DNA of 64,000 nucleotides from Cinnamomum chago. Taxonomy: Eukaryota; Streptophyta; Magnoliopsida; Laurales; Lauraceae. A program made the position numbers and the translations under genes. The notes below the pieces were generated by a model. The model searched no databases. It was not told the origin of the DNA and was given only the letters and a program-made list of their open reading frames with translations. The stretch lies in NCBI GenBank assembly GCA_038049695.1, contig CP142451.1, positions 43,163,001 to 43,227,000 on the forward strand, given 5' to 3'. This document shows, piece by piece, positions 1-64,000 of this stretch (the stretch's first letter is position 1; each line of letters begins with the position of its first letter).

Positions 1-1208
1 CACCAATGAGTGAGGCCAACTGTAGGTCAACACCTCGGTGTCTTGGGTACGTGGTAGTAGGACTGTGGGAACATCCAATGATCAATATGGAATCTATCTG
101 TATTATCCCCTTGTGCCAATTAATAGATTTATCATTAGTAAGTGCGCACCCATCTCGATTAAGAGTTAATTGGATGGTACTGAATATCACTGTGATTGAT
201 TTGGGCTCAAGGATAATAAGATGTGGATCTCAGATTGGATGGGACAGATTTATTCCAATTGATCCATGGATAATGATGGAGGGACCTACTTCTGGTAATT
301 GAGAAGTTTAGGGTTTTCATTGTAATTTATTCCTAAGACTGGAGTGCAATTGCATATATATAGTGGTGTTATTTGCAATTAACTGTGGGCCCGGATTACA
401 CATGAGATGTGGAGTCGCGAGTTTCAGTTGGAGCCAGCTTTCTAAGGAATCCCTAATGGTCCCCACGCTAGCCCAAGTTATCAGAAAGATACTAATTATA
501 GTAGAACTGTAAAAGGAAATAGAAAGTTACTATTTCTATTTGAAGTGAGACTTCTAATAGTAGTAATAGTAAGTTACTAATTATAATGGAAGTAAGACTT
601 CTATTTAATTAGAAAGAAGAGAGTTATTAATTGTTAGAGAAGTGAGACTTCTATTTCAATTAGATAACAAAGAGGAGACTTAATAGTTATAAATAAGGGA
701 ATTAACACCCTTGGACGTCCAATGCATATATGCACCTAGGGATTCACGCCCAAGGCTTATGTGTGCAAGAGTTGCACATGTTCCTTCTCCTCTCTTCCCT
801 CTTCTAGTTCTCTTCTAGTTTCCTTAAGAGTTTTCTCTTGGAGTTCCCACCCATCTTCTTGAGAAAAGAGATTCTGATAAACAAGTCATAGCGTGGAAGA
901 TCAATAGGTTTTGGAGATTCTTGTTTGATACGTGAAAGTGTTTCATCATCAAAGAAAGACGCAACTCCTCCATTAGAGCGCAACCGAGCTTCAAATGTAT
1001 AATCTACTTCCTTACGTGTTGTAGATTTTTATGGATGTTTGTTGGCTGCTGTTCTATCTTGTAGATAGGTTTATTTACTGATCATGATGGCTGAGATTGA
1101 GGACATGGATCCTGGATTGGGTTTTGTAGCCTTCTGGATAGTTGATCCCTGAGTCAAGTGGGTCAAAAGTTTTGAAAACCTATCCACGAGGCCCACCTAT
1201 TTCCAAAA
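1..1208 (+). repeat. Copia A 5' LTR of unit 1, cut by the window edge
   Basis: The sequence matches the middle LTR (13662-15336) from about its position 14180 onward and the third LTR (20252-21928) from about 20770. It ends in TTCCAAAA, just before a primer-binding site. The upstream part, including the expected TGTTAG terminus, lies outside the window. A TATA-like stretch (TATAAATAAGG) near 690 precedes a pyrimidine-rich leader, so the transcription start is probably near 720-780. The terminal CAACA of the other copies is changed to CAAAA here. Confidence 0.9.
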
Positions 1209-1211
1209 AAT

Positions 1212-1223
1212 TGGTATAAGAGC
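1212..1223 (+). other. Primer-binding site, copia A unit 1 (mutated)
   Basis: TGGTATAAGAGC lies 3 bp downstream of the LTR. The unmutated form, TGGTATCAGAGC (seen at 15339), pairs with the 3' end of initiator methionine tRNA, the usual primer for plant copia elements. One C to A change lies inside the pairing region. Confidence 0.85.
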
Positions 1224-1481
1224 CATACCTCATCTCTAATCATGTTAGATCAGTAAACTTGTTATAATCTTTGCATGAGATGCGAAGAGGATAGAGCAAG
1301 GGCTATGTACGGATCAATTTTTGATGGATTTGCTTTGTTTATAAGTGAATTTATGTTTGGATAGTCACAAAAGGGTCTAATCATGATGGAAGGATGGTAG
1401 GAAGCCATTGAGAGCCTTCAGAAGTGTTTTGGAGGTGTTTGGACTCGAATTGAGAAAATCCAATTTTCTGCCTTCGTCAGG

Positions 1482-1538
1482 CAGGTCGACCTGGTCTCGT
1501 GCTCGGTCAACCGGGTGCCTGTAGGGCCGGTCGACCGG
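1482..1538 (+). repeat. Palindrome cluster, GTCGAC type, in the copia A leader
   Basis: Two perfect 12-bp palindromes, CAGGTCGACCTG (1482-1493) and CCGGTCGACCGG (1527-1538), flank a degenerate copy CGGTCAACCGG (1504-1514). They lie about 270 bp downstream of the primer-binding site in otherwise AT-rich leader. Unit 2 has the matching cluster at 15611-15666 with several substitutions. CAGGTCGACCTG also occurs inside the unrelated gypsy solo LTR at 3213. Confidence 0.85.
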
Positions 1539-3097
1539 GAACACAGGATCACTTTATTCTTTGATCTGAATTTTTGGTCCGGGGGCAACATCCCTCGCCG
1601 AGGGACACCCCTGGACCCCCTTTGCGAAGTGCATGTTTTAAAAGGGTGGCAACCTGGGTGGCAACCTTTGGCAACTTCTTTTTCTATTGTGGTTTGGTAA
1701 CCTGGTTTTGTGAGATGCTTTGTTGTATGAGATACTAAGTTGCAGGTGATATTGTCCTCTCCATGTGGCCCACAAGACTTTTACTTTCTTTTATGGTTAT
1801 TGGTTTATTTATTGGTTTATTTGAGGTTACTTGTAAAGGGCATCATGGTTTCCTTGGTTTCCCGTGAAAGAATATAAGACCTCGACTCGAGTGAACCCGA
1901 TTAGTGTTAATTAAGTCGTGTGTTAGTCTTAAGCGTGATTAGTAGTCTTTGACTAAGTTGGGTTTGGAATAACTTTTTATCTAGTTTTGGGGAATTTTTA
2001 AGTGCTTTGGTGACTAGTGGGGCCCCTTTGGGGGTTCCCTTTTTGACTTTGCGTTTACTTGGGGGATTTCCGGAATTGTTTTGATTTTTTTTTTATCCCG
2101 TTTCATTTGTCTCGTTAATCCCGACAACTTTCATGTTGATCCCGTTTCCGTTCGAGATCCCAAAACCTGATTTCCCAGCCTTGAGGGCAAAACATTCTTT
2201 TTACACTAAATCTGTACCCAAAACTTGATATCCCCGAAACCCGCAAAACATATACTTTTTGGAAACTAGATATTTCGGCGATCATTTCTTTCTTCTTCGT
2301 CGAATTCATCCGAGATCCTGAAAGACATGATTTCAGCCCAACAAGCTTCTTAAGTGGTGGGGCCCAGCCCCATTTTCTATAAAGAGGGAAACCCACTCTC
2401 CATTTCAACTCATTCTTCATTTTTCCCGCACAAGCTTTAGCCTAGGGTTTTCTTGCAACTTTTCTCTTCTTCTTCTTGCTCTCTCCATCTCCAATCCACA
2501 CCAATCTTGCACCAATCAAGAAATGGAGGTCACCTTCTTCTTCCCCACCTTGCAAGCTTCCTTTTGATACCATTTGTTGAGAAATCCACCAACTTTGAGA
2601 CTCCCTTTGAGCTAACTCTTGCCATTTGAAGGTCATCCAAGTAAGCAATCTGCTCCATCTTCTAGATTTGTATTCTTCTAGTCCTTGAGAAGCTCCATTT
2701 TTCATTATTGTGAGTTCTATCTTCTTCATTCATGGTTTGACCCATTTTTGGGTTTGTTTTGGGGGTTTTTGCTTGTAGCTTGGATTTTGAGCTTGAGAGG
2801 TGATTAGATACTTGGATTTGCTTGATTAGAATCCAAAGGCAAGTGGATGATTAGATGTTTTGAGTTTTAAATGATTTGGTGAAATATTAATGATTTACTC
2901 ATGCTCTTATTGACTTGCATTGTTGAAAATAAATGCTCATCAATGGATTTTGTTAGTTCATTATTGTCTTGGATGGAGTTGGTTTATAGCTTTTATTATA
3001 TCTCTTGTGTTGGTTGTATAAGTATCGAAAGGAGGAAAAAGGAGAGATGACCCATTTCACTGCAAAACAGAACCTGGGTTCTGTTCCGCAGTGCACG

Positions 3098-3290
3098 CGG
3101 TCGACCGGCTCGGGGGCTCAGTCGACCGGTGACACAAGGTCAGGTTCTCTAGAACCTGACCAAAAACACTGTTGACCATTTTCAGTTACAAGTTGACCGG
3201 GCACACAGGAAACAGGTCGACCTGACCTCCTCAGGTCGACCGGGGCTGCTGTGTATGGAGTCGACCGGGCCTTGACTAGGTTGATCGGGA
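3098..3290 (+). repeat. Palindrome cluster, GTCGAC type, in solo LTR G1
   Basis: About eight GTCGAC or related cores are packed in 190 bp. They include CGGTCGACCG (3098-3107), GTCGACCGGT (3121), CAGGTCGACCTG (3213-3224), AGGTCGACCGG (3233) and GTCGACCGGG (3260), with decayed copies such as TTGACCGGG and TTGATCGGG. A 24-bp inverted repeat (arms GGTCAGGTTCT and AGAACCTGACC, 2-nt spacer) sits at 3138-3161. The cluster starts 1.23 kb into the LTR. Confidence 0.85.
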
Positions 3291-4409
3291 CAACTGAGAA
3301 CTCCTTCCTGGAAGGGATTTTTACCTTATTTTTGGATGGACTTAGGTGGGACTTTGGCTACCCTTTTTTGACTCATTTGACTATATGTGAGGATGTCTTG
3401 AGCCGACGTTCTTCACGGTTATTCTGGTCGCATCGGAATCCAATCTAATTCAATCTTAAACAGTACGAGACAACGGGATACTCCTTTATATCTATGCACG
3501 AAGTCTGTTTCTTTGGGTATCGCGAATCCTATTCCTTTTTGGTGACTGAGTAGGTTGTACGATGCTTCAGGATTAACATTGTACTTAGGATTGGATTGTC
3601 TATAGTTTTGATTTTAAATCGTACCGTCTGGTATTATCTACAAGCTCATTTAAAGTTTTGAAAATCCTAAAGTGTAAAAGGAGTCCGGAATGTCTTCAAA
3701 CTCAAAGAGTACCAGGTCATTATTAGAATCGACATACAGGACCCCTATTCACCTTAAACAAATCTCGAAATCGCTATTTTACTCGAAATCGTAATAGTTC
3801 ATTGTATTTCTTTATTCCCGAGACTTACATTACATGACTTGCTTTCCCGAAATCATTGAAGTTGCACTTGTAACAGTTACTTGTCTTGAAGTGCATTGCA
3901 CCACATGAAAATGAAAGTTATGCCTTGAGCATCCTTGTCCCTCCTGTTTATTTACTTGCACTTGATTTATTTACACATGTCTCAATTTGTTATTTGACTT
4001 ATGAGTCGGCATCACTAAGCTTGGATAACCTTGTCGGTTTGATCCATCGACTTGGAGATTCCTCTCATGTCCCGCCAGCTGCAGTTTGGATCCCGATGCT
4101 CGGTTTATTACCGTGGTCCCGTCCCGTACATTTATATTGTATATGTATATTTCGTTGAATCTCCTCACCTCATGTGACTAAGACCAACCCCCCGATATGC
4201 TCTCGTCACTTCGGTGATAGAGGACTTAGCTTCGTGTGATTGCCATCTTGCTAGTTCCCGATTCCTTGGATACCTTACATGTTTTATATTGCTTATTTGT
4301 CCTCCAGTAAATGATTTATTTCTTTTATGAAAGTTATTGCTTAAACAGATTTTAATGTTTTCCAAGGTAATTCATTTATTATATATTGTTGTATCTTTTC
4401 ACCCGCTTG

Positions 4410-4427
4410 CCAGACCGTCGCGTCTGG
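4410..4427 (+). other. Conserved stem-loop near the LTR 3' end (G1)
   Basis: CCAGAC pairs with GTCTGG around a six-base loop CGTCGC. The same element (stem CARAC/GTYTG, loop close to CGTCGT) occurs in all eight other LTR copies that reach this far, always followed by a conserved GGTNCTCAGG-like stretch. Function is unknown; an RNA role such as packaging, dimerisation or 3' end formation is only a guess. Confidence 0.6.
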
Positions 4428-5072
4428 TCCTCTTTCTTTGGTGCTCAGGTCCCATTGCCGGTTGCCTTAAGGAGGAGCCGGAGGAGGCGGTCGGTGAACC
4501 GCAACACCTAGTTGAGTGGCATGCTGATGATGTCATTTAAACATTTGGTTGCCACGAGAGACTAACATTTTGGGAAACTGCTTAACCATTCTTTTAGGTT
4601 ATTGTTTTGAGGTGTATTGGCCTTTGTTGGCCTCTATTTTTAGGGAATGTAATTAAATGATCTTTTGTATAAACTTTAACTTACTTTTGGGAAACATGCT
4701 AATGATCATTGCTCATTCTGATATAGTGTTTATACTTGTGATATTGTCTTTATGACTAGAGATGGTTTGAACTTTTGATTTGCTACTCGCTTCCGCACTT
4801 AAAAGAAATGTTCATATATGGTTGTGATATCCTCACTACGGACACCTGTGGGAAATTAAATAAATGTGTGCATCTTATCACCCCACACTCATCACATTAG
4901 TCCCAATCCCGGATTAGGACCTTGGCGACCTGGTCCAGGGTTGCGACAAAGGGCAAGGCATGATGAATTTCCCTATAGCCCTTTTATTTCCATGTTTAGA
5001 TTACCATGTAAGTCTCATTGTAGAGACATAGGAATTTATGTAATTTTTTTCCAAAATTTGTAAATTCTGGAG

Positions 5073-5165
5073 ATGTTCGAGATGAAGAAGGAAAGTGAAG
5101 TTGGACTCCTAATCAAAGAGTTTGAAGATTACCAAAAGCCTTTTGGAGATGCCCAAAGAGTTTGA
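5073..5165 (+). other. Small upstream frame (30 codons) in the copia A leader
   Basis: An ATG opens a 30-codon frame ending in TGA. Unit 2 has the same frame, same length and same stop at 16187-16279. Four residues differ between the copies and the differences change amino acids, so selection on the peptide is not shown. It may act as an upstream frame in the leader or may simply be chance. Confidence 0.3.
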
Positions 5166-6122
5166 GGAATCCCAAAGTTTTGAAAAGTCTAGAAGTCCAA
5201 GAAGTCTATTCCGCATGGGCCATGTGGTGGAGAGGACTAGTTTCTAATTTTAGCACTTTCTATTTATGGATGAATGCTTAATTTAGATAGTATCCAAATC
5301 TGATCCAAACATAGCAATTACCAAAATTGGTCAAATCAAATTAATTTTTGGAAAGAGTTCTAATTAGAGTTGGTGGGCCCATGAGATGGATCCATTGGTA
5401 ACACTAATTTAAGAAACTGGACTTTCCATAAAATAACTTGACTTGGAACCAATCATTGGACATATCATGGGATGATTTAATGTCTATATATGTGGGCCCA
5501 ATATACCTAAAAGGAAATCCTCAATTCTAAAATATTAAGTGTGAGCGGGGCATTTAAATTTAGAAATACCCATGGTTTTCCACCATAGGTCCATTGCAAG
5601 GAAAGTATTAGCCTCGCGCCATCTTGAGAATGGCCATTCCCCACGGAGGGCTTTTACTTGTCTGGTTACTAGATATGGATCTCCTATGGATAGTGTTTGT
5701 GAGACGGGGCAGGGGCCCACTCCCCAAGGAGGAGCCGCTCGTAACGGTTGTCATGCAATGCTAGTTGGTGGGTCACACTTAACTAAAATAATGATGTAGT
5801 ATCCCCAAGGATTTACCTCATACATCTTAGAAACCAAAGCTAATCGGGAGTCATTCTTATTTGGTATGAGATGCCTAGATAATAATGAGTGAAGGGGATC
5901 ATGGATAGTTAGTCTTAATCCTAATTTTGACCAACTTTGATTCACACCAATCTAGGTCGTATTCGCACTCCCCAATGAGGCATACCCCGGAGATTGTGAT
6001 TCCGATGTATTCTGAATTTAGTGGTTATGAGGATTCCCACATAAATTTGGTAGAATACTAAACCCTAATGTCATTTAAATTCATTAATTGAATGTATGGT
6101 TATGTACGACAGTATTTCAAAC

Positions 6123-6830
6123 ATGAATTTGAATACTTTCAATCCACTTGTGTCCATCCTCAACCAGAATAAGTTGATAGAATCCAACTTTATAGACTGG
6201 AAAAGGACCATGGATATTGTCCTGACAGCTTCAGGATCCAGATATGTCCTTACCATACCCTCCATTCCTGAGCCTGAGCCTCATGCACCTCAGTATGAAA
6301 AGGACCTTTACATCAAGTGGACCAAAGACAATGAGGTAACCAGATTTTTTATATAGGCATCCATGTCTAGTGTTTTACAACACCAACATCAATCCTATAA
6401 GTCAGCATACGATATTATATCGAACTTAAAGGAGATGTTTGCGGACCAGGTTAGACCTGCTAGGCAAGCTGCTATGAAGGTACTAATAAACACTAAGATG
6501 ACTGAGGGAACCCTAGTATAAAAACATTTGTTGAAAATGAGTTTTGCACTGAATGAGTTAGATGTACTGGGTGTTACGATTGATATAAAATCGTAGATGG
6601 ACATGATCCTTCAGTCACTACCGGATTCTTTCAATCATTTCGAAATCAATTATAATAAATTGGAAATGACCATAGCTGAGCTGTCTCGCCAGCTGGTAGT
6701 GACTGAGGAAATCATGAAGTAAGAGAAAAATCCCCTCATGACAGAAAAGTCATTTGCTAGGACCAAGCCGAAAGGCAAAGACTGAGATAGCAAAAAGAAA
6801 TCAGTCATCAAGGGTCCTAAGGTGGAGAAT
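6123..6830 (+). pseudogene. Copia A unit 1 gag, decayed
   Basis: The frame begins at the ATG at 6123 (MNLNTFNPLVSIL), matching the start used by copia D. It encodes a UBN2-type copia capsid region, with a DWKRTMDIV stretch, then RPARQAAMKV and LPDSFNHF after stop codons. Stops fall at about 6354, 6520, 6594, 6720 and 6783, so no full Gag is possible. The gene is cut at 6830 by a 3.8-kb solo LTR and continues at 10623 with the CCHC knuckle. Gag would form the particle around the element RNA. Confidence 0.85.
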
Positions 6831-8243
6831 TGTGAGAACCCGACCCCTAATCTCTTGGATTAGTGTTGTTTTATTTGTGGATTAGTTTCTTTTAGTGGGA
6901 TTAGTATTTGTTGGGTTGAGTTTGTGAGCTAGAATGAGTTTTCTTCTAGTTTTGGGCTTTTGAGTGCTTTGGTAGCTTGTGGGGCCCTTTGGGGGTTCCC
7001 TTTTTGGCTTTACATTTACTTGTGAGATTTTTCCGATTTGTTTCGTATTGTGTTTTTGGCCCGTTGCATTCATCTTGAGGAATCCTACAACTTTCATGTT
7101 GATCCCGTATCCATTTGAGAACCCGAAACCCGATTTCTTGGCCTTGAGGGCAAAATAGTCATTGCACACCAAATCTGTACCCAAAACTTGATATTCCCGA
7201 AACCCATGAAACATATACTTTTTGGAAACTAAAAATTTCGGCGATCATTTCTTCCTTTTTCGTCGAATTCATCCGAGGTCCCGAAAGAGATGATTTCAGC
7301 CACCCAAGTTCTTTAAGTTGTGGGACCCAAACCTCACTTGCTTATAAGAGGAACCCATCTCCTTCATTCATTCCATTCTCCATTGTTCCAGCACAACTAT
7401 TGAGCCTAGGGCTTTTCTTGCAACTTCTTCTTCTTCTTCTTCTTGCTTCTTCATCTCCAAGCCACACCAAGAGTTCATCAATCAAGAAATGGAGACCATC
7501 TTCTTCTTCCTCTTCACCATGGCTCCCTATTGATACCATTTTTGGAGAAATCTCCCAACCTAGAGACCTCCCTTGAGCTTGTTCTTCTCATTTGAAGGTC
7601 ATCCAAGTAAGTGTTCTTCTTCATCTTCTAGATTTGTAATCTTCTAGCCTTAGAGAAGCTCCACCTTGATTATTGAAAGGTTTCCTTGTCATTGCATTGT
7701 TTAACCCATTTTAGGGTTTGTTTTGGGGGTTTTTGTAGAGATTGTGGATCTTGAGCTTGAGAGGTGATTAGGAGCTTGATTTGCTTGATTAGAGTCAAAG
7801 GCAAGTGGATGAATGGATGGTTTGAATGTTATTAAGTTTTATGAGAAAATCCTAAGTTTTATTACTTGTTCTTGATCATTGGATACATGTTTGCACATAT
7901 GCTTCTTGTCACATTTCTATTGATTTCGAAATGCATATGAATGGGTTTTTCTCTCTTGTTAAATCTCTTGGAACTCTTGGAAATGTATGCATTTCATTTG
8001 GTCAAGTTTGTTCATATGGTTTTATAAGGAATGAGGTTGGATTGGCTATTCATGGTTATGTTTATAAGTTACATTGACTTGAATTGATACTCATTTAAAG
8101 AGGTGTTTGAATTTAATTGTTCATTGGAGTTCTATTGAGGATTTGAAGTGATTATGGAAGAGAAATGCTAGTGGTTTAAGTGTTGGAAAGGAAAGGAAAA
8201 AGGAAGGAAAAATCAGTGTCCCGGACCTGCTGCATGCTTAGGT

Positions 8244-8295
8244 CCGATCGATCGGCCTGTCTTTTAACTGTAAGGCTTTTTGGGCCGATCGATCG
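8244..8295 (+). repeat. Palindrome cluster, GATCGATC type, contracted
   Basis: CCGATCGATCGG (8244-8255) and GGCCGATCGATCGAA (8283-8297) are separated by a conserved spacer CTGTCTTTTAACTGTAAGGC. In the related LTR at 41201 the first site is two adjacent palindromes; here they are fused into one, as if about 22 bp was lost between two cores. Confidence 0.8.
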
Positions 8296-8305
8296 AACCC
8301 TGTGC

Positions 8306-8402
8306 ATTAGGGTACAATTGGTCTTAACACTAAGGTATATACCCCTAGGACTCATAGAAAGCCCAAAGGTTTCCAAAAAAAAAACAATATCAAATTTCAC
8401 TG
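8306..8402 (-). other. Inverted 97-bp segment inside solo LTR G2
   Basis: This segment matches the reverse complement of 42733-42828 in the sister LTR almost base for base; for example GGTATATACCCCTAGGACTC here is GAGTCCTAGGGGTATATACC there. The flanking LTR sequence (equivalents of about 42668-42732 and 42829-43126) is missing on both sides. The orientation at 42733 is probably ancestral, because G1 LTRs share its right-hand flank in order. Confidence 0.9.
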
Positions 8403-9289
8403 ATTAATGTCATGCCTAGGATGGACCGTTTATAACCTTGATTCTTGCTATTGTAACATCTAGTACTACCCATAAGCTCATTTTAAGTTTGGAAAATCGA
8501 AAAGTGCATAAGGAGCCCGGAATGTCTTCAAACTCAAGGAGTACCAAGTAATTATTATAATCGACATACGGGACCCCTATTCACTTAAATAGATCTTGAA
8601 ATCAATATTCTTCCCGAAATGGTATAGTGCATTATATTTCCTCATTTCCCGAGATTTGCATCACATGACTTGTTTCCCAAAAGCATTGAAGTTACACTAG
8701 TAACAGTTATTTGTCCCGAAATGTATTGCCCGATATGAAGTGACAGTGTGCCCTTGAGCACCCCCATTTTACCCATTTATTTACTGTACTTGATTTACTT
8801 GCATATGTCTCGAGTGGTTTTGACCTATGAGTCGGCATCACTAAGCTTGGATACCTTGTCGGTTTGATCCACCAACTTGGAAGTTCCTCTCCCGTCCCGC
8901 CAGCTGTAGTTTGGATCTCGATACCCAGTTATTACCGTGGTCCCGTCCCGATACCCGGTTCGCTACCGTGGTCCCGTTTCCGTATATTTATATGGTATAT
9001 ATGATTTACGTTGAGTCTCCTCACCTTGTGTGACTGAGACCAACGTCCCGTGATACTCTTGTCACTTCGGTGATAGAGGACTTAGCTTCTTGTGATTGCC
9101 ATCTTGCCAGTTCCCGATTCCTTGGATACCCGACATGTTTTATATTGCTTACTTGCTTTCCGATAAATGATTCGTTTCCTTTATGAAAGTTGTTATCTAA
9201 ACAAGTGTTCATATTCTCCAATGTAAATTCAGTTATTATTATATTGTTTTCTGTCCCTTGTACACGTACATGTTTTAAATGAATGCCGG

Positions 9290-9990
9290 TTGGGTGAATA
9301 CCCATGCTTTTATATATGTTTCAAACGATCAATGATTTTGCTAGATTTATATGATTACACATGTTTTAAAGGAATTCCCGAGTTGTTAAATATTCGTGCT
9401 TTGTTTTGAACGACATTTGGTTTGTCAGATATCTACGCTTATACCTGTTTTAAATGAATACCCGGACTGTTAAATATCCATGCTTTGAAATATGTTTTAA
9501 ATGACACGCGTTTTGCCAGCTTCCTATGTTTATACCTGTTTTTATATGATACCCGATTTGTGGAATACCCATGCTTTGAAATAGGTTTTAAATGACAATG
9601 TTTTGTCAGATTCCTATGTTTATACCTGTTTTAAATGATTACCCGGTTTGTTAAATATCCATGCTTTGAAATATGTTTCAAATGACACTTGTTTGCCAGA
9701 TCCCTACGTTATACCTGTTTTAAACGATATCCGGTTTGTTAAATATCCGCATTTCTACACAGGTTTCAAATGGACATTGGTTTTGCTAGACTGTTATGAA
9801 TACCTGGTTTGTTGTATACTTATGTTTTTACTTAAGTTTCAAACGAACGTTGTTTTTGCCATACCACTATATTTATACATGTTTTAGACGAACATCCGAT
9901 TGTCAAATATCTATGATTATAGATGATGTAAACGAACACATGTTTTATTAGATATTCATGTTTTACCCATGCTTGAAATGAATACAGGTT
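9290..9990 (+). repeat. Degenerate 90-bp tandem array in LTR G2
   Basis: Seven to eight copies of a unit of about 88-92 bp, containing TTAAATATCCATGCTTTGAAA, TTTAAATGAATACCCG and TTGCCAGATCTCTATG-like words. Successive starts lie near 9378, 9464, 9555, 9642 and 9732. The same array is at 44120-44770, and a shorter one at 34615-34950. Confidence 0.8.
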
Positions 9991-10105
9991 TTCCCCGAGA
10001 TTCCCGACTTTGCACCCGTTTAATTATATGCAGCATTTGATCGAGTATCATGATTTATCTTATGTTTTATTCTTCAGTATATTTGTTATCTTTTTATCCA
10101 CCTGC

Positions 10106-10121
10106 CAGACCGTCGTGTCTG
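10106..10121 (+). other. Conserved stem-loop (G2 copy)
   Basis: CAGAC, loop CGTCGT, GTCTG. This is the G-C form of the stem-loop seen in all these LTRs. Confidence 0.55.
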
Positions 10122-10617
10122 ACCCACTACTGTTGGTACTCAGGTTCAGATTTCTTCGCCCCGAGTTGAGTGTTTTTGTTGGCTGTGGAACCATGCCTTG
10201 CAGGTTGGTTTGTCGGCTATGTCATGTAGACATTGAGCTTGACATCGGAGCTACGTCACATTTGGGTAGTAGTTTATAGCTTATTGTTGTATGGCTTTTA
10301 TTAGCCTTTTTCTTGGGATTCTTAATTAATGCACATTGATAATTGTAACTTGAACATATTTGGGAATGTAATATCCTGTTACTGTCAGCTCTGTATCTTA
10401 TTGTGATGGTTACTCCAGTCTGATATGATTCTTGATATAATAGCTATGTGCTAAAGGTTGAGTGCGACGCGGAATCCGATGGCCACGGACTTCCGGTCGC
10501 AACGCTACGAAAGCTTCAGAATGTGTTGTCTTCACACACGCGGATCCTGGGAGAAGTAAAATACATTTATGCTTAATCCCATTCCCGCCCCCGAGGTTTC
10601 GGTTCGGGGGCGTGACA

Positions 10618-13600
10618 AGAATGGTTCTACTTGTAGTATGGCCAAGGCTAAGGGTACGGGAGTAAAAGGAAAGTGTTTCCATTGTGGCAAGACAGGACAT
10701 TGGAAAAGGAATTGTCCAGAATATTTGTCTAAGAAGAAGACCTCAGGTATGATTGAGTCACTTATTTCTGAAGTTAGTTTTGCAACTGGTACTTCAGAAT
10801 CTTGGTGTATGGACTCCCGGGCAACTGATCACATATGTAATTCGTTGCAGAGGTTTCAGGGAAACCTGGAGGTTTAGTGACGGATAAATCATTGTCAACC
10901 TAGGATTTGATGCAAAGGCAAATGCTGTTTCAGTGGGAGTTATTACTTTATGTTTTTCAAATAATAAATTGGTTTTGTCAGACACGTTATATGTACAGTC
11001 TTTGCGGCGGAATTTAATTTCAGTTTCTAGTTTGGTGAATAAAAGTTATTCCATTACTTATGGTACTGAAGTTGTCATAAAGAGGAATGATGCTTTTATA
11101 TGTTCTGGCAAGGTAACCAATGAGCTTTATTTGTTAACTCCCACAATGTATGAGATACATGATACTGAAACAATTATTAGACCATCATTAAAGAGGAAGT
11201 CACCTTCATCTAATCCAACAAAACTTTGGCACTTGAGGCTAGGTCATATAAACCTTAACAGGATCGATAGGCTAGTGAAAGATGGTATCTTGCCTTCAAT
11301 AGTGGTAGAACCAATGTCTGTCTGCGAGTCCGGTCTGGAAGGCAAAATGACCAAAAGACCTTTTTCATCTGAGGGCAATAGGGTCAAAGATTTATTGGAA
11401 TTAGTGCATACTGATATGTGTGGACTCATTAATGTCAGGGCCAGAGGAGGATATGAGTATTTCATCACTTTCACAGATGATTACTCAAGATATGGATACA
11501 TATACCTTATGCACAGCAAGTCTGAGGCTTTTGAAAAGTTCAAAGAGTTTCGAGCGGAAGCGGAAAAGCAATTAGGTAACAGTATCAAGACTCTTTGACC
11601 AGATCGAGGAGGGAAATATCTCTCTGTTGATTTTATGGGATACTTATCAGAAAATGGGATTCTATCCCAGTTGCCTGCTCCTGGTATGCCTCAATAGAAT
11701 GGAGTAGCAGAAAGAAGGAACATGACTCTTTTAGATATGATTAGGTCTATGCTAAGTTTCTCAGGATTACCTATATCCTTTTGGGGATACACCTTGGATA
11801 CTGCAATGTACATACTAAATCTCGTACCATCTAAGTCTGTACCTAAGACTCCCCGGGAGTTGTGGTCCGGACGAAAGCCTAGTCTACAACATTTACACAT
11901 TTGGGGTTGTCCGGCACACGTGTTAAAGGTTTAGACGGATAAGTTGGAAATGAAGTCAGAAGTGTGCACGTTTGTAGGATATCTTAAAGGAACTAAAGGT
12001 TGGTTATTTCATAATCCCAGAGAGCAGAAAGTGCTGGTGAGCATTAATGCAGTTTTTCTGGAGGAAGATTATATGGTGGACCGGAAATCTTTAGAAAAGG
12101 TTATCTTGGAAGAAATTCAATAACAAACAATTCCAAATCCAAGTATAACCGAACTTAAGGAAGAACCGCCCTTACCGGACCCAGTAGTTACACCAGTGCC
12201 TCGTCTTAGTGGGAGGATTGTCAGACCCCATGACAGGTTCTCGTTCTTGGGAAAGTCTTACGAGGCAGTTCCGGAAGAACCAGAACAAGATCCCTGTAAC
12301 TATGATGAAGCAATTATGACATAGATTTGGGACGTTGGGAAGATGTTATGAAAGTTGAGATGGAATCTTTGTACTCTAATCAGGTCTGGACACTTATGGA
12401 CTTGCCTGCCAATAATAAACTTATTGAGTGCAATTGAGTCTACAAGAGAGAGAGGACCAGATGGAAGAGTTGAGACCTTTAAAGGCCAGGCTTGTTGCGA
12501 AAGGATATACTCAGAAAGAAGATATCGATTATGAGGAAACCTTCTCCCTAGTAGCCATGCTCAAGTCCATTAGGATACTTTTATCCATTGTGGCTCATCT
12601 CGATTATGAGACGGCATTTCTCAACGGCCATCTTGAGGAAGACATCTATATGGTGCAGCCAGACGGTTTGTAGCTACAAACCAAGAGCAAAGAGTTTGCA
12701 AGATGCAGAAGTCTATTTATGGACTGAAGCAGGCATCCCGAAGCTGGAACATCCGTTTTGGCCAGGCAATCAAGTCATTTGGTTTTTGTCAAAAAAGGAT
12801 GAGTCATGAGTGTAGATGAAAAGTGAAGGAGGTAGGGTAATTTTTCTGGTCGACAGCATCCTTCTCCTAGAGAGTGATATAGGGATGTTGTCAATAGTAA
12901 AAGTTTAGTTGGCTAAGACTTTTGATATGAAGGACTTGGGAGAAGCCAACCACATCGTAGGGATCAAACTCCATTGAGACCGGAAAAATAGGATGATTGG
13001 CTTATCCCAAGCTGCATACATAGATAAGGTACTAGTACGGTTTGTTATGTAAGAATCCAAAAGGAGTACATGAGGTTGATACCATACGCTTCGGCTGTTG
13101 GTAGCCTCATGTATGCTATGCTATGTATTAGACTAGATATCTGTAATGCAGTAGGCCTAGTTAGTAGATATCAGTCTAACCTAGGACCCAAACAATGGAC
13201 TGCTGTAAAGTGTATTCTCAAATACTTGAGAATGACTAGAGATTACATGTTAATTTATGGCTGTAATGAACTGATTCCAGTCGGTTGCACAGATTCTGAC
13301 TTCATGTCAGATAATGATCCCAGGAAATCAACCGCTGGGTATGTGTTTATGCTGTAGCTGCTTGAGAAGCAGCTAAAGAAGCAGATTGGCTCAAAAGATT
13401 CCTTATGGAACTTGGAGTGGTACCTTTGGCAGGACAGCCGCTCACAGTTTACTGTGATAACAACAGGGCGGTCGATAAGTCCAACGAACCTAGGAGCCAA
13501 AAACATGTACAGAGGTAATAACACATGGTCAGAGAGATTGTACGGTGATACTGCTATCACCTAGATAGACTTTGCAGACAATCTGGGAGATCCCTTTACT

Positions 13601-13661
13601 AAGCCTTTGACTACCAAAGTCTTTGAGCAACCCCGACTGACATTGAGCCCAAGTGGGAGAT
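10618..13661 (+). pseudogene. Copia A unit 1 pol, decayed (knuckle, protease, integrase, RT, RNase H)
   Basis: After the target duplication the copia frame resumes with a CCHC knuckle CFHCGKTGHWKRNC. The protease motif reads DSRATDHIC instead of DSGATNHIC. The integrase HHCC region includes LWHLRLGHIN (11225-11260), and the core has TDDYSRYGY and a D..E region to about 11715. The connection runs to 12330, then RT ([15 protein letters not shown] near 12476, TAFLNG near 12612) and an RNase H tail DPFTKPL near 13592. Stops and frameshifts recur (for example 10875, 11596, 11696, 11932, 12435, 12671), so it is not functional. It retains the RT-RNase H segment that unit 2 has lost. The polypurine tract is AAGTGGGAGAT at 13651-13661. 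Confidence 0.88.
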
Positions 13662-15336
13662 TGTTAGCATGTATGGTCTCAATCCATTATTTGATGTAAT
13701 AAGTTGATTAATTTCTTTATTTATCAATATAATCATGCTTTCTTTTTATGAGATGAATGGTGATTTATTACTTAATGCACATGGCCAATACATATGACAT
13801 AATGGTTCATGAGATGAACCGGGTCCCATTAGTATATTAGATGTGATATATGTATATGGATGAGATCCACATAAGGGAGACATGTGTCACAAATCTGATA
13901 CTTAAAAATATGTTCACAACCAGTGATGAGACTGGGCATCTCATCTGATAAGGTTGCAACACTTTGATCACTATGAGATAGTATGATCTGTCTCGATCAT
14001 CAAAATGTAAGATTCTATATCATAGTGCTGGTACATTGAATGTATTGAAGGACCATGAAAAGCACCTTATGAAATACTGTCTTGATTTAAGGACTGCTCT
14101 CATAATTCCCTAGCAATAGGCTCTCAATCCTAAGACATTGATGAACTCAAGTTTCTGTCTATTCATTTGCTTTGAGTCACCAATGAGTGAGGCCAACTAA
14201 AGGTCAACACCTCGGTGTCTTCGGTACGTGGTAGTAGGACTGTGGGAACATGCAATGGTCAAGATGGAATCTATCTACATTATCCCCTTGTGCCAATTAA
14301 TGGATTTATCATTAGTAAGTGCGCACCCATCTCGATTAAGAGTTAATTGGATGGTACTAATGATAATTTTAATTAATTAGGGCTCAAGGATAATAAGATG
14401 TGGATCTAAGATTGGATGTAACAAATTTATTCCAATTGATCCATGGATATTGATAGAGGGGCCTACTTGTGGTAATTGGAAAGTTTAGGGTCTTCATTGT
14501 AATTTATTCCTAAGACTGGAGTGCAATTGCATTTATATAGTGGTGTTATTTGCAATTAACTGTGGGCCCGGATTACACATGAGATGTAGGGTCGCATGTC
14601 CCAGTTGGAGCTTGCTTTCTAAGGAATCCCTAGTGGTCCCCACGCTAGCCCAAGTAATTAGAAAGATACTAATCTTACTTGAACTCCAAAATGAAGAAAT
14701 TAGAAAGTTACTATTTCTATTTGAAGTGAGACTTCTAATAGTGGTAATAGTATGTTGCTAATTAGTGTGGAAGTGAGACTTCTGATACAAATTAGTAAGA
14801 GAGTTAAAAGAGGAGACTTGAGGGTTATTTAAAGGGGAAAACACCCCTTGGATGTCCAGCCATAAGAGTGCACGCCCAACCCTCTTTATTTGTGCAAGTG
14901 TTGCACAATTTTCTTCTCTTCTCTATCTTCTAGTTGCCTTCTAGTTCCTTAGAGTTTCTAGTAGGGTTTTCTCTTGGAGATGCCACACATCTTGAAAAAA
15001 GAGATCTGATAGAGGGTCATAGCATGGAAGACAACAAGGTCTTGGAGATCTCTAATTGCTTCAAGAAGAGTTCTTGTTCTAGTTGGTTGTCTTCTCCTTG
15101 ATTGGAGCACTACCGGGCTCCAAAGGTATAATCTGTTTCTTTACTTGTTGTAGATTATTTTGTTGCATGTAGTTGTTGATTTCTATCTTCTAGATAGGTT
15201 ATATTGCTGTACATGATTGATGAGAATGAAGGATTGCATCCTGGATTGGGTTATAGCCTCCTGGATTGTTGATCCCTGAGTCAAGTGGGTCAAAAAAATT
15301 TGAAAACCTATCCATGAGGCCCACCTACTTCCAACA
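13662..15336 (+). repeat. Copia A middle LTR, shared by both units
   Basis: It runs from TGTTAGCATG to CTTCCAACA, 1675 bp. The left side is the purine tract of unit 1 and the right side the primer-binding site of unit 2, so one LTR serves as 3' LTR and 5' LTR. It closely resembles 20252-21928 with scattered differences. A TATA-like TATTTAAAGG lies at about 14824. Confidence 0.93.
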
Positions 15337-15338
15337 AT

Positions 15339-15350
15339 TGGTATCAGAGC
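15339..15350 (+). other. Primer-binding site, copia A unit 2
   Basis: TGGTATCAGAGC, two bases after the LTR, matches the initiator methionine tRNA 3' end without mismatch. Confidence 0.9.
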
Positions 15351-17237
15351 CATACCTCATCTCTAATCATGTTAGATCGGCGATCTAGATCTAATCTTTG
15401 CATGAGATGCGAAGAGGGTAGACCTAGGGCTATGTAACGATTGGTTATGATTGGGTTTGTTTACTTTATGTAGTAAATCCATGTTTGGATAGTCATAAAA
15501 GGGTTTAATTATGATGGAAGGATGGTAGGATGCCATTGAGAGCCTTCAAAAGTGTTTTGGAGGTGTTTGGACTCGAATTGAAAAAACCCAATTTTCTGCC
15601 TTCGTCAGGCGGGTCGACCTGGCCCCGCGCTCGGTCGACTGGGTACCTGTAGGGTCGGTCGACCGGGAACACAGAACTTTATTCTTTGATCCAAATTTTT
15701 TGGTTCGGGCGAGCCCCTGCCCGGGGACCAGCCCCCGCCTGGGGACCAGCCCCCGAAACCCCGCTGGGGGCGCTGCCCCTTGGGCCCCCCGCGAGCTGAC
15801 CGGTTAGCTCGAACCCCGCCGGGGGACACCCCCGGACCCCCTCTGCGAAGTGCATGTATTAAAAGGGTGGCTACTTTTGGCATCATGTTTTTCCATTGTG
15901 GTTTGGTAACCTGGTTTTGTGAGATGCTTTGTTGTATGAGATACTAACTTTCAGGTGATAATGTCCTCTCCATATGGCCCACAAGTCTTTGACTTTCTTT
16001 TTATTGTTATTGGTTTATTTGAGGCTAAGTGTAAAGGGCATCATGGTTTCCTTGGTTTACCGTGAAAGGGCAAGGCATGGTGAATCTCCCTATAACCCTT
16101 TTATTTCCATGTTTAGATTACCATGTAAGTCTCATAATTGAGGCATAGGAATTTATGTAATTTTTCTAAAATTGTAAATTCTGGCGATGTCCGAGACGAG
16201 GAAGGAAAGCAAAGTTGGACTCCTAATCAAAGAGTTTGAAGATTACCAAAAGCCTTTTGGTGATGCCCAAAGAGTTTGAGGAATCCCAAAGTTTTGGAAA
16301 GTCTAGAAGTCCAAGAAGTCTATTCCGCTTGGCCCATGTGGAGGAGAGGACTGGTTTCTAATTTTAGCTTTTTCTATTTATGGATGAATTCTTAATTTAG
16401 AATGTTTCCATATGTGATCCAAACATAGCAAGTTACCAAAATTGGTCAAATCAAATCAATTTTTGGAAAGAGTTCTAATTAGAGTTGATGGGCCCATGAG
16501 ATGGATCCATTGGTAACACTAATTTAGAAACTGAACTTTCCTTAAAATAACTTGACTTGGAACCAATCATTGGTCATATCATGAGATGATTTGATGTGTA
16601 TATATGTGGGCCCATGTACCCTGAGGGAAATCCTCAATTCTAAAATATTAAGTGGGAGCGTGCATTTATAGTTAGAAATCCCCATGGTTTTCCACCATAG
16701 GTCTATTGTAAGGAAAGTATTAGCCTCGCGCCATCTTGAGAATGGCCGTTCCCCACGGAGGGCTTTTACTTGTCTGGTTACTAGATATGGATCTCCCTAT
16801 GGATAGTGTTGGTGAGACGGGGCAGGGGGCCCACTCCCCAAGGAGGAGCTGCTTGCAACGGTTATCATGCAATGCTAGTTGGTGGGTCACACTTAACTAA
16901 AATAATGATGTAGTATCCCCAAGGATCTGCCTCATTTATTTTAGAAACCGAAGCTAATTGGGAGTCATTCATTATTTGGTATGAGATACCTAGATAATAA
17001 TGAATGAAGGGGATCATGGAAAGTTAGTCTTAATCCTAATTTCGACCAACTTTGATCCGCATCAATCTAGGTGGTATTCGCACTCCCTAAGGAGGCATAC
17101 CCCGGAGATTGGGATTCCTATGTTTTCTGAATTTAGTCGTTATGAGGATTCCCATATAAATTTGGTAGAATACTAAACCCTAATGTCATTTAAATTCATT
17201 AATTGAATGTATGGTTTTGTGCTACAGTTTTTCAAGC
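15351..17237 (+). other. Copia A unit 2 leader
   Basis: Collinear with the unit 1 leader but without the solo LTR. It includes a GTCGAC palindrome cluster at 15611-15666 and a very GC-rich insert at 15705-15845, with repeats of GGGGACCAGCCCC; the equivalent patch in unit 1 (1575-1625) is much shorter. The 30-codon upstream frame lies at 16187-16279. The gag start codon of unit 1 is changed here from ATG to ATT at 17238, so unit 2 Gag has lost its normal start. Confidence 0.8.
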
Positions 17238-19440
17238 ATTAATTCAAATACTTTCAATCCACTTGCGACCATCCTCAATCAGAATAAATTTGTGGGATCC
17301 AACTATGTAGACTGAAAACGGAACCTGGATATTGTCCTAACTGCTTCAGGATATAAATATGTCCTTACCAAAACCCCCCTGATGAGCCTGGCCCGGATGC
17401 ACCGGAAGAAGGAAAGGAACTTTACACCCAATGGGCCAAAGATGATGAGATGGCCAGATGTTACATTCTGGCATCCATGTCTAGTGTTTTTCAACACCAA
17501 CATCAATCCTATAAGACTGCATATGATATTTTATCGAACGTAAAGGAGATGTTTACGGAACAGGGCAGGCCTGCTAGACAGGCTGCCATGAGGGTGCTTA
17601 TAAGCACCAAGATGGCTGAAGGCACACCAGTGCAGGACCATATGTTGAAAATGATGGACTCATTGAATGAGTTAGATGTACTGGGGGGTTGCAATTGATG
17701 CAGAATCACAGATCGACATAATCCTTGAGTCACTACCAGAGTCATTCAATAATTTCAAGGTTAATTACAATATGAATAAGATGAATCTGACTCTGGCTGA
17801 GCTGTCTAGCCAACTGGTGGTGACTGAAGGGGTTATGAAGAAAAAGCCAACTGCCCTAGTGACAAGAAAAGTCAGATGCCAAGTCCAAGCTAAAAGGCAA
17901 AGGGCGGAAAGGCAAAAAGAAATCAGTTCCAAAAGGTCCTAAGGTGGAGAATGGTCCTAATAGTGGCGTGACCAAGGCTAAGGGTTCAGGGTCAAAAGGA
18001 AAGTGTTTCCATTGTGGTAAGACAGGACATTGGAAAAGGAATTGTCCAGAATATCTGTCTAAGAAGAAGACCTCAGGTATGATTGAGTCAGTTATTTCTG
18101 AAGTTAGTTTTGCAACTGGTACTTCAGAATCTTGGTGTATGAACTCCAGGGCAACTGATCACATATGTAATTCGTTGCAGGGGTTCAGGGAAACCAGGAG
18201 GTTCAGTGACGGAGAAATCATTGTCAACCTAGGATCTGATGCTAAGGCAAAGGCTGTTTCAGTGGGAGTTATTACATTACGTTTTTTAAATAAAAAATTG
18301 GTTTTGTCAGACACGTTATATGTACCGTCTTTACGGCAGAATTTAATTTCAGTTTCTAGTTTTGTGAATAAAAGTTATTCCATTACTTTTGGTACTGAAG
18401 TTGCCATAAAGAGGAATGGCATTTTTATATGTTCTGGCAAGGTAACCAATGGACTTTATTTGTTAACTCCCATAATGTATGAGATACATGATACTGAAAC
18501 AATTAATAGACCATCATTAAAGAGAAAGTCACCTTTATCTAATCCAACAAGACTTTGGCACTTGAGGCTAGGTCACATAAACCTAAACATGATTGACAGG
18601 CTAGTAAAAGATGGTATCTTGCCTTCATTGGTGGTAGAACCAATGCCTGTCTACGAGTCCTGTCTGGTAGGCAAAATGACCAAAATACCCTCTTCATCTA
18701 AGGGCAATAGGGCCAAAGGTTTATTGGAATTAGTGCATACTGATGTGTGTGGACCCATTAATGTTAGGGCCAGAGGAGGATATGAGTATTTCATCACTTT
18801 CACAGATGATTACTCAAAATATGGATATATATACCTTATGCACCGCAAGTCCGAGGCTTTTGAAAAGTTCAAAGAGTTTCGAGTGGAAGCGGAAAAACAA
18901 TTAGGTAAGAGTATCAAGACTCTTCGATCAGATCGAGGAGGGGAATATCTCTCTGCTGATTTTATGGGATACTTATCAAAAAATGAGATTCTATCCCAGC
19001 TGTCTGCTCCTGATATGCCTCAACAGAATGGAGTAGCAGAAAGTGCTGAATACGGTTTTTTTGGAGGAAGATTATATGATAGACTGAAAATCTTTAGAAA
19101 AGGTGATCTTGGAAGAAATTCAAGAGCAAACAATTCCAAATCCAAGTATGACCAAACTTGAGGAAGAACCGCCCTTACCGGACCCAGTAGTTACACCAGT
19201 GCCTCGTCGTAGTGGGAGGATTGTCAGAGCCCTTGACAGGTTCTCGTTCTTGGGAGAGTCTTACGAGGCAATCCCGGAAGAACTGGAACAGAATCCATGT
19301 AACTATGATGAAGCAATTAATGACATAGATTCAGGGCGTTGGGAAGATGCTATGAAAGCTGAGATGGAGTTTATGTACTCCAATCAGGTCTGGACACTTG
19401 TGGACTTGCCTGCCAATATTAAACTTATTGGGTGCAAGTA
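17238..19440 (+). pseudogene. Copia A unit 2 gag-protease-integrase, decayed
   Basis: The gag N-terminal frame is shifted, and then reads cleanly from 17450 (RPARQAAMRV, EGTPVQDHML). One-base shifts fall near 17690 and 17940. From 17944 a 405-codon frame holds the CCHC knuckle, a protease motif mutated to NSRATDHIC (catalytic D to N), the HHCC region LWHLRLGHIN, and the integrase core TDDYSKYGY and SDRGGEY. After NGVAES the frame enters an internal deletion of about 317 bp and ends at 19161. A further segment (19170-19440) encodes the integrase tail and the start of RT (SGRIVRALDRF, NQVWTLVDLP). Confidence 0.88.
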
Positions 19441-20251
19441 AGTCTACGAGAGAAAGAGAGGACCAGATGGTAGACTGTAGACCTTTAAGGTCAGGCTTGT
19501 TGCGAAAGGATATACTCAAAAAGAAGATACGATCATGAGGAAACCTTCTTGCCGGTAGCCATGCTCAAGTCCACCAGGCTCATCTCGGTTACGAGATATG
19601 GCAAATGGATATCAAGACGGCGTTTCTCAACGGCCATCTTGAGGAAGACATCTATATGGTGCAGCCAGACGGTTTTGTAGCTAAAAACCAAGAGCAAAGA
19701 GTTTGCAAGATCCAGAAGTCTATTTATGGACTGAAGCAGTCATCCCGAAGCTGGAACATCTGTTTTGAACAAGCATCAAGTCATTTGATTTTTGTCAAAA
19801 ACAGATGAGTCATTAGTGTATATGAAAAGTAAAGGAGGCAAGGTAATTTTTCTGACTTCATGTTAGATAAGGATTCCAGGAAATCAACTGCTGGGTATGT
19901 GTTTATGCTATAGTTGCTTGAGAAGCAGCTAAAGAAGCAGATTGGCTCAAAAGATTCCTTATGGAACTTGGAGTGGTACTTTTGGCAAGACAGCCGCTCA
20001 CAATTTACTGTGATAACAGCAGGGTAGTCGTTAAGTCCAAGGAACCTAGGAGCCAAAAACAAGTACAGAGGTAATAACACATGGTCAGAGAGATTGTGCA
20101 GAGAGGTGATACTGCTATCACCTAGATAGACTTTGCAGACAATCTGGGAGATCCCTTTACTAAGCCTTTGACTACCAAAGTCTTTGAGCAACATGTAGGT
20201 GGGATGGGCATGAGATGCAACCCTGACTGGCATTGAGCCCAAGTGGGAGAT
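19441..20251 (+). pseudogene. Copia A unit 2 RT-RNase H remnant with large deletion
   Basis: RT fragments are readable: [11 protein letters not shown]-like at 19490-19520, [14 protein letters not shown] at 19605, and SIYGLKQ at 19717. At about 19858 the sequence jumps to the RNase H tail, skipping the equivalent of 12849-13298 in unit 1, so the YVDD-containing part of RT and the RT/RNase H junction are gone. The tail ends DPFTKPLTTKVFEQH and the purine tract AAGTGGGAGAT (20241-20251). Confidence 0.85.
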
Positions 20252-21928
20252 TGTTAGATTGTATGGTCTCAATCCATTAGTTGATGTAATAAATTGATTA
20301 ATTTCTTTATTTATCAATATAATCATGCTTTCCTTTCATGAGATGAATGGTGATTTATTACTTAATGCACATGACCAATACATATGACATAATGGTTCAT
20401 GAGATGAACCGCGTCCCATTAGTATATTAGATGTGATATATGTATATGGATGAGATCCACATACGGGAGACATGTGTCACAAATCTTGTACTTAAAAATA
20501 TCTTCACAACCAGTGATGAGACTAGGCATCTCATCTGACAAGGTTGCAACACTTTGATCACTATGAGATAGTGTGATCTGTCTCGATCATCAGAATGTAA
20601 GATTCTATATCATAGTGCTGGTACATTGGATGTATTGAAGGACCATGAGAAGCACCTTATGAAATACTGTCTTGATTTAAGGACTGCATTCATAATTCCC
20701 CAGCAATAGGCTCTCAATCTTGAGACATTGATGAACTCAAGTTTCTGTCTATTCATTTGCTTTGAGTCATCAATGAGTGAGGCTAACTATAGGTCAACAC
20801 CTCGGTGTCTTGGGTACGTGGTAGTAGGATTGTGGGAACATGCAATGATCAAGATGGAATCTATCTACATTATCCCCTTGTGCCAATTAATGGATTTATC
20901 ATTAGTAAGTGCGCACCCATCTTGATTAAGAGTTAATTGGATGGTACTGATGATCACTGTAATTAATTGGGGCTCAAGGATAATAAGATGTGGATCTAAG
21001 ATTGGATGGGACAGATTTATTCCAATTGATCCATGGATAATGATAGAGGGGCCTACTTGTGGTAATTGGGGAGTTTAGGGTCTTCATTGTAATTTATTCC
21101 TAAGACTGGAGTGCAATTGCATTTATATAGTGGTGTTATTTGGAATTAACTGTGGGCCCAAATTACACATGAGATGTGGGGTCGCGTGTCCCAGTTGGAG
21201 TCAGCTTTCTAAAGAATCCCTAGTGGTCCCCACGCTAGCCCAAGTATTAGAAAGATTCTATTTTTACTTAAACTCTTAAAGAAAGGAATTAGAAACTTAC
21301 TATTTCTATTTGAGGTGAGACTTCTAATAGTGGTAATAGTATGTTGCTAATTAATGTGGAAGTGAGACTTCTAATACAAATTAGTAAGAGAGATAACAGA
21401 GGAGACTTGAGGGCTATTTAAAGGGGAATACACCCCTTGGACGTCCAACCATAAGAGTGCACGCCCAACCCTCTTTATTTGTGCAAGTGTTACATAATTT
21501 TCTTCTCTTCTCTCTCTTCTAGTTGCCTTCTAGTTCCTTAGAGTTTCTAGTAGGGTTTTCTCTTAGAGATCCCACACATCTTCTTGAGAAAAGAGATTTG
21601 ATAGAGGGTCATAGCGTGGAAGACAACAAGGTCTTGGAGATCTCTAATTGCTTCAAGAAGAGTTATTGTTCTAGTTGGTTGTCTTCTCCTCGATTAGAGC
21701 ACTACCAGGCTCCAAAGGTATAATCTGCTTCTCTACTTGTTGTAGATTATTTTGTTCCATGTAGTTGCTCATTTCTATCTTCTAGATAGGTTATATTGCT
21801 ATACATGATTGATGAGAATGAGGGATTGCATCCTGAATTGGGTTATAGCCTTCTGGATAGTTGATCCCTGAGTCAAGTGGGTCAAAAAGTTTTGAAAACC
21901 TATCCACGAGGCCCACCTACTTCCAACA
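20252..21928 (+). repeat. Copia A 3' LTR (third LTR)
   Basis: TGTTAGATTG to CTTCCAACA, 1677 bp, preceded by the polypurine tract. The base after it starts ACATC, which would be the right copy of the target duplication; the left copy is outside the window. Confidence 0.92.
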
Positions 21929-21933
21929 ACATC

Positions 21934-22334
21934 ATCTTATATAGTCAGTATAAAGACAATAAACTCAAAAACACAGTCCTGTTCAATACACACATAGTGT
22001 ATTAGCATAATGAGTCGAAACTATACCGTTTCTCGCAGCCAATACAAGCCTGTTGAAACATCATGCTACGATAGTACCGTTGGTGTGTCCAAATCCATCT
22101 AGATTGTGAACAACAACTTATATTCTATAAGAACCGACAAATAAGTCTTCTGTGTATAAGTAAAACTCTGCACACCAACTTGTCTACTTTATAGAATAAA
22201 AGACACTCACATGCATAATAATGCAACCATTTGCCCATACAAAATCTCAGTTAGATGAGAAGACAAAATATACTAAAAAATGAATCAGTCAAAGACAAAT
22301 ACATAAAGTATGTTTTCAGTATAAATTTCTAACA
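21934..22334 (-). repeat. Probable minus-strand copia-type LTR fragment
   Basis: Read on the minus strand, 22334 begins TGTTAGAAATTTATACTG, a form typical of copia LTR starts. About 400 bp of AT-rich, non-coding sequence follows to the edge of copia A. No partner LTR, primer site or coding region is visible, so the call rests on the terminus and composition only. If right, copia A inserted into it or truncated it. Confidence 0.3.
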
Positions 22335-22621
22335 GGTGCCACCTCGAGAATGCTTGAGCATATGATAGATTATACTTCGTCTTTTGAGAGTGATAACAAG
22401 TAGAGGGATACTACAAATACCGAGCAAACTTAGACTAAATCATGACCTTCATAAATAGCCTCTTCATAATTCCAAACTAACCAACCGGACAAGTATTGGG
22501 CGAGACTGGCAAACTAGCATACTAATATGGATAAGACTAGACTTGACAAAACAAACAAGACTTAAGTTAAACGAACTGAATAAAATTGGGCAGCATTTCG
22601 GCGTGAAACAGCTAGCCCCAA

Positions 22622-23335
22622 AATGAGTAAAAAGGGTTAGTCGAATCAGGACGACTCAGAAGGCAGCAGTCCAGAGAATGTGCGCACACCGACCAAAGAT
22701 GTCATACCAATGACCTTATTAGTCTAAAGAAAGAAGGCAACTCAATGCACACTAAGTCTTTGAGATTGACCCACATAAATCTAAAAGGTGTGGAACACCT
22801 CATCCTAACCAAACTAAAGTCTACTAGGTCCATTCTAAATTAAATGGGGTCAAGCATACTAGGCAAGTAACCGAGTGCAATTTGACAAGTACTATGCATG
22901 GAAAACACACTAGCAATGGATGAAGGAGAAATGGACACAAGATTAGCATGATATTGGCATCATTAGTTGCATCGTCATGGAATGGGTAGAAAGGGTAAGT
23001 CTGATCAGGACAACTTGGGATGCGGCAGTGTAGAGAATCGTGCACACCAACTGAAGATGTCATACCAATGACCTTGTCAATCTAAAGAAAGAAGCGGGCA
23101 ACTCAATGCGCGCTAAGTCCTCGAGATTGACCCATGTAAATCAAAAAGTTGTGGAACGCCACATCCTAACCAAACTAAATTCTACTAGGTCCATTCTAAG
23201 TTAAATAGGGTCAAGCATACCATGCAAGTAACCACATGCAATAGTTGCCAATTACTATGCATGGAAAACACACTAGCAATGCATGAAGGAGAAATAGACA
23301 CAAGATTTGCATGATAGTGGCATAATTAATTGCAT
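22622..23335. repeat. Tandem duplication, period about 357 bp
   Basis: Two diverged copies start near 22622 and 22980. Shared words include GATGTCATACCAATGACCTT (22699 and 23056), TCTACTAGGTCCATTCTAA and TATGCATGGAAAACACACTA. The copies differ at many positions and by small indels, so the duplication is old. No coding frame is supported. Confidence 0.88.
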
Positions 23336-23365
23336 CCCTTTGACCTTTTAAAATTCAAAATTTCT

Positions 23366-23675
23366 AATCCCATCTCAGTTGTGCTCTAAGCCATGATTCA
23401 CAAGCCACTTGACTTCCTATATGGCCATGGTTTAGGGTTGTTGCCTTCTTTTAACTATCCCACATCTCTTCTGGAGCCAAACCTTCAAAAGTTGGGTCGA
23501 ATATGACTTTGCATGCTGCTTCCTTATGATCTTTGGCAGAGATAGGCCCTGCTTCCTATGCCTCTAACTTCCCATCTTTCATCTTCTTCATTCTATCCAT
23601 TTGAATAGCTACTGAACCTAATTTTGCATCTTCAAATTTCCCATGCTTTGCTACCCTGCCTCCTCCCCTTTAAAG
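23366..23675 (-). pseudogene. Coding-like fragment of unknown family, minus strand
   Basis: On the minus strand a frame reads from about 23672 to 23366, broken by a TAG and a TAA. Residues include GGRVAKHGKFEDAKLGS, MDRMKKMKDGK and DPTFEGLAPEEMWDS, followed past the TAA by HGHIGSQVACESWLRAQ. The charged, non-repetitive composition looks like decayed protein-coding sequence rather than chance. I do not recognise the family. It could be an exon of a host gene or part of an unrecognised element. Confidence 0.35.
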
Positions 23676-23878
23676 CATTATCTTATATATATCTTAAAAA
23701 TCCCATCATCCACATTCAATTTGAATGGCTGTAAAATGAATCTGGTCATATAGATTTCCATCAGGATTTTCATCACATTTAGGGCTGTCAAAGGCCAGGC
23801 TCGGGGCTACCTTTACATACTATTACATATATGCAGGCTAGGCTAAAGCCCTCAAAGGCCTGCGCTAGCTATGCCCTT
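23676..23878. other. Non-coding flank of element B
   Basis: AT-rich, with a GC-richer patch of AGGCCAGGC, GCAGGCTAGGC and AGGCCTGCG words at 23792-23870. It begins with TAGGGCTGTCAAAGGCC (23789), which resembles hAT transposon ends, but no matching inverted end is seen on the far side of element B. Element B sits in this patch. Confidence 0.4.
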
Positions 23879-25119
23879 TTTAAAACCCCATTCCATATTA
23901 GCTCGATTAGTGTTAATTAAGCAAGTTTTTAGTTTTTAAGAGGTTTTAGTATTCATCAGATTAGAATAGTTGTTTTAGACTTGGTACTAGTTTAGAGAAT
24001 TTTGAGAGCGTTGGTTGAGTCAGACACGCTCAAGGAGGCCTCAGTGCACGTGTAAGCCTCGGGAGGTTGATCATGGTTTTCTGCTTTGTTTGTAATTTTG
24101 AATTACCTTGAGTACTTTTATTATTTCCTACGATTATCGTATTTTAACCATCAGTGTTTGAAACCCAAAAATCTGTGTTTTTGGCCAAAAGGGGTAGGAT
24201 TTGTCTTTTACACCCAAATCTGGACACGATTTCCGAAATCTCGAAACCATGTCAAAAATATACTTTTTGTAAACTAGATTTTTGAAGGATAATTTTATCC
24301 TTCTTCGTCAACCTTGTCCGGCGCCTGCAAGAACATGTTCTAGCCGTTTGAAATTCCTGACATGATGGAACCCACACCTTCACTCAAGCCAAATAAGCCC
24401 TTTTCTTCCCTCACTCTCACTCATTCACTCCATTCTCATATTGGGTCCCCAACGTGCAGTGCTAGGAAGGTCTCCTTCTTCCTCTTTTTCTCTCCATTTT
24501 CTTTTCCTTATAACTCAACTATTTGGACTTGGATTGAAGCTTGGATCTCACCATCCTCTTCATCTCCTTCTAAGCTTTCGATTGGACCTATTTGTTGGAC
24601 ATTTGTAACAAGACAAGCTCTTCTTCTACTTCTTTCTTCCTTCTTGTTGGTCATTTCTAGGTAAGAGCTTCAACCATCTCTTCAATGGAGTTCTTTTTAG
24701 CTCCTATAGATCTTGTTTTACATGTTTGCAAACCCTCTTTCTAAATGGGTTCTTTGTTTTTCTAATGTTAGGGTTTTGAAGTTCTTTTTGGGATTCTTGT
24801 AGATATTAGCCCAACTCCTTGATAGGATCCTTGAGAAGGTTGGATTTGTGCATTTTGAACTAAGGCAAGTTATCCTTTTAGTTTTCTTGATGAATGATTA
24901 AGTATGGATTTCATTTTAGCCCCAAATGTGATTTTTAGGTTTGATTTTTGTATTCATAGTAATGTGATGTTTTATTTTGGAAATCCGCTATCAACTTGCA
25001 TTTATATGTTTTAGCATAGTTTCAATGCCTTTGTTTAACTCAAGTTTCGTTTTGAATGGTTTACTATTTGGTTGGAGAAGACAGTGCCTGAATCTACAAC
25101 TGAAATGGTCTTTCTCGAG

Positions 25120-25490
25120 CTGGCGGTCACCTCAGCAGCTAGCCGAATGCTGATCGGCGGCTAACCGACCCAGTTTCGGTTAGAAATACAGAATGTTGAA
25201 GGTTCTGGGTAACCCTAGCGGCTAGCCGAAAATTTGACCACGGCTAACTGCCAATGGAACCGCCAGGTCGTTGAAACTCGTGGTTAGAAACACAGAATTC
25301 TGTAACTGACAGGGATCTAGCGGTCAACTGGCGGGTAACCGACATGCACCTCCGCGGCTAGCCGACAGGTGACTGAGAAAGTTCGGTTACATTTCCAGAA
25401 GCTAAATTTTCTGTCTGAGACTTAGCGGTCGGCTGGTGGCTAGCCGACCTACATTTCTGCGGCTAACCGGCAGGTGACCGTGAGCTAATC
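25120..25490 (+). repeat. Palindrome cluster, GCTAGC type, in element B 5' LTR
   Basis: About a dozen copies of CGGCTAGCCG or CGGTTAACCG-like units occur, for example CGGCTAGCCG at 25219-25228 and 25355-25364. They alternate with GCGGTCACC or CAGGTGACCG words and ACAGAATT spacers. The 3' LTR has the same cluster at 56180-56520 with one unit fewer at its left end. Confidence 0.82.
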
Positions 25491-26333
25491 GAATTTTTAG
25501 TTATAGTCTTTTTTTGTTGGATTTTCTTGGGGAATAAGAACCAGAATATATTTAAGAGCTTTTAGCTTGATATTATACATTTGGAACTCGAAATGTCTCT
25601 TAGCTTCGGGAGCACCAAATTCGTTTTATTACGACATTTGGGCTACCAAATACATGAGGGTCAAATGAAGGGCCTTAATATATATACTTGATAAATTTGC
25701 TTAAATTCTCAGTTTTGACAGGAGAAATATTGTTTTGTACACGTTTTGATTTACAAGCTTCAGTCACGTTTTGAACTGTTTTCAAGAACCATTAAGGGGA
25801 TCACTTCTTAAGTTCAGTTTTGCTATAGCCTATGCTATTTCTGATCGGTTCTGCTTTGCCCAGTTTTGACAAGTGATTTCCCCTATTTTCGATTTGTTTT
25901 GTATACATTAGTCATGTTTTGTGCATTCATGACTTATGATGAATACCACTGAGCTTGGACTGCCCTTTCAGTCTGATCCACTGTCTGGGGAGGGGGGGGG
26001 GGTCCTTAAACACTTGGACTTTCTGCAAATTAGTCGTATATTATATATATATATATATATACATCCTGTTCTGACCGGTAACGCGACCGGTACCAGCCTA
26101 TCTTTCTCGTACGAGATCCTGTTTTGTTCTGCTTACTCTTTTCATTGTATATGATAGAGAAAGGACGGGCTCAATGTGGAATTATCTATTCATGATGTTA
26201 TAAGTATCTATACTAGTTTTACTTATTTCAAATGTATATTAGTTCTGTAATTGTTTTAAATTCAATAAATATTTTCAATAATGTTCCTCCTCTTTATAAA
26301 TGTTTTAAATACTTGTCTAAATTGATTTCTTGC

Positions 26334-26349
26334 CAAGCCGTCGTGTTTG
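26334..26349 (+). other. Conserved stem-loop, element B 5' LTR
   Basis: CAAGC, loop CGTCGT, GTTTG; one G.T pair, otherwise the A-T form of the stem. Confidence 0.5.
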
Positions 26350-26859
26350 ATTCTTGCATTTTGGTACTCAGGTACAGGCATTCATGCCCTTGAGGAGGAG
26401 TGTCCGGAGGAGGCTGTTGAGCCACCCCCAGCTCGTGAGTGGCAACCCGTTGCCGTCATCTAGACGTCGGGAGGATCCTTGAGACGCTCATTGTTTTGAT
26501 GAGGGATTTACCATTTCATGATTTTGGGAATGTATTGGCCTTTGTTGGCCTCTTTTTGGGATGTCTCTTAACAATATACTTTGTTAACTTTGAACTTGAA
26601 TGTAATTGGGAATCGTCCTGTTTATATTTCTCTCTCTGAAATGCTTGACTTGATTATTTCAATTATATAAATGTGGTTTCTATATCACATGTTTTTGTCT
26701 TGTTGTAATTTGCTACACGCTTCTGCAACTATTGTATGTGTGAGTTTGTCCCACGACCTTGGGATCCTCACCGGGGGAAACTGTGGGAAATTATTGCCGT
26801 TAATTGAATGGCAAACTTGTCGCGGGGCCTGGACTCCCGGTCCAGGGTCACAACAGGAC

Positions 26860-26871
26860 TGGTATCAGAGC
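26860..26871 (+). other. Primer-binding site, element B
   Basis: TGGTATCAGAGC, four bases after the LTR, complements the initiator methionine tRNA 3' end, as in most plant chromoviruses. Confidence 0.9.
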
Positions 26872-27013
26872 GGGACATGTTTCAAGCACCTAAAAGAAAC
26901 TAGAAAATCTTAGGGACGTGACAAGGATCTGTGAGTTCGTTAGATCATTTAGTATGGATTTAGAAACCAACCCGACCACATATTTGTGTACTAACGCTTT
27001 GTTTTACAGCATC

Positions 27014-27858
27014 ATGCCTCCAAGGAAAGCTCCAAATAACAATGCCTCGGGCAGTAATCAGAATGAGACAAATCCAACTAGTACACCCACAACTACACAG
27101 TTTCAAGAACTTATGCAGCACATGCTAGAGCAACAGAGGCAAGCCAATGAAACTCAAGCCAGATTCCAAGAACAAATGGCAAAGAATGATGAAGAAATGG
27201 CTCAAGTTCAGAGACAACTTTTGAAAGTTTTACAGAATAGGCCACAAGATCCACCTATGCAACCTCAGGGAACGAATATTGTTATTAACAATAGGGGACT
27301 TGACCATAATCTATTATTTGAGAGGTTCAGGAAGAGAGCACCAAAGGAATTCTCAGGTCACAAAGACTCGTTAGTTGCAGATGACTGGCTAGCAAATACC
27401 GAGAAAATCTTTGATGTCTTCACATGCACAGGAAGACAGAAGGTCAACTTTGCAGCTTCATTGTTTTATGGGCTTGCAGACCAATGGTCGCAGACGGTCA
27501 AGGACTCGTATATGACAATGGCTAACGAAGGCGCATGGGCAGCGTTCAAGACACAATTTCAAGACAAGTAAATTCCTTCACATCTCAAGTGACAGAAAGC
27601 CATTGAATTCCAGCAGCTCAAACAAGGCAGCATGATAGTCCTGGAGTATGTCATCAAGTTTGATAGGCTAGCCAGATATGCTACCAAACTTATTGACACC
27701 GAACAGAAGAAGATAACTAAGTTTTTGGAAGGGCTGAATCCGATCATCATGAGAGATACCTTAGGGGTAATTCCACCAGCTACTTATGAAGAAGTTGTCA
27801 AACGAGCATATAAATTTGAAGATATTAACAACCTGATCATTCAGGACAGGAAGCAACA
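27014..27858 (+). pseudogene. Element B gag, first part
   Basis: Gag starts at the ATG at 27014 (MPPRKAP). A polymerisation domain follows with FSGHKDSLVADDWLANTEKIF and a glutamine-rich coiled-coil-like stretch at residues 35-80. TTTTACAG immediately before the start (27002-27009) looks like a splice acceptor. A stop at 27569 (TAA) and a TGA at 27590 break the frame, which then continues with VLEYVIKFDRLARYA to 27858. Here a solo LTR interrupts it; the CCHC region continues at 30689. Gag would build the particle. Confidence 0.9.
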
Positions 27859-29075
27859 TGTTAGACCCCGACCCAGACCAAGTCGATTAGTGTGCGATTA
27901 GTATGTGTTTAGTCCTAAGTGGGTTTAGTTGTCGTTGGGTTAGAAGTAATTAGCTTTATTCTTGGACATAGCTTTGGGAATTTTGAGAACATTTAGTATT
28001 AGTCTGACACACTCAGGAAGGCCTGAGTTGCCCGTGTAAGCTTGGGAAGGTCGTATCGGTTTCCGTGTGATTGTGATCTTGATTTCATTTGAATGATTTT
28101 TCTATGTGTTACAACTTTCGTCTTAAGCTCATTCATGTTTGAAGCCCAAAAACCCATGTTTTGGCCCAAAGAGGGTAAAATTGTCTTTTATGCACAAACC
28201 TGGACACAATTTTTGAGATCCCAAAACCATGTCAAAAATATACCTTTTGGAAACTAGATATTTCAATGATCGTTTTATCCTTCTTCGTCGAAGTCATCCG
28301 AGGCCCACAAGATCATGTTTTGGCCATTTCAAGGTTCAAGCTAATTGGGGCCCATTAGCATCACTTAAGCCCCATCTCCCTCTCTTTTCATTCACTTTAT
28401 CAAATCTCTGCAATTTCTTGACCTAGGGCTGAAATCCCTCTTGTTCCCTTCCATCTTCCTCACCTTGCATGATCTAGCTAGAGGACTCCAAAGAAAATTC
28501 TAAGGACATCATCTTCTTCATCTCCTTGCAAGCTCTCTATCCATACAAGTTTCTTGGAGTTCTTTTGAGACAAGCTCTTCATCTTCTTCATCTCTTCTTG
28601 TTTGGCCATTGTTAGGTAAGAACTTCCACCCATGCTTTTCATGAAGTCTTTTGGTTCCTTAAAGATCTTGTTTTTCATTTGAAAACCCTTTTTTGTTAAA
28701 ATGGGTTCTTTGTTTCCATTTTTGAGTGAGCTTGTGTGGTTTTCTTGGGTTTCCTTGTAGCATTGGAATAGCTTGAGTGAAGTGCTTGAGAGGAGTATTT
28801 AGCATTGGTCAAGGCAAGTAATCTCTCTAGGAAATGATGCATGTGTATTTTGATTTCATTGTATTTTAGAAATTGTGCATTTAACTTGTTTACAAGCTTC
28901 GTGGTTATGTTTTATTTGGATTTGGATGTGTGAAATGGTGGAAATGAACCCTTGGTGAGCATGAAGGCTCAAGGGATTGTATGTGATTGATGGATGAGAA
29001 GAAGAAGAAAAATGTAGTGGAAGTTGTACAAAAGGAAGGCAGTTTCTGCACTCAGCGAGTACAGGCAGAAAATTG

Positions 29076-29306
29076 TCCGCTCGAGCGACCCTTGTGTCTG
29101 CTCGAGCGACCAAGCCTCTGTTTGGTCTGAGCGCAGACAGAGAGCCGTCCGCTCGAGCGACCATTGGGTCCGTTCGAGCGAACTGCCCTCTGTATAATCT
29201 AGAGCAAGGCAGAGAGCTGTCCGTTCGAGCGCACCTTATATCCGCTCGAACGAACTGTCTTGCTCGAGCGAAGTGTCATCGCCTTATAAAGTTCGCTCGA
29301 GCGAAC
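29076..29306 (+). repeat. Palindrome cluster, CTCGAG type
   Basis: Nine units of CGCTCGAGCGA or near variants lie in 230 bp, for example CGCTCGAGCG at 29078-29087. The last is a perfect 16-bp palindrome GTTCGCTCGAGCGAAC (29291-29306). The same perfect 16-mer is found in the G1 LTR at 37492-37507. Confidence 0.9.
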
Positions 29307-30167
29307 CTGCCAGATTCAGGAAGAAGATTTATTTCATGTGTATTTTCGTGAAGGTTGAAAAACTAGACTATATTAATGGTTTTGACTTGACATTGTGTAA
29401 ATGGAACTTTGAAATGCAACCCAACTTCGGGGACACCAATTCTTGTATATTCCGACATTTGGGGTCCCAATTACACAAAGGTCAATTAGCAGCCTTAACA
29501 CATGCTTGCCAGATTTCGTGTTCGAATTCCATTTTTGGTACGATAAGTACCATCGTGTACTACTTTTGGATTTCAAGTATAAGCTTGTTTTGAAGAATTG
29601 ATTCAAGAAAAAGGGGATCACTTCCTAAGCGTGTTATGCATATTAATTATGCCTTGCTAGTCATGTTCATCGTGTTGTGATAAGTGATTTCCCCCTTTTT
29701 ATCTTGACAAGTTTTGATAGTATTTCGTGTGTTTTGTGCATTCATGAATTTAGTAAACACCACTGAGTTTGGACTGTCCTTTCAGTTTGATCCACTGTCT
29801 AGGGGTCCTTAAACATGTGGACTGTCTGCAGACTGGTCGTGTATTTATTACACATCGTGCTTGTCCGGTTCCGCGGCCGAAATTCCCGTCTTTGTGGGAA
29901 ATTGTGTCGTGATTATATTATGTATATCGTGCTTGTCGTGCGTGCTTGCTCTTTTCATTATATAAATGATAGAGAAAGGATGGGCTCTTTGTGGATGATG
30001 ACTATTCATGATATATTATGTACTCATGCTAGTTTGTTTTAGTATCTCAGCTCAGTTAAATATTTCTGCAAATGTATCTCAGTCATTATAGTATTTCAAA
30101 TCAAGGATTTGCTTATATGTTTTCTAAAACGTTATTGTTCATGCTTGCACCTAAATTGATTACCTGC

Positions 30168-30183
30168 CAAACCATTGTGTTTG
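30168..30183 (+). other. Conserved stem-loop, A-T form
   Basis: CAAAC, loop CATTGT, GTTTG. Both the third stem base and its partner are changed relative to CAGAC/GTCTG, so pairing is kept. Confidence 0.55.
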
Positions 30184-30688
30184 ACCCTTGTTTGTTGGTG
30201 CCCAGGTGTAGGAGACGTTGCCTTTGAGGAGGAGCGTCAGGAGGAGGCTTGTGAGCCAATCCCCGTGAGAGAGTGGCAGCTCGACGATGTCATCTAGACG
30301 TCGGGCGGGTTCTTGAGTCTCGTCATCATTTTGTTTTGGGGTTTCCTTTGATTATTTTTGGAGAAGTGTATTGGCCTCTGTTGGCCTCTTATGGGTTGTA
30401 ACAAAAACTTAACTTACTTTCGTGTCAATCTTATAACTTGAACTATGTTGGGAATGCCATGTTAGCTTCTTTCTTTGATACTATGTCTTGTTACTATTTG
30501 TCATGGCACTTAAATATTTTATTGGTGCTCATTTTGATATGTTTTGCTACACGCTTCTGCAAACTTGATCGTGAGAGCTAGATTCCGCGTGCCTTTGGGA
30601 ATCCTCACCGCGGGAACCTGTGGGAAAGTATATCTCCGATGTACACAACGCACGTCGCGGGCCCGGGATCCGTTCCAGGGTCGCGACA

Positions 30689-31640
30689 CAACACTACCAG
30701 CATCAGAATCAGAGGCAACAGTATAACAAGAAGCCAAGGCAAGATCAGAATCCTCCAAGGCAAGAGGCATGTGGACATTGTGGAAAGAATCATAAGACTA
30801 GTCAGTCTCGTAATGCCACAGGTGCTTGTTTCAGATGTGGATCATTAGACCATGCAATCAAGGATTGCCTAATTATACAGGATCAAGCTAATAGAAACCG
30901 GCAGCCAAGATAAGCAGGTCCTTAGAACCAACCACCAATCCATAATCGGGCTAGACCACCTCAGCAACAGCAACAGCAAGGCAGACCACAGGCACAAAAT
31001 CAAAATGCTCGTCCTCTACTGTAGTACAGAAATGAGCAAGGAAGACAAAATTAAGCACCGAATAGGCTATAGATGCATGGATGCATATATTATCTCAACC
31101 GTGTGGATGCAGAAACTGCAGGAGACGTGGTGGAAGGTAAACTTCTTGTTTGTGATGTAGAAGCACATATTTTATTTGATCCTGGATCCACTCATTCCTT
31201 TTGTCTCCTACTTTTGCCAACAAGATAGATATTTCACCTAGAGAACTTGACTTTACTTTGACTATCACCACATTTGTAGGTAAACAGGTTATCTGTACAA
31301 CCTTCTACCCCAATTGTTCAGTTACCTTAAGTCAAGCTGTTTTACCAGCAAACCTCATTGTGTTGGACATGCATGATTTTGACATCATCTTAGGCATGGA
31401 TTGGTTAGAAACATTTCATGCTACGATGGATTGTTTTTCAAAAACCATTACATTAAGATTGAAAGGAACACAAACAGAGTTGATAATTCAGGGAGATAGA
31501 AAGAGAATTCAAACAGGATTTATCTCGGCATTGAAAGCAAGTTGATTAGTGCAAAGTGGTTGTGAAGCTTATATTGCATTTATCACGGAGGATAAATAGT
31601 CCCAAGGGGTGGAGGATATCCCCGTAGTATGTGAATTTCC
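30689..31640 (+). pseudogene. Element B gag knuckle and protease
   Basis: After the target duplication gag resumes with a knuckle region CGHCGKNHKTSQ and CFRCGSLDHAIKDC (about 30767-30877), then a proline- and glutamine-rich linker with stops. The aspartic protease follows: LFDPGSTHSF (31171-31200) is the active-site loop, then a one-base frameshift, and VLDMHDFDIILGMDWL (31360-31410) is the conserved second half. At 31600-31650 [15 protein letters not shown] leads into RT, but the usual linker of roughly 28 residues before the first RT block is missing. Confidence 0.88.
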
Positions 31641-31985
31641 AGACGTTTTTCCAGAAGAAATCCCGGGATTGCCACCAATTGGGAGAGTTAAAACTTCAGT
31701 TGCAAGAGTTGTTGAGCAAAGGCTTCATTAGGCCAAGTGTTTCACCTTGGGGAGCACCGGTATTATTTGTGAAAAAGAAAGATGGAAGTTTGAGAATGTG
31801 CATTGACTACAGGAGATTGAACCATGTGACTGTCAAGAACAAGTATCCGTTGCCAAGAATAGATAAATTTTTTGACCAATTGCAAGGAGCAGCTTACTTT
31901 TCCAAGATAGACTTGAGGTCCAGGTACCATCAGTTAAGAGTTAGAGAATCAGATGTACCAATAACATCTTTTCGAACAAGGTATG
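31641..31985 (+). pseudogene. Element B reverse transcriptase, first part
   Basis: [37 protein letters not shown] and [16 protein letters not shown] are the N-terminal RT blocks of Ty3/gypsy. FSKIDLRS carries the first catalytic aspartate. The frame is open here and stops only where the solo LTR inserts after FRTRY. Confidence 0.92.
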
Positions 31986-33357
31986 TGTGAGAACCCGGCC
32001 CCTAATTTCCTGGATTAGCGTTGTTTTATTTGTTGATTAGTTTCTCTAAGTGGGATCAATGTTTGTTGGTTGAATTTGTGAGCTAGAATGTTTTTTCACT
32101 AGTTTTGGGGAGTTTTGAGAGCCAGTGAACCTAGACAGTGACTGTAGGGTCCTACTTATTTTGTGTGATCAGCTTGGAGACGTTCTTCGTGATTCCCAAA
32201 CATTCCCATTTTGGCTTCGTTTTACTTATATCGTTAATCTCTACAACTTTCGTGTCGACTTCGTCCCCGTTCGAGACCCCGAAACCCTACTTTTCTAATG
32301 TTAGGGGCAAAACAGTCTTTTTACATGAAAATCTGGACACTATTTTCAATGTCTCCTAAACCAGCAAAATATATACTTTTTCGACACTAGATATTTCGAC
32401 GATCATTTCTTCCTTCTTCGTCGAACTCATCCGAGATCCCGAGAAACATGTTTCTAGCCCGACAAGTCATGTTAGTTGTGGGACCCACCTTTATTTTCTA
32501 TAAAAAGGGGAACCCATTTCTTCTTTCCCCTTCTCCTTTTCCAGCACAAAAATTGAAGCCAACCTAGGGTTTTTCTTTCCCCTTCTTCTTCTTGCTTTCT
32601 TCCTCCTCAATCCATCACCAACCTTTATCAAATAGAGAAATGGTTTCTTCTTCTTCTTCTCCACATTGCAAGCTTTTCATGGATGCCATTAGAAGAGAAA
32701 TCCACCAACATTGAGACTCTCCTTGAGCTAACTCTTGCCATTAGAGGACCTTCCAAGTAATCAATCTTCTTCATCTCCTAGATATGTATTCTTGTGACCC
32801 TAGAGAAGCTTCATCTCCATTATTGAAAGTTCTTTCTTTCTATTTCAATGTTTTGACTATTTAGGGTTTGTAATGGGTTGTATTTGCGGGGGTTTTTGTG
32901 TAGATTGGTGATTTTGAGCTTAAGAGTGTGATTAGAGGCTTGATTTGCTAGCTTGGACCCAAGGCAAGTGGATGAATGGATTGTTTTGAATATTTACATG
33001 TTTTATGGAGAAATCTTGATTTTTCACCAATGATTCTATCTATTCTTTTTGCAATGGTTTCTATTGCTCTTAAAAATGCATAATGATGAGTTTATTTCTC
33101 TCTTGTTCATACCTTGGAAATGCATATATTATGTTTTCAAAGTTGCAAATGGTTTTCATATAAGATGGGTTTCTCTCTCTTGTGATTGAATGTGAATGGA
33201 AAGGAAGTGAAAGGAAAAATGTGAAATGATGAGAATGGAAGTGTTGAATGATGTATTGAAGGAGCTTTTGAGCTCATTTTATTATAGGGAATGAGATGGG
33301 TTATAGGAGAAATGTTATGGAGGAAAAAGGGGCTGAAAAACAGTCCAAAACTGAACT

Positions 33358-33560
33358 GCCCGCTGACTGGGCGGTCAGCAGGCGGTCACCAGTCAGTTAG
33401 CCGACCTGGTGACCGACTAGTGACCGCACAGAGGAGTCAGCATATCAGTAAGCAGAATTCTGATTCTGCAGGGGCGGTCACCAGGCGGTGACCAATCGGC
33501 TAGCCAACCTAGCCCAAGCGGTTAGCCGCCTGCTGACCGCCAAGGTGACCGACCTCCCAG
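33358..33560 (+). repeat. Palindrome cluster, GGTGACC/GCTAGCC type
   Basis: Units include GGGCGGTCAGCAGGCGGTCACC, given here as GCGGTCAGC and GCGGTCACC; GGTGACCG; TCGGCTAGCC; and the near-palindrome GCGGTTAGCCGC (33519-33530). The wording is close to the element B LTR cluster although the LTR belongs to another family. Confidence 0.78.
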
Positions 33561-34173
33561 TAATTTTTGGAGATTGAGAAGAAAGAAAGGACTGTTTCGA
33601 ACCATATGTCCATGAAATGGGTAGGAATGACTGTTTTGGAATTTAAGGGAGAAAAATCTCGTCCCGGAAATATGTTAGAGAGAAATCTCATCCCGAAGAT
33701 TTTATTGATGACTTTGAAGTTACCAAGGTGTATAAGGTGCCCGAAATGTTTTCAAAATTTAATGAGTACCCAATATTTATTGAAATAGACATACGGGACC
33801 CCTATCCACCTTTAACTAATCTTGAATCTCGATACTTGTCCCAGAATTTTGAAAGTTTAATTGTATCCCATTGTTCCTGAAATTTGATATGCACTCCCGA
33901 AATTCATGATTTACGATTAATCATTCCTGAAGGCACTGAATTTGTACTTCTAACATTTTGCTAGCCCCGATATGCATTGCTCGAAATGAAGTGAGATTTG
34001 TGCCTTGAACACCCCCGTCCCGCCCGTTTATACAATTGCATCATATGTATTTTATAATGTCCCAATTTCTATTATGTGACCTATGAGTCAGCACCACTAA
34101 GCTTGGATGACCTTGTCGGTTAGATCCACCGACTTGGAGATCCCCGTCCCATCCCGCCAGCTGCAGTTTGGAT

Positions 34174-34320
34174 CCCGATGTTCGGTTTATTACCGTGGCA
34201 TCGTCCCGATACCCTGCTCGCTTCCGTGGTTCCCGATACCCAGTTCGCTACCGTGGTTCCCGATACCCGGTTCGCTACCGTGGTTCCCGATGCACGGCTT
34301 ACCACCGTGGCCCCGTCCCG
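34174..34320 (+). repeat. 27-bp minisatellite
   Basis: Five units start at CCCGAT at 34174, 34205, 34232, 34259 and 34286; the core is CCCGATACCCGGTTCGCTAC followed by CGTGGTT. Other LTR copies have one to three units at the same place (4093, 8919-8975, 38354-38440, 43770-43830), so copy number varies. Confidence 0.88.
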
Positions 34321-34614
34321 TATTATTATTATATGTATATGTATATTTCGTTGAATCTCCTCACCTAGTGTGACTGAGATCAACGCCTAGATATGCTCTT
34401 GTCACTTCGGTAATAGAGGACTTAGCTTTGTGTGATTGCCATCTTACTAGTTCCCGATTCCTTAGATACCTTACATGTTTTATATTGCTTATTTGTTTTC
34501 CAATTTATGATTCATTTCTTTTATGAAAGTTATTGTTTAAACAGGTTTTAATGTTTTCCAATATAAATTCAGTTATTGTTATATTGTTTCCCGTTCCTTG
34601 GTATACTTGTACTC

Positions 34615-34950
34615 TTTAAATGAATACCCGATTTATTAAATATCCATGCTTTTACATATGTTTCAAATGAATACTTGTTTTGCCAGATCTCTATGGTTAC
34701 ACAGCTTTAAATGAATACCCGATTTGTCAAATATTCATGCTTTTACATATGTTTCAAATGGACACTTGTTTTGCCAGATCTCTATGTTCACACATGTTTT
34801 AAATGAACACCCGATTTATCTAATATCAATGCTTTTACAGATGTTGTAAATGAACACATGTTTTGTTAGATCTCCATGTTTTACTCATGCTTTAAATGAA
34901 TACAAGTTTTGTCAGAGATCCATGATTTTCCACTTGTTTTCATTATATGC
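34615..34950 (+). repeat. 90-bp tandem array, shorter version
   Basis: Three to four units of the array described at 9290, with words AAATGAATACCCGATTTGT and TTGCCAGATCTCTATG. Confidence 0.7.
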
Positions 34951-35560
34951 AGCCTTTGATAAAATAATATGAATTATCACATGTTTTATTTTTCAGTACA
35001 TTTATTATCTTTTCATCCACCTGCCAGACCATCGTGTATGACCCACTATTTTTGGTACTCAGGTCCAGACTTCTTCGTCCCGAGCTGAGTGCTTTTGTTG
35101 GTTGTGGAGCCATGTGTTGCAGGTTCTTTTGTCGGCTATGTCATGTAGACATTAAGCTTGACATCGTAGTTGCGTCACATATGGGTAGTGGTTATTAGCT
35201 TGTTATTGTATGACTTTTATTAGCCTTTTCTTGAGATTCTTAATTAATGCACATTGATAATTGTTACTTGAACATGTATGGGAATGTAATATCCTGTTAC
35301 TGTCAGCTCTATACTTGATTGTAATGGTTTATTCCAGTCTGATATGATTCTTGATATAATAGCTATATGCTAGCGGTTGAATGTGACATGGAATCCGATG
35401 GCCACGGACTCCGGGTCGCAACGCCACGAACGCTTCCGCAAAATATTCATATTGTGTTGGAATGTGTTGTCTTAACACACGCGGATCTTGGGAGAAAAAT
35501 ATAATTATCCTTAATCCCATTCGCACCCCCGAGGTTCTGGTTTGGGGGCATGACAGTATG

Positions 35561-36156
35561 GGCACTATGAATTTTTGGTGACGCCATTCGGGTTGACTAA
35601 CGCACCCGCAATATTCATGGCTCTCATGAACAAGATCTTTGCACAACACTTGGATCACTTCACAGTGGTTTTTATCGACGATGTTCTCATATATTCCAAG
35701 AACCGGGAGGACCATGAAGAACACTTAAGAACTTCATTACAACTTCTGAGGGACAATCAGCTTTATGCAAAACTCAGTAAGTGTAAATTTTGGTTAAAAC
35801 AGATTGCTTTTCTAGGCCACATTATTTCCAAGGAAGGTGTATCAGTGGATCCATCCAAGATAGAAGCAGTTGTTTGTTGGAAGAGACCAAGTAGTGTGAC
35901 AGAAATCAGAAGCTTTTTGGGATTAACAGGCTATTATCGTAGATTCGTCCAAGGTTTTTCATCTATTGCAGCACCCTTGACAAAGTTGACTCAGAAAGGT
36001 ATACCATTTGTGTGGATAGATCAATGTGAGGCCAATTTCCAAGAGTTAAAGAAGAAACTAACCACAGCTCCAATCCTTACATTACCATCGGGCAGTGGTA
36101 GATTTATTATTTTCACGGATGCATCAAATGTGGGACTGGGCTGTGAATTGATGCAG
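35561..36156 (+). pseudogene. Element B RT second part and RNase H start
   Basis: [20 protein letters not shown] continues [14 protein letters not shown] holds the catalytic DD (35677-35682). [32 protein letters not shown] and [13 protein letters not shown] are the thumb and connection. RNase H begins with [12 protein letters not shown], including its first catalytic aspartate. The frame is intact up to the next solo LTR at 36157. Confidence 0.93.
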
Positions 36157-37491
36157 TGTAAGACTCCGACCCGAGAGAAATCGATTAGTACTAATTAAGT
36201 CGTGTGTTAGTTCTAAGCTTGATTAGTGATTTTGGCTAAGTTGGGTTGGAATAGCTTTTGAAATAGTTTTGGGGAATTTTGATTGCTTGTGCTTAGTGGG
36301 GCCCTTTGGGGGTTCCTTTTTTTATGACCTTGCATGTGCTTGAGAATTTATTGGAGATTTTTACATTCATTGTTTTAATCCCATTTTATTTGTATTGTTA
36401 ATCCCTATGACTTTTATGTTGATCCCGTCCTCGTTCGAGATCCTAAAACCCGATCTCATAGCCTTGAGGGCAAAATAGTCATTGCACACAAAATCTGTAC
36501 CCAAAACTTGATGTTCCCGAAACCCGCGAAACATATACTTTTTGGAAACTAGATATTTCGACGATCACTTTTCTCTTCTTCGTCGAATTCATTAGAAGCC
36601 CCGAAAGCCATGATTTCAGTCCAATTAGATTTCTAGTGGTGGAGCCCACTCCCCTCTTGTTTATAAGGGAAACCTTTCCCTTCCATTTCCTTTTTCCAGC
36701 ACAAGAGTGAGAACTTAGGGTTTTTCCATTGCCTTCTTCTTGATCTTGCTTTCCATCACCAAACTCACCACCAACCTTGCACAAATTGAGAGGAGGAGAT
36801 CATCACCTTCTTCATCATCACCATAGCTCTCTATTGGTACCATTGCGAGAGAAAACCCTCCATTACAAGACTTCCTTTGAGCTCACCTTGTCCATTAGGG
36901 GACCTTACAAGTAAGTAATCCTTCTCTTCTTCTAGAATTGTGTCCTCCTAGCTTAAGGGAATCTCCATCTTTGTTATTGAAGCTTCTTTCTTCCTATTAT
37001 ATGTTTTGACTCTTTAGGGTTTTATTTTGGGATTTTCCTCGTAGCTTGGACCTTTGATTTAAAGGACTTGTTAGAGCTTGATTTGCTTACTAGAGACCAA
37101 GGCAAGTGGATGAATGATTTTCCTAAGCTTTCATTGACTTTGGATATTTTCCATTAATGCATATTTAGTGCTTTGTTTTAAAATGAATGCTCATGATAGA
37201 GTATTAATGGTACATTTATGGTCCAAGAGATGTGTTGGTTCATAGCATTTAATTCCTCTTGTTTTGTCTCAAATATATATATATATATCTTATGTGAAAT
37301 GGTTTCCTTCTTTCTTTCCTTGTATTGAATGTGATATGGATGGAGGAGAATGGGATGGATATGGTGAAAGATTTGATGTTATTTGAATGGAGTTTTAGAC
37401 TCCTTATCTGATGTATAAAAGTGGCTAAAAAGAGATTGTAGAAGGAAGAGATAGAGAGGAGCTGAACTGGTCCGGAATCAGTTTCTAGACA

Positions 37492-37766
37492 GTTCGCTCG
37501 AGCGAACATGACACTTCGCTCGAGCGACCTGTCCAGAAAAGGGTTCGGAGATTTCCAGTAGCTTGGTCGCTCGGGCGTACCCTTGATCGCTCGAGCGGAC
37601 ATCCCAGAACCTGTTCCAGAAAGTTGTTCGTTCGAACGCACTTAGAACTTTGCTCGACCCAATGAGTTCGCTCAAGCGACCTCAACTTCGCTCGAGCGAA
37701 CCCACCCAGACAGCCATTCCAGAGAGCTGCTCGCTCGAGCAAACTCTCCAGTCCGCTCGAGTGATG
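37492..37766 (+). repeat. Palindrome cluster, CTCGAG type, in LTR G1
   Basis: About ten units, the first a perfect 16-bp palindrome GTTCGCTCGAGCGAAC (37492-37507), the second TCGCTCGAGCGA (37516-37527). One unit near 37625 reads GTTCGTTCGAACG, with both central partners changed together (C to T and G to A), so its core stays palindromic. Others have single mismatches such as GCTCGGGCG or GCTCAAGCG. Confidence 0.9.
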
Positions 37767-38732
37767 AGCCCTGTTGGTCAAGGCTATGTTTGGGACAATG
37801 TTTAACTATTTCAACGTATTGGGACTATTCTTTGGGAACCTCTCTATGTCAAGGAGATTTACTAAGTAATGTATGAGGCCATTCGAGAAAGAAACCATAT
37901 CACTAGGATGTTATTCGAAGTTTTGAAAAATCCAAAGTGTATAAGGAGCCCGGAATGTCCCCTAAACTCAAAGAGTACCAAATGGTCATTAGATTGACAT
38001 ACGGGGTCCCTAGACACTTTAAATAAATCTTGAACCCGATACTTTACCCGAAATTCCAATAGTTTATTGTACTTTATCGATCCCGAGATTTATACTACGT
38101 GCCTTGTTTTCCCGAAAGTATTGCATTACACTTGATATAGTTACTTGTCTTGAAGTGCATTGCACCACATGAAATGACAGTGTGCCCTTGAGCACCCCCC
38201 GTCTTGCCCGTTTATTTATTGTACTTGATTTACTTGCATATGTCTCAATTGTATTTGACCTATGAGTCGGCACCACTAAGCTTGGATAACCCTGTTGGTC
38301 TGATCCACCGACTTGGAGATCCCCCTCTTGTCCCGCCAGCTGCAGTTTGGATCCCGCTACTCGGTTATTACCATGGTCTTGTCTCGATGCCGCAGATTGC
38401 TACTGTGGTCCCCGATGTCCGGTTCGCTACCGTGGTCATGTTTAGTATATGTATATGTATTTAAAAGATCCACTGTTTCTCCTCACCTCGAGTGACTGAG
38501 ATCAGTGCCTAGTTATTGCTCTATTACTTTAGTGATAGAGGACTTAGCTTCGTGTGGTTGCCATCTTGCTTGTTTCCCATTTCCTTGGTTACCTGTACAT
38601 GTTTTATAATGCATATTGGTATTTAAATAAATGTTTTATCTCATCTCTAGAAAATGTTATTTACACAGGTTTAAATGCTTTTGAAGGTAAATTCATGTAT
38701 TATCATATTGTCTTTGTGTTTTACCCATTTGC

Positions 38733-38748
38733 CAAACCGTCGTGTTTG
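38733..38748 (+). other. Conserved stem-loop, A-T form (G1)
   Basis: CAAAC, loop CGTCGT, GTTTG. The sister G1 LTR has the G-C form at 4411, so within one family both partners changed. Confidence 0.58.
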
Positions 38749-39277
38749 ACCTACTCTTTGGTACTCAAGACCCGTTGTTGGTTATCCCGAGGAGGAGCAC
38801 GAGGAGGCGGTCGTAGAACCGCAACAGTTAGTTGAGTGGCGTGCTGATGACGTCATGTAGACGTTTGGGTGCTACGAGAGAGTTACATTTTGGGGAAACT
38901 GTTTAACCATTCTTTGGATTGGTATTTTGGTTATATTGGACTTCGTTGGCCTCTATTTTGGGAAATGTAATTAAATGATATTTGTATAAACTTTAACTTA
39001 CTTTTTGGGTAACATGCTAATGTTCATTGCTCATTCTGATACTTGATTATACATGTGACTATCTGGTGATTAGAAGTAAATTATATTTGATTTGCTACAC
39101 GCATCCGCACTTATTAGAAATGTTCATGTATGGTTGTGATATCCTCACCGCGAACACTTGTGGGAAATTAAATAAATGTATGGAATCATTTAACCGATGT
39201 GGTAACATCATCTACATCATCATTAAATGTCCCGATCTCGGATCAGTCACGTGGGGGCCCGGTCCGGGGTCGCGACA

Positions 39278-40073
39278 TGCAGGATGGCAAAGTGATTGCC
39301 TATGGCTCAAGACAGTTGAAAAATCATGAGAAGAACTATGTAACTCATGACTTGGAGTTAGCATCAGTCGTTTTTGCCTTGAAGATGTGGAGATACTACC
39401 TCTACGGAGAAAAATTTGAAGTTCATTCCGACCACCGAAGTTTACAATACTTGTTTTCACAGAAGGAATTGAACATGAGGCAGAGACGTTGGATGGAGTA
39501 CATTAAAGACTATGATTTTCCAATCAAGCATCATCCGGGGAAAGTGAATGTAGTAGCTGACGCTTTGAGCAGAAAATCAGTGGTTATGGCTTGTCTAAGA
39601 GGAGTCATTGTTTTACAGCAGTTCAAAGAACTAGGAGTGGAGGCACAACCACTGAATAAGGGTGTGATGTTAGCAAACATGACAGTATCTGAACCTACCT
39701 TCATCCAAAAGATTAAGGACAATCAATTGTAAGACCCAGACATGGCAAAGATAGTAGAACATATCACATAACGTCCGGATTTCAGGATGGTGAATGGGAT
39801 ATTGTACTTTCGTGATCGTTTGTGTGTGCCTAATGTGTGGACGATTTGAAGAATGAGATAATGACCGAAGCCCACAGTTCAAGGTACTCTATGCATCCGG
39901 GTAGTACGAAGATGTACCATAATTTGAAGAATAGATTTTGGTGGAACAACATGAAGAGAGAGATAGCAGCTTTTGTGTTCCGTTGTCTGACTTGTTAGTT
40001 AATCAAAGCAGAGCATTAGAAACCCCCAGGTTTACTATAACCGTTAGAGATTCTAGAGTGGAAATGGGAGCAC
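39278..40073 (+). pseudogene. Element B RNase H end and integrase zinc region
   Basis: RNase H resumes with [29 protein letters not shown] supplies the catalytic glutamate, then SDHRSLQYL and [13 protein letters not shown] stop lies at 39730 and another near 39769. A one-base deletion near 39842 shifts the frame into MTEAHSSRYSMHPGSTKMY, the start of the HHCC integrase zinc finger, continuing to FRCLTC with a stop just after. Copia D inserts at 40074 inside the linker to the catalytic core. Confidence 0.9.
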
Positions 40074-42589
40074 TGTTAGGCTATGCGATTCAGATCTGAA
40101 CTCTCATGTTAGGGACGTCCATGGCTGATTTTGGATCGTCAAGACAGATTTGATCTGGGCAGCGCAAATCAGCCATAAAATACGCATAATAACACCATGA
40201 AATCATGATAAACAAGTGTATAACAAAAGGAGATGAGAGAGGACCAATACCTTGATGATATGAAGACTTCAAATCTCTGAAACTAAAGTTCCAAAGGACT
40301 GATCACAGGCCTGCAATCAGCAATACAAGTTGCAGGAATTTTCTGCGATGACTTTTCTTTTGATCTTCTCTTCTATTCCACAACCCAATCTGATTGGCTA
40401 TGATTGTGGGATCAAACTATGGATTCCTTGAGAGGTTTTCTGAACTATATTTTGTGGAAAGACCCAGACCTGATTTCCTCTCATCAATGAAGGAAGAAGA
40501 AGCTAGCCATGGGCGTATGAAACTCTCCTTTTGGACAGCCAATGGGTTTGCACGCCTAGGGTTTTTTTTTCTCCTCATGTTGTTGCATTCCTACGGGAAA
40601 TATATATATATATATATATAGTTTATATCCCTTTTAGTTCTCTCTAATAGGAAGGACCATCCCATGAATTTAGCAACCAGCTACCTTAGGAGTGCAACAA
40701 CTTCTAATTTTAGTTTCTAAAACAATTAGAAAACATTAACCATAGGAATTCTTACCCAATGAGGAATTCAACCTTCCAACTAAAGATACCTATTCAAAAT
40801 TTGAAACCTCACACAAGGGGATCCCTTTATGGCTGGCCCACAGGATAGATAAACGCACCATGGCCCACAGGTTAATAATTTAGCTAGAGTTAAAATCATG
40901 TATGCCATCAAAGGCCTATTTGAATTTAAACTCAAAATTATTTTTCCACAAAAAATAATTCAACCAGATATCATCTAATCAAATTAGGAAACCATGTCAA
41001 TATAGGAAAGTGGCTAGAGAAGGGACCAAAAGACATATTTGCCTTTGGCTCCCAAGATGACCAAAATGTCCATGCTAACCCCATAGCAACATTAAGATCA
41101 TTTTAACCCTAACTCATTCCACTAAAGAGTTATGGTTGCACTTCAGAGACAAATATTAAATATGAAATAAGCTCGTCATGAAACGACATTCGTCTTCGAC
41201 TGTGAGAACCCGACCCCTAATCTCTTGGATTAGTGTTGTTTTATTTGTGGATTAGTTCTTTTAGTGGGATTAGTATTTGTTGGGTTGAGTTTGTGAGCTA
41301 GAATGGGTTTTCTTCTAGTTTTGGGCTTTTGAGTGCTTTGGTAGCTTGTGGGGCCCTTTGGGGGTTTCCTTTTCGGCTTTGCATTTTCTTGTGAGATTTT
41401 CCCGATTTGTTTCGTATTGTGTTTTTGGCCCGTTACATTCATCTTTAGGAATCCTACAACTTTCATGTTGGCCCCGTATCCATTTGAGAACCCGAAACCC
41501 GATTTCTTGGCCTTGAGGGCAAAACAGTCTTTTCACACCAAATCTGTACCCAAAACTCGATATTCTCAAAATCCGTGAAACATATACTTTTTGAAAACTA
41601 GATATTTCGACGATCATTTCTTCCTTCTTCGTCGAATCCATCCGAGGTCCCGAATTAGATGATTTCAGCCACCCAAGTTCCTTAAGTTGTGGGACCCAAA
41701 CCTCACTTGTTTATAAGAGGAACCCATCCCCTTCATTCCTCATTTCCTCTCCATTGCTCCAGCACACAACTGAGCCTAGGGTTTGCTCTTGTGTTTCCTC
41801 TTCTTTTTCTTGCTTCTCCATCTCAAATCCTCACCAATCTTGCACCAAACTCGAAATGGAGACCGTCTTCTTCTTCCTCATCTTGCAAGCTTTCCATTGA
41901 TACCATTTGTGAAGAGAACCCTCCATCACAAGACTTGCTTTGAGCTTACCTTGTCCATTAGAGGACCTTGCAAGTAAGTGTTCTTCTCCATCTTCTAGAT
42001 TTGTAATCTTCTAGCCTTAGAGAAGCTCCACCTTGATTATTGAAAGGTTTCATGGTCATTTCATTGTTTAACCCGTTTTAGGATTTGTTTTGGGGGTTTT
42101 TGTAGAGATTGTGGATCTTGAGCTTGAGAGGTGATTAGGAGCTTGGTTTGCTTGATTAGAGTCAAAGGCAAGTGGATGAATGGATAGTTTTGATTATTAA
42201 CATGTTTTGTGAGAAAAATCTTGTTTCATTAAGGGTTTTGGTGATTTTAGTAGTTGTCTTCACTATGATTAATATTGATTTCGAAATGTGCTTATTGATG
42301 AGTTATTTCCCTCTTGTTCATGCTTGGAAAATGTATGCATCATATTGTCAAGGTTTCAAATGGTTTCACATGAATGAGTTTTCTCCACCTTGAGATTTAT
42401 TGTGAATGGAAAGAATGGAAAGAATGGAAAGGGAGAAACTTGAAATGAGGAGCTCTTTAGCTCATTTTAATGTCTTGGAAAATATGTGTTGAAGTCATCT
42501 TGATTGTAGTTCTATGTGGTTGTTGAAGTGTTGGAAGGAAAGGAAAAAAGAAGGAAAAATTCAGTGTCCCGGACTTGCTGCACGCCCAG

Positions 42590-42707
42590 GTCCGATTGAT
42601 CGGACCTACAGGCCGATCGATCGGCCTGTCTTTAACTGTAAGGCTTTTTGAGCCGATCGATCAGACTCTGTGTATACCTGGTACAGAAATTTCGACCGAT
42701 CGATCGG
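42590..42707 (+). repeat. Palindrome cluster, GATCGATC type, with a 22-bp perfect palindrome
   Basis: GGTCCGATTGATCGGACC (42590-42607, palindromic but for the centre) directly abuts a perfect 22-bp palindrome at 42608-42629 with arm ACAGGCCGATC. AGCCGATCGATCAG follows (42651) and CCGATCGATCGG (42696-42707). Confidence 0.9.
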
Positions 42708-43394
42708 ACCGAAGGAGGACTCAGTTTGAGTCCAGTGAAATTTGATATTTGTTTTTTTTGGAGACCTTTGGGCTTTCTATGAGTCCTAGGGGTATATACC
42801 TTAGTGTTCAGACCAATTGTACCCTAATCTAAGGTCTCTAAGACTAGAGAACTAAAAGAAAAGAATGGTGATGATCTAGGCACTAATTCTTGGCTTTAGG
42901 TGGGACCCTGGCTACCTTTTTGGACTGTTTGGACCATGTGTGAGAATGTCTTGAGCCGACGCGCCTCATGGTTGGTTTGGTGGCATCGAAGTCCAATTCA
43001 TTTCAATCTTGAACGGGATGGAACGACGCGATATCTTCTTTATATCTAAACACAAGTCTTTCCCTTGGTTATCGCGAATTCCATTCCTTTCGGTGACTGA
43101 ATAGGTTGCTCGATGTTTCCGGACTAATGTCATGCCTAGGATGGACCGTTTATAATCTTGATTCTTGCTATTGTAACATCTAGTACTACCCATAAGCTCA
43201 AGTTAAGATTTTAAAGTAGTAAAAGTGCATAAGGAGCCCGGAATGTCTTCAAACTCAAGGAGTACCAAGTAATTGTTATAATCGACATACGGGACCCCTA
43301 TTCACTTAAATAGATCTTGAAACCGATATTTTTACCCGAAATTGTTATAGTTCATTGTTTCACCTCTTTTTCCGAGATTTGCATTACATGACTT

Positions 43395-43640
43395 GTTTTC
43401 CCGAAAGCATTGGAGTTACACTAGTAACAGTTATTTGTCCCGAATGTATTGCCCGATATGAAGTGACAGTGTGCCCTTGAGCACCCCCGTTTTACCCGTT
43501 TATTTATTGTACTTGATTTACTTGTTTTCCCGAAAGCATTGAAGTTACACTAGTAACAGTTATTTGTCCCGAAATGTATTGCCCGATATGAAGTGACAGT
43601 GTGCCCTTGAGCACCCCCGTTTTACCCGCTTATTTACTGT
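43395..43640 (+). repeat. Tandem duplication of about 120 bp in LTR G2
   Basis: The block from CTTGTTTTCCCGAAAGCATT through GAGCACCCCCGTTTTACCCG to TACTTGATTTACTTG occurs twice in direct succession. Only the first letters and a few bases differ (GGAGTTACAC against GAAGTTACAC). The sister LTR at 6831 has one copy, so this is recent. Confidence 0.9.
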
Positions 43641-44119
43641 ACTTGATTTACTTGCATATGTCTCGATTGGTTTTGACCTATGAGTTGGCATCACTAAGCT
43701 TGGATACCTTGTCGGTTTGATCCACCGACTTGGAAATCCCTCTCCCGTCCCGCCAGCTGCAGTTTGGATCCCGATACCCGGTTATTGCCGTGGTCCCGTC
43801 CCGATACCCGGTTCGCTACCGTGGTCCCGTTCCCGTATATTTATATTGTATATATGATTTGCGTTGAGTCTCCTCACCTTGTGTGACTGAGACCAACGTC
43901 CCGTTATACTCTTGTCACTTCGGTGATAGAGGACTTAGCTTCTTGTGATTGCCATCTTGCCAGTTCCCGATTCATTGGATACCCGACATGTTTTATATTG
44001 TTTACTTGCTTTCCGATAAATTATTCGTTTCCTTTATGAAAGTTGTTATTTAAACAAGTGCTAATATTCTCCAATGTAAATTCAGTTATTATTATATTGT
44101 TTTCTGTCCTTTGTACTCG

Positions 44120-44770
44120 CACATGTTTTAAAGGAATGCCGGTTGGGTGAATAACCATGCTTTTACATATGTTCCATACGATCAATGATTTTGCTAGATT
44201 TATATGATTACACGTGTTTTAAAGGAATACCCGAATTGTTAAATATCCGTGCCTTGTTTTAAAGGACATTTGGTTTGTCAGATATCTATGTTTATACCTG
44301 TTTTTAAATGAATACCCGAATTGTTAAATACCCATGCTTTGAAATATGTTTCAAATGACACTTGTTTTGCCAGATCACTATGTTTATACCGGTTTCAAAT
44401 GAATATCCTATTTGTTAAATACCCCTGCTTTGAGATATGTTTTAAATGAACATTAGTCTTGTCAGATTTCTTTGGTTACACATGTTTTAAACGAACACCC
44501 GGTTTGTTAAATATCCGTATTTTCACATACGTTTCAAATGGACTTTGGTTTTGCTAGACTCTATGAATGTCTGGTTTGTTGTATACTTATGTTTTTACTT
44601 AAGTTTCAAATGAACGTTGTTTTGCCATACCACTATATTTATACATGTTTTAGACGAACACCCGATTGTCAAATATCTATGATTATAGATGAAGTAAATG
44701 AACACATGTTTTATTAGATATTCATGTTTTACCCATGCTTGAAATGAATATAGGTTTTCCCCGAGATTCC
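44120..44770 (+). repeat. 90-bp tandem array in LTR G2
   Basis: Seven or so degenerate units with the same words as 9290-9990. Confidence 0.78.
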
Positions 44771-44871
44771 CGACTTTGCACCCGTTTAATTATATGCAGC
44801 ATTTGATCGGATAGCATGATTTATCTTATGTTTTATTCTTCAGTATATTTGTTATCTTTTCATCCACCTGC

Positions 44872-44887
44872 CAGACCGTCGTGTCTG
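44872..44887 (+). other. Conserved stem-loop, G-C form (G2)
   Basis: CAGAC, loop CGTCGT, GTCTG, identical to 10106-10121. Confidence 0.55.
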
Positions 44888-46270
44888 ACCCACTACTTTT
44901 GGTACTCAGGTTCAAATTTCTTCGCCCTGAGTTGAGTGTTTTGTTGGCTTTGGAGCCATGCCTTGCAGGTTGTTTTGTCGGCTATGTCATGTAGACATTG
45001 AGCCTGACATCGCAGCTACGTCACATTTGGGTAGTAGTTCATAGCTTTTTGTTGTATGGCTTTTATTAGCCTTTTTCTTGGGATTCTTAATTAATGTACA
45101 TTGATAATTGTAACTTGAACATATATGGGAATGTAACATCCTGTTACTGTCAGCTCTGTAATTTATTGTGATGGTTATTCCAGTCTGATATGATTCTTGA
45201 TATAATAGCTATGTGCTAAAGGTTGAGTGCGACGCGGAATCCAATGGCCACGGACTTCGGGTCGCAACGCCACAAATGCTTCCGCAAAATATTCAGAATG
45301 TGTTGTCTCCACACACGAGGATCCTGGGAGAAGTAAAATATAATTTATGCTTTAATCCCATCTCCCGCCCCCAAGGATCTGGTTCGGGGGCGTGACATCG
45401 ACCTACTAAGTGAAATGACCGAAATGCCCCTCTATGTAACATCCATAATCAAGCCAGGTTATCCGATGTACTATCAACCTTCTTGATTATATCTCAACCT
45501 TAGAACTTCATATCCTTGACTTAATCATCATGCGGATATCATTCTCTTGGTCCAGGGAGCGACCCACAAGTTCAATATCCATATGGAACATCCATATACT
45601 AAGATCTTAGATTTTGATGATTAATCGGATAATTCTAAGGGGACGATCACTCCATCACAAGATGGCATAGATTCTTTATTGCATCTGTACGTCCCAACTA
45701 ATCAAGCTCGAGTACCCAAAACACAGAGCTGTCAACCCATGAACAGGATCTCACCCATAGTGAATTAAAGTACAAGAACTCGACTTCGTCAGTTCATCCA
45801 CATATGCTCAAGATTAAGAGCAGTGGTCACTCAGTAGCATAAGGTTACTTGATCTCTCTTAGTGATAGTACTATTTTAGATATCACACCTACAAATGGTC
45901 CTGTTCAATGCATGACACATGCACTAATGAGATAAATCCGGAAAAGCCTCCCGTGACTAAGGTAAGTCACCCTGAATACAGGAGAGTATCTCACTATAAC
46001 TTATACCAAGATGAAGTGCCCAATTCCATCTCTCAGTTATGAACCAGTTTATTGTTTCAAGTGTCCATGACTCAGACCTGTCTGTGTGTAGCCACTACAC
46101 ACCCAAGTCATTTACTAGAAACAATGGACCTTACACAAACATACATATATACATGCAGTAAGAGAAAAGAATAATTCTAATAAATAACCAGTAAATATCC
46201 AGTAACAGAGATGTGGGTACTGTCAGTGGGCTTTAGGGCATACACAAAACCCAACAAACTCCCACTTGCA

Positions 46271-49200
46271 CTAAAGATCACTACTTCCTAACCTAACTCC
46301 CATAGACTCAACATGAGAACTAAACACTTTCTCAGTAAGAGTCTTAGTAAATGGGTCAGCTAAGTTATTGGCAAAGGCAATCTGCTCCACCACTATTTCT
46401 CCTTCTTGGATGAACTTCCGGATCAAGAGGTACTTTCTCTTAATGTGTTTGCCTTTCTTGTGATTCCTGGGCTCTTTGCTCTGTGCTACAGCACCGGTAT
46501 TGTTGCAGTACATGACAATCAGTTTCTGTACGGTAGGAACAACTCCCAATTCCAATAGGAATTTTCTGAGCCATACAACTTCCTTTCCTGCTTCCGCTGC
46601 CGCCACATACTCTGCCTCCAAGGTAGAATCAGCAGTACAATCTTGCTTGACACTTCTCCATGATATAGCCCCTCTTGACAGAGTAAAAACGTATCGTAAG
46701 GTAGACTTGCTGGCATCTCTATCAGACTGGAAATCAGAGTCTGTATACGCCAGAGGCGTCAGATCATCGGTTCAATATGTTAGCATATAATCTATCGTTC
46801 TCCGAAGGTACTTGAATATATGCTTAACAGCTGTCCAGTGCACAGGTCCAGGGTTTGACTGATATCTGCTAACCATGCCAATAGCAAAGCAAATATCGGG
46901 TCTAGTACATAACATTGCATACATGAGGCTTCCAACAGCAGATGCATATGGAACTTTCCTCATGTTTTCTATTTCCTAAGGTGTCTTAGGACATTGATCT
47001 CGAGATAGTGGTACTCCATGTCTAGAGGGTAATAAACCCTTCTTGGAGTCATGCATGTTAAACTTGACCAAAATCTTCTCAATATATGAAGATTGAGATA
47101 AGGCTAATATTTTATTCTTGCGATCTCGCAAAAGCTTGATCCCTAAGACATAGCTCGCCTCACCTAAATCCTTCATCTGAAATTGAGACGATAACCAAAC
47201 CTTAGTGGATGACAACATACCTACATCATTTCCAATGAGCAATATGTCATCCACATACAGAACCAAAAATGCAACTGCGTTTTCACTTCCTTTCTTATAC
47301 ACACATGGTTCATCAACGTTTTGATCAAAGGCAAAAGATTTGACTGCCTGATTAAACTTGATGTTCCATGCTCTAGATGCTTGCTTAAGTCCATAAATGG
47401 ACTTTTTAAGCTTACAAACCATGTTATCTTGGCCACTGGAAATGAAACCCTTTGGTTGCATCATATAGATGCATTCGTTAAGACTTCCATTAAGAAAAGT
47501 TGTCTTGACGTCCATCTGCCATATCTCGTAGTCATAATGACATACGATGGCTAAGAGAATCCTTTTGGACTTGAGCATGGCCACTGGTGAGAAGGTTTCC
47601 TCATAATCGATACCCTCTTCATGAGTATATCCTTTCGCCACCAGTCTCGCTTTGAAGGTCTCCACCTTCCCATCCACTCCTCTCTTCCCCTTGTAGATCC
47701 ACTTGCACCCTATGGGTTTAATTCCTTCAGGCACATCTACAAGATCCCAGACCTGATTGGAATACAAAGAATCCAATTCAGACTTCATTGCTTGCTGCCA
47801 CATGTCAGCATCCGTATCCGTTACTGCTTCATCGTAGCTAGCAGGATCCTCAACCAGATCCTCGGAGTCTGTCTTAAAAGACACTCCTAGATATCTGTCT
47901 GGCTGTCTAGAAATTCTCCCACTACGACGAGGCTCCGGAGTGTTAAAAGGAATATCCTGTTCATTTACCGCCTTAGGATCTGGTACAGGTGTTGCAGGAG
48001 ATCCCGGAAGAACCTCCTCTAGTGTTTCTTTACAACTTAGCTCTTGGTGCATCATGCAATCATCCTCCAAGTATCTAGCATGAGTGCTGATAAGCACTTT
48101 CTGCTCCTTTGGATGATAAAAGATGCCACCTCTTGTTCCCTTAGGATACCCAATGAAATAGCACATTTCTGATCTTGGTTCCAGCTTAGTAGCTTTATCA
48201 TTCAGTACATAGGCTGGACAACCCCAAATGTGGACATGTCTTAAACTGGGTTTTCGACCTGTCCATATTTCTTGCGGTGTCCTAGGCACTGATTTAGAAG
48301 GGACCAGATTCAAAATGTATGCTGCTGCTTCTAGGGCATATCCCCAAAAAATTATGGGTAGGGTTGTATGACTCATCATGGACCTTACCATATCAAGAAG
48401 GGTACGGTTTCTTCTCTCTGCTACACCATTTTGCTGGGGTGTACCCGGTGCAGTCAACTGAGACACAATCCCATGTTGTGTGAGGTACTCTTTGAACTCA
48501 CCCAGGAGGTACTCGCCACCTCGATCAGATCGAAGGGCTTTGATATGTTTACCTAATTGTAGCTCCGCCTCAGCTTTAAATTGCTTGAATTTATCAAAGG
48601 ACTCAGACTTGTGTCGCATTAAGTACACATATCCATACCTAGAGTAATCATCAGTAAAAGTGATGAAATACTCATAACCTCCTCTAGCTGGTTTACTCAT
48701 AGGACCACACACATCAATGTGAACCAATTCTAACAATTCCTTCGACCTCAGTCCTTTTGAAGAGAACGACCTTTTGGTCATCTTTCCCTTGAGACAAGAT
48801 TCGCACTGAGGCAATGGTTCGAGATCTAATGAACTCAAGGGCCCATCCTCTACCAACCTCTGAATCCGTTTTAGGTTAATATGACCCAAACGCAAGTGCC
48901 AAAGATAAGTGTCATTGGTTGAAGATACATTCCTCTTAAGGGAAGTTGAACTTTCTAGTTGTATATTATGCAGTGTGGGAGCAATAGGATATATATAAAA
49001 TAAGTTGTTATGCATTCTACCGGAACATATAACGTTTCCATCTCTACTGATATCAACACCAAAATGGAAAGAAACGGAATAATTAAATTCAATAAGATTG
49101 GAAACTGAAATTAGATTCTTCCTCATGTTCGAAACATAGAGAACATTATTTAAAACCAATATCCTATTGTTAAAGAAATGTAAGGTAACAACTCCCACTA

Positions 49201-50206
49201 CATCTGCCCAAACTTTGGTTCCAATTCCAACTTTGAGGGTAAACTCTCCTTTCTTAAGCTTCTGCATTATCTGAAACCCCTGCAATGAGTTGCAGATATG
49301 ATTAGTGGCTCCAGAGTCTACTATCCACGAATCAGTAGAATCAACCACAAAACAGGTTTCAATGTAGTAGGAAAGAGATATACCTTTCTTAGCAGAGGCC
49401 AGGAACTTGGGACAATCTTTCTTCCAGTGACCTTTAAGGCCGCACTTGAAGCATTTCCCTTTGGGCTTTTCACCTGTACCCTTGTCCTTCTTTTTACCAG
49501 CATTGCCCTTTTTCTGTCCCTTTCCCTTATCCTGCTTCTTCTTGAATTTCTTCCCTTTTGGGTTCAGTTTAGAGGAAGACTGGAAAAAGTGAGCTTGGGC
49601 TTTGGGCTTCATGATAGCCTCTGCCGCCTGAAGTTCTTTCATTAACTCTGGTAGAGCCATGTCCATCTTGCTCATACTGAAATTGAGCTTGAACTGGTTG
49701 AAAGAGTCCGGCAGAGTTTCGAGAATCATATTAGTCTGACTCTCTGCATCAATCTCAGCCCCTAGGATCTCAGCCACATTGAAGCAATCCATCATCTTGA
49801 GCATATGCTCTCTGACAGGTGTTCCCTCGGCCATCCTAGTGTTCATGATTGTCCTTATAGCAGCTTGCCTAGCTGGCCTGCTTTTGTCTGCGAGCATCTC
49901 AGACAAGGACAACATGATGTCAAAAGCTGTGTCTATATGCTCGTGCTGTGTTTGCAACACGTTGGACATGGAAGCAAGCATGTAGCATTTAGCCATGCTA
50001 TTCGCTTTCTTCCATTTCCTTTCAGCCTCTTGTTAGTCATTTGTAGAATTATCATTAATTACAGGACAGGGTTCCGTCAAGACATACTTGTACTCCTCTG
50101 CAATAAGTACTATGTCAAGATTCCTTTTCCAGTCCACGTAGTTCGGACCAGTAAGTTTGTTCTCACGTAAAATACTCATCAACGGGCTAAAAGAACCCCC
50201 GGTCAT
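46271..50206 (-). pseudogene. Copia D gag-pol polyprotein, nearly intact
   Basis: Translation likely starts at 50206 (MTGGSFSPLMSIL). A TAA at 50033-50035 interrupts gag; the frame then reads 1006 codons from 49996 to 46976. Residues counted from 49996: UBN2-type gag 1-130, a lysine-rich linker 143-180, a CCHC knuckle 182-195 and protease DSGATNHIC 227-235. The integrase zinc region has H367, H371, C398 and C401, and its catalytic triad is D428, D491 and E527 (spacing D35E). RT has YVDD at 914-917. A single TAG at 46976 ends this frame. RNase H continues (YASAVGSLMYA to DYMLTY), has one frameshift near 46775 and runs to 46271, ending DPFTKTLTEKVF. Two stops and one shift separate it from a complete gene. 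The copia clade is not assigned. Confidence 0.95.
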
Positions 50207-51880
50207 CTCTCTGGATATATAATGGTTTATAATTAGACGGGCAGTATATATGTAACATGTATATGGTGCTTGTAATAGAAGGAAAAAAATGCACTGCTTA
50301 CTTTTTACATTATTAACCCTTATCATAATGTATCAGTGTCTCAACCTCCTCATAGACCCTCCATCGAAGGGATGGCCGAGTCTATAGTCACGTTGAGTAA
50401 AGCCTCGCTTTTTTGGATTATCACTATCTGGATTTAGCATATCCAGTGATAGTCCAATCACTGATTGGTTTGGCCTCATATGACAAATAACATTAACTCC
50501 TAGGGAGAGGTTATTACCGTCTTGTGTCAAGTGTGTTACCATCTCTTATGAAATTTCCCAGAATGTCTATGACTTAAGTCCTCCGAAGGGAAGTGACTTT
50601 AATCAACTCTTGAACTGAACTTTAGTAAAAAACTCCACCGAAGGGATGGCCGCTCCTACCAACACTTCATCGACATTCTATAGAAGTGATCTTTAGTAAA
50701 GAACTCCACCGTAGGGGTGGCCGCTCCCACTAACACCTCATTATGAATATTCATATGAGTTCACCTACTAACCCCTTGAAGCGATCTTTAGTAAAGAACT
50801 CCATCGAAGGGGTGGCCGCTCCCACTAACACTTCATTGAGATAGCATGAACCGAAAATGGAAGGCCGTGGGGTTTTTCCAAACCCCTCTCCCACTTGATT
50901 ATTTATCACTACGGTTTTAAAACACTTTTGACCTTAACATCGTTACTCAAACCCTGTTTAAATCTAGCAAACTTAGTTAACAATTTTCATGACTTAATTG
51001 CTTAAGTCATCTCAAAAAAAAAAAAAAACCTTTGCTTTAAAACATATTGAGTAAAGATCCTGGGACCTGTGGGTTATGGGCCCACTAAGGTAGCATCGTA
51101 TTAGATTTTAGTTTAGCCTCTTTTGGAAATCAAGGGTACCAAGATAAACTAAACCCTAACCATTTTTAAACCTTAGACAAAGAAGTGTGCTGGTCTAAGT
51201 TCCATTTAAAAACAATTAGCCAAACTAATCTAATCTAATATAGAAAAATCCCAATTTTAAAAAACTAGTGGTGGCTATGTTACTAGGTGACAATCATAGC
51301 AATTATATAAAGCAATAAAAAATTATGCAACCCTTGATGGCTCCCTGCTCTTAGGACTTCAAACCCTTATCGAACTAGGACATCAAAATTAGATCTCCTC
51401 TTGCACCAAGAAGCCTTGTCTCCTCTATCACCAAGGATCCCCTTTACTTGTAACCATGCAATCTTTGAAGCTTTCTTCTCTTGCTTGATGATATAAAAAT
51501 AAATTTACAAACAAGCAAACCATGAAAAACAAAACCAAAAATTACATTGGAAGTCCCTATGCTTTTCAAGAAAGCTACATCAAATCTAGTTGGAAAAATA
51601 AATTAAAATTACAATTTCCAATTAATAAAAACACATCCAAACCCATACAACATTCATACGAACCATCAAGGATGCATATATGGCTGCATACAAAGAGGTT
51701 AGTGCATTCAAAATGCAGTGTACAACACTATACAGTATTCTAAAAAAAATTTCCAGCAATCTGGAAAAAATCCTGCACGCCAATCATGCACTAAAACATA
51801 TCTTAAAGGGCGCCACCATGCCCTTAATTAAGTTAGGATTAATATTAACACATCATGGGGTCATGATTTCACATGGAGAG
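50207..51880 (-). other. Copia D leader
   Basis: Non-coding, about 1.7 kb between primer-binding site and gag. It holds four copies of a CCATCGAAGGGATGGCCG-like word (plus-strand reading, 50360, 50637, 50707, 50800). The last three sit in a larger repeat of 70-95 bp beginning TTTAGTAAA and ending ACTAACACTTCAT. A 14-base A run lies at 51014. Confidence 0.8.
50621..50845. repeat. Imperfect triple repeat in the copia D leader
   Basis: Three units begin TTTAGTAAA at 50621, 50692 and 50787 and share AACTCCACCGAAGGG and GTGGCCGCTCCCACTAACAC. Spacing is uneven (71 and 95 bp). Confidence 0.85.
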
Positions 51881-51892
51881 GCTCTGATACCA
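51881..51892 (-). other. Primer-binding site, copia D
   Basis: GCTCTGATACCA on the plus strand is TGGTATCAGAGC on the minus strand, one base from the LTR. It fixes the orientation of copia D. Confidence 0.93.
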
Positions 51893-51893
51893 C

Positions 51894-53875
51894 TGTTAGG
51901 CTATGCGATTCAGATCTGAACTCTCATGTTAGGGACGTCCATGGCTGATTTAGGATCGTCAAGACAGATCTGATCTAGGCAGCGCAAATCAGCCATAAAA
52001 TACGCATAATAACACCATGAAATCATGATCAACAAGTGTATAATAAAAGGAGATGAGAGAGGACCAACACCTTGATGATATGAAGACTTCAAATCTTTGA
52101 AACTAAAGTTCCAACGGACTGATCACAGGCCTGCAATCAGCAATACAAGTTGCAGGAATTTTTTGCGATGACTTTTCTTTTGATCTTCTCTTCTATTCCA
52201 CAACCCAATCTGATTGGCTATGATTATGGGATCAAACTATGGATTCCTTGAGAGGTTTTCTGAACTATATTTTGTGGAAAGACCCAGACCTGATTTCCTC
52301 TCATCAATGAAGGAAGAAGAAGCTAGCCATGGGCGTATGAAACTCTCCTTTTGGACAGCCAATGGGTTTGCATGCCTAGGGTTTTTTTTCTCCTCATGTT
52401 GTTGCATTCCTACGGGAGATATATATATATATATATATATAGTTTATATCCCTTTTAGTTCTCTCTAATAGGAAGGACCATCCCATGAATTTAGCTACCA
52501 GCTACCTTAGGAGTGCAACAACTTCTAATTTTAGTTTCTAAAACAATTAGAAAACATTAACCATAGGAATTCTTACCCAATGAGGAATTCAACCTTCCAA
52601 CTAAAGATACCTATTCAAAATTTGAAACCTCACACAAGGGGCTCCCTTTATGGCTGGCCCACAGGATAGATAAACGCACCTTGGCCCACAAGTTAATAAT
52701 TTAGCTAGAGTTAAATTCATGTATGCCATCAAAGGCCTATTTGAATTTAAACTCAAAAATATTTTTTCGCAAAAAATAATTCAACCACATATCATCTAAT
52801 CAAATTAGGAAACCGTGCCAATATAGGAAAGTGGCTAGAGAAGGGACCAAAAGACATATTTGCCTTTGGCTCCCAAAATGACCAAAATGTCCATGCTAAC
52901 CCCATAGCAACATTAAGATCATTTTAACCCTAACTCATTCCACTAAAGAGTTATGGTTGCACTTCAGAGACAAATATTAAATATGAAATAAGCTCGTCAG
53001 GAAACGACATTCGTCTTCGACCTACTAAGTGAAATGACCGAAATGCCCCTCTATGTAACATCCATAATCAAGCCAGGTTATCCGATGTACTATCAACCTT
53101 CTTGATTATATCTCAACCTTAGAACTTCATATCCTTGACTTAATCATCATGCAGATATCATTCTCTTGGTCCAGGGAGCGACCCACAAGTTCAATATCCA
53201 TATGGAACATCCATATACTAAGATCTTAGATTTTGATGATTAATCTGATAATTCTAAGGGGACGATCACTCCATCACAAGATGGCATAGATTCTTTATTG
53301 CATCTGTACGCCCCAACTAATCAAGCTCGAGTACCCAAAACACAGAGCTGTCGACCCATGAACAAGATCTCACCCATAGTGAATTAAAGTACAAGAACTC
53401 GACTTCGTCCGTTCATCCACATATGCTCAAGATTAAGAGCACTGGTCACTCAGTAGCATAAGGTGACTTGATCTCTCTCAGTGATAGTGCTATTTTAGAG
53501 ATCACACCTACAAATGGTCATGTTCAATGCATGACACATGCACTAATGAGATAAATCCGGAAAAGCCTCCCGTGACTAAGGTAAGTCACCCTGAATACAG
53601 GAGAGTATCTCACTATAACTTATACCAAGATGAAGTGCCCAATTCCATCTCTCAGTTATGAACCAGTTTATTGTTTCAAGTGTCCATGACTCAGACCTGT
53701 CTGTGTGTAGCCACTACACACCCAAGTCATTTACTAGAAACAATGGACCTTACACAAACATACATATATACATGCAGTAAGAGAAAAGAATAATTCTAAT
53801 AAATAACCAGTAAATATCCAGTAACAGAGATGTGGGTGCTGTCAGTGGGCTTTAGGGCATACACAAAACCCAACA
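51894..53875 (-). repeat. Copia D 5' LTR (right), complete
   Basis: 1982 bp, between the primer-binding site and the target duplication AGCAC. On the minus strand it starts TGTTGGGTTTTGTG and ends CCTAACA. An AT microsatellite at 52419-52441 coincides with the likely TATA region. Confidence 0.95.
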
Positions 53876-53880
53876 AGCAC

Positions 53881-54716
53881 ATCACCATGGATTTTGTTTC
53901 CGGTTTGCCGATTACTAAGAAGGGGAATAATGTGATTTGGATTATCGTAGATCGAAGACAGGGAATAAGATGCACATGATACCACTTGCAGAATTGTTCT
54001 TCAATGAGATTGTCAGTAGGCATGGTCAGCCAGTATCCATCACTTCTGATCGAGATAACAGATTTGTCTCGAGGTTTTGGAAGACTTTGCATGAATCCAT
54101 GGGTATCAAACTACCGTTCAGGACAACGTATCACCCACAAACAAATGGTCAATCTGAACGCACTATACAGACTCTTGAAGACATGTTGCATGATTGTGTG
54201 TTAGACTTCAAAGTTTAGTGGGATGAATATTTGCCACTTTGTGAGTTTGCATATACCAATAGCTACCATTCTGACATTGGCATGGCACCTTTTGAGGCAC
54301 TCTATGGTAAAAGATGCAGAACCCCAGTTTGTTGGGAAGAAGTCAGTGTTCGTAGTTTACATGGACCGACAATAGTTGGAGAAACAAGCGACAAGGTCAA
54401 GCTAATACAAGAACGTTTAAAAGTTGCCCGAAGTAGACAGAAAAGTTTTGTTGACACTCGTCGAAGAGATTTGCAGTTTCAGGAGGGTGACGAAGTATTC
54501 TTGAAAGTATCACCGGTTAGAGGGACTTTAAGATTCGGTCAAAAAGGCAAGCTAGCAAGAAGATATATCGGACCGTATGAAATTCTGAGCAAGATTAGAG
54601 GTGTTGCATACAGACTCGCATTACCGCCGGAACTGTCCGGAGTACACAATGTATTTCATGTCTCCATGTTAAAGAAGTATGTTCCTAACCCCACTCATGT
54701 ACTATATAGCACGATC
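53881..54716 (+). pseudogene. Element B integrase core and C-terminal domain
   Basis: Integrase resumes with HITMDFVSGLP (first catalytic D), then SITSDRDNRFVSRFWK (second D) and TNGQSERTIQTLEDML (E). A small deletion after IVDR removes the residues that normally follow. One frameshift near 53960 and a stop at 54219 break the frame. From 54231, FAYTNSYHSDIGMAPFEALYG and GPYEILSKIRGVAYRLALPP mark the C-terminal GPY/F region. The enzyme would insert element DNA into the genome. Confidence 0.93.
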
Positions 54717-54939
54717 CATTGGAGATCCGAGAAGATGCATCATATGTTGAAAAGCCGAGCAGAATCATTGATACCAAAGAACAAGAATTGAGAAATCGAA
54801 CTATTCATTGGGTCAAGGTACTTTGGGAAAATCATGAGCCAAAAGAAGCAACATGGGAATTAAGAGACCAAGTTCAGAGAAAGTATCCACATTTGTTGCC
54901 AGGGGTAAGATTGTTTATATTTGGTGGACCAAATGCCCT
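54717..54939 (+). pseudogene. Element B chromodomain
   Basis: In a shifted frame, EIREDASYVEKPSRIID, then VKVLWENHEPKEATWEL and KYPHLL form a chromodomain of the type fused to integrase in plant chromoviruses. In that family it is thought to steer integration to particular chromatin. A frameshift just before it separates it from the integrase frame. Confidence 0.9.
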
Positions 54940-54952
54940 AAGGGGTGGAGGA
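54940..54952 (+). other. Polypurine tract, element B
   Basis: AAGGGGTGGAGGA immediately before the 3' LTR; the plus-strand primer for DNA synthesis in this family. Confidence 0.85.
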
Positions 54953-56179
54953 TGTCAGACCCCATCACAGATTAGCTAGATTAGTGTTAATTAAACGAGT
55001 GTTTAGTTTTTAAGAAGTTTTAGTATTCATCAGATTAGAATAGTTGTTAGACTTGGTACTAGTTTTGGGAATTTTGAGAGCGTTGGTTGAGTCAGACACG
55101 CTCAGGGAAGCCTGAGTGCACGTGTAAGCTTCGGATGGTTGATCATGGTTTTCTGCTTTGTTTGTAATTTTGAATTACCATGAGTACTTTTATTATTTCC
55201 TACGATTTTCGTATTTTAACCGTCAGTGTTCGAAACCCAGAAATCTACGTTTTTGGCCAAAAGGGGTAGAATTTGTCTTTACACCCAAATCTAGACACGA
55301 TTTTTGAAATCTCGAAACCATGTCAAAAATATACATTTTGGAAACTAGATTTTTGAAGGATCGTTTTATCCTTCTTCGTCAACCTTGTCCGGAGCTCACA
55401 AGAACATGTTCTAGCCGTTTGAAATTTCAGACATGATGGGACCCACACCTTCACTCAAGCCAAATAAGCCCTTTTCTTCCCTCACTCTCACTCATTCACT
55501 CCATTCTCATATTGGGTCTCCAACATGCAGTGCTAGGAAGGTCTCCTTCTTCCTCTTTTTTTCTTCATTTTCTCTTCCTTATAACTCAACCATTTGGACT
55601 AGGATTGAAGCTTGGATCTCACCATCCTCTTCATCTCCTTCTAAGCTTTCGATTGGACCTATTTGTTGGACATTTGTAACAAGACAAGCTCTTCTTCTTC
55701 TTCCTTCCTTCTTGGGTCATTTCTAGGTAAGTGCTCCAACCATCTCTTCAATGGAGTTCTTTTTAGCTCCTATAGATCTTGTTTTACATGTTTGCAAACC
55801 CTCTTTCTAAATGGGTTCTTTGTTTTTCTAATGTTAGGGTTTTGAAGTTCTTTTTGGGATTCTTGTAGATATTGGCCCAACTCCTCGGTGGGATCCTTGA
55901 GAAGGTTGGATTTGTGCATTTTGAACTAAGGCAAGTTATCCTTTTAGTTTTCTTGATGAATGATTAAGTATGGATTTCATTTTAGCCCCAAATGTGATTT
56001 TTAGGTTTGATTTTTGTATTCATAGCAGTGTGATGTTTTATTTTGGAAATCCACTTTCAAGTTGCAGTTATATGTTTCAGCGTAGTTTGAATGCCTTTGT
56101 TTAACTCAAGTTTCGTTTTGAATGGTTTACTATTTGGTTGGAGAAGACAATGCCTGAATCTGCAACTAAAATGGTCTTT

Positions 56180-56520
56180 CTCGAGCTGGCGGTCACCTCA
56201 GCGGCTAACCGACCCAGTTTCGGCTAGAAATACAGAATGTTGAAGGTTCTGGGTAACCCTAGCGGCTAGCCAAAAATTTGACCACGGCTAACCGCCAGGT
56301 TGCCGCAATTCATGGTTAGAAACACAGAATTCTGTAACTGATAGGGATCTAGCGGTCAGCTGGCGGCTAACCGACATGCACCTCCGCGGTTAGCCAACAG
56401 GTGATCGAGAAAGTTCGGTTACATTTCCAGATGCTAAATTTTCTGTCTGAGGCTCAGCGGTCAGCTGGCAGCTAGCCGACCTACATTTCTGCGGCTAGCT
56501 GACAGGTGACCTTGAGCTAA
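56180..56520 (+). repeat. Palindrome cluster, GCTAGC type, in element B 3' LTR
   Basis: Same layout as 25120-25490 but shorter. The first unit and part of the next are missing relative to the 5' copy, and several units have point changes (for example CGGTTAGCC for CGGCTAGCC). This shows unit loss within one element since insertion. Confidence 0.8.
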
Positions 56521-57361
56521 CCGAATTTTTAGTTATAGTCTGTTTTTGTTGGATTTTCTTAGGGAATGAGAACCAAAATATATTTAACGGTTTTAGCTTG
56601 ATATTATGCATTTGGAACTCGAAATGTCTCTTAGCTTCGGGAGCACCAAATTCGTTTTGTTACGACATTTGGGTTACCAAATATATGAAGGTCAAATGAA
56701 GGGCCTTCATATATATACTTGATAAATTTTCTTAAATTCTCAGTTTTGACAAGAGAAATATTGTTCTGTACACATTTTGATTTACAAGCTTCAGTCACGT
56801 TTTGAACCGTTTTCAAGAACCATTAAAGGGATCACTTCTTAAGTTCAGTTTTGTTGTAGCCTATGCTATTTCTGATCGGTTCTACTTTGCCCAGTTTTGA
56901 CAAGTGATTTCCCCTATTTTCGATCTGTTTTGTATACCTTAGTCATGTTTTGTGCATTCATGACTTATGATGAATACCACTGAGCTTGGACTTCCTTTTC
57001 AGTCTGATCCATTGTCTGGGGGGGTCTTTAAACACTTGGACTTTCTGCAAATTAGTCGTATTTTATATATATACATCATGTTCTGACCGGTAACGCGACC
57101 GGTACCCGCCTATCTTTCTAGTACGAGATCCTATTTTGTTCTGTTTCTGCTCTGTTCTGCTTACTCTTTTCATTGTATATAATAGAGAAAGGACGGGCTC
57201 AATGTGGAATTATCTATTCATGATGTTATAAGTATCTATACTAGTTTTCCTTATTTCAAACGTATATTAGTTTTGTAATTGTTTTAAATTCAATAAATGT
57301 TTTCAATAATGTTCCTCCTCTTTATAAATGTTTTAAATACTTGTCTAAATTGATTTCTTTC

Positions 57362-57377
57362 CAAACCATCGTGTTTG
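57362..57377 (+). other. Conserved stem-loop, A-T form, element B 3' LTR
   Basis: CAAAC, loop CATCGT, GTTTG. Confidence 0.5.
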
Positions 57378-57888
57378 ATCCTTGAATTTTGGTGCTCAGG
57401 TACAGGCATCCTTGCCCTTGAGGAGGAGTGTCCGGAGGAGGCTGTTGAGCCACCCCCAGCTCGTGAGTGGCAACTCAATGATGTCATCTAGATGTCGGGA
57501 GGATCCTTGAGACGCTCATTGTTTTGATGAGGGATTTACCTTTTCATGATTTTGGGAATGTATTGGCCTTTGTTGGGCTCTTTTTGGGATGTCTCTTAAC
57601 AATATACTTTGTTAACTTTGAACTTGAATGTAATTGGGAATCGTCTTGTTTATATTTCTCTCTCTGAAATGCTTGACTTGATTATTTTAATTATATAAAT
57701 GTGGTTTCTATATCACATGTTTTTGTCTTGTTGTAATTTGTTACACGCTTCCGCAACTATTGTATGTGTGAGTTTGTCTCGCGACCTTGGGATCCTCACC
57801 ACGAGAAATTATGGGAAATTATTGCGGTTAATTGAATGGCAAACCTATCGAGGGGCCCAGACTCTCGGTCCGGGGTCGCGACACCCTT

Positions 57889-58740
57889 ACCCTTCCCTCA
57901 AGGGCCAAGGTTAGGCTAGGGCTGAAAGACAAAAGGTATATTATAATTTTTGAGTTTTTTCTACACCATCACCAGATGTCAACCTGATTAATCTAATTCA
58001 GAGATTATATTAAACTAAAATAGAGAAATCTTAACTGTAAATTTAAATACGAAGGAATTTAATAAAAACCATAACCCTAAATTTTATCTAACCATTATGT
58101 AAGATTAAAGGAAAATGAGAAAGAAACACTAAGAGGGGAATCCCTCGTTGGTGCCTTTGCCTGTTGACTGATTTCACTGACCTTCCATTCTTTTCTAGGA
58201 GGGCCATGATTAGGCACTGCCCGTTTTAAATCTCTAACTGTCTGGCATGGGCATACATTTCCTACATCTCAAGGATGCCTCTTTTAACATAAAGGGCTGA
58301 TCTATAGTTGGTCAAATGGCTTACCTACTGATGGGGACTCCGACCTTTTGTCCTCTCCTTCCCACCCTTGGGGTTGCCGAGAGCATGGCGGAGGAGGAAA
58401 AGCGAGGTCATTAACATTTTTTTTTTGCACGGGTATGCCAGATTTTTTGTTCTACTTGGAATTTGAAGTGGTGATCCGGAGATTCGCAAGTAGAAAAGGA
58501 AATCAATTCTTTTTTTCTAACTTTTCATTGCACATATATTTTAAGAAAGAGACAATTTTTTAAAATGCCGTGAGAGGCGATTTCATTTTGTTTGCCGTGA
58601 AAGGCGGTTTGTGCCATAGAAGGTGATTTACAAATCTTATCAATGGAGAAAGACAAGAAATGTGATTTTTTTTGTCTCTTTACAAATAATACAAAATACA
58701 AAGAAAAGTAAGAAAAGGTATCTGACTTCTCAGGAGATTG
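57889..58740. other. Unassigned stretch right of element B
   Basis: AT-rich non-coding sequence with no recognisable gene, RNA or element end. Short words such as GGCGATTT and AAGGCGGTTT repeat at 58575-58625. The left end of the minus-strand LTR described next may fall in this stretch. Confidence 0.4.
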
Positions 58741-60867
58741 TGGGGACTCGTTCAGAATGACAGTCGCAAGTCATGTATGGACTTCGCCATCGTCCCTCAG
58801 ATGAGAACGCTTAATGCTTTGATTCTTTGGCTTGGCTTAGACCTCAGTTTTTTTTAGGATAAAGACCAAGGGAATGTCCTATATCTAATGAAAAACCGAG
58901 TAAACGGGTTGAAGAGCCACGTTTAGGCCATGTTGGATAAGAGGAAAGAGGTGGCCTTGGGGGGGGGGGGGGTTGCCCCCCAAGGGACTTTGATCACCTT
59001 GTGGTGTCTCTTCTGCAGCGGAGTGGCAGAGTTTCTTCGAGAATTCTTCAAAGATGCGTCCAAGGGCTGTATATGTGTATGTCTATGTGTGTAGTCCTTT
59101 TCTTCTTGGAGTGACCCCTTTTTATAGGCTTTTGGTAGCCATGGGGTGATTTATGGGATTGATGACCCATAATGAGAGGAGTTATAAGTTTTAATTCTTG
59201 ATTATGTAACTCCTTGTTCTTGGCTTATGATTGGCCGGTGGGAGATGATGGGCATTTAATCGCCTTTAATCTCCATGATGAGGGGAGTTTCATGGTTTTA
59301 ATGCCATGATTTCTTGGATTTGTAACTCCCATTTGCTTGATTCTGATTGGGCCGTCCAAAATAATGGGTTAATGACCGCATTAAGTTGTCATAAACGGGT
59401 CAATTAACGACACTAAGTGGTCGCCAGGGCATTTGAAGAGTCGCGGGCCGTGCCGCATCTTTTGGAATTCTTCTTGTGATGATCGTCGATGGATCCACAT
59501 GTTGTTTGATTTCGGATGGCGATGCAACTTCAGAAATTGGTTGATACCCGCGGGCCGGTGACATCTGTCTTGTCGATTTCTCGATCGGTCAAACGGAAAG
59601 TGCACTTTTTTTGTCACCCGGTTGGCGATCTTGGAGCGATCAATGATGATTTCATGCTCTTGACGGCGGATCCGAGATGTCGATGGAGATCAGTCGATTT
59701 CGAGCATCAAAAATCAGATTTTCAGGAAATCACAGGGGCTGGAACTCCTGAAACGAGAAAAAGAACGAAAAATAGGTCACCCGGGACAAATCCAGGGACC
59801 CGACGACCATGGGCCAAGGTCGCCGGCGACAATAGGCCTTGATCGCTGCTGGCGACCATGGGGATTGGGCCCCTTTTGGTCGCCATTTCTCGGCCGTTCT
59901 TTGGTCTATTTCGCCGCCGTTTTCTCCTGGATTTTTCCTGACATTTCTCCTCATTTATTGTCTTGATTTTCTTGAAGAGAACCTGACGAGAAGACGTGCA
60001 AATCAGAGCACAAACTTTCCTATTTTTTGGAAAAGCCGAAGACTTTGTAGCCGATTTTCTGCCAAGAGTTGAAACTAGGTCAAACGATGTCGGAACGACC
60101 TGAAATTTGAGGTGAAGCCTCCTGAGCAGTAGATGGGACCAACCATGGGCTTTTGCTTGATTTTGAAGCCGTTTGGGGTCCCGACGCCAGTAGGCTTGAT
60201 TTTACCGTGAGGAAGATGCCGCGCTTTGACGTGCGGTCAACCAATGTCTGATTGACTTGAAATTTGATAGGGATCCTATTGGAGTCATTTTGAGATGATC
60301 CATTGGCTCCTATTTGGGTGTTGTGGTCTAGGGGTGCTCCGTCGCCGGTAGCCTTGATTTTATTTCGGAGCGTCAAAGTCGGGTCAAACATTGTCGGAAT
60401 GACCTGAAATTTGACGTACAACACTTTTGAAGCATGTTGAAGCCGCCCATGTGCTCTGTTTGATCAGTGATGGCCTCGGTGGTTCTCGCCACCGAGAGGC
60501 TTGATTTTATTGCTCAAGGGTCGATGGAGGGTCAAACGTTGTCGGTTTGACTTGAAATTTGACATGTAGCCTTTTGGAGGTATTTTGGGACCATCCATAG
60601 GCTCTGATCGAACTTTTGTTGTCTTTGACGCCGTCGCCCCCAGGAGCGCTTGTTCAGCTATCGGAGGAGTGAAGTTAGGCCAAATGATGTTGGAATGACC
60701 CAAAACTTCATGTGAACCCCTCTTTTGGCTGTCTTGGAGGATCTTGCAGTTTTTCTTTGATTCTGACAAGATCTGATGCTTGAAGTAACATTGCTCGTTT
60801 GTAGTAGGATGCGGCTCATGTGACTTCTTGATATTGAAGAGGCAAAGTGACATTTTTGGTGTCAACA
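58741..60867 (-). repeat. Probable minus-strand LTR of another retroelement
   Basis: Read on the minus strand it begins TGTTGACACC at 60867, a start typical of Tat/Ogre-like gypsy LTRs from memory. It has a TATA box TATAAAAAGG (plus 59117-59126), then a C-rich leader. The left limit is not fixed; 58741 is a guess near an AATCTCC boundary, and no primer site or coding region is seen beyond it. A 14-base G run lies at about 58963. Confidence 0.45.
60079..60720 (-). repeat. 150-bp tandem array within the minus-strand LTR
   Basis: Five units with GTCAAACGATGTCGGAACGA-like and CTTGAAATTTGA words start near 60079, 60235, 60381, 60531 and 60679 (spacing 146-156 bp). Units also share AGGCTTGATTTTA and a stretch with CCATGGGCT or CCATAGGCT. 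They are strongly diverged. The array lies upstream of the TATA box on the minus strand, in the U3 part. Confidence 0.85.
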
Positions 60868-61129
60868 CCTATAGCTAGTAAAACAACGCAACTAACCTAA
60901 GAGTCAGAGAAATTATGTGGTTGGCCTAAAATCCAATGTAAGTAAAACTTCTCTTAGCTTCACGTGCTGATCCAGGGGTGTCCAGACTCCAAAGGGTAGG
61001 TCCAAATAATCCATTATACAAAAGATGTTCTATAATAACATAAGCATAATTCAAATTTTGAACACATTCCCTTCTTGGCCTCAACCGTACAGGTAGCTTG
61101 AGCCCCTTACACATTTCTGAATTTGTCAT
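60868..61129. other. Short unassigned interval
   Basis: About 260 bp between the two LTRs. A minus-strand frame runs through most of it (60926-61147), but I recognise no family and it overlaps the next LTR start, so I do not call a gene. Confidence 0.4.
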
Positions 61130-61695
61130 TGTAAGACCCCGACCCAAGTGACCTCGATTAGCACTAATTAAGTCGTGTGTTAGCTCTAAGTGAGATTAGT
61201 GGATTTTGGATAAGTTGGGATTAGAATAGCTTTTAAATAGCTTTGGGGAGTTTTGAGTGCTTTCTTGATCTAGTGGGACCTTTTGGGGTTCCTTTAGTGA
61301 CTTTGCTTATACTTGGGGATTATTCGAGATTTTCAACAATTTGTGTTTCATCATCGTTTGACTTATCTTGTTAATCTCTACAACTTTCGTGTTGACTTCA
61401 TTCCCATTTGAAATCCCGAAGCCCGACTTCTACAATTTCGAGGGCAAAACAATCTTTTTACACCAAATCTGGACACAAAATTTGATGTTCCCAAAACTCT
61501 TAAAATATATACTTTTTGGAAAATAGATTTTTCGACGATCACTTTTCCCATCTTCGTCAAACTCATCTGAGGTCCCAATAGCCATGTTTTTAGCCCGACA
61601 AGATTTGTTAGTAGTGGAGCCCACCCTCACTTGTTATAAAAGGAGAACCCTTTTTCCTTCTTCTTTTTTCCAGCTCAAGTTCAGCCAAGCTAGGG

Positions 61696-61745
<50 letters not shown>

Positions 61746-62570
61746 TCTTCATCTCTTTTACACTACCAAGCAATTGCCATTGGAGCAATGGAGGTCATCA
61801 TCTTATTCATCTCCTTGGATACCTTTAGAAGTGAAAACCAACCACATTACAACTTCACTTGGGCTAGTCTTACCCATTTGAAGACCTTGCAAGTAAGTTA
61901 GTTTCCTCATTTTTCTAGATACATGTTCTTCTACCCTTTGAGAAGCTTCACCTTCATTATTGCAGGCTTTCTCTTCCCCATTCATGGTTTTGACCATTTA
62001 GGGTTTTTAATGGGTTGTATTTGGGGGGTTTTGTGTAGCTTGGTGATTTTGAGCTTAAAAGGGAGATTAGGATCTTGCTTAGTCATCCTTGAGGCCAAGG
62101 CAAGTGGATGAATGGGTTGTTGAATGATTTCATGTTTATGTGAAAATATGGATTTTCATTTATTGTCTTCACCTATGCTTTCTCTATGAGTTTTAATAAC
62201 TTTGAAAATGAATATTGGTGAGTCTTTTCTCTTATTTGATCTCTTAAAATGTGCACATTATATTTTGTTAAAGTTCCTTGTCACTTATAGATCTTCATAA
62301 ATGATGGTTGTTCTTGTGATAAATGAAATGGGAAATGAATGTGGTTTAATGATATTGGTGGAGTGGTTGTTGGAGGAGTTAATATGGTTTGGAGGAGGCA
62401 AAGAGACTTAAATGGTTGTAAAATAGTAATGGTTCGAAGGAGGTTAGAAAGGGATGAAAGAAGAGAGCCCGAAACTCCATTTCTGCAGCATTTGTGATAG
62501 TTCGCTCGAGCGATCTTGACAGTTTGCTCGAGCGAACCCATCCAGAGGACAGTTGGCTCGAGCCAACCTG
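61130..62570 (+). repeat. Truncated gypsy G1 LTR
   Basis: It starts TGTAAGACCCCGACCC and follows the G1 backbone. TATAAAAGG lies at 61635, donor-like AA|GTAAGT at 61892, acceptor-like TGTGTAG near 62037 and GC-type AAG|GCAAGT near 62098. It ends abruptly just after the third CTCGAG palindrome (62552-62567). The remaining half of the LTR is absent. A CT microsatellite (about 21 repeats, 61700-61742) expands a pyrimidine leader that is short in the sister copies. Confidence 0.88.
62500..62567 (+). repeat. Palindrome cluster, CTCGAG type, at the truncation point
   Basis: Three units: GTTCGCTCGAGCGATC (62500), GTTTGCTCGAGCGAAC (62522-62537) and the perfect 16-bp palindrome GTTGGCTCGAGCCAAC (62552-62567). 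Relative to GTTCGCTCGAGCGAAC in other LTRs, the last has matched changes on both arms. Confidence 0.9.
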
Positions 62571-62599
62571 CGTTGGATTTTGGGTTTTGGATTTTGGGT

Positions 62600-62900
62600 T
62601 TTCCTTTTGACCTTGTGAACCTAAGGGCTGTATGTGGCGCATTAGGCGGTCAAGAGGGTTTTTGGTTTTTGACCTTGTGACCTAACAAGCTGTATGTGGC
62701 AGGTTAGGGGGTCAGGATTTGATTTTTGATTTTGACCTTGTGGCCCAACAAGCTGTATGTGGCAAATTGGGGGGTCATATTTGGTTTTGACCTTGTGACC
62801 TAACAAGCTGTATGTGGCGAGCTAGGGGGTCAGGATTTTTTTGTTTCGGCCTTGTGACCTAACAAGCTTTATGTGGCAAGTTAGGAGACCAGAGTTTGGT
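62600..62900. repeat. 60-bp tandem array
   Basis: Five units of TTTTGACCTTGTGACCTAAC followed by AAGCTGTATGTGGC and a variable G-rich end, with spacing of 55-62 bp. It begins where the G1 LTR breaks off, so it belongs to whatever lies at the right, not to that LTR. Confidence 0.88.
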
Positions 62901-63460
62901 TTTTTGTGGACTGTCAATTTCAAGCTTAATTTGGTTCATGAGGCTGGATGGTTTGGTTTATTGGAAACTCATGAGGCTTTTTCTTTCTTTCTTTTTTTTT
63001 TTTTTTTTTGAATGGTTCAATCGACTCAAGAGAGGCATGGAACCATCTTGTATGTTCTTGGCAAAGGAGGTTTTTGATGGGAAGCCCCTTTTAGTGCCTA
63101 GGTGGTCAAACCTAACTCATGTGGGCTAACCCGTGGGATCTTAAGCTTTGGAGATGGCTTAGATCTCATATGATGTCATTTTACAAAGAATATCTAAAAA
63201 TATCTCTTGTAGGTAGAGAATATCTAAAAATATCCTTACTTGGAGAGAATCTCTCATGCTTCCTTGTTTTTTGGAGAGATTTTTTCAAAGTATCTTTCTT
63301 CGGAAGAGAATATTTCTCATTCCCTTTCTTTTTGGAGAGAATTTCTCAAAGAATCTTCTCTTTGGGAGAGAATATCTCAAATCTTCTTACTTTTGGGATG
63401 GTTGCTAGTTTTTAGCACTTACCTCCTTGGTTTTCTCCTTATTTCCTCTTTTGGTTTGCT
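62901..63460. repeat. Non-coding stretch with AGAGAATATCT repeats
   Basis: From 63180 to 63400 about five loose copies of GAGAGAATATCTCAAA-like words occur every 40-50 bp. A T-rich run lies at about 62988-63010. No gene is supported. Confidence 0.6.
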
Positions 63461-63640
63461 CTCCTCTATAAAAGCAAAGGAGGTTGGATCTCTTGCGCTT
63501 ATTGCTTTCTTTTTGCAAAAGTCTCCAAGAGTGCTCCAAGATCAAGAACTCTTCTTCTTCTTCAAGAATCTTCAAGTTCTTTCTTCTTCTCCATCCATGG
63601 CTTCAAGTAAGTTTTCTTCCTTCACAAGAAATTCCATGTA
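63461..63640 (+). promoter_or_regulatory. Promoter-like sequence with TATA box
   Basis: CTCTATAAAAGC at about 63465 is followed by a CTTCTT-rich leader and an ATG (63598) with a 14-codon frame ending in TAG. The arrangement resembles the TATA and leader of a plant LTR or gene promoter. No downstream gene is visible before the window ends. Confidence 0.35.
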
Positions 63641-63785
63641 GAAGTAGAATTTTTTCTTTTTCTTTTCTCTTTTTTTTCTTTCTCTTTCTTTTTTCTTCTT
63701 CAAGTGTTTTCTCTGTTTTTTTTTCACGTGCTGGTTCTTTTTTTCTTGGCATTTTTTTTTCAATTTTTTTTCTTGGTTGTACGAA

Positions 63786-63825
63786 CAGGTCCATACGGAC
63801 CTGGTCGCACTGCCACGTGGCAGTG
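63786..63825. repeat. Two adjacent inverted repeats, one an 18-bp perfect palindrome
   Basis: CAGGTCC and GGACCTG flank a 4-base spacer at 63786-63803. Next to it CACTGCCACGTGGCAGTG (63808-63825) is a perfect 18-bp palindrome centred on the G-box core CACGTG. The surroundings are T-rich and nearly featureless. Confidence 0.85.
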
Positions 63826-64000
63826 GGCCACGGCCTACTGGCTAGAAAAAATTTTTTCTTTTTTTTCTTTTTTGAAGAGATTTTTTCCTCTTTTGTTTTT
63901 TCTCTTTTTCTGCTCACCAAGATAATGAGGTTTATGCATTCCAAGATGTTCATGCATATTTCTATCTTTTTTTTTTTATGCATCAAGATAGAGGCTAGAG
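63826..64000. other. Pyrimidine-rich tail of the window
   Basis: T-rich sequence with runs of T; nothing recognisable. Confidence 0.4.

Follow-up and report, generated by a model that had tools for sequence, protein, structure and literature searches.

The window, a single stretch of 64,000 nt from Cinnamomum chago to which all counts below refer unless stated otherwise, contains nine LTR copies of Ty3/gypsy elements (Table 1). In each of them, one cluster of short palindromes lies 1.2-1.4 kb from the LTR start; LTRs and their clusters, here called cassettes, are named after the start of the LTR. LTRs 23879 and 54953, 92% identical, flank a single element, so the nine copies stand for eight independent insertions. 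This element belongs to Ty3/gypsy, as RVP_2, RVT_1, RNase H and Tf2-1-like SH3 pieces are present. The recognisable ORFs of 120 aa or more in its internal region code for a gag-like piece, which has no Pfam hit, and for pieces of protease, RT, RNase H and the integrase end. The other gypsy copies are solo LTRs or cut. LTR 1873 is inserted into a copia element; an uninterrupted copia copy runs on at 16065.

Table 1 LTRs, palindrome cassettes and associated signals in the window
Feature	Position	Strand	Details
X=G word in Ty1/copia	1483..1537		3 units, steps 21 and 24 bp; placement in internal leader based on homology to 15611 copy
Solo-like gypsy LTR, GTCGAC type (X=G)	1873..4947	+	TSD degenerate; 3' end GCGACA at 4947
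TATA-like box TATAAA	2378..2383	+	LTR offset 506 of LTR 1873
AAGGCAAGT, GC-type splice-donor-like	2836..2844	+	Conserved in 9/9 LTRs
Cassette of LTR 1873	3098..3267		5 CGGTCGACCG-type units at 3098, 3119, 3214, 3233, 3258
Solo gypsy LTR, GATCGATC type (X=A)	6831..10617	+	TSD AGAAT
Cassette of LTR 6831	8245..8295		2 CGATCGATCG units, 41 bp apart
Word in Ty1/copia	15611..15665		3 units, steps 21 and 24 bp; 272 nt past PBS-like site at 15339
Gypsy element 5' LTR, GCTAGC type	23879..26855	+	PBS-like TGGTATCAGAGC at 26860
Cassette of LTR 23879	25124..25480		8 CGGCTAGCCG-like units (≤2 mismatches) and CGGTCACC-like units; pair spacing 22-23 bp
Solo gypsy LTR, CTCGAG type (X=C)	27859..30688	+	TSD CAACA
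Cassette of LTR 27859	29078..29303		8 CGCTCGAGCG-type units; steps 21, 51, 21, 51, 21, 18, 33 bp
Solo gypsy LTR, GCTAGC/GGTGACC type	31986..35555	+	TSD GTATG
Cassette of LTR 31986	33361..33551		3 CGGCTAGCCG-like units and CGGTCACC/CGGTGACC-like units
Solo gypsy LTR, CTCGAG type (X=C; single X=T unit at 37629)	36157..39277	+	TSD TGCAG
Cassette of LTR 36157	37495..37763		9 CGCTCGAGCG-type units; steps 22, 51, 20, 41, 40, 20, 43, 22 bp
Solo gypsy LTR, GATCGATC type (X=A)	41201..45397	+	TSD TCGAC
Cassette of LTR 41201	42593..42706		4 CGATCGATCG-type units; 22-bp perfect palindrome at 42608-42629
3' LTR of 23879 element, GCTAGC type	54953..57883	+	
Cassette of LTR 54953	56190..56512		7 CGGCTAGCCG-like units; pair spacing 22-23 bp
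Gypsy LTR, CTCGAG type, truncated by window end	61130..64000	+	Departs from other LTRs past cassette
Cassette of LTR 61130	62503..62564		3 CGCTCGAGCG-type units; steps 22 and 30 bp

The clusters had been proposed in an original prediction made from this DNA, and all nine are present where it placed them. The comparison with shuffled sequence that it called for was run with a cluster defined as a CG-containing 6-mer palindrome in at least 3 copies within 300 bp, and with 100 local dinucleotide shuffles as the control. Eight such clusters (7 places) were found against a shuffle mean of 0.22 (maximum 1); seven of them (6 places) lie in gypsy cassettes and the eighth in a copia element. With all palindromes not made of A/T only, 19 clusters were counted (shuffle mean 2.56, maximum 7), namely the 8 CG-palindrome clusters, 2 GCTAGC clusters in cassettes and 9 clusters of other words outside cassettes. 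The perfect-palindrome score of each cassette was also compared with 500 dinucleotide shuffles. The excess was clear in six of the nine (P≤0.002) and weak in 23879 (0.012), and the score was not above the shuffles in 54953 (0.184) or 31986 (0.116). The GCTAGC/GGTGACC type is therefore a repeated but imperfect dyad. Ordinary tandem repeats were rejected as a full account, as Tandem Repeats Finder reported an array over just one cassette, 27859 (72-bp unit). The window has no Rfam match at the gathering threshold.

In LTR order from 1873 to 61130, the first units start at offsets 1226, 1415, 1258, 1220, 1387, 1339, 1393, 1250 and 1374. The values predicted earlier (1225, 1413, 1241, 1217, 1372, 1335, 1389, 1227 and 1370) differ through the choice of first unit. 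The cassettes lie in the upper half of the LTR (first unit at 1220-1415, LTR length 2830-4197) in eight of the nine copies, 61130 being cut by the window end. Of the predicted fixed place between alignable flanks, the cluster, its position and the flanks were confirmed, but the place itself is hypervariable. Mean identity at offsets 1001-2000 (41201 scale, 7/9 copies) is 0.32-0.53, against 0.43-0.79 before and 0.51-0.72 after. The fixed place of the cassette is thus a variable island. Linker words resembling heat-shock elements were considered and set aside: GAA..TTC reaches 1.98 per kb in the cassettes against 0.31 in the window, and four of the five occurrences come from the two LTRs of one element.

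The GTCGAC, CTCGAG and GATCGATC types are one 10-bp word, CG-X-TCGA-X'-CG, and differ by one symmetric base pair, and the GCTAGC/GGTGACC type is a looser relative of the form CGG...CCG. The TCGA centre and the CG arms are constant in three of the four core types. If one mismatch is allowed, CGNTCGANCG occurs at 36 places in the window, three of which are overlapping shifted matches, and the sole match beyond any cassette is at 59586. Exact matches number 19, and 16 of these are symmetric at X; in cassette 27859, three of the eight units are asymmetric at X.

As had been claimed, core type does not follow the LTR tree. The tree of the 5' flank (9/9 rows) rejects CTCGAG and GCTAGC clades (AU p 2e-46 and 3e-37), and so does that of the 3' flank (p 3e-39 and 3e-24; 8/9 rows, 61130 being omitted as it has no homology there). 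At least four changes of core type are required by the trees. The idea of exchangeable cores holds in that type departs from the tree, but not in its separate cores, as three of the four types are a single word. Since these three are one base pair apart, most of the "core exchange" is a one-pair switch across nearly all units of a cassette. Physical swapping of cassettes between families could not be established, as linker likeness is mixed. Linkers are alike (P≤0.05) in 3/5 same-core cassette pairs and in 5/23 different-core pairs, and the longest exact match between cassettes joins 27859 with copia in inverted orientation.

The original prediction was partly borne out. Two features were absent from it: the occurrence of the word in copia and a spacing of 20-23 bp. 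The gypsy cassettes and a nearby Ty1/copia element carry the same word at the same spacing; no PBS match was found for the copia copy at 1483. Steps of 20-23 bp, a range picked after the data had been inspected, account for 16 of the 35 steps between successive units and are found in 8/8 of the cassettes used (null means 3.3 and 2.67), and neither value was reached in 3000 simulations. This test omits 6831 (0/1 such step) as well as 54953 and the second copia copy, which are near-duplicates, and counts 31986 as 3 units. The spacings of TCGA-type units cluster periodically at 10.4-10.5 bp (Rayleigh p 8e-6 for 27 spacings and 0.034 for the 14 unique values). As 20 of the 28 cassette pairs are without linker similarity at P 0.05, the spacing outlasts the sequence. 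Owing to tandem duplication, the steps inside one cassette are not independent of each other, and the spacing could also be inherited through shared ancestry.

Putative signals of transcription and splicing were found around the cassettes. Each of the six A-group LTRs has a conserved TATA-like box upstream of the cassette (offsets 506-514). The three B-group LTRs have none there, and their TATA-like words occur solely within or after the cassette. Extra TATA-like words shortly precede the cassette in the A-group LTRs 1873, 6831, 31986 and 36157. Upstream of AAGGCAAGT, all nine LTRs have a donor-like site, GTAAG/GTAAT, at offsets 753-781 and an acceptor-like site, [CT]GTAG, at offsets 888-924. 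Because of the upstream TATA-like box in 6/9 and the splice-like motifs in 9/9 LTRs, the cassette is probably part of a transcribed leader, with TATA and splice signals taken from sequence matches alone.

We see an even chance that the cassette is a phased array of candidate sites for a dimeric host DNA-binding protein. The array would act in cis and would be bound by a homodimeric protein of the host, probably a transcription factor, at sites that would be either the 10-bp dyad CG-X-TCGA-X'-CG or the looser CGG...CCG. Sites often about two helical turns apart would set the dimers on one face of the DNA, and the variable island would tolerate tandem gain and loss of units. A change at X, mirrored on both arms and spread over the array, might let another protein bind and thereby shift the place or time of expression. 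In the A-group LTRs, the array would belong to the transcribed region, about 0.7-0.9 kb past the predicted start. Its position relative to the start may be flexible, as in enhancers, because in Sireviruses of Vitis and Citrus the same word lies upstream of TATA. Among the functions suggested previously, a palindrome-binding protein fits best. Its element-encoded version is without support in the sole internal region present, where the ORFs of 120 aa or more included no recognisable extra gene or candidate binder gene.

Alternatively, the units could work in RNA, which we regard as somewhat unlikely. They would pair in the leader of the genomic RNA and form stacked hairpins or RNA-RNA contacts (dimerisation and packaging), or serve as a source of small RNAs. 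The location downstream of the TATA-like box (6/9) and of the splice-donor-like motifs (9/9) favours such a role, as does that of the copia units past a PBS-like site. The RNA of yeast Ty3 is described as dimerising via a short palindrome of the 5' portion (PMC11381356), and palindromes of maize Sireviruses are reported as hot spots of small-RNA mapping (PMC5311732; PMC10760457). The Ty3 site, PAL6, is comparable in being palindromic and belonging to the 5' RNA of such an element, but it is described as one 6-mer located apically in a short hairpin, not as an array (PMC11381356). The cassettes fold better than shuffles (60 each), with z-scores of -3.6 to -10.2 in gypsy and -1.8 to -3.6 in copia, which fits RNA-level models and counts against the protein reading. 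The folding is good on both strands, a point against an RNA function.

Self-pairing, moreover, needs no invariant TCGA centre, and covariation past the cassette consensus was seen at one position alone. Within single units, 160 compensatory pairs were counted against 160.9 expected (P 0.64; 37 units, k2-8), and at arm position k=4 the pairing is above shuffles (P 0.007). The lack of overall compensatory pairing is as expected if sequence, not pairing, is read. When all kinds of units are pooled, cassette 31986 holds about 12 units with steps of 11-13 and 22 bp and a single gap of 57. Neighbours at 11-13 bp, looser units counted, are too close to form a hairpin, and the 11-bp steps therefore speak against the RNA reading; so does the place of the Sirevirus motifs upstream of TATA (PMC2829016). 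A special form of this reading, which we hold to be quite unlikely, is a self-recognition tag: with many copies of a self-complementary word in the leader, an RNA would pair best with another that has this word, genomic RNAs of like type would dimerise and be co-packaged, and a switch at X (or from TCGA to CTAG) would found a compatibility group. Such a tag would account for types crossing the LTR tree, for near-uniform cassettes and for sharing with copia. If true, a pairing code would be common to two retrotransposon superfamilies.

The arrays could also be a neutral by-product: where constraint is absent, any short palindrome would be multiplied by slippage, unequal crossing-over and reverse-transcriptase strand-switching. 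The 72-bp tandem units of 27859 agree with this, as does a 97-bp segment just after the cassette in 6831, which is inverted relative to 41201. Furthermore, the two LTRs of the 23879 element differ in the cassette by an excess of gaps, with 34 gap columns alongside 386 aligned ones, against 44 alongside 2529 elsewhere; substitutions amount to 7.3% in the cassette and 5.7% in the rest. A neutral origin nevertheless appears unlikely. The word is found also in the copia element here and in a Vitis Sirevirus, the spacing recurs despite unlike linkers, and palindromic CG words form clusters more often per word (8 for 23) than non-palindromic words (120 for 1162).

As a last alternative, the units could be silencing sites, recognised either by the host as it represses the element or by the element as it withstands repression, so that a change of core would be an escape. 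The units are rich in CpG, and the array-wide difference in type among relatives resembles the targets of VANC in VANDAL elements, in which a short motif is likewise amplified in tandem and varies among related elements (PMC5735166). VANDAL, however, is a DNA transposon with a VANC gene of its own, and its motifs are YAGTATTAY and AGTTGT[CA]C; in the main text of that paper, palindromes are never mentioned (PMC5735166). In the gypsy element here, an extra gene was not recognised in the sole internal region. The original prediction held that CpGs are kept, which was contradicted by the counts: CpG positions of TCGA-type units are off the cassette consensus in 22/222 cases against 6/148 for other positions, and 12 of the 22 are C>T or G>A. 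This excess is like that of methylated DNA and speaks against the silencing reading, which we hold to be very unlikely.

The closest known counterparts are the repeated motif (RM) boxes of Sirevirus LTRs (Ty1/copia) described by Bousios et al. (2010; PMC2829016). Like the cassettes, these boxes are CpG-rich palindromes that occur in several copies at a defined LTR position, with a motif that varies among elements. The Vitis RM CGGTCGACCG is letter-identical to one cassette type, and the Citrus RM AATCCGGCTWRCCGGATT contains CGGCTARCCG, the other type found here (PMC2829016). The CGG-CCG signature of RM boxes is present in the GTCGAC and GCTAGC types, but not in the CTCGAG and GATCGATC types; Tnd-1 is likewise given without it (PMC2829016). 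The RM definition, as worded there, asks for at least 8 copies per element, and here 2 (6831) to about 12 (31986) units were counted per LTR, most copies being solo LTRs. It further names a dyad-symmetric repeated LTR motif, which the cassettes have, in weaker form for the GCTAGC type, a location in the upper half of the LTR, as in eight of the nine copies here, and a CpG-island cluster (PMC2829016). Cassette CpG o/e is 0.66-1.25, against 0.29-0.72 in the remaining LTR. The carrier, in contrast, is Ty3/gypsy here and not a Ty1/copia Sirevirus. RM boxes sit a short distance upstream of TATA, whereas the A-group cassettes lie downstream of the TATA-like box, and the 20-23 bp spacing has no mention in the RM-box passages (PMC2829016). 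In maize copia, a 2016 study as cited in PMC5311732 and PMC10760457 likewise describes a fast-evolving palindrome region with strong predicted folding, again in copia and not gypsy. The part of a maize survey that deals with Ty3 elements gives them no obvious structure peak.

The RM was deemed Sirevirus-specific and missing from the classic retrotransposons compared, in the same passages (PMC2829016), and Ty3/gypsy LTR arrays of this kind have no description among the matches listed from the open-licence literature. Palindromic motif arrays were presented as a Sirevirus speciality, and the same words are present here in LTRs of Ty3/gypsy elements and in a further copia element, with a recurrent spacing and a type that varies independently of the LTR tree. 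If this holds genome-wide, two retrotransposon superfamilies would use one symmetric code, whose reader (a host protein, an RNA dimer or the silencing machinery) would be directly testable.

Relatives were also sought elsewhere. No match to a conserved 21-base word of the LTR was found in viral contigs or genome contigs. The integrase end gave no locus in viral contigs as a single query and one locus as an alignment query (L001, 63% GC, not plant-like). Ten loci encoding relatives were found in bacterial and archaeal assemblies, several of which resemble plant contamination. The closest relative, L002, ends about 464 bp into the LTR, short of the cassette. In the sequence examined of L005 and L007, which may stop short of the cassette offset, no palindrome cluster was found; L006, with the same limit, has a single cluster ahead of the matched part. 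Support from beyond the window therefore comes down to one weak case, the element type of L003 and L004, with a cluster of the palindrome ATGCAT at LTR offset 1653 and TATA at 476. ATGCAT occurs 9 times in L004 against 3.3 expected (maximum 9 in 1000 shuffles) and 5 times in L003 against 1.7 (shuffle maximum 6).

Each of the nine gypsy LTR copies, named here by their start in the window, carries one cluster of short dyads, as expected from the original prediction. The four core types proposed there stood only in part. GTCGAC, CTCGAG and GATCGATC are not separate but forms of one word, CG-X-TCGA-X'-CG, where X/X' is a symmetric variable base pair; GCTAGC/GGTGACC remains apart, with its own unit forms. 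The common word occurs at 36 places in the 64-kb window with at most one mismatch, 19 of them exact, and X is symmetric in 16 of these 19. A single X=T unit lies among the X=C units of 36157, and X is asymmetric in three of eight units of 27859. Not all GCTAGC/GGTGACC copies passed the perfect-palindrome test.

Palindrome cassettes by core type and carrier
Cassette	LTR copies or position	Remark
X=G	1873	
X=A	6831, 41201	
X=C	27859, 36157, 61130	
GCTAGC/GGTGACC type	23879, 54953, 31986	CGGCTAGCCG-like and CGGTCACC-like units
Copia, first copy	1483-1537	place within the element from homology to second copy
Copia, second copy	15611-15665	begins 272 nt past PBS-like site

The window is plant DNA with abundant nested LTR retrotransposons, and the sample comprises nine LTR copies from eight insertions. 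Exact 5-bp target duplications mark five of the nine as solo LTRs (6831, 27859, 31986, 36157, 41201); 1873 is solo-like with a degenerate duplication, and 61130 is truncated by the window end. The LTRs 23879 and 54953 belong to a single Ty3/gypsy element (Pfam), presumably of the Tekay/Del lineage, whose gag-pol is broken up by nested elements. Among 4013 matches (120 listed) to its integrase-end protein (54219-54791), the best is a Persea americana protein with 86% identity, which makes a magnoliid near Lauraceae the probable host.

Three X=G units, with steps of 21 and 24, were also found in each of two copies of another element, which is classed as copia because its DNA resembles the copia ORF at 46976-50032. 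The cluster scan of the window found no CG-palindrome cluster in the element bearing that long ORF. Positions 1-23878 hold a tandemly arranged copia element (common repeats at 1-1206, 13627-15337 and 20217-21929), broken by two gypsy solo LTRs.

Core type was discordant with the LTR tree, as anticipated. The 5' flank divides the copies into two groups with 100/100 support, and the 3' flank concurs: 27859 (X=C) and 23879/54953 (GCTAGC) form the B group, the other six copies the A group. Both type clades testable across groups were rejected, and at least four changes are required. Comparison of linkers did not distinguish block movement of cassettes from repeated origin of types. Gain, loss and rearrangement seem to be the main ways in which the arrays change, since gaps are in large excess within the cassette between 23879 and 54953 (divergence 7.3%, against 5.7% in the remainder), the approximately 90% similar 6831 and 41201 have two and four units, and a 97-bp segment adjoining the 6831 cassette (8306-8402) is inverted relative to 42733-42828 in its sister 41201, with flanking loss. 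Directly after the 61130 cassette, 63-bp tandem repeats occur (62605-62885), where likeness to related LTRs ends. Tandem repeats of about 90 bp occupy an equivalent position in three A-group LTRs (9402-9748, 34614-34929, 44255-44553).

Judging from sequence motifs, the cassette may lie in a transcribed, perhaps partly spliced leader. This is suggested by a TATAA[AG] word that all six A-group LTRs carry at offset 506-514, with a pyrimidine-rich stretch behind it, and by three motifs kept at equivalent sites upstream of the cassette in all nine: a donor resembling GTAAG, a [CT]GTAG acceptor and AAGGCAAGT. No TATA-like word was found at offset 506-514 in B-group LTRs; some lie inside or after the cassette. 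Four A-group copies have extra TATA-like words shortly upstream of it.

Steps of 20-23 bp, a range set after inspecting the spacings, account for 16 of 35 successive spacings and occur in all eight cassettes tested (seven gypsy, one copia); none of 3000 random placements scored as high. As near-duplicates, three cassettes did not enter this count: 6831 (single spacing of 41), 54953 and that of the second copia copy. The 27 TCGA-type spacings cluster at a period of 10.4-10.5 bp, with modest support on the 14 unique ones (p 0.034). With looser units included, 31986 shows 11-13 bp steps.

A putative dimeric host DNA-binding protein is favoured as the reader of the dyads, because sequence-specific recognition would explain why the TCGA centre and CG arms are invariant, why the spacing recurs despite unlike linkers, and why the units show no compensatory pairing beyond the consensus. 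The main rival reading invokes RNA pairing, because cassettes fold far more strongly than shuffles on both strands and Ty3 RNA dimerises via a palindrome at its 5' side (PMC11381356). The closest system is the RM boxes, repeated motif boxes of Sirevirus (Ty1/copia) LTRs. According to PMC2829016, they form a like kind of array and share an identical word with two core types, but differ in superfamily; unlike them, the A-group cassette lies 3' of a TATA-like box. By analogy, the cassette would work like RM boxes without being one, because its carrier is not a Sirevirus.

Plant-like gypsy integrase ends also occur in bacterial genome records (loci L002, L003, L004, L005 and others, e.g., BMWJ01000031.1), probably as contamination. 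An ATGCAT palindrome cluster lies at an offset of about 1.65 kb in the LTR of a different gypsy element (L004, 154-561; L003, 7239-7452).
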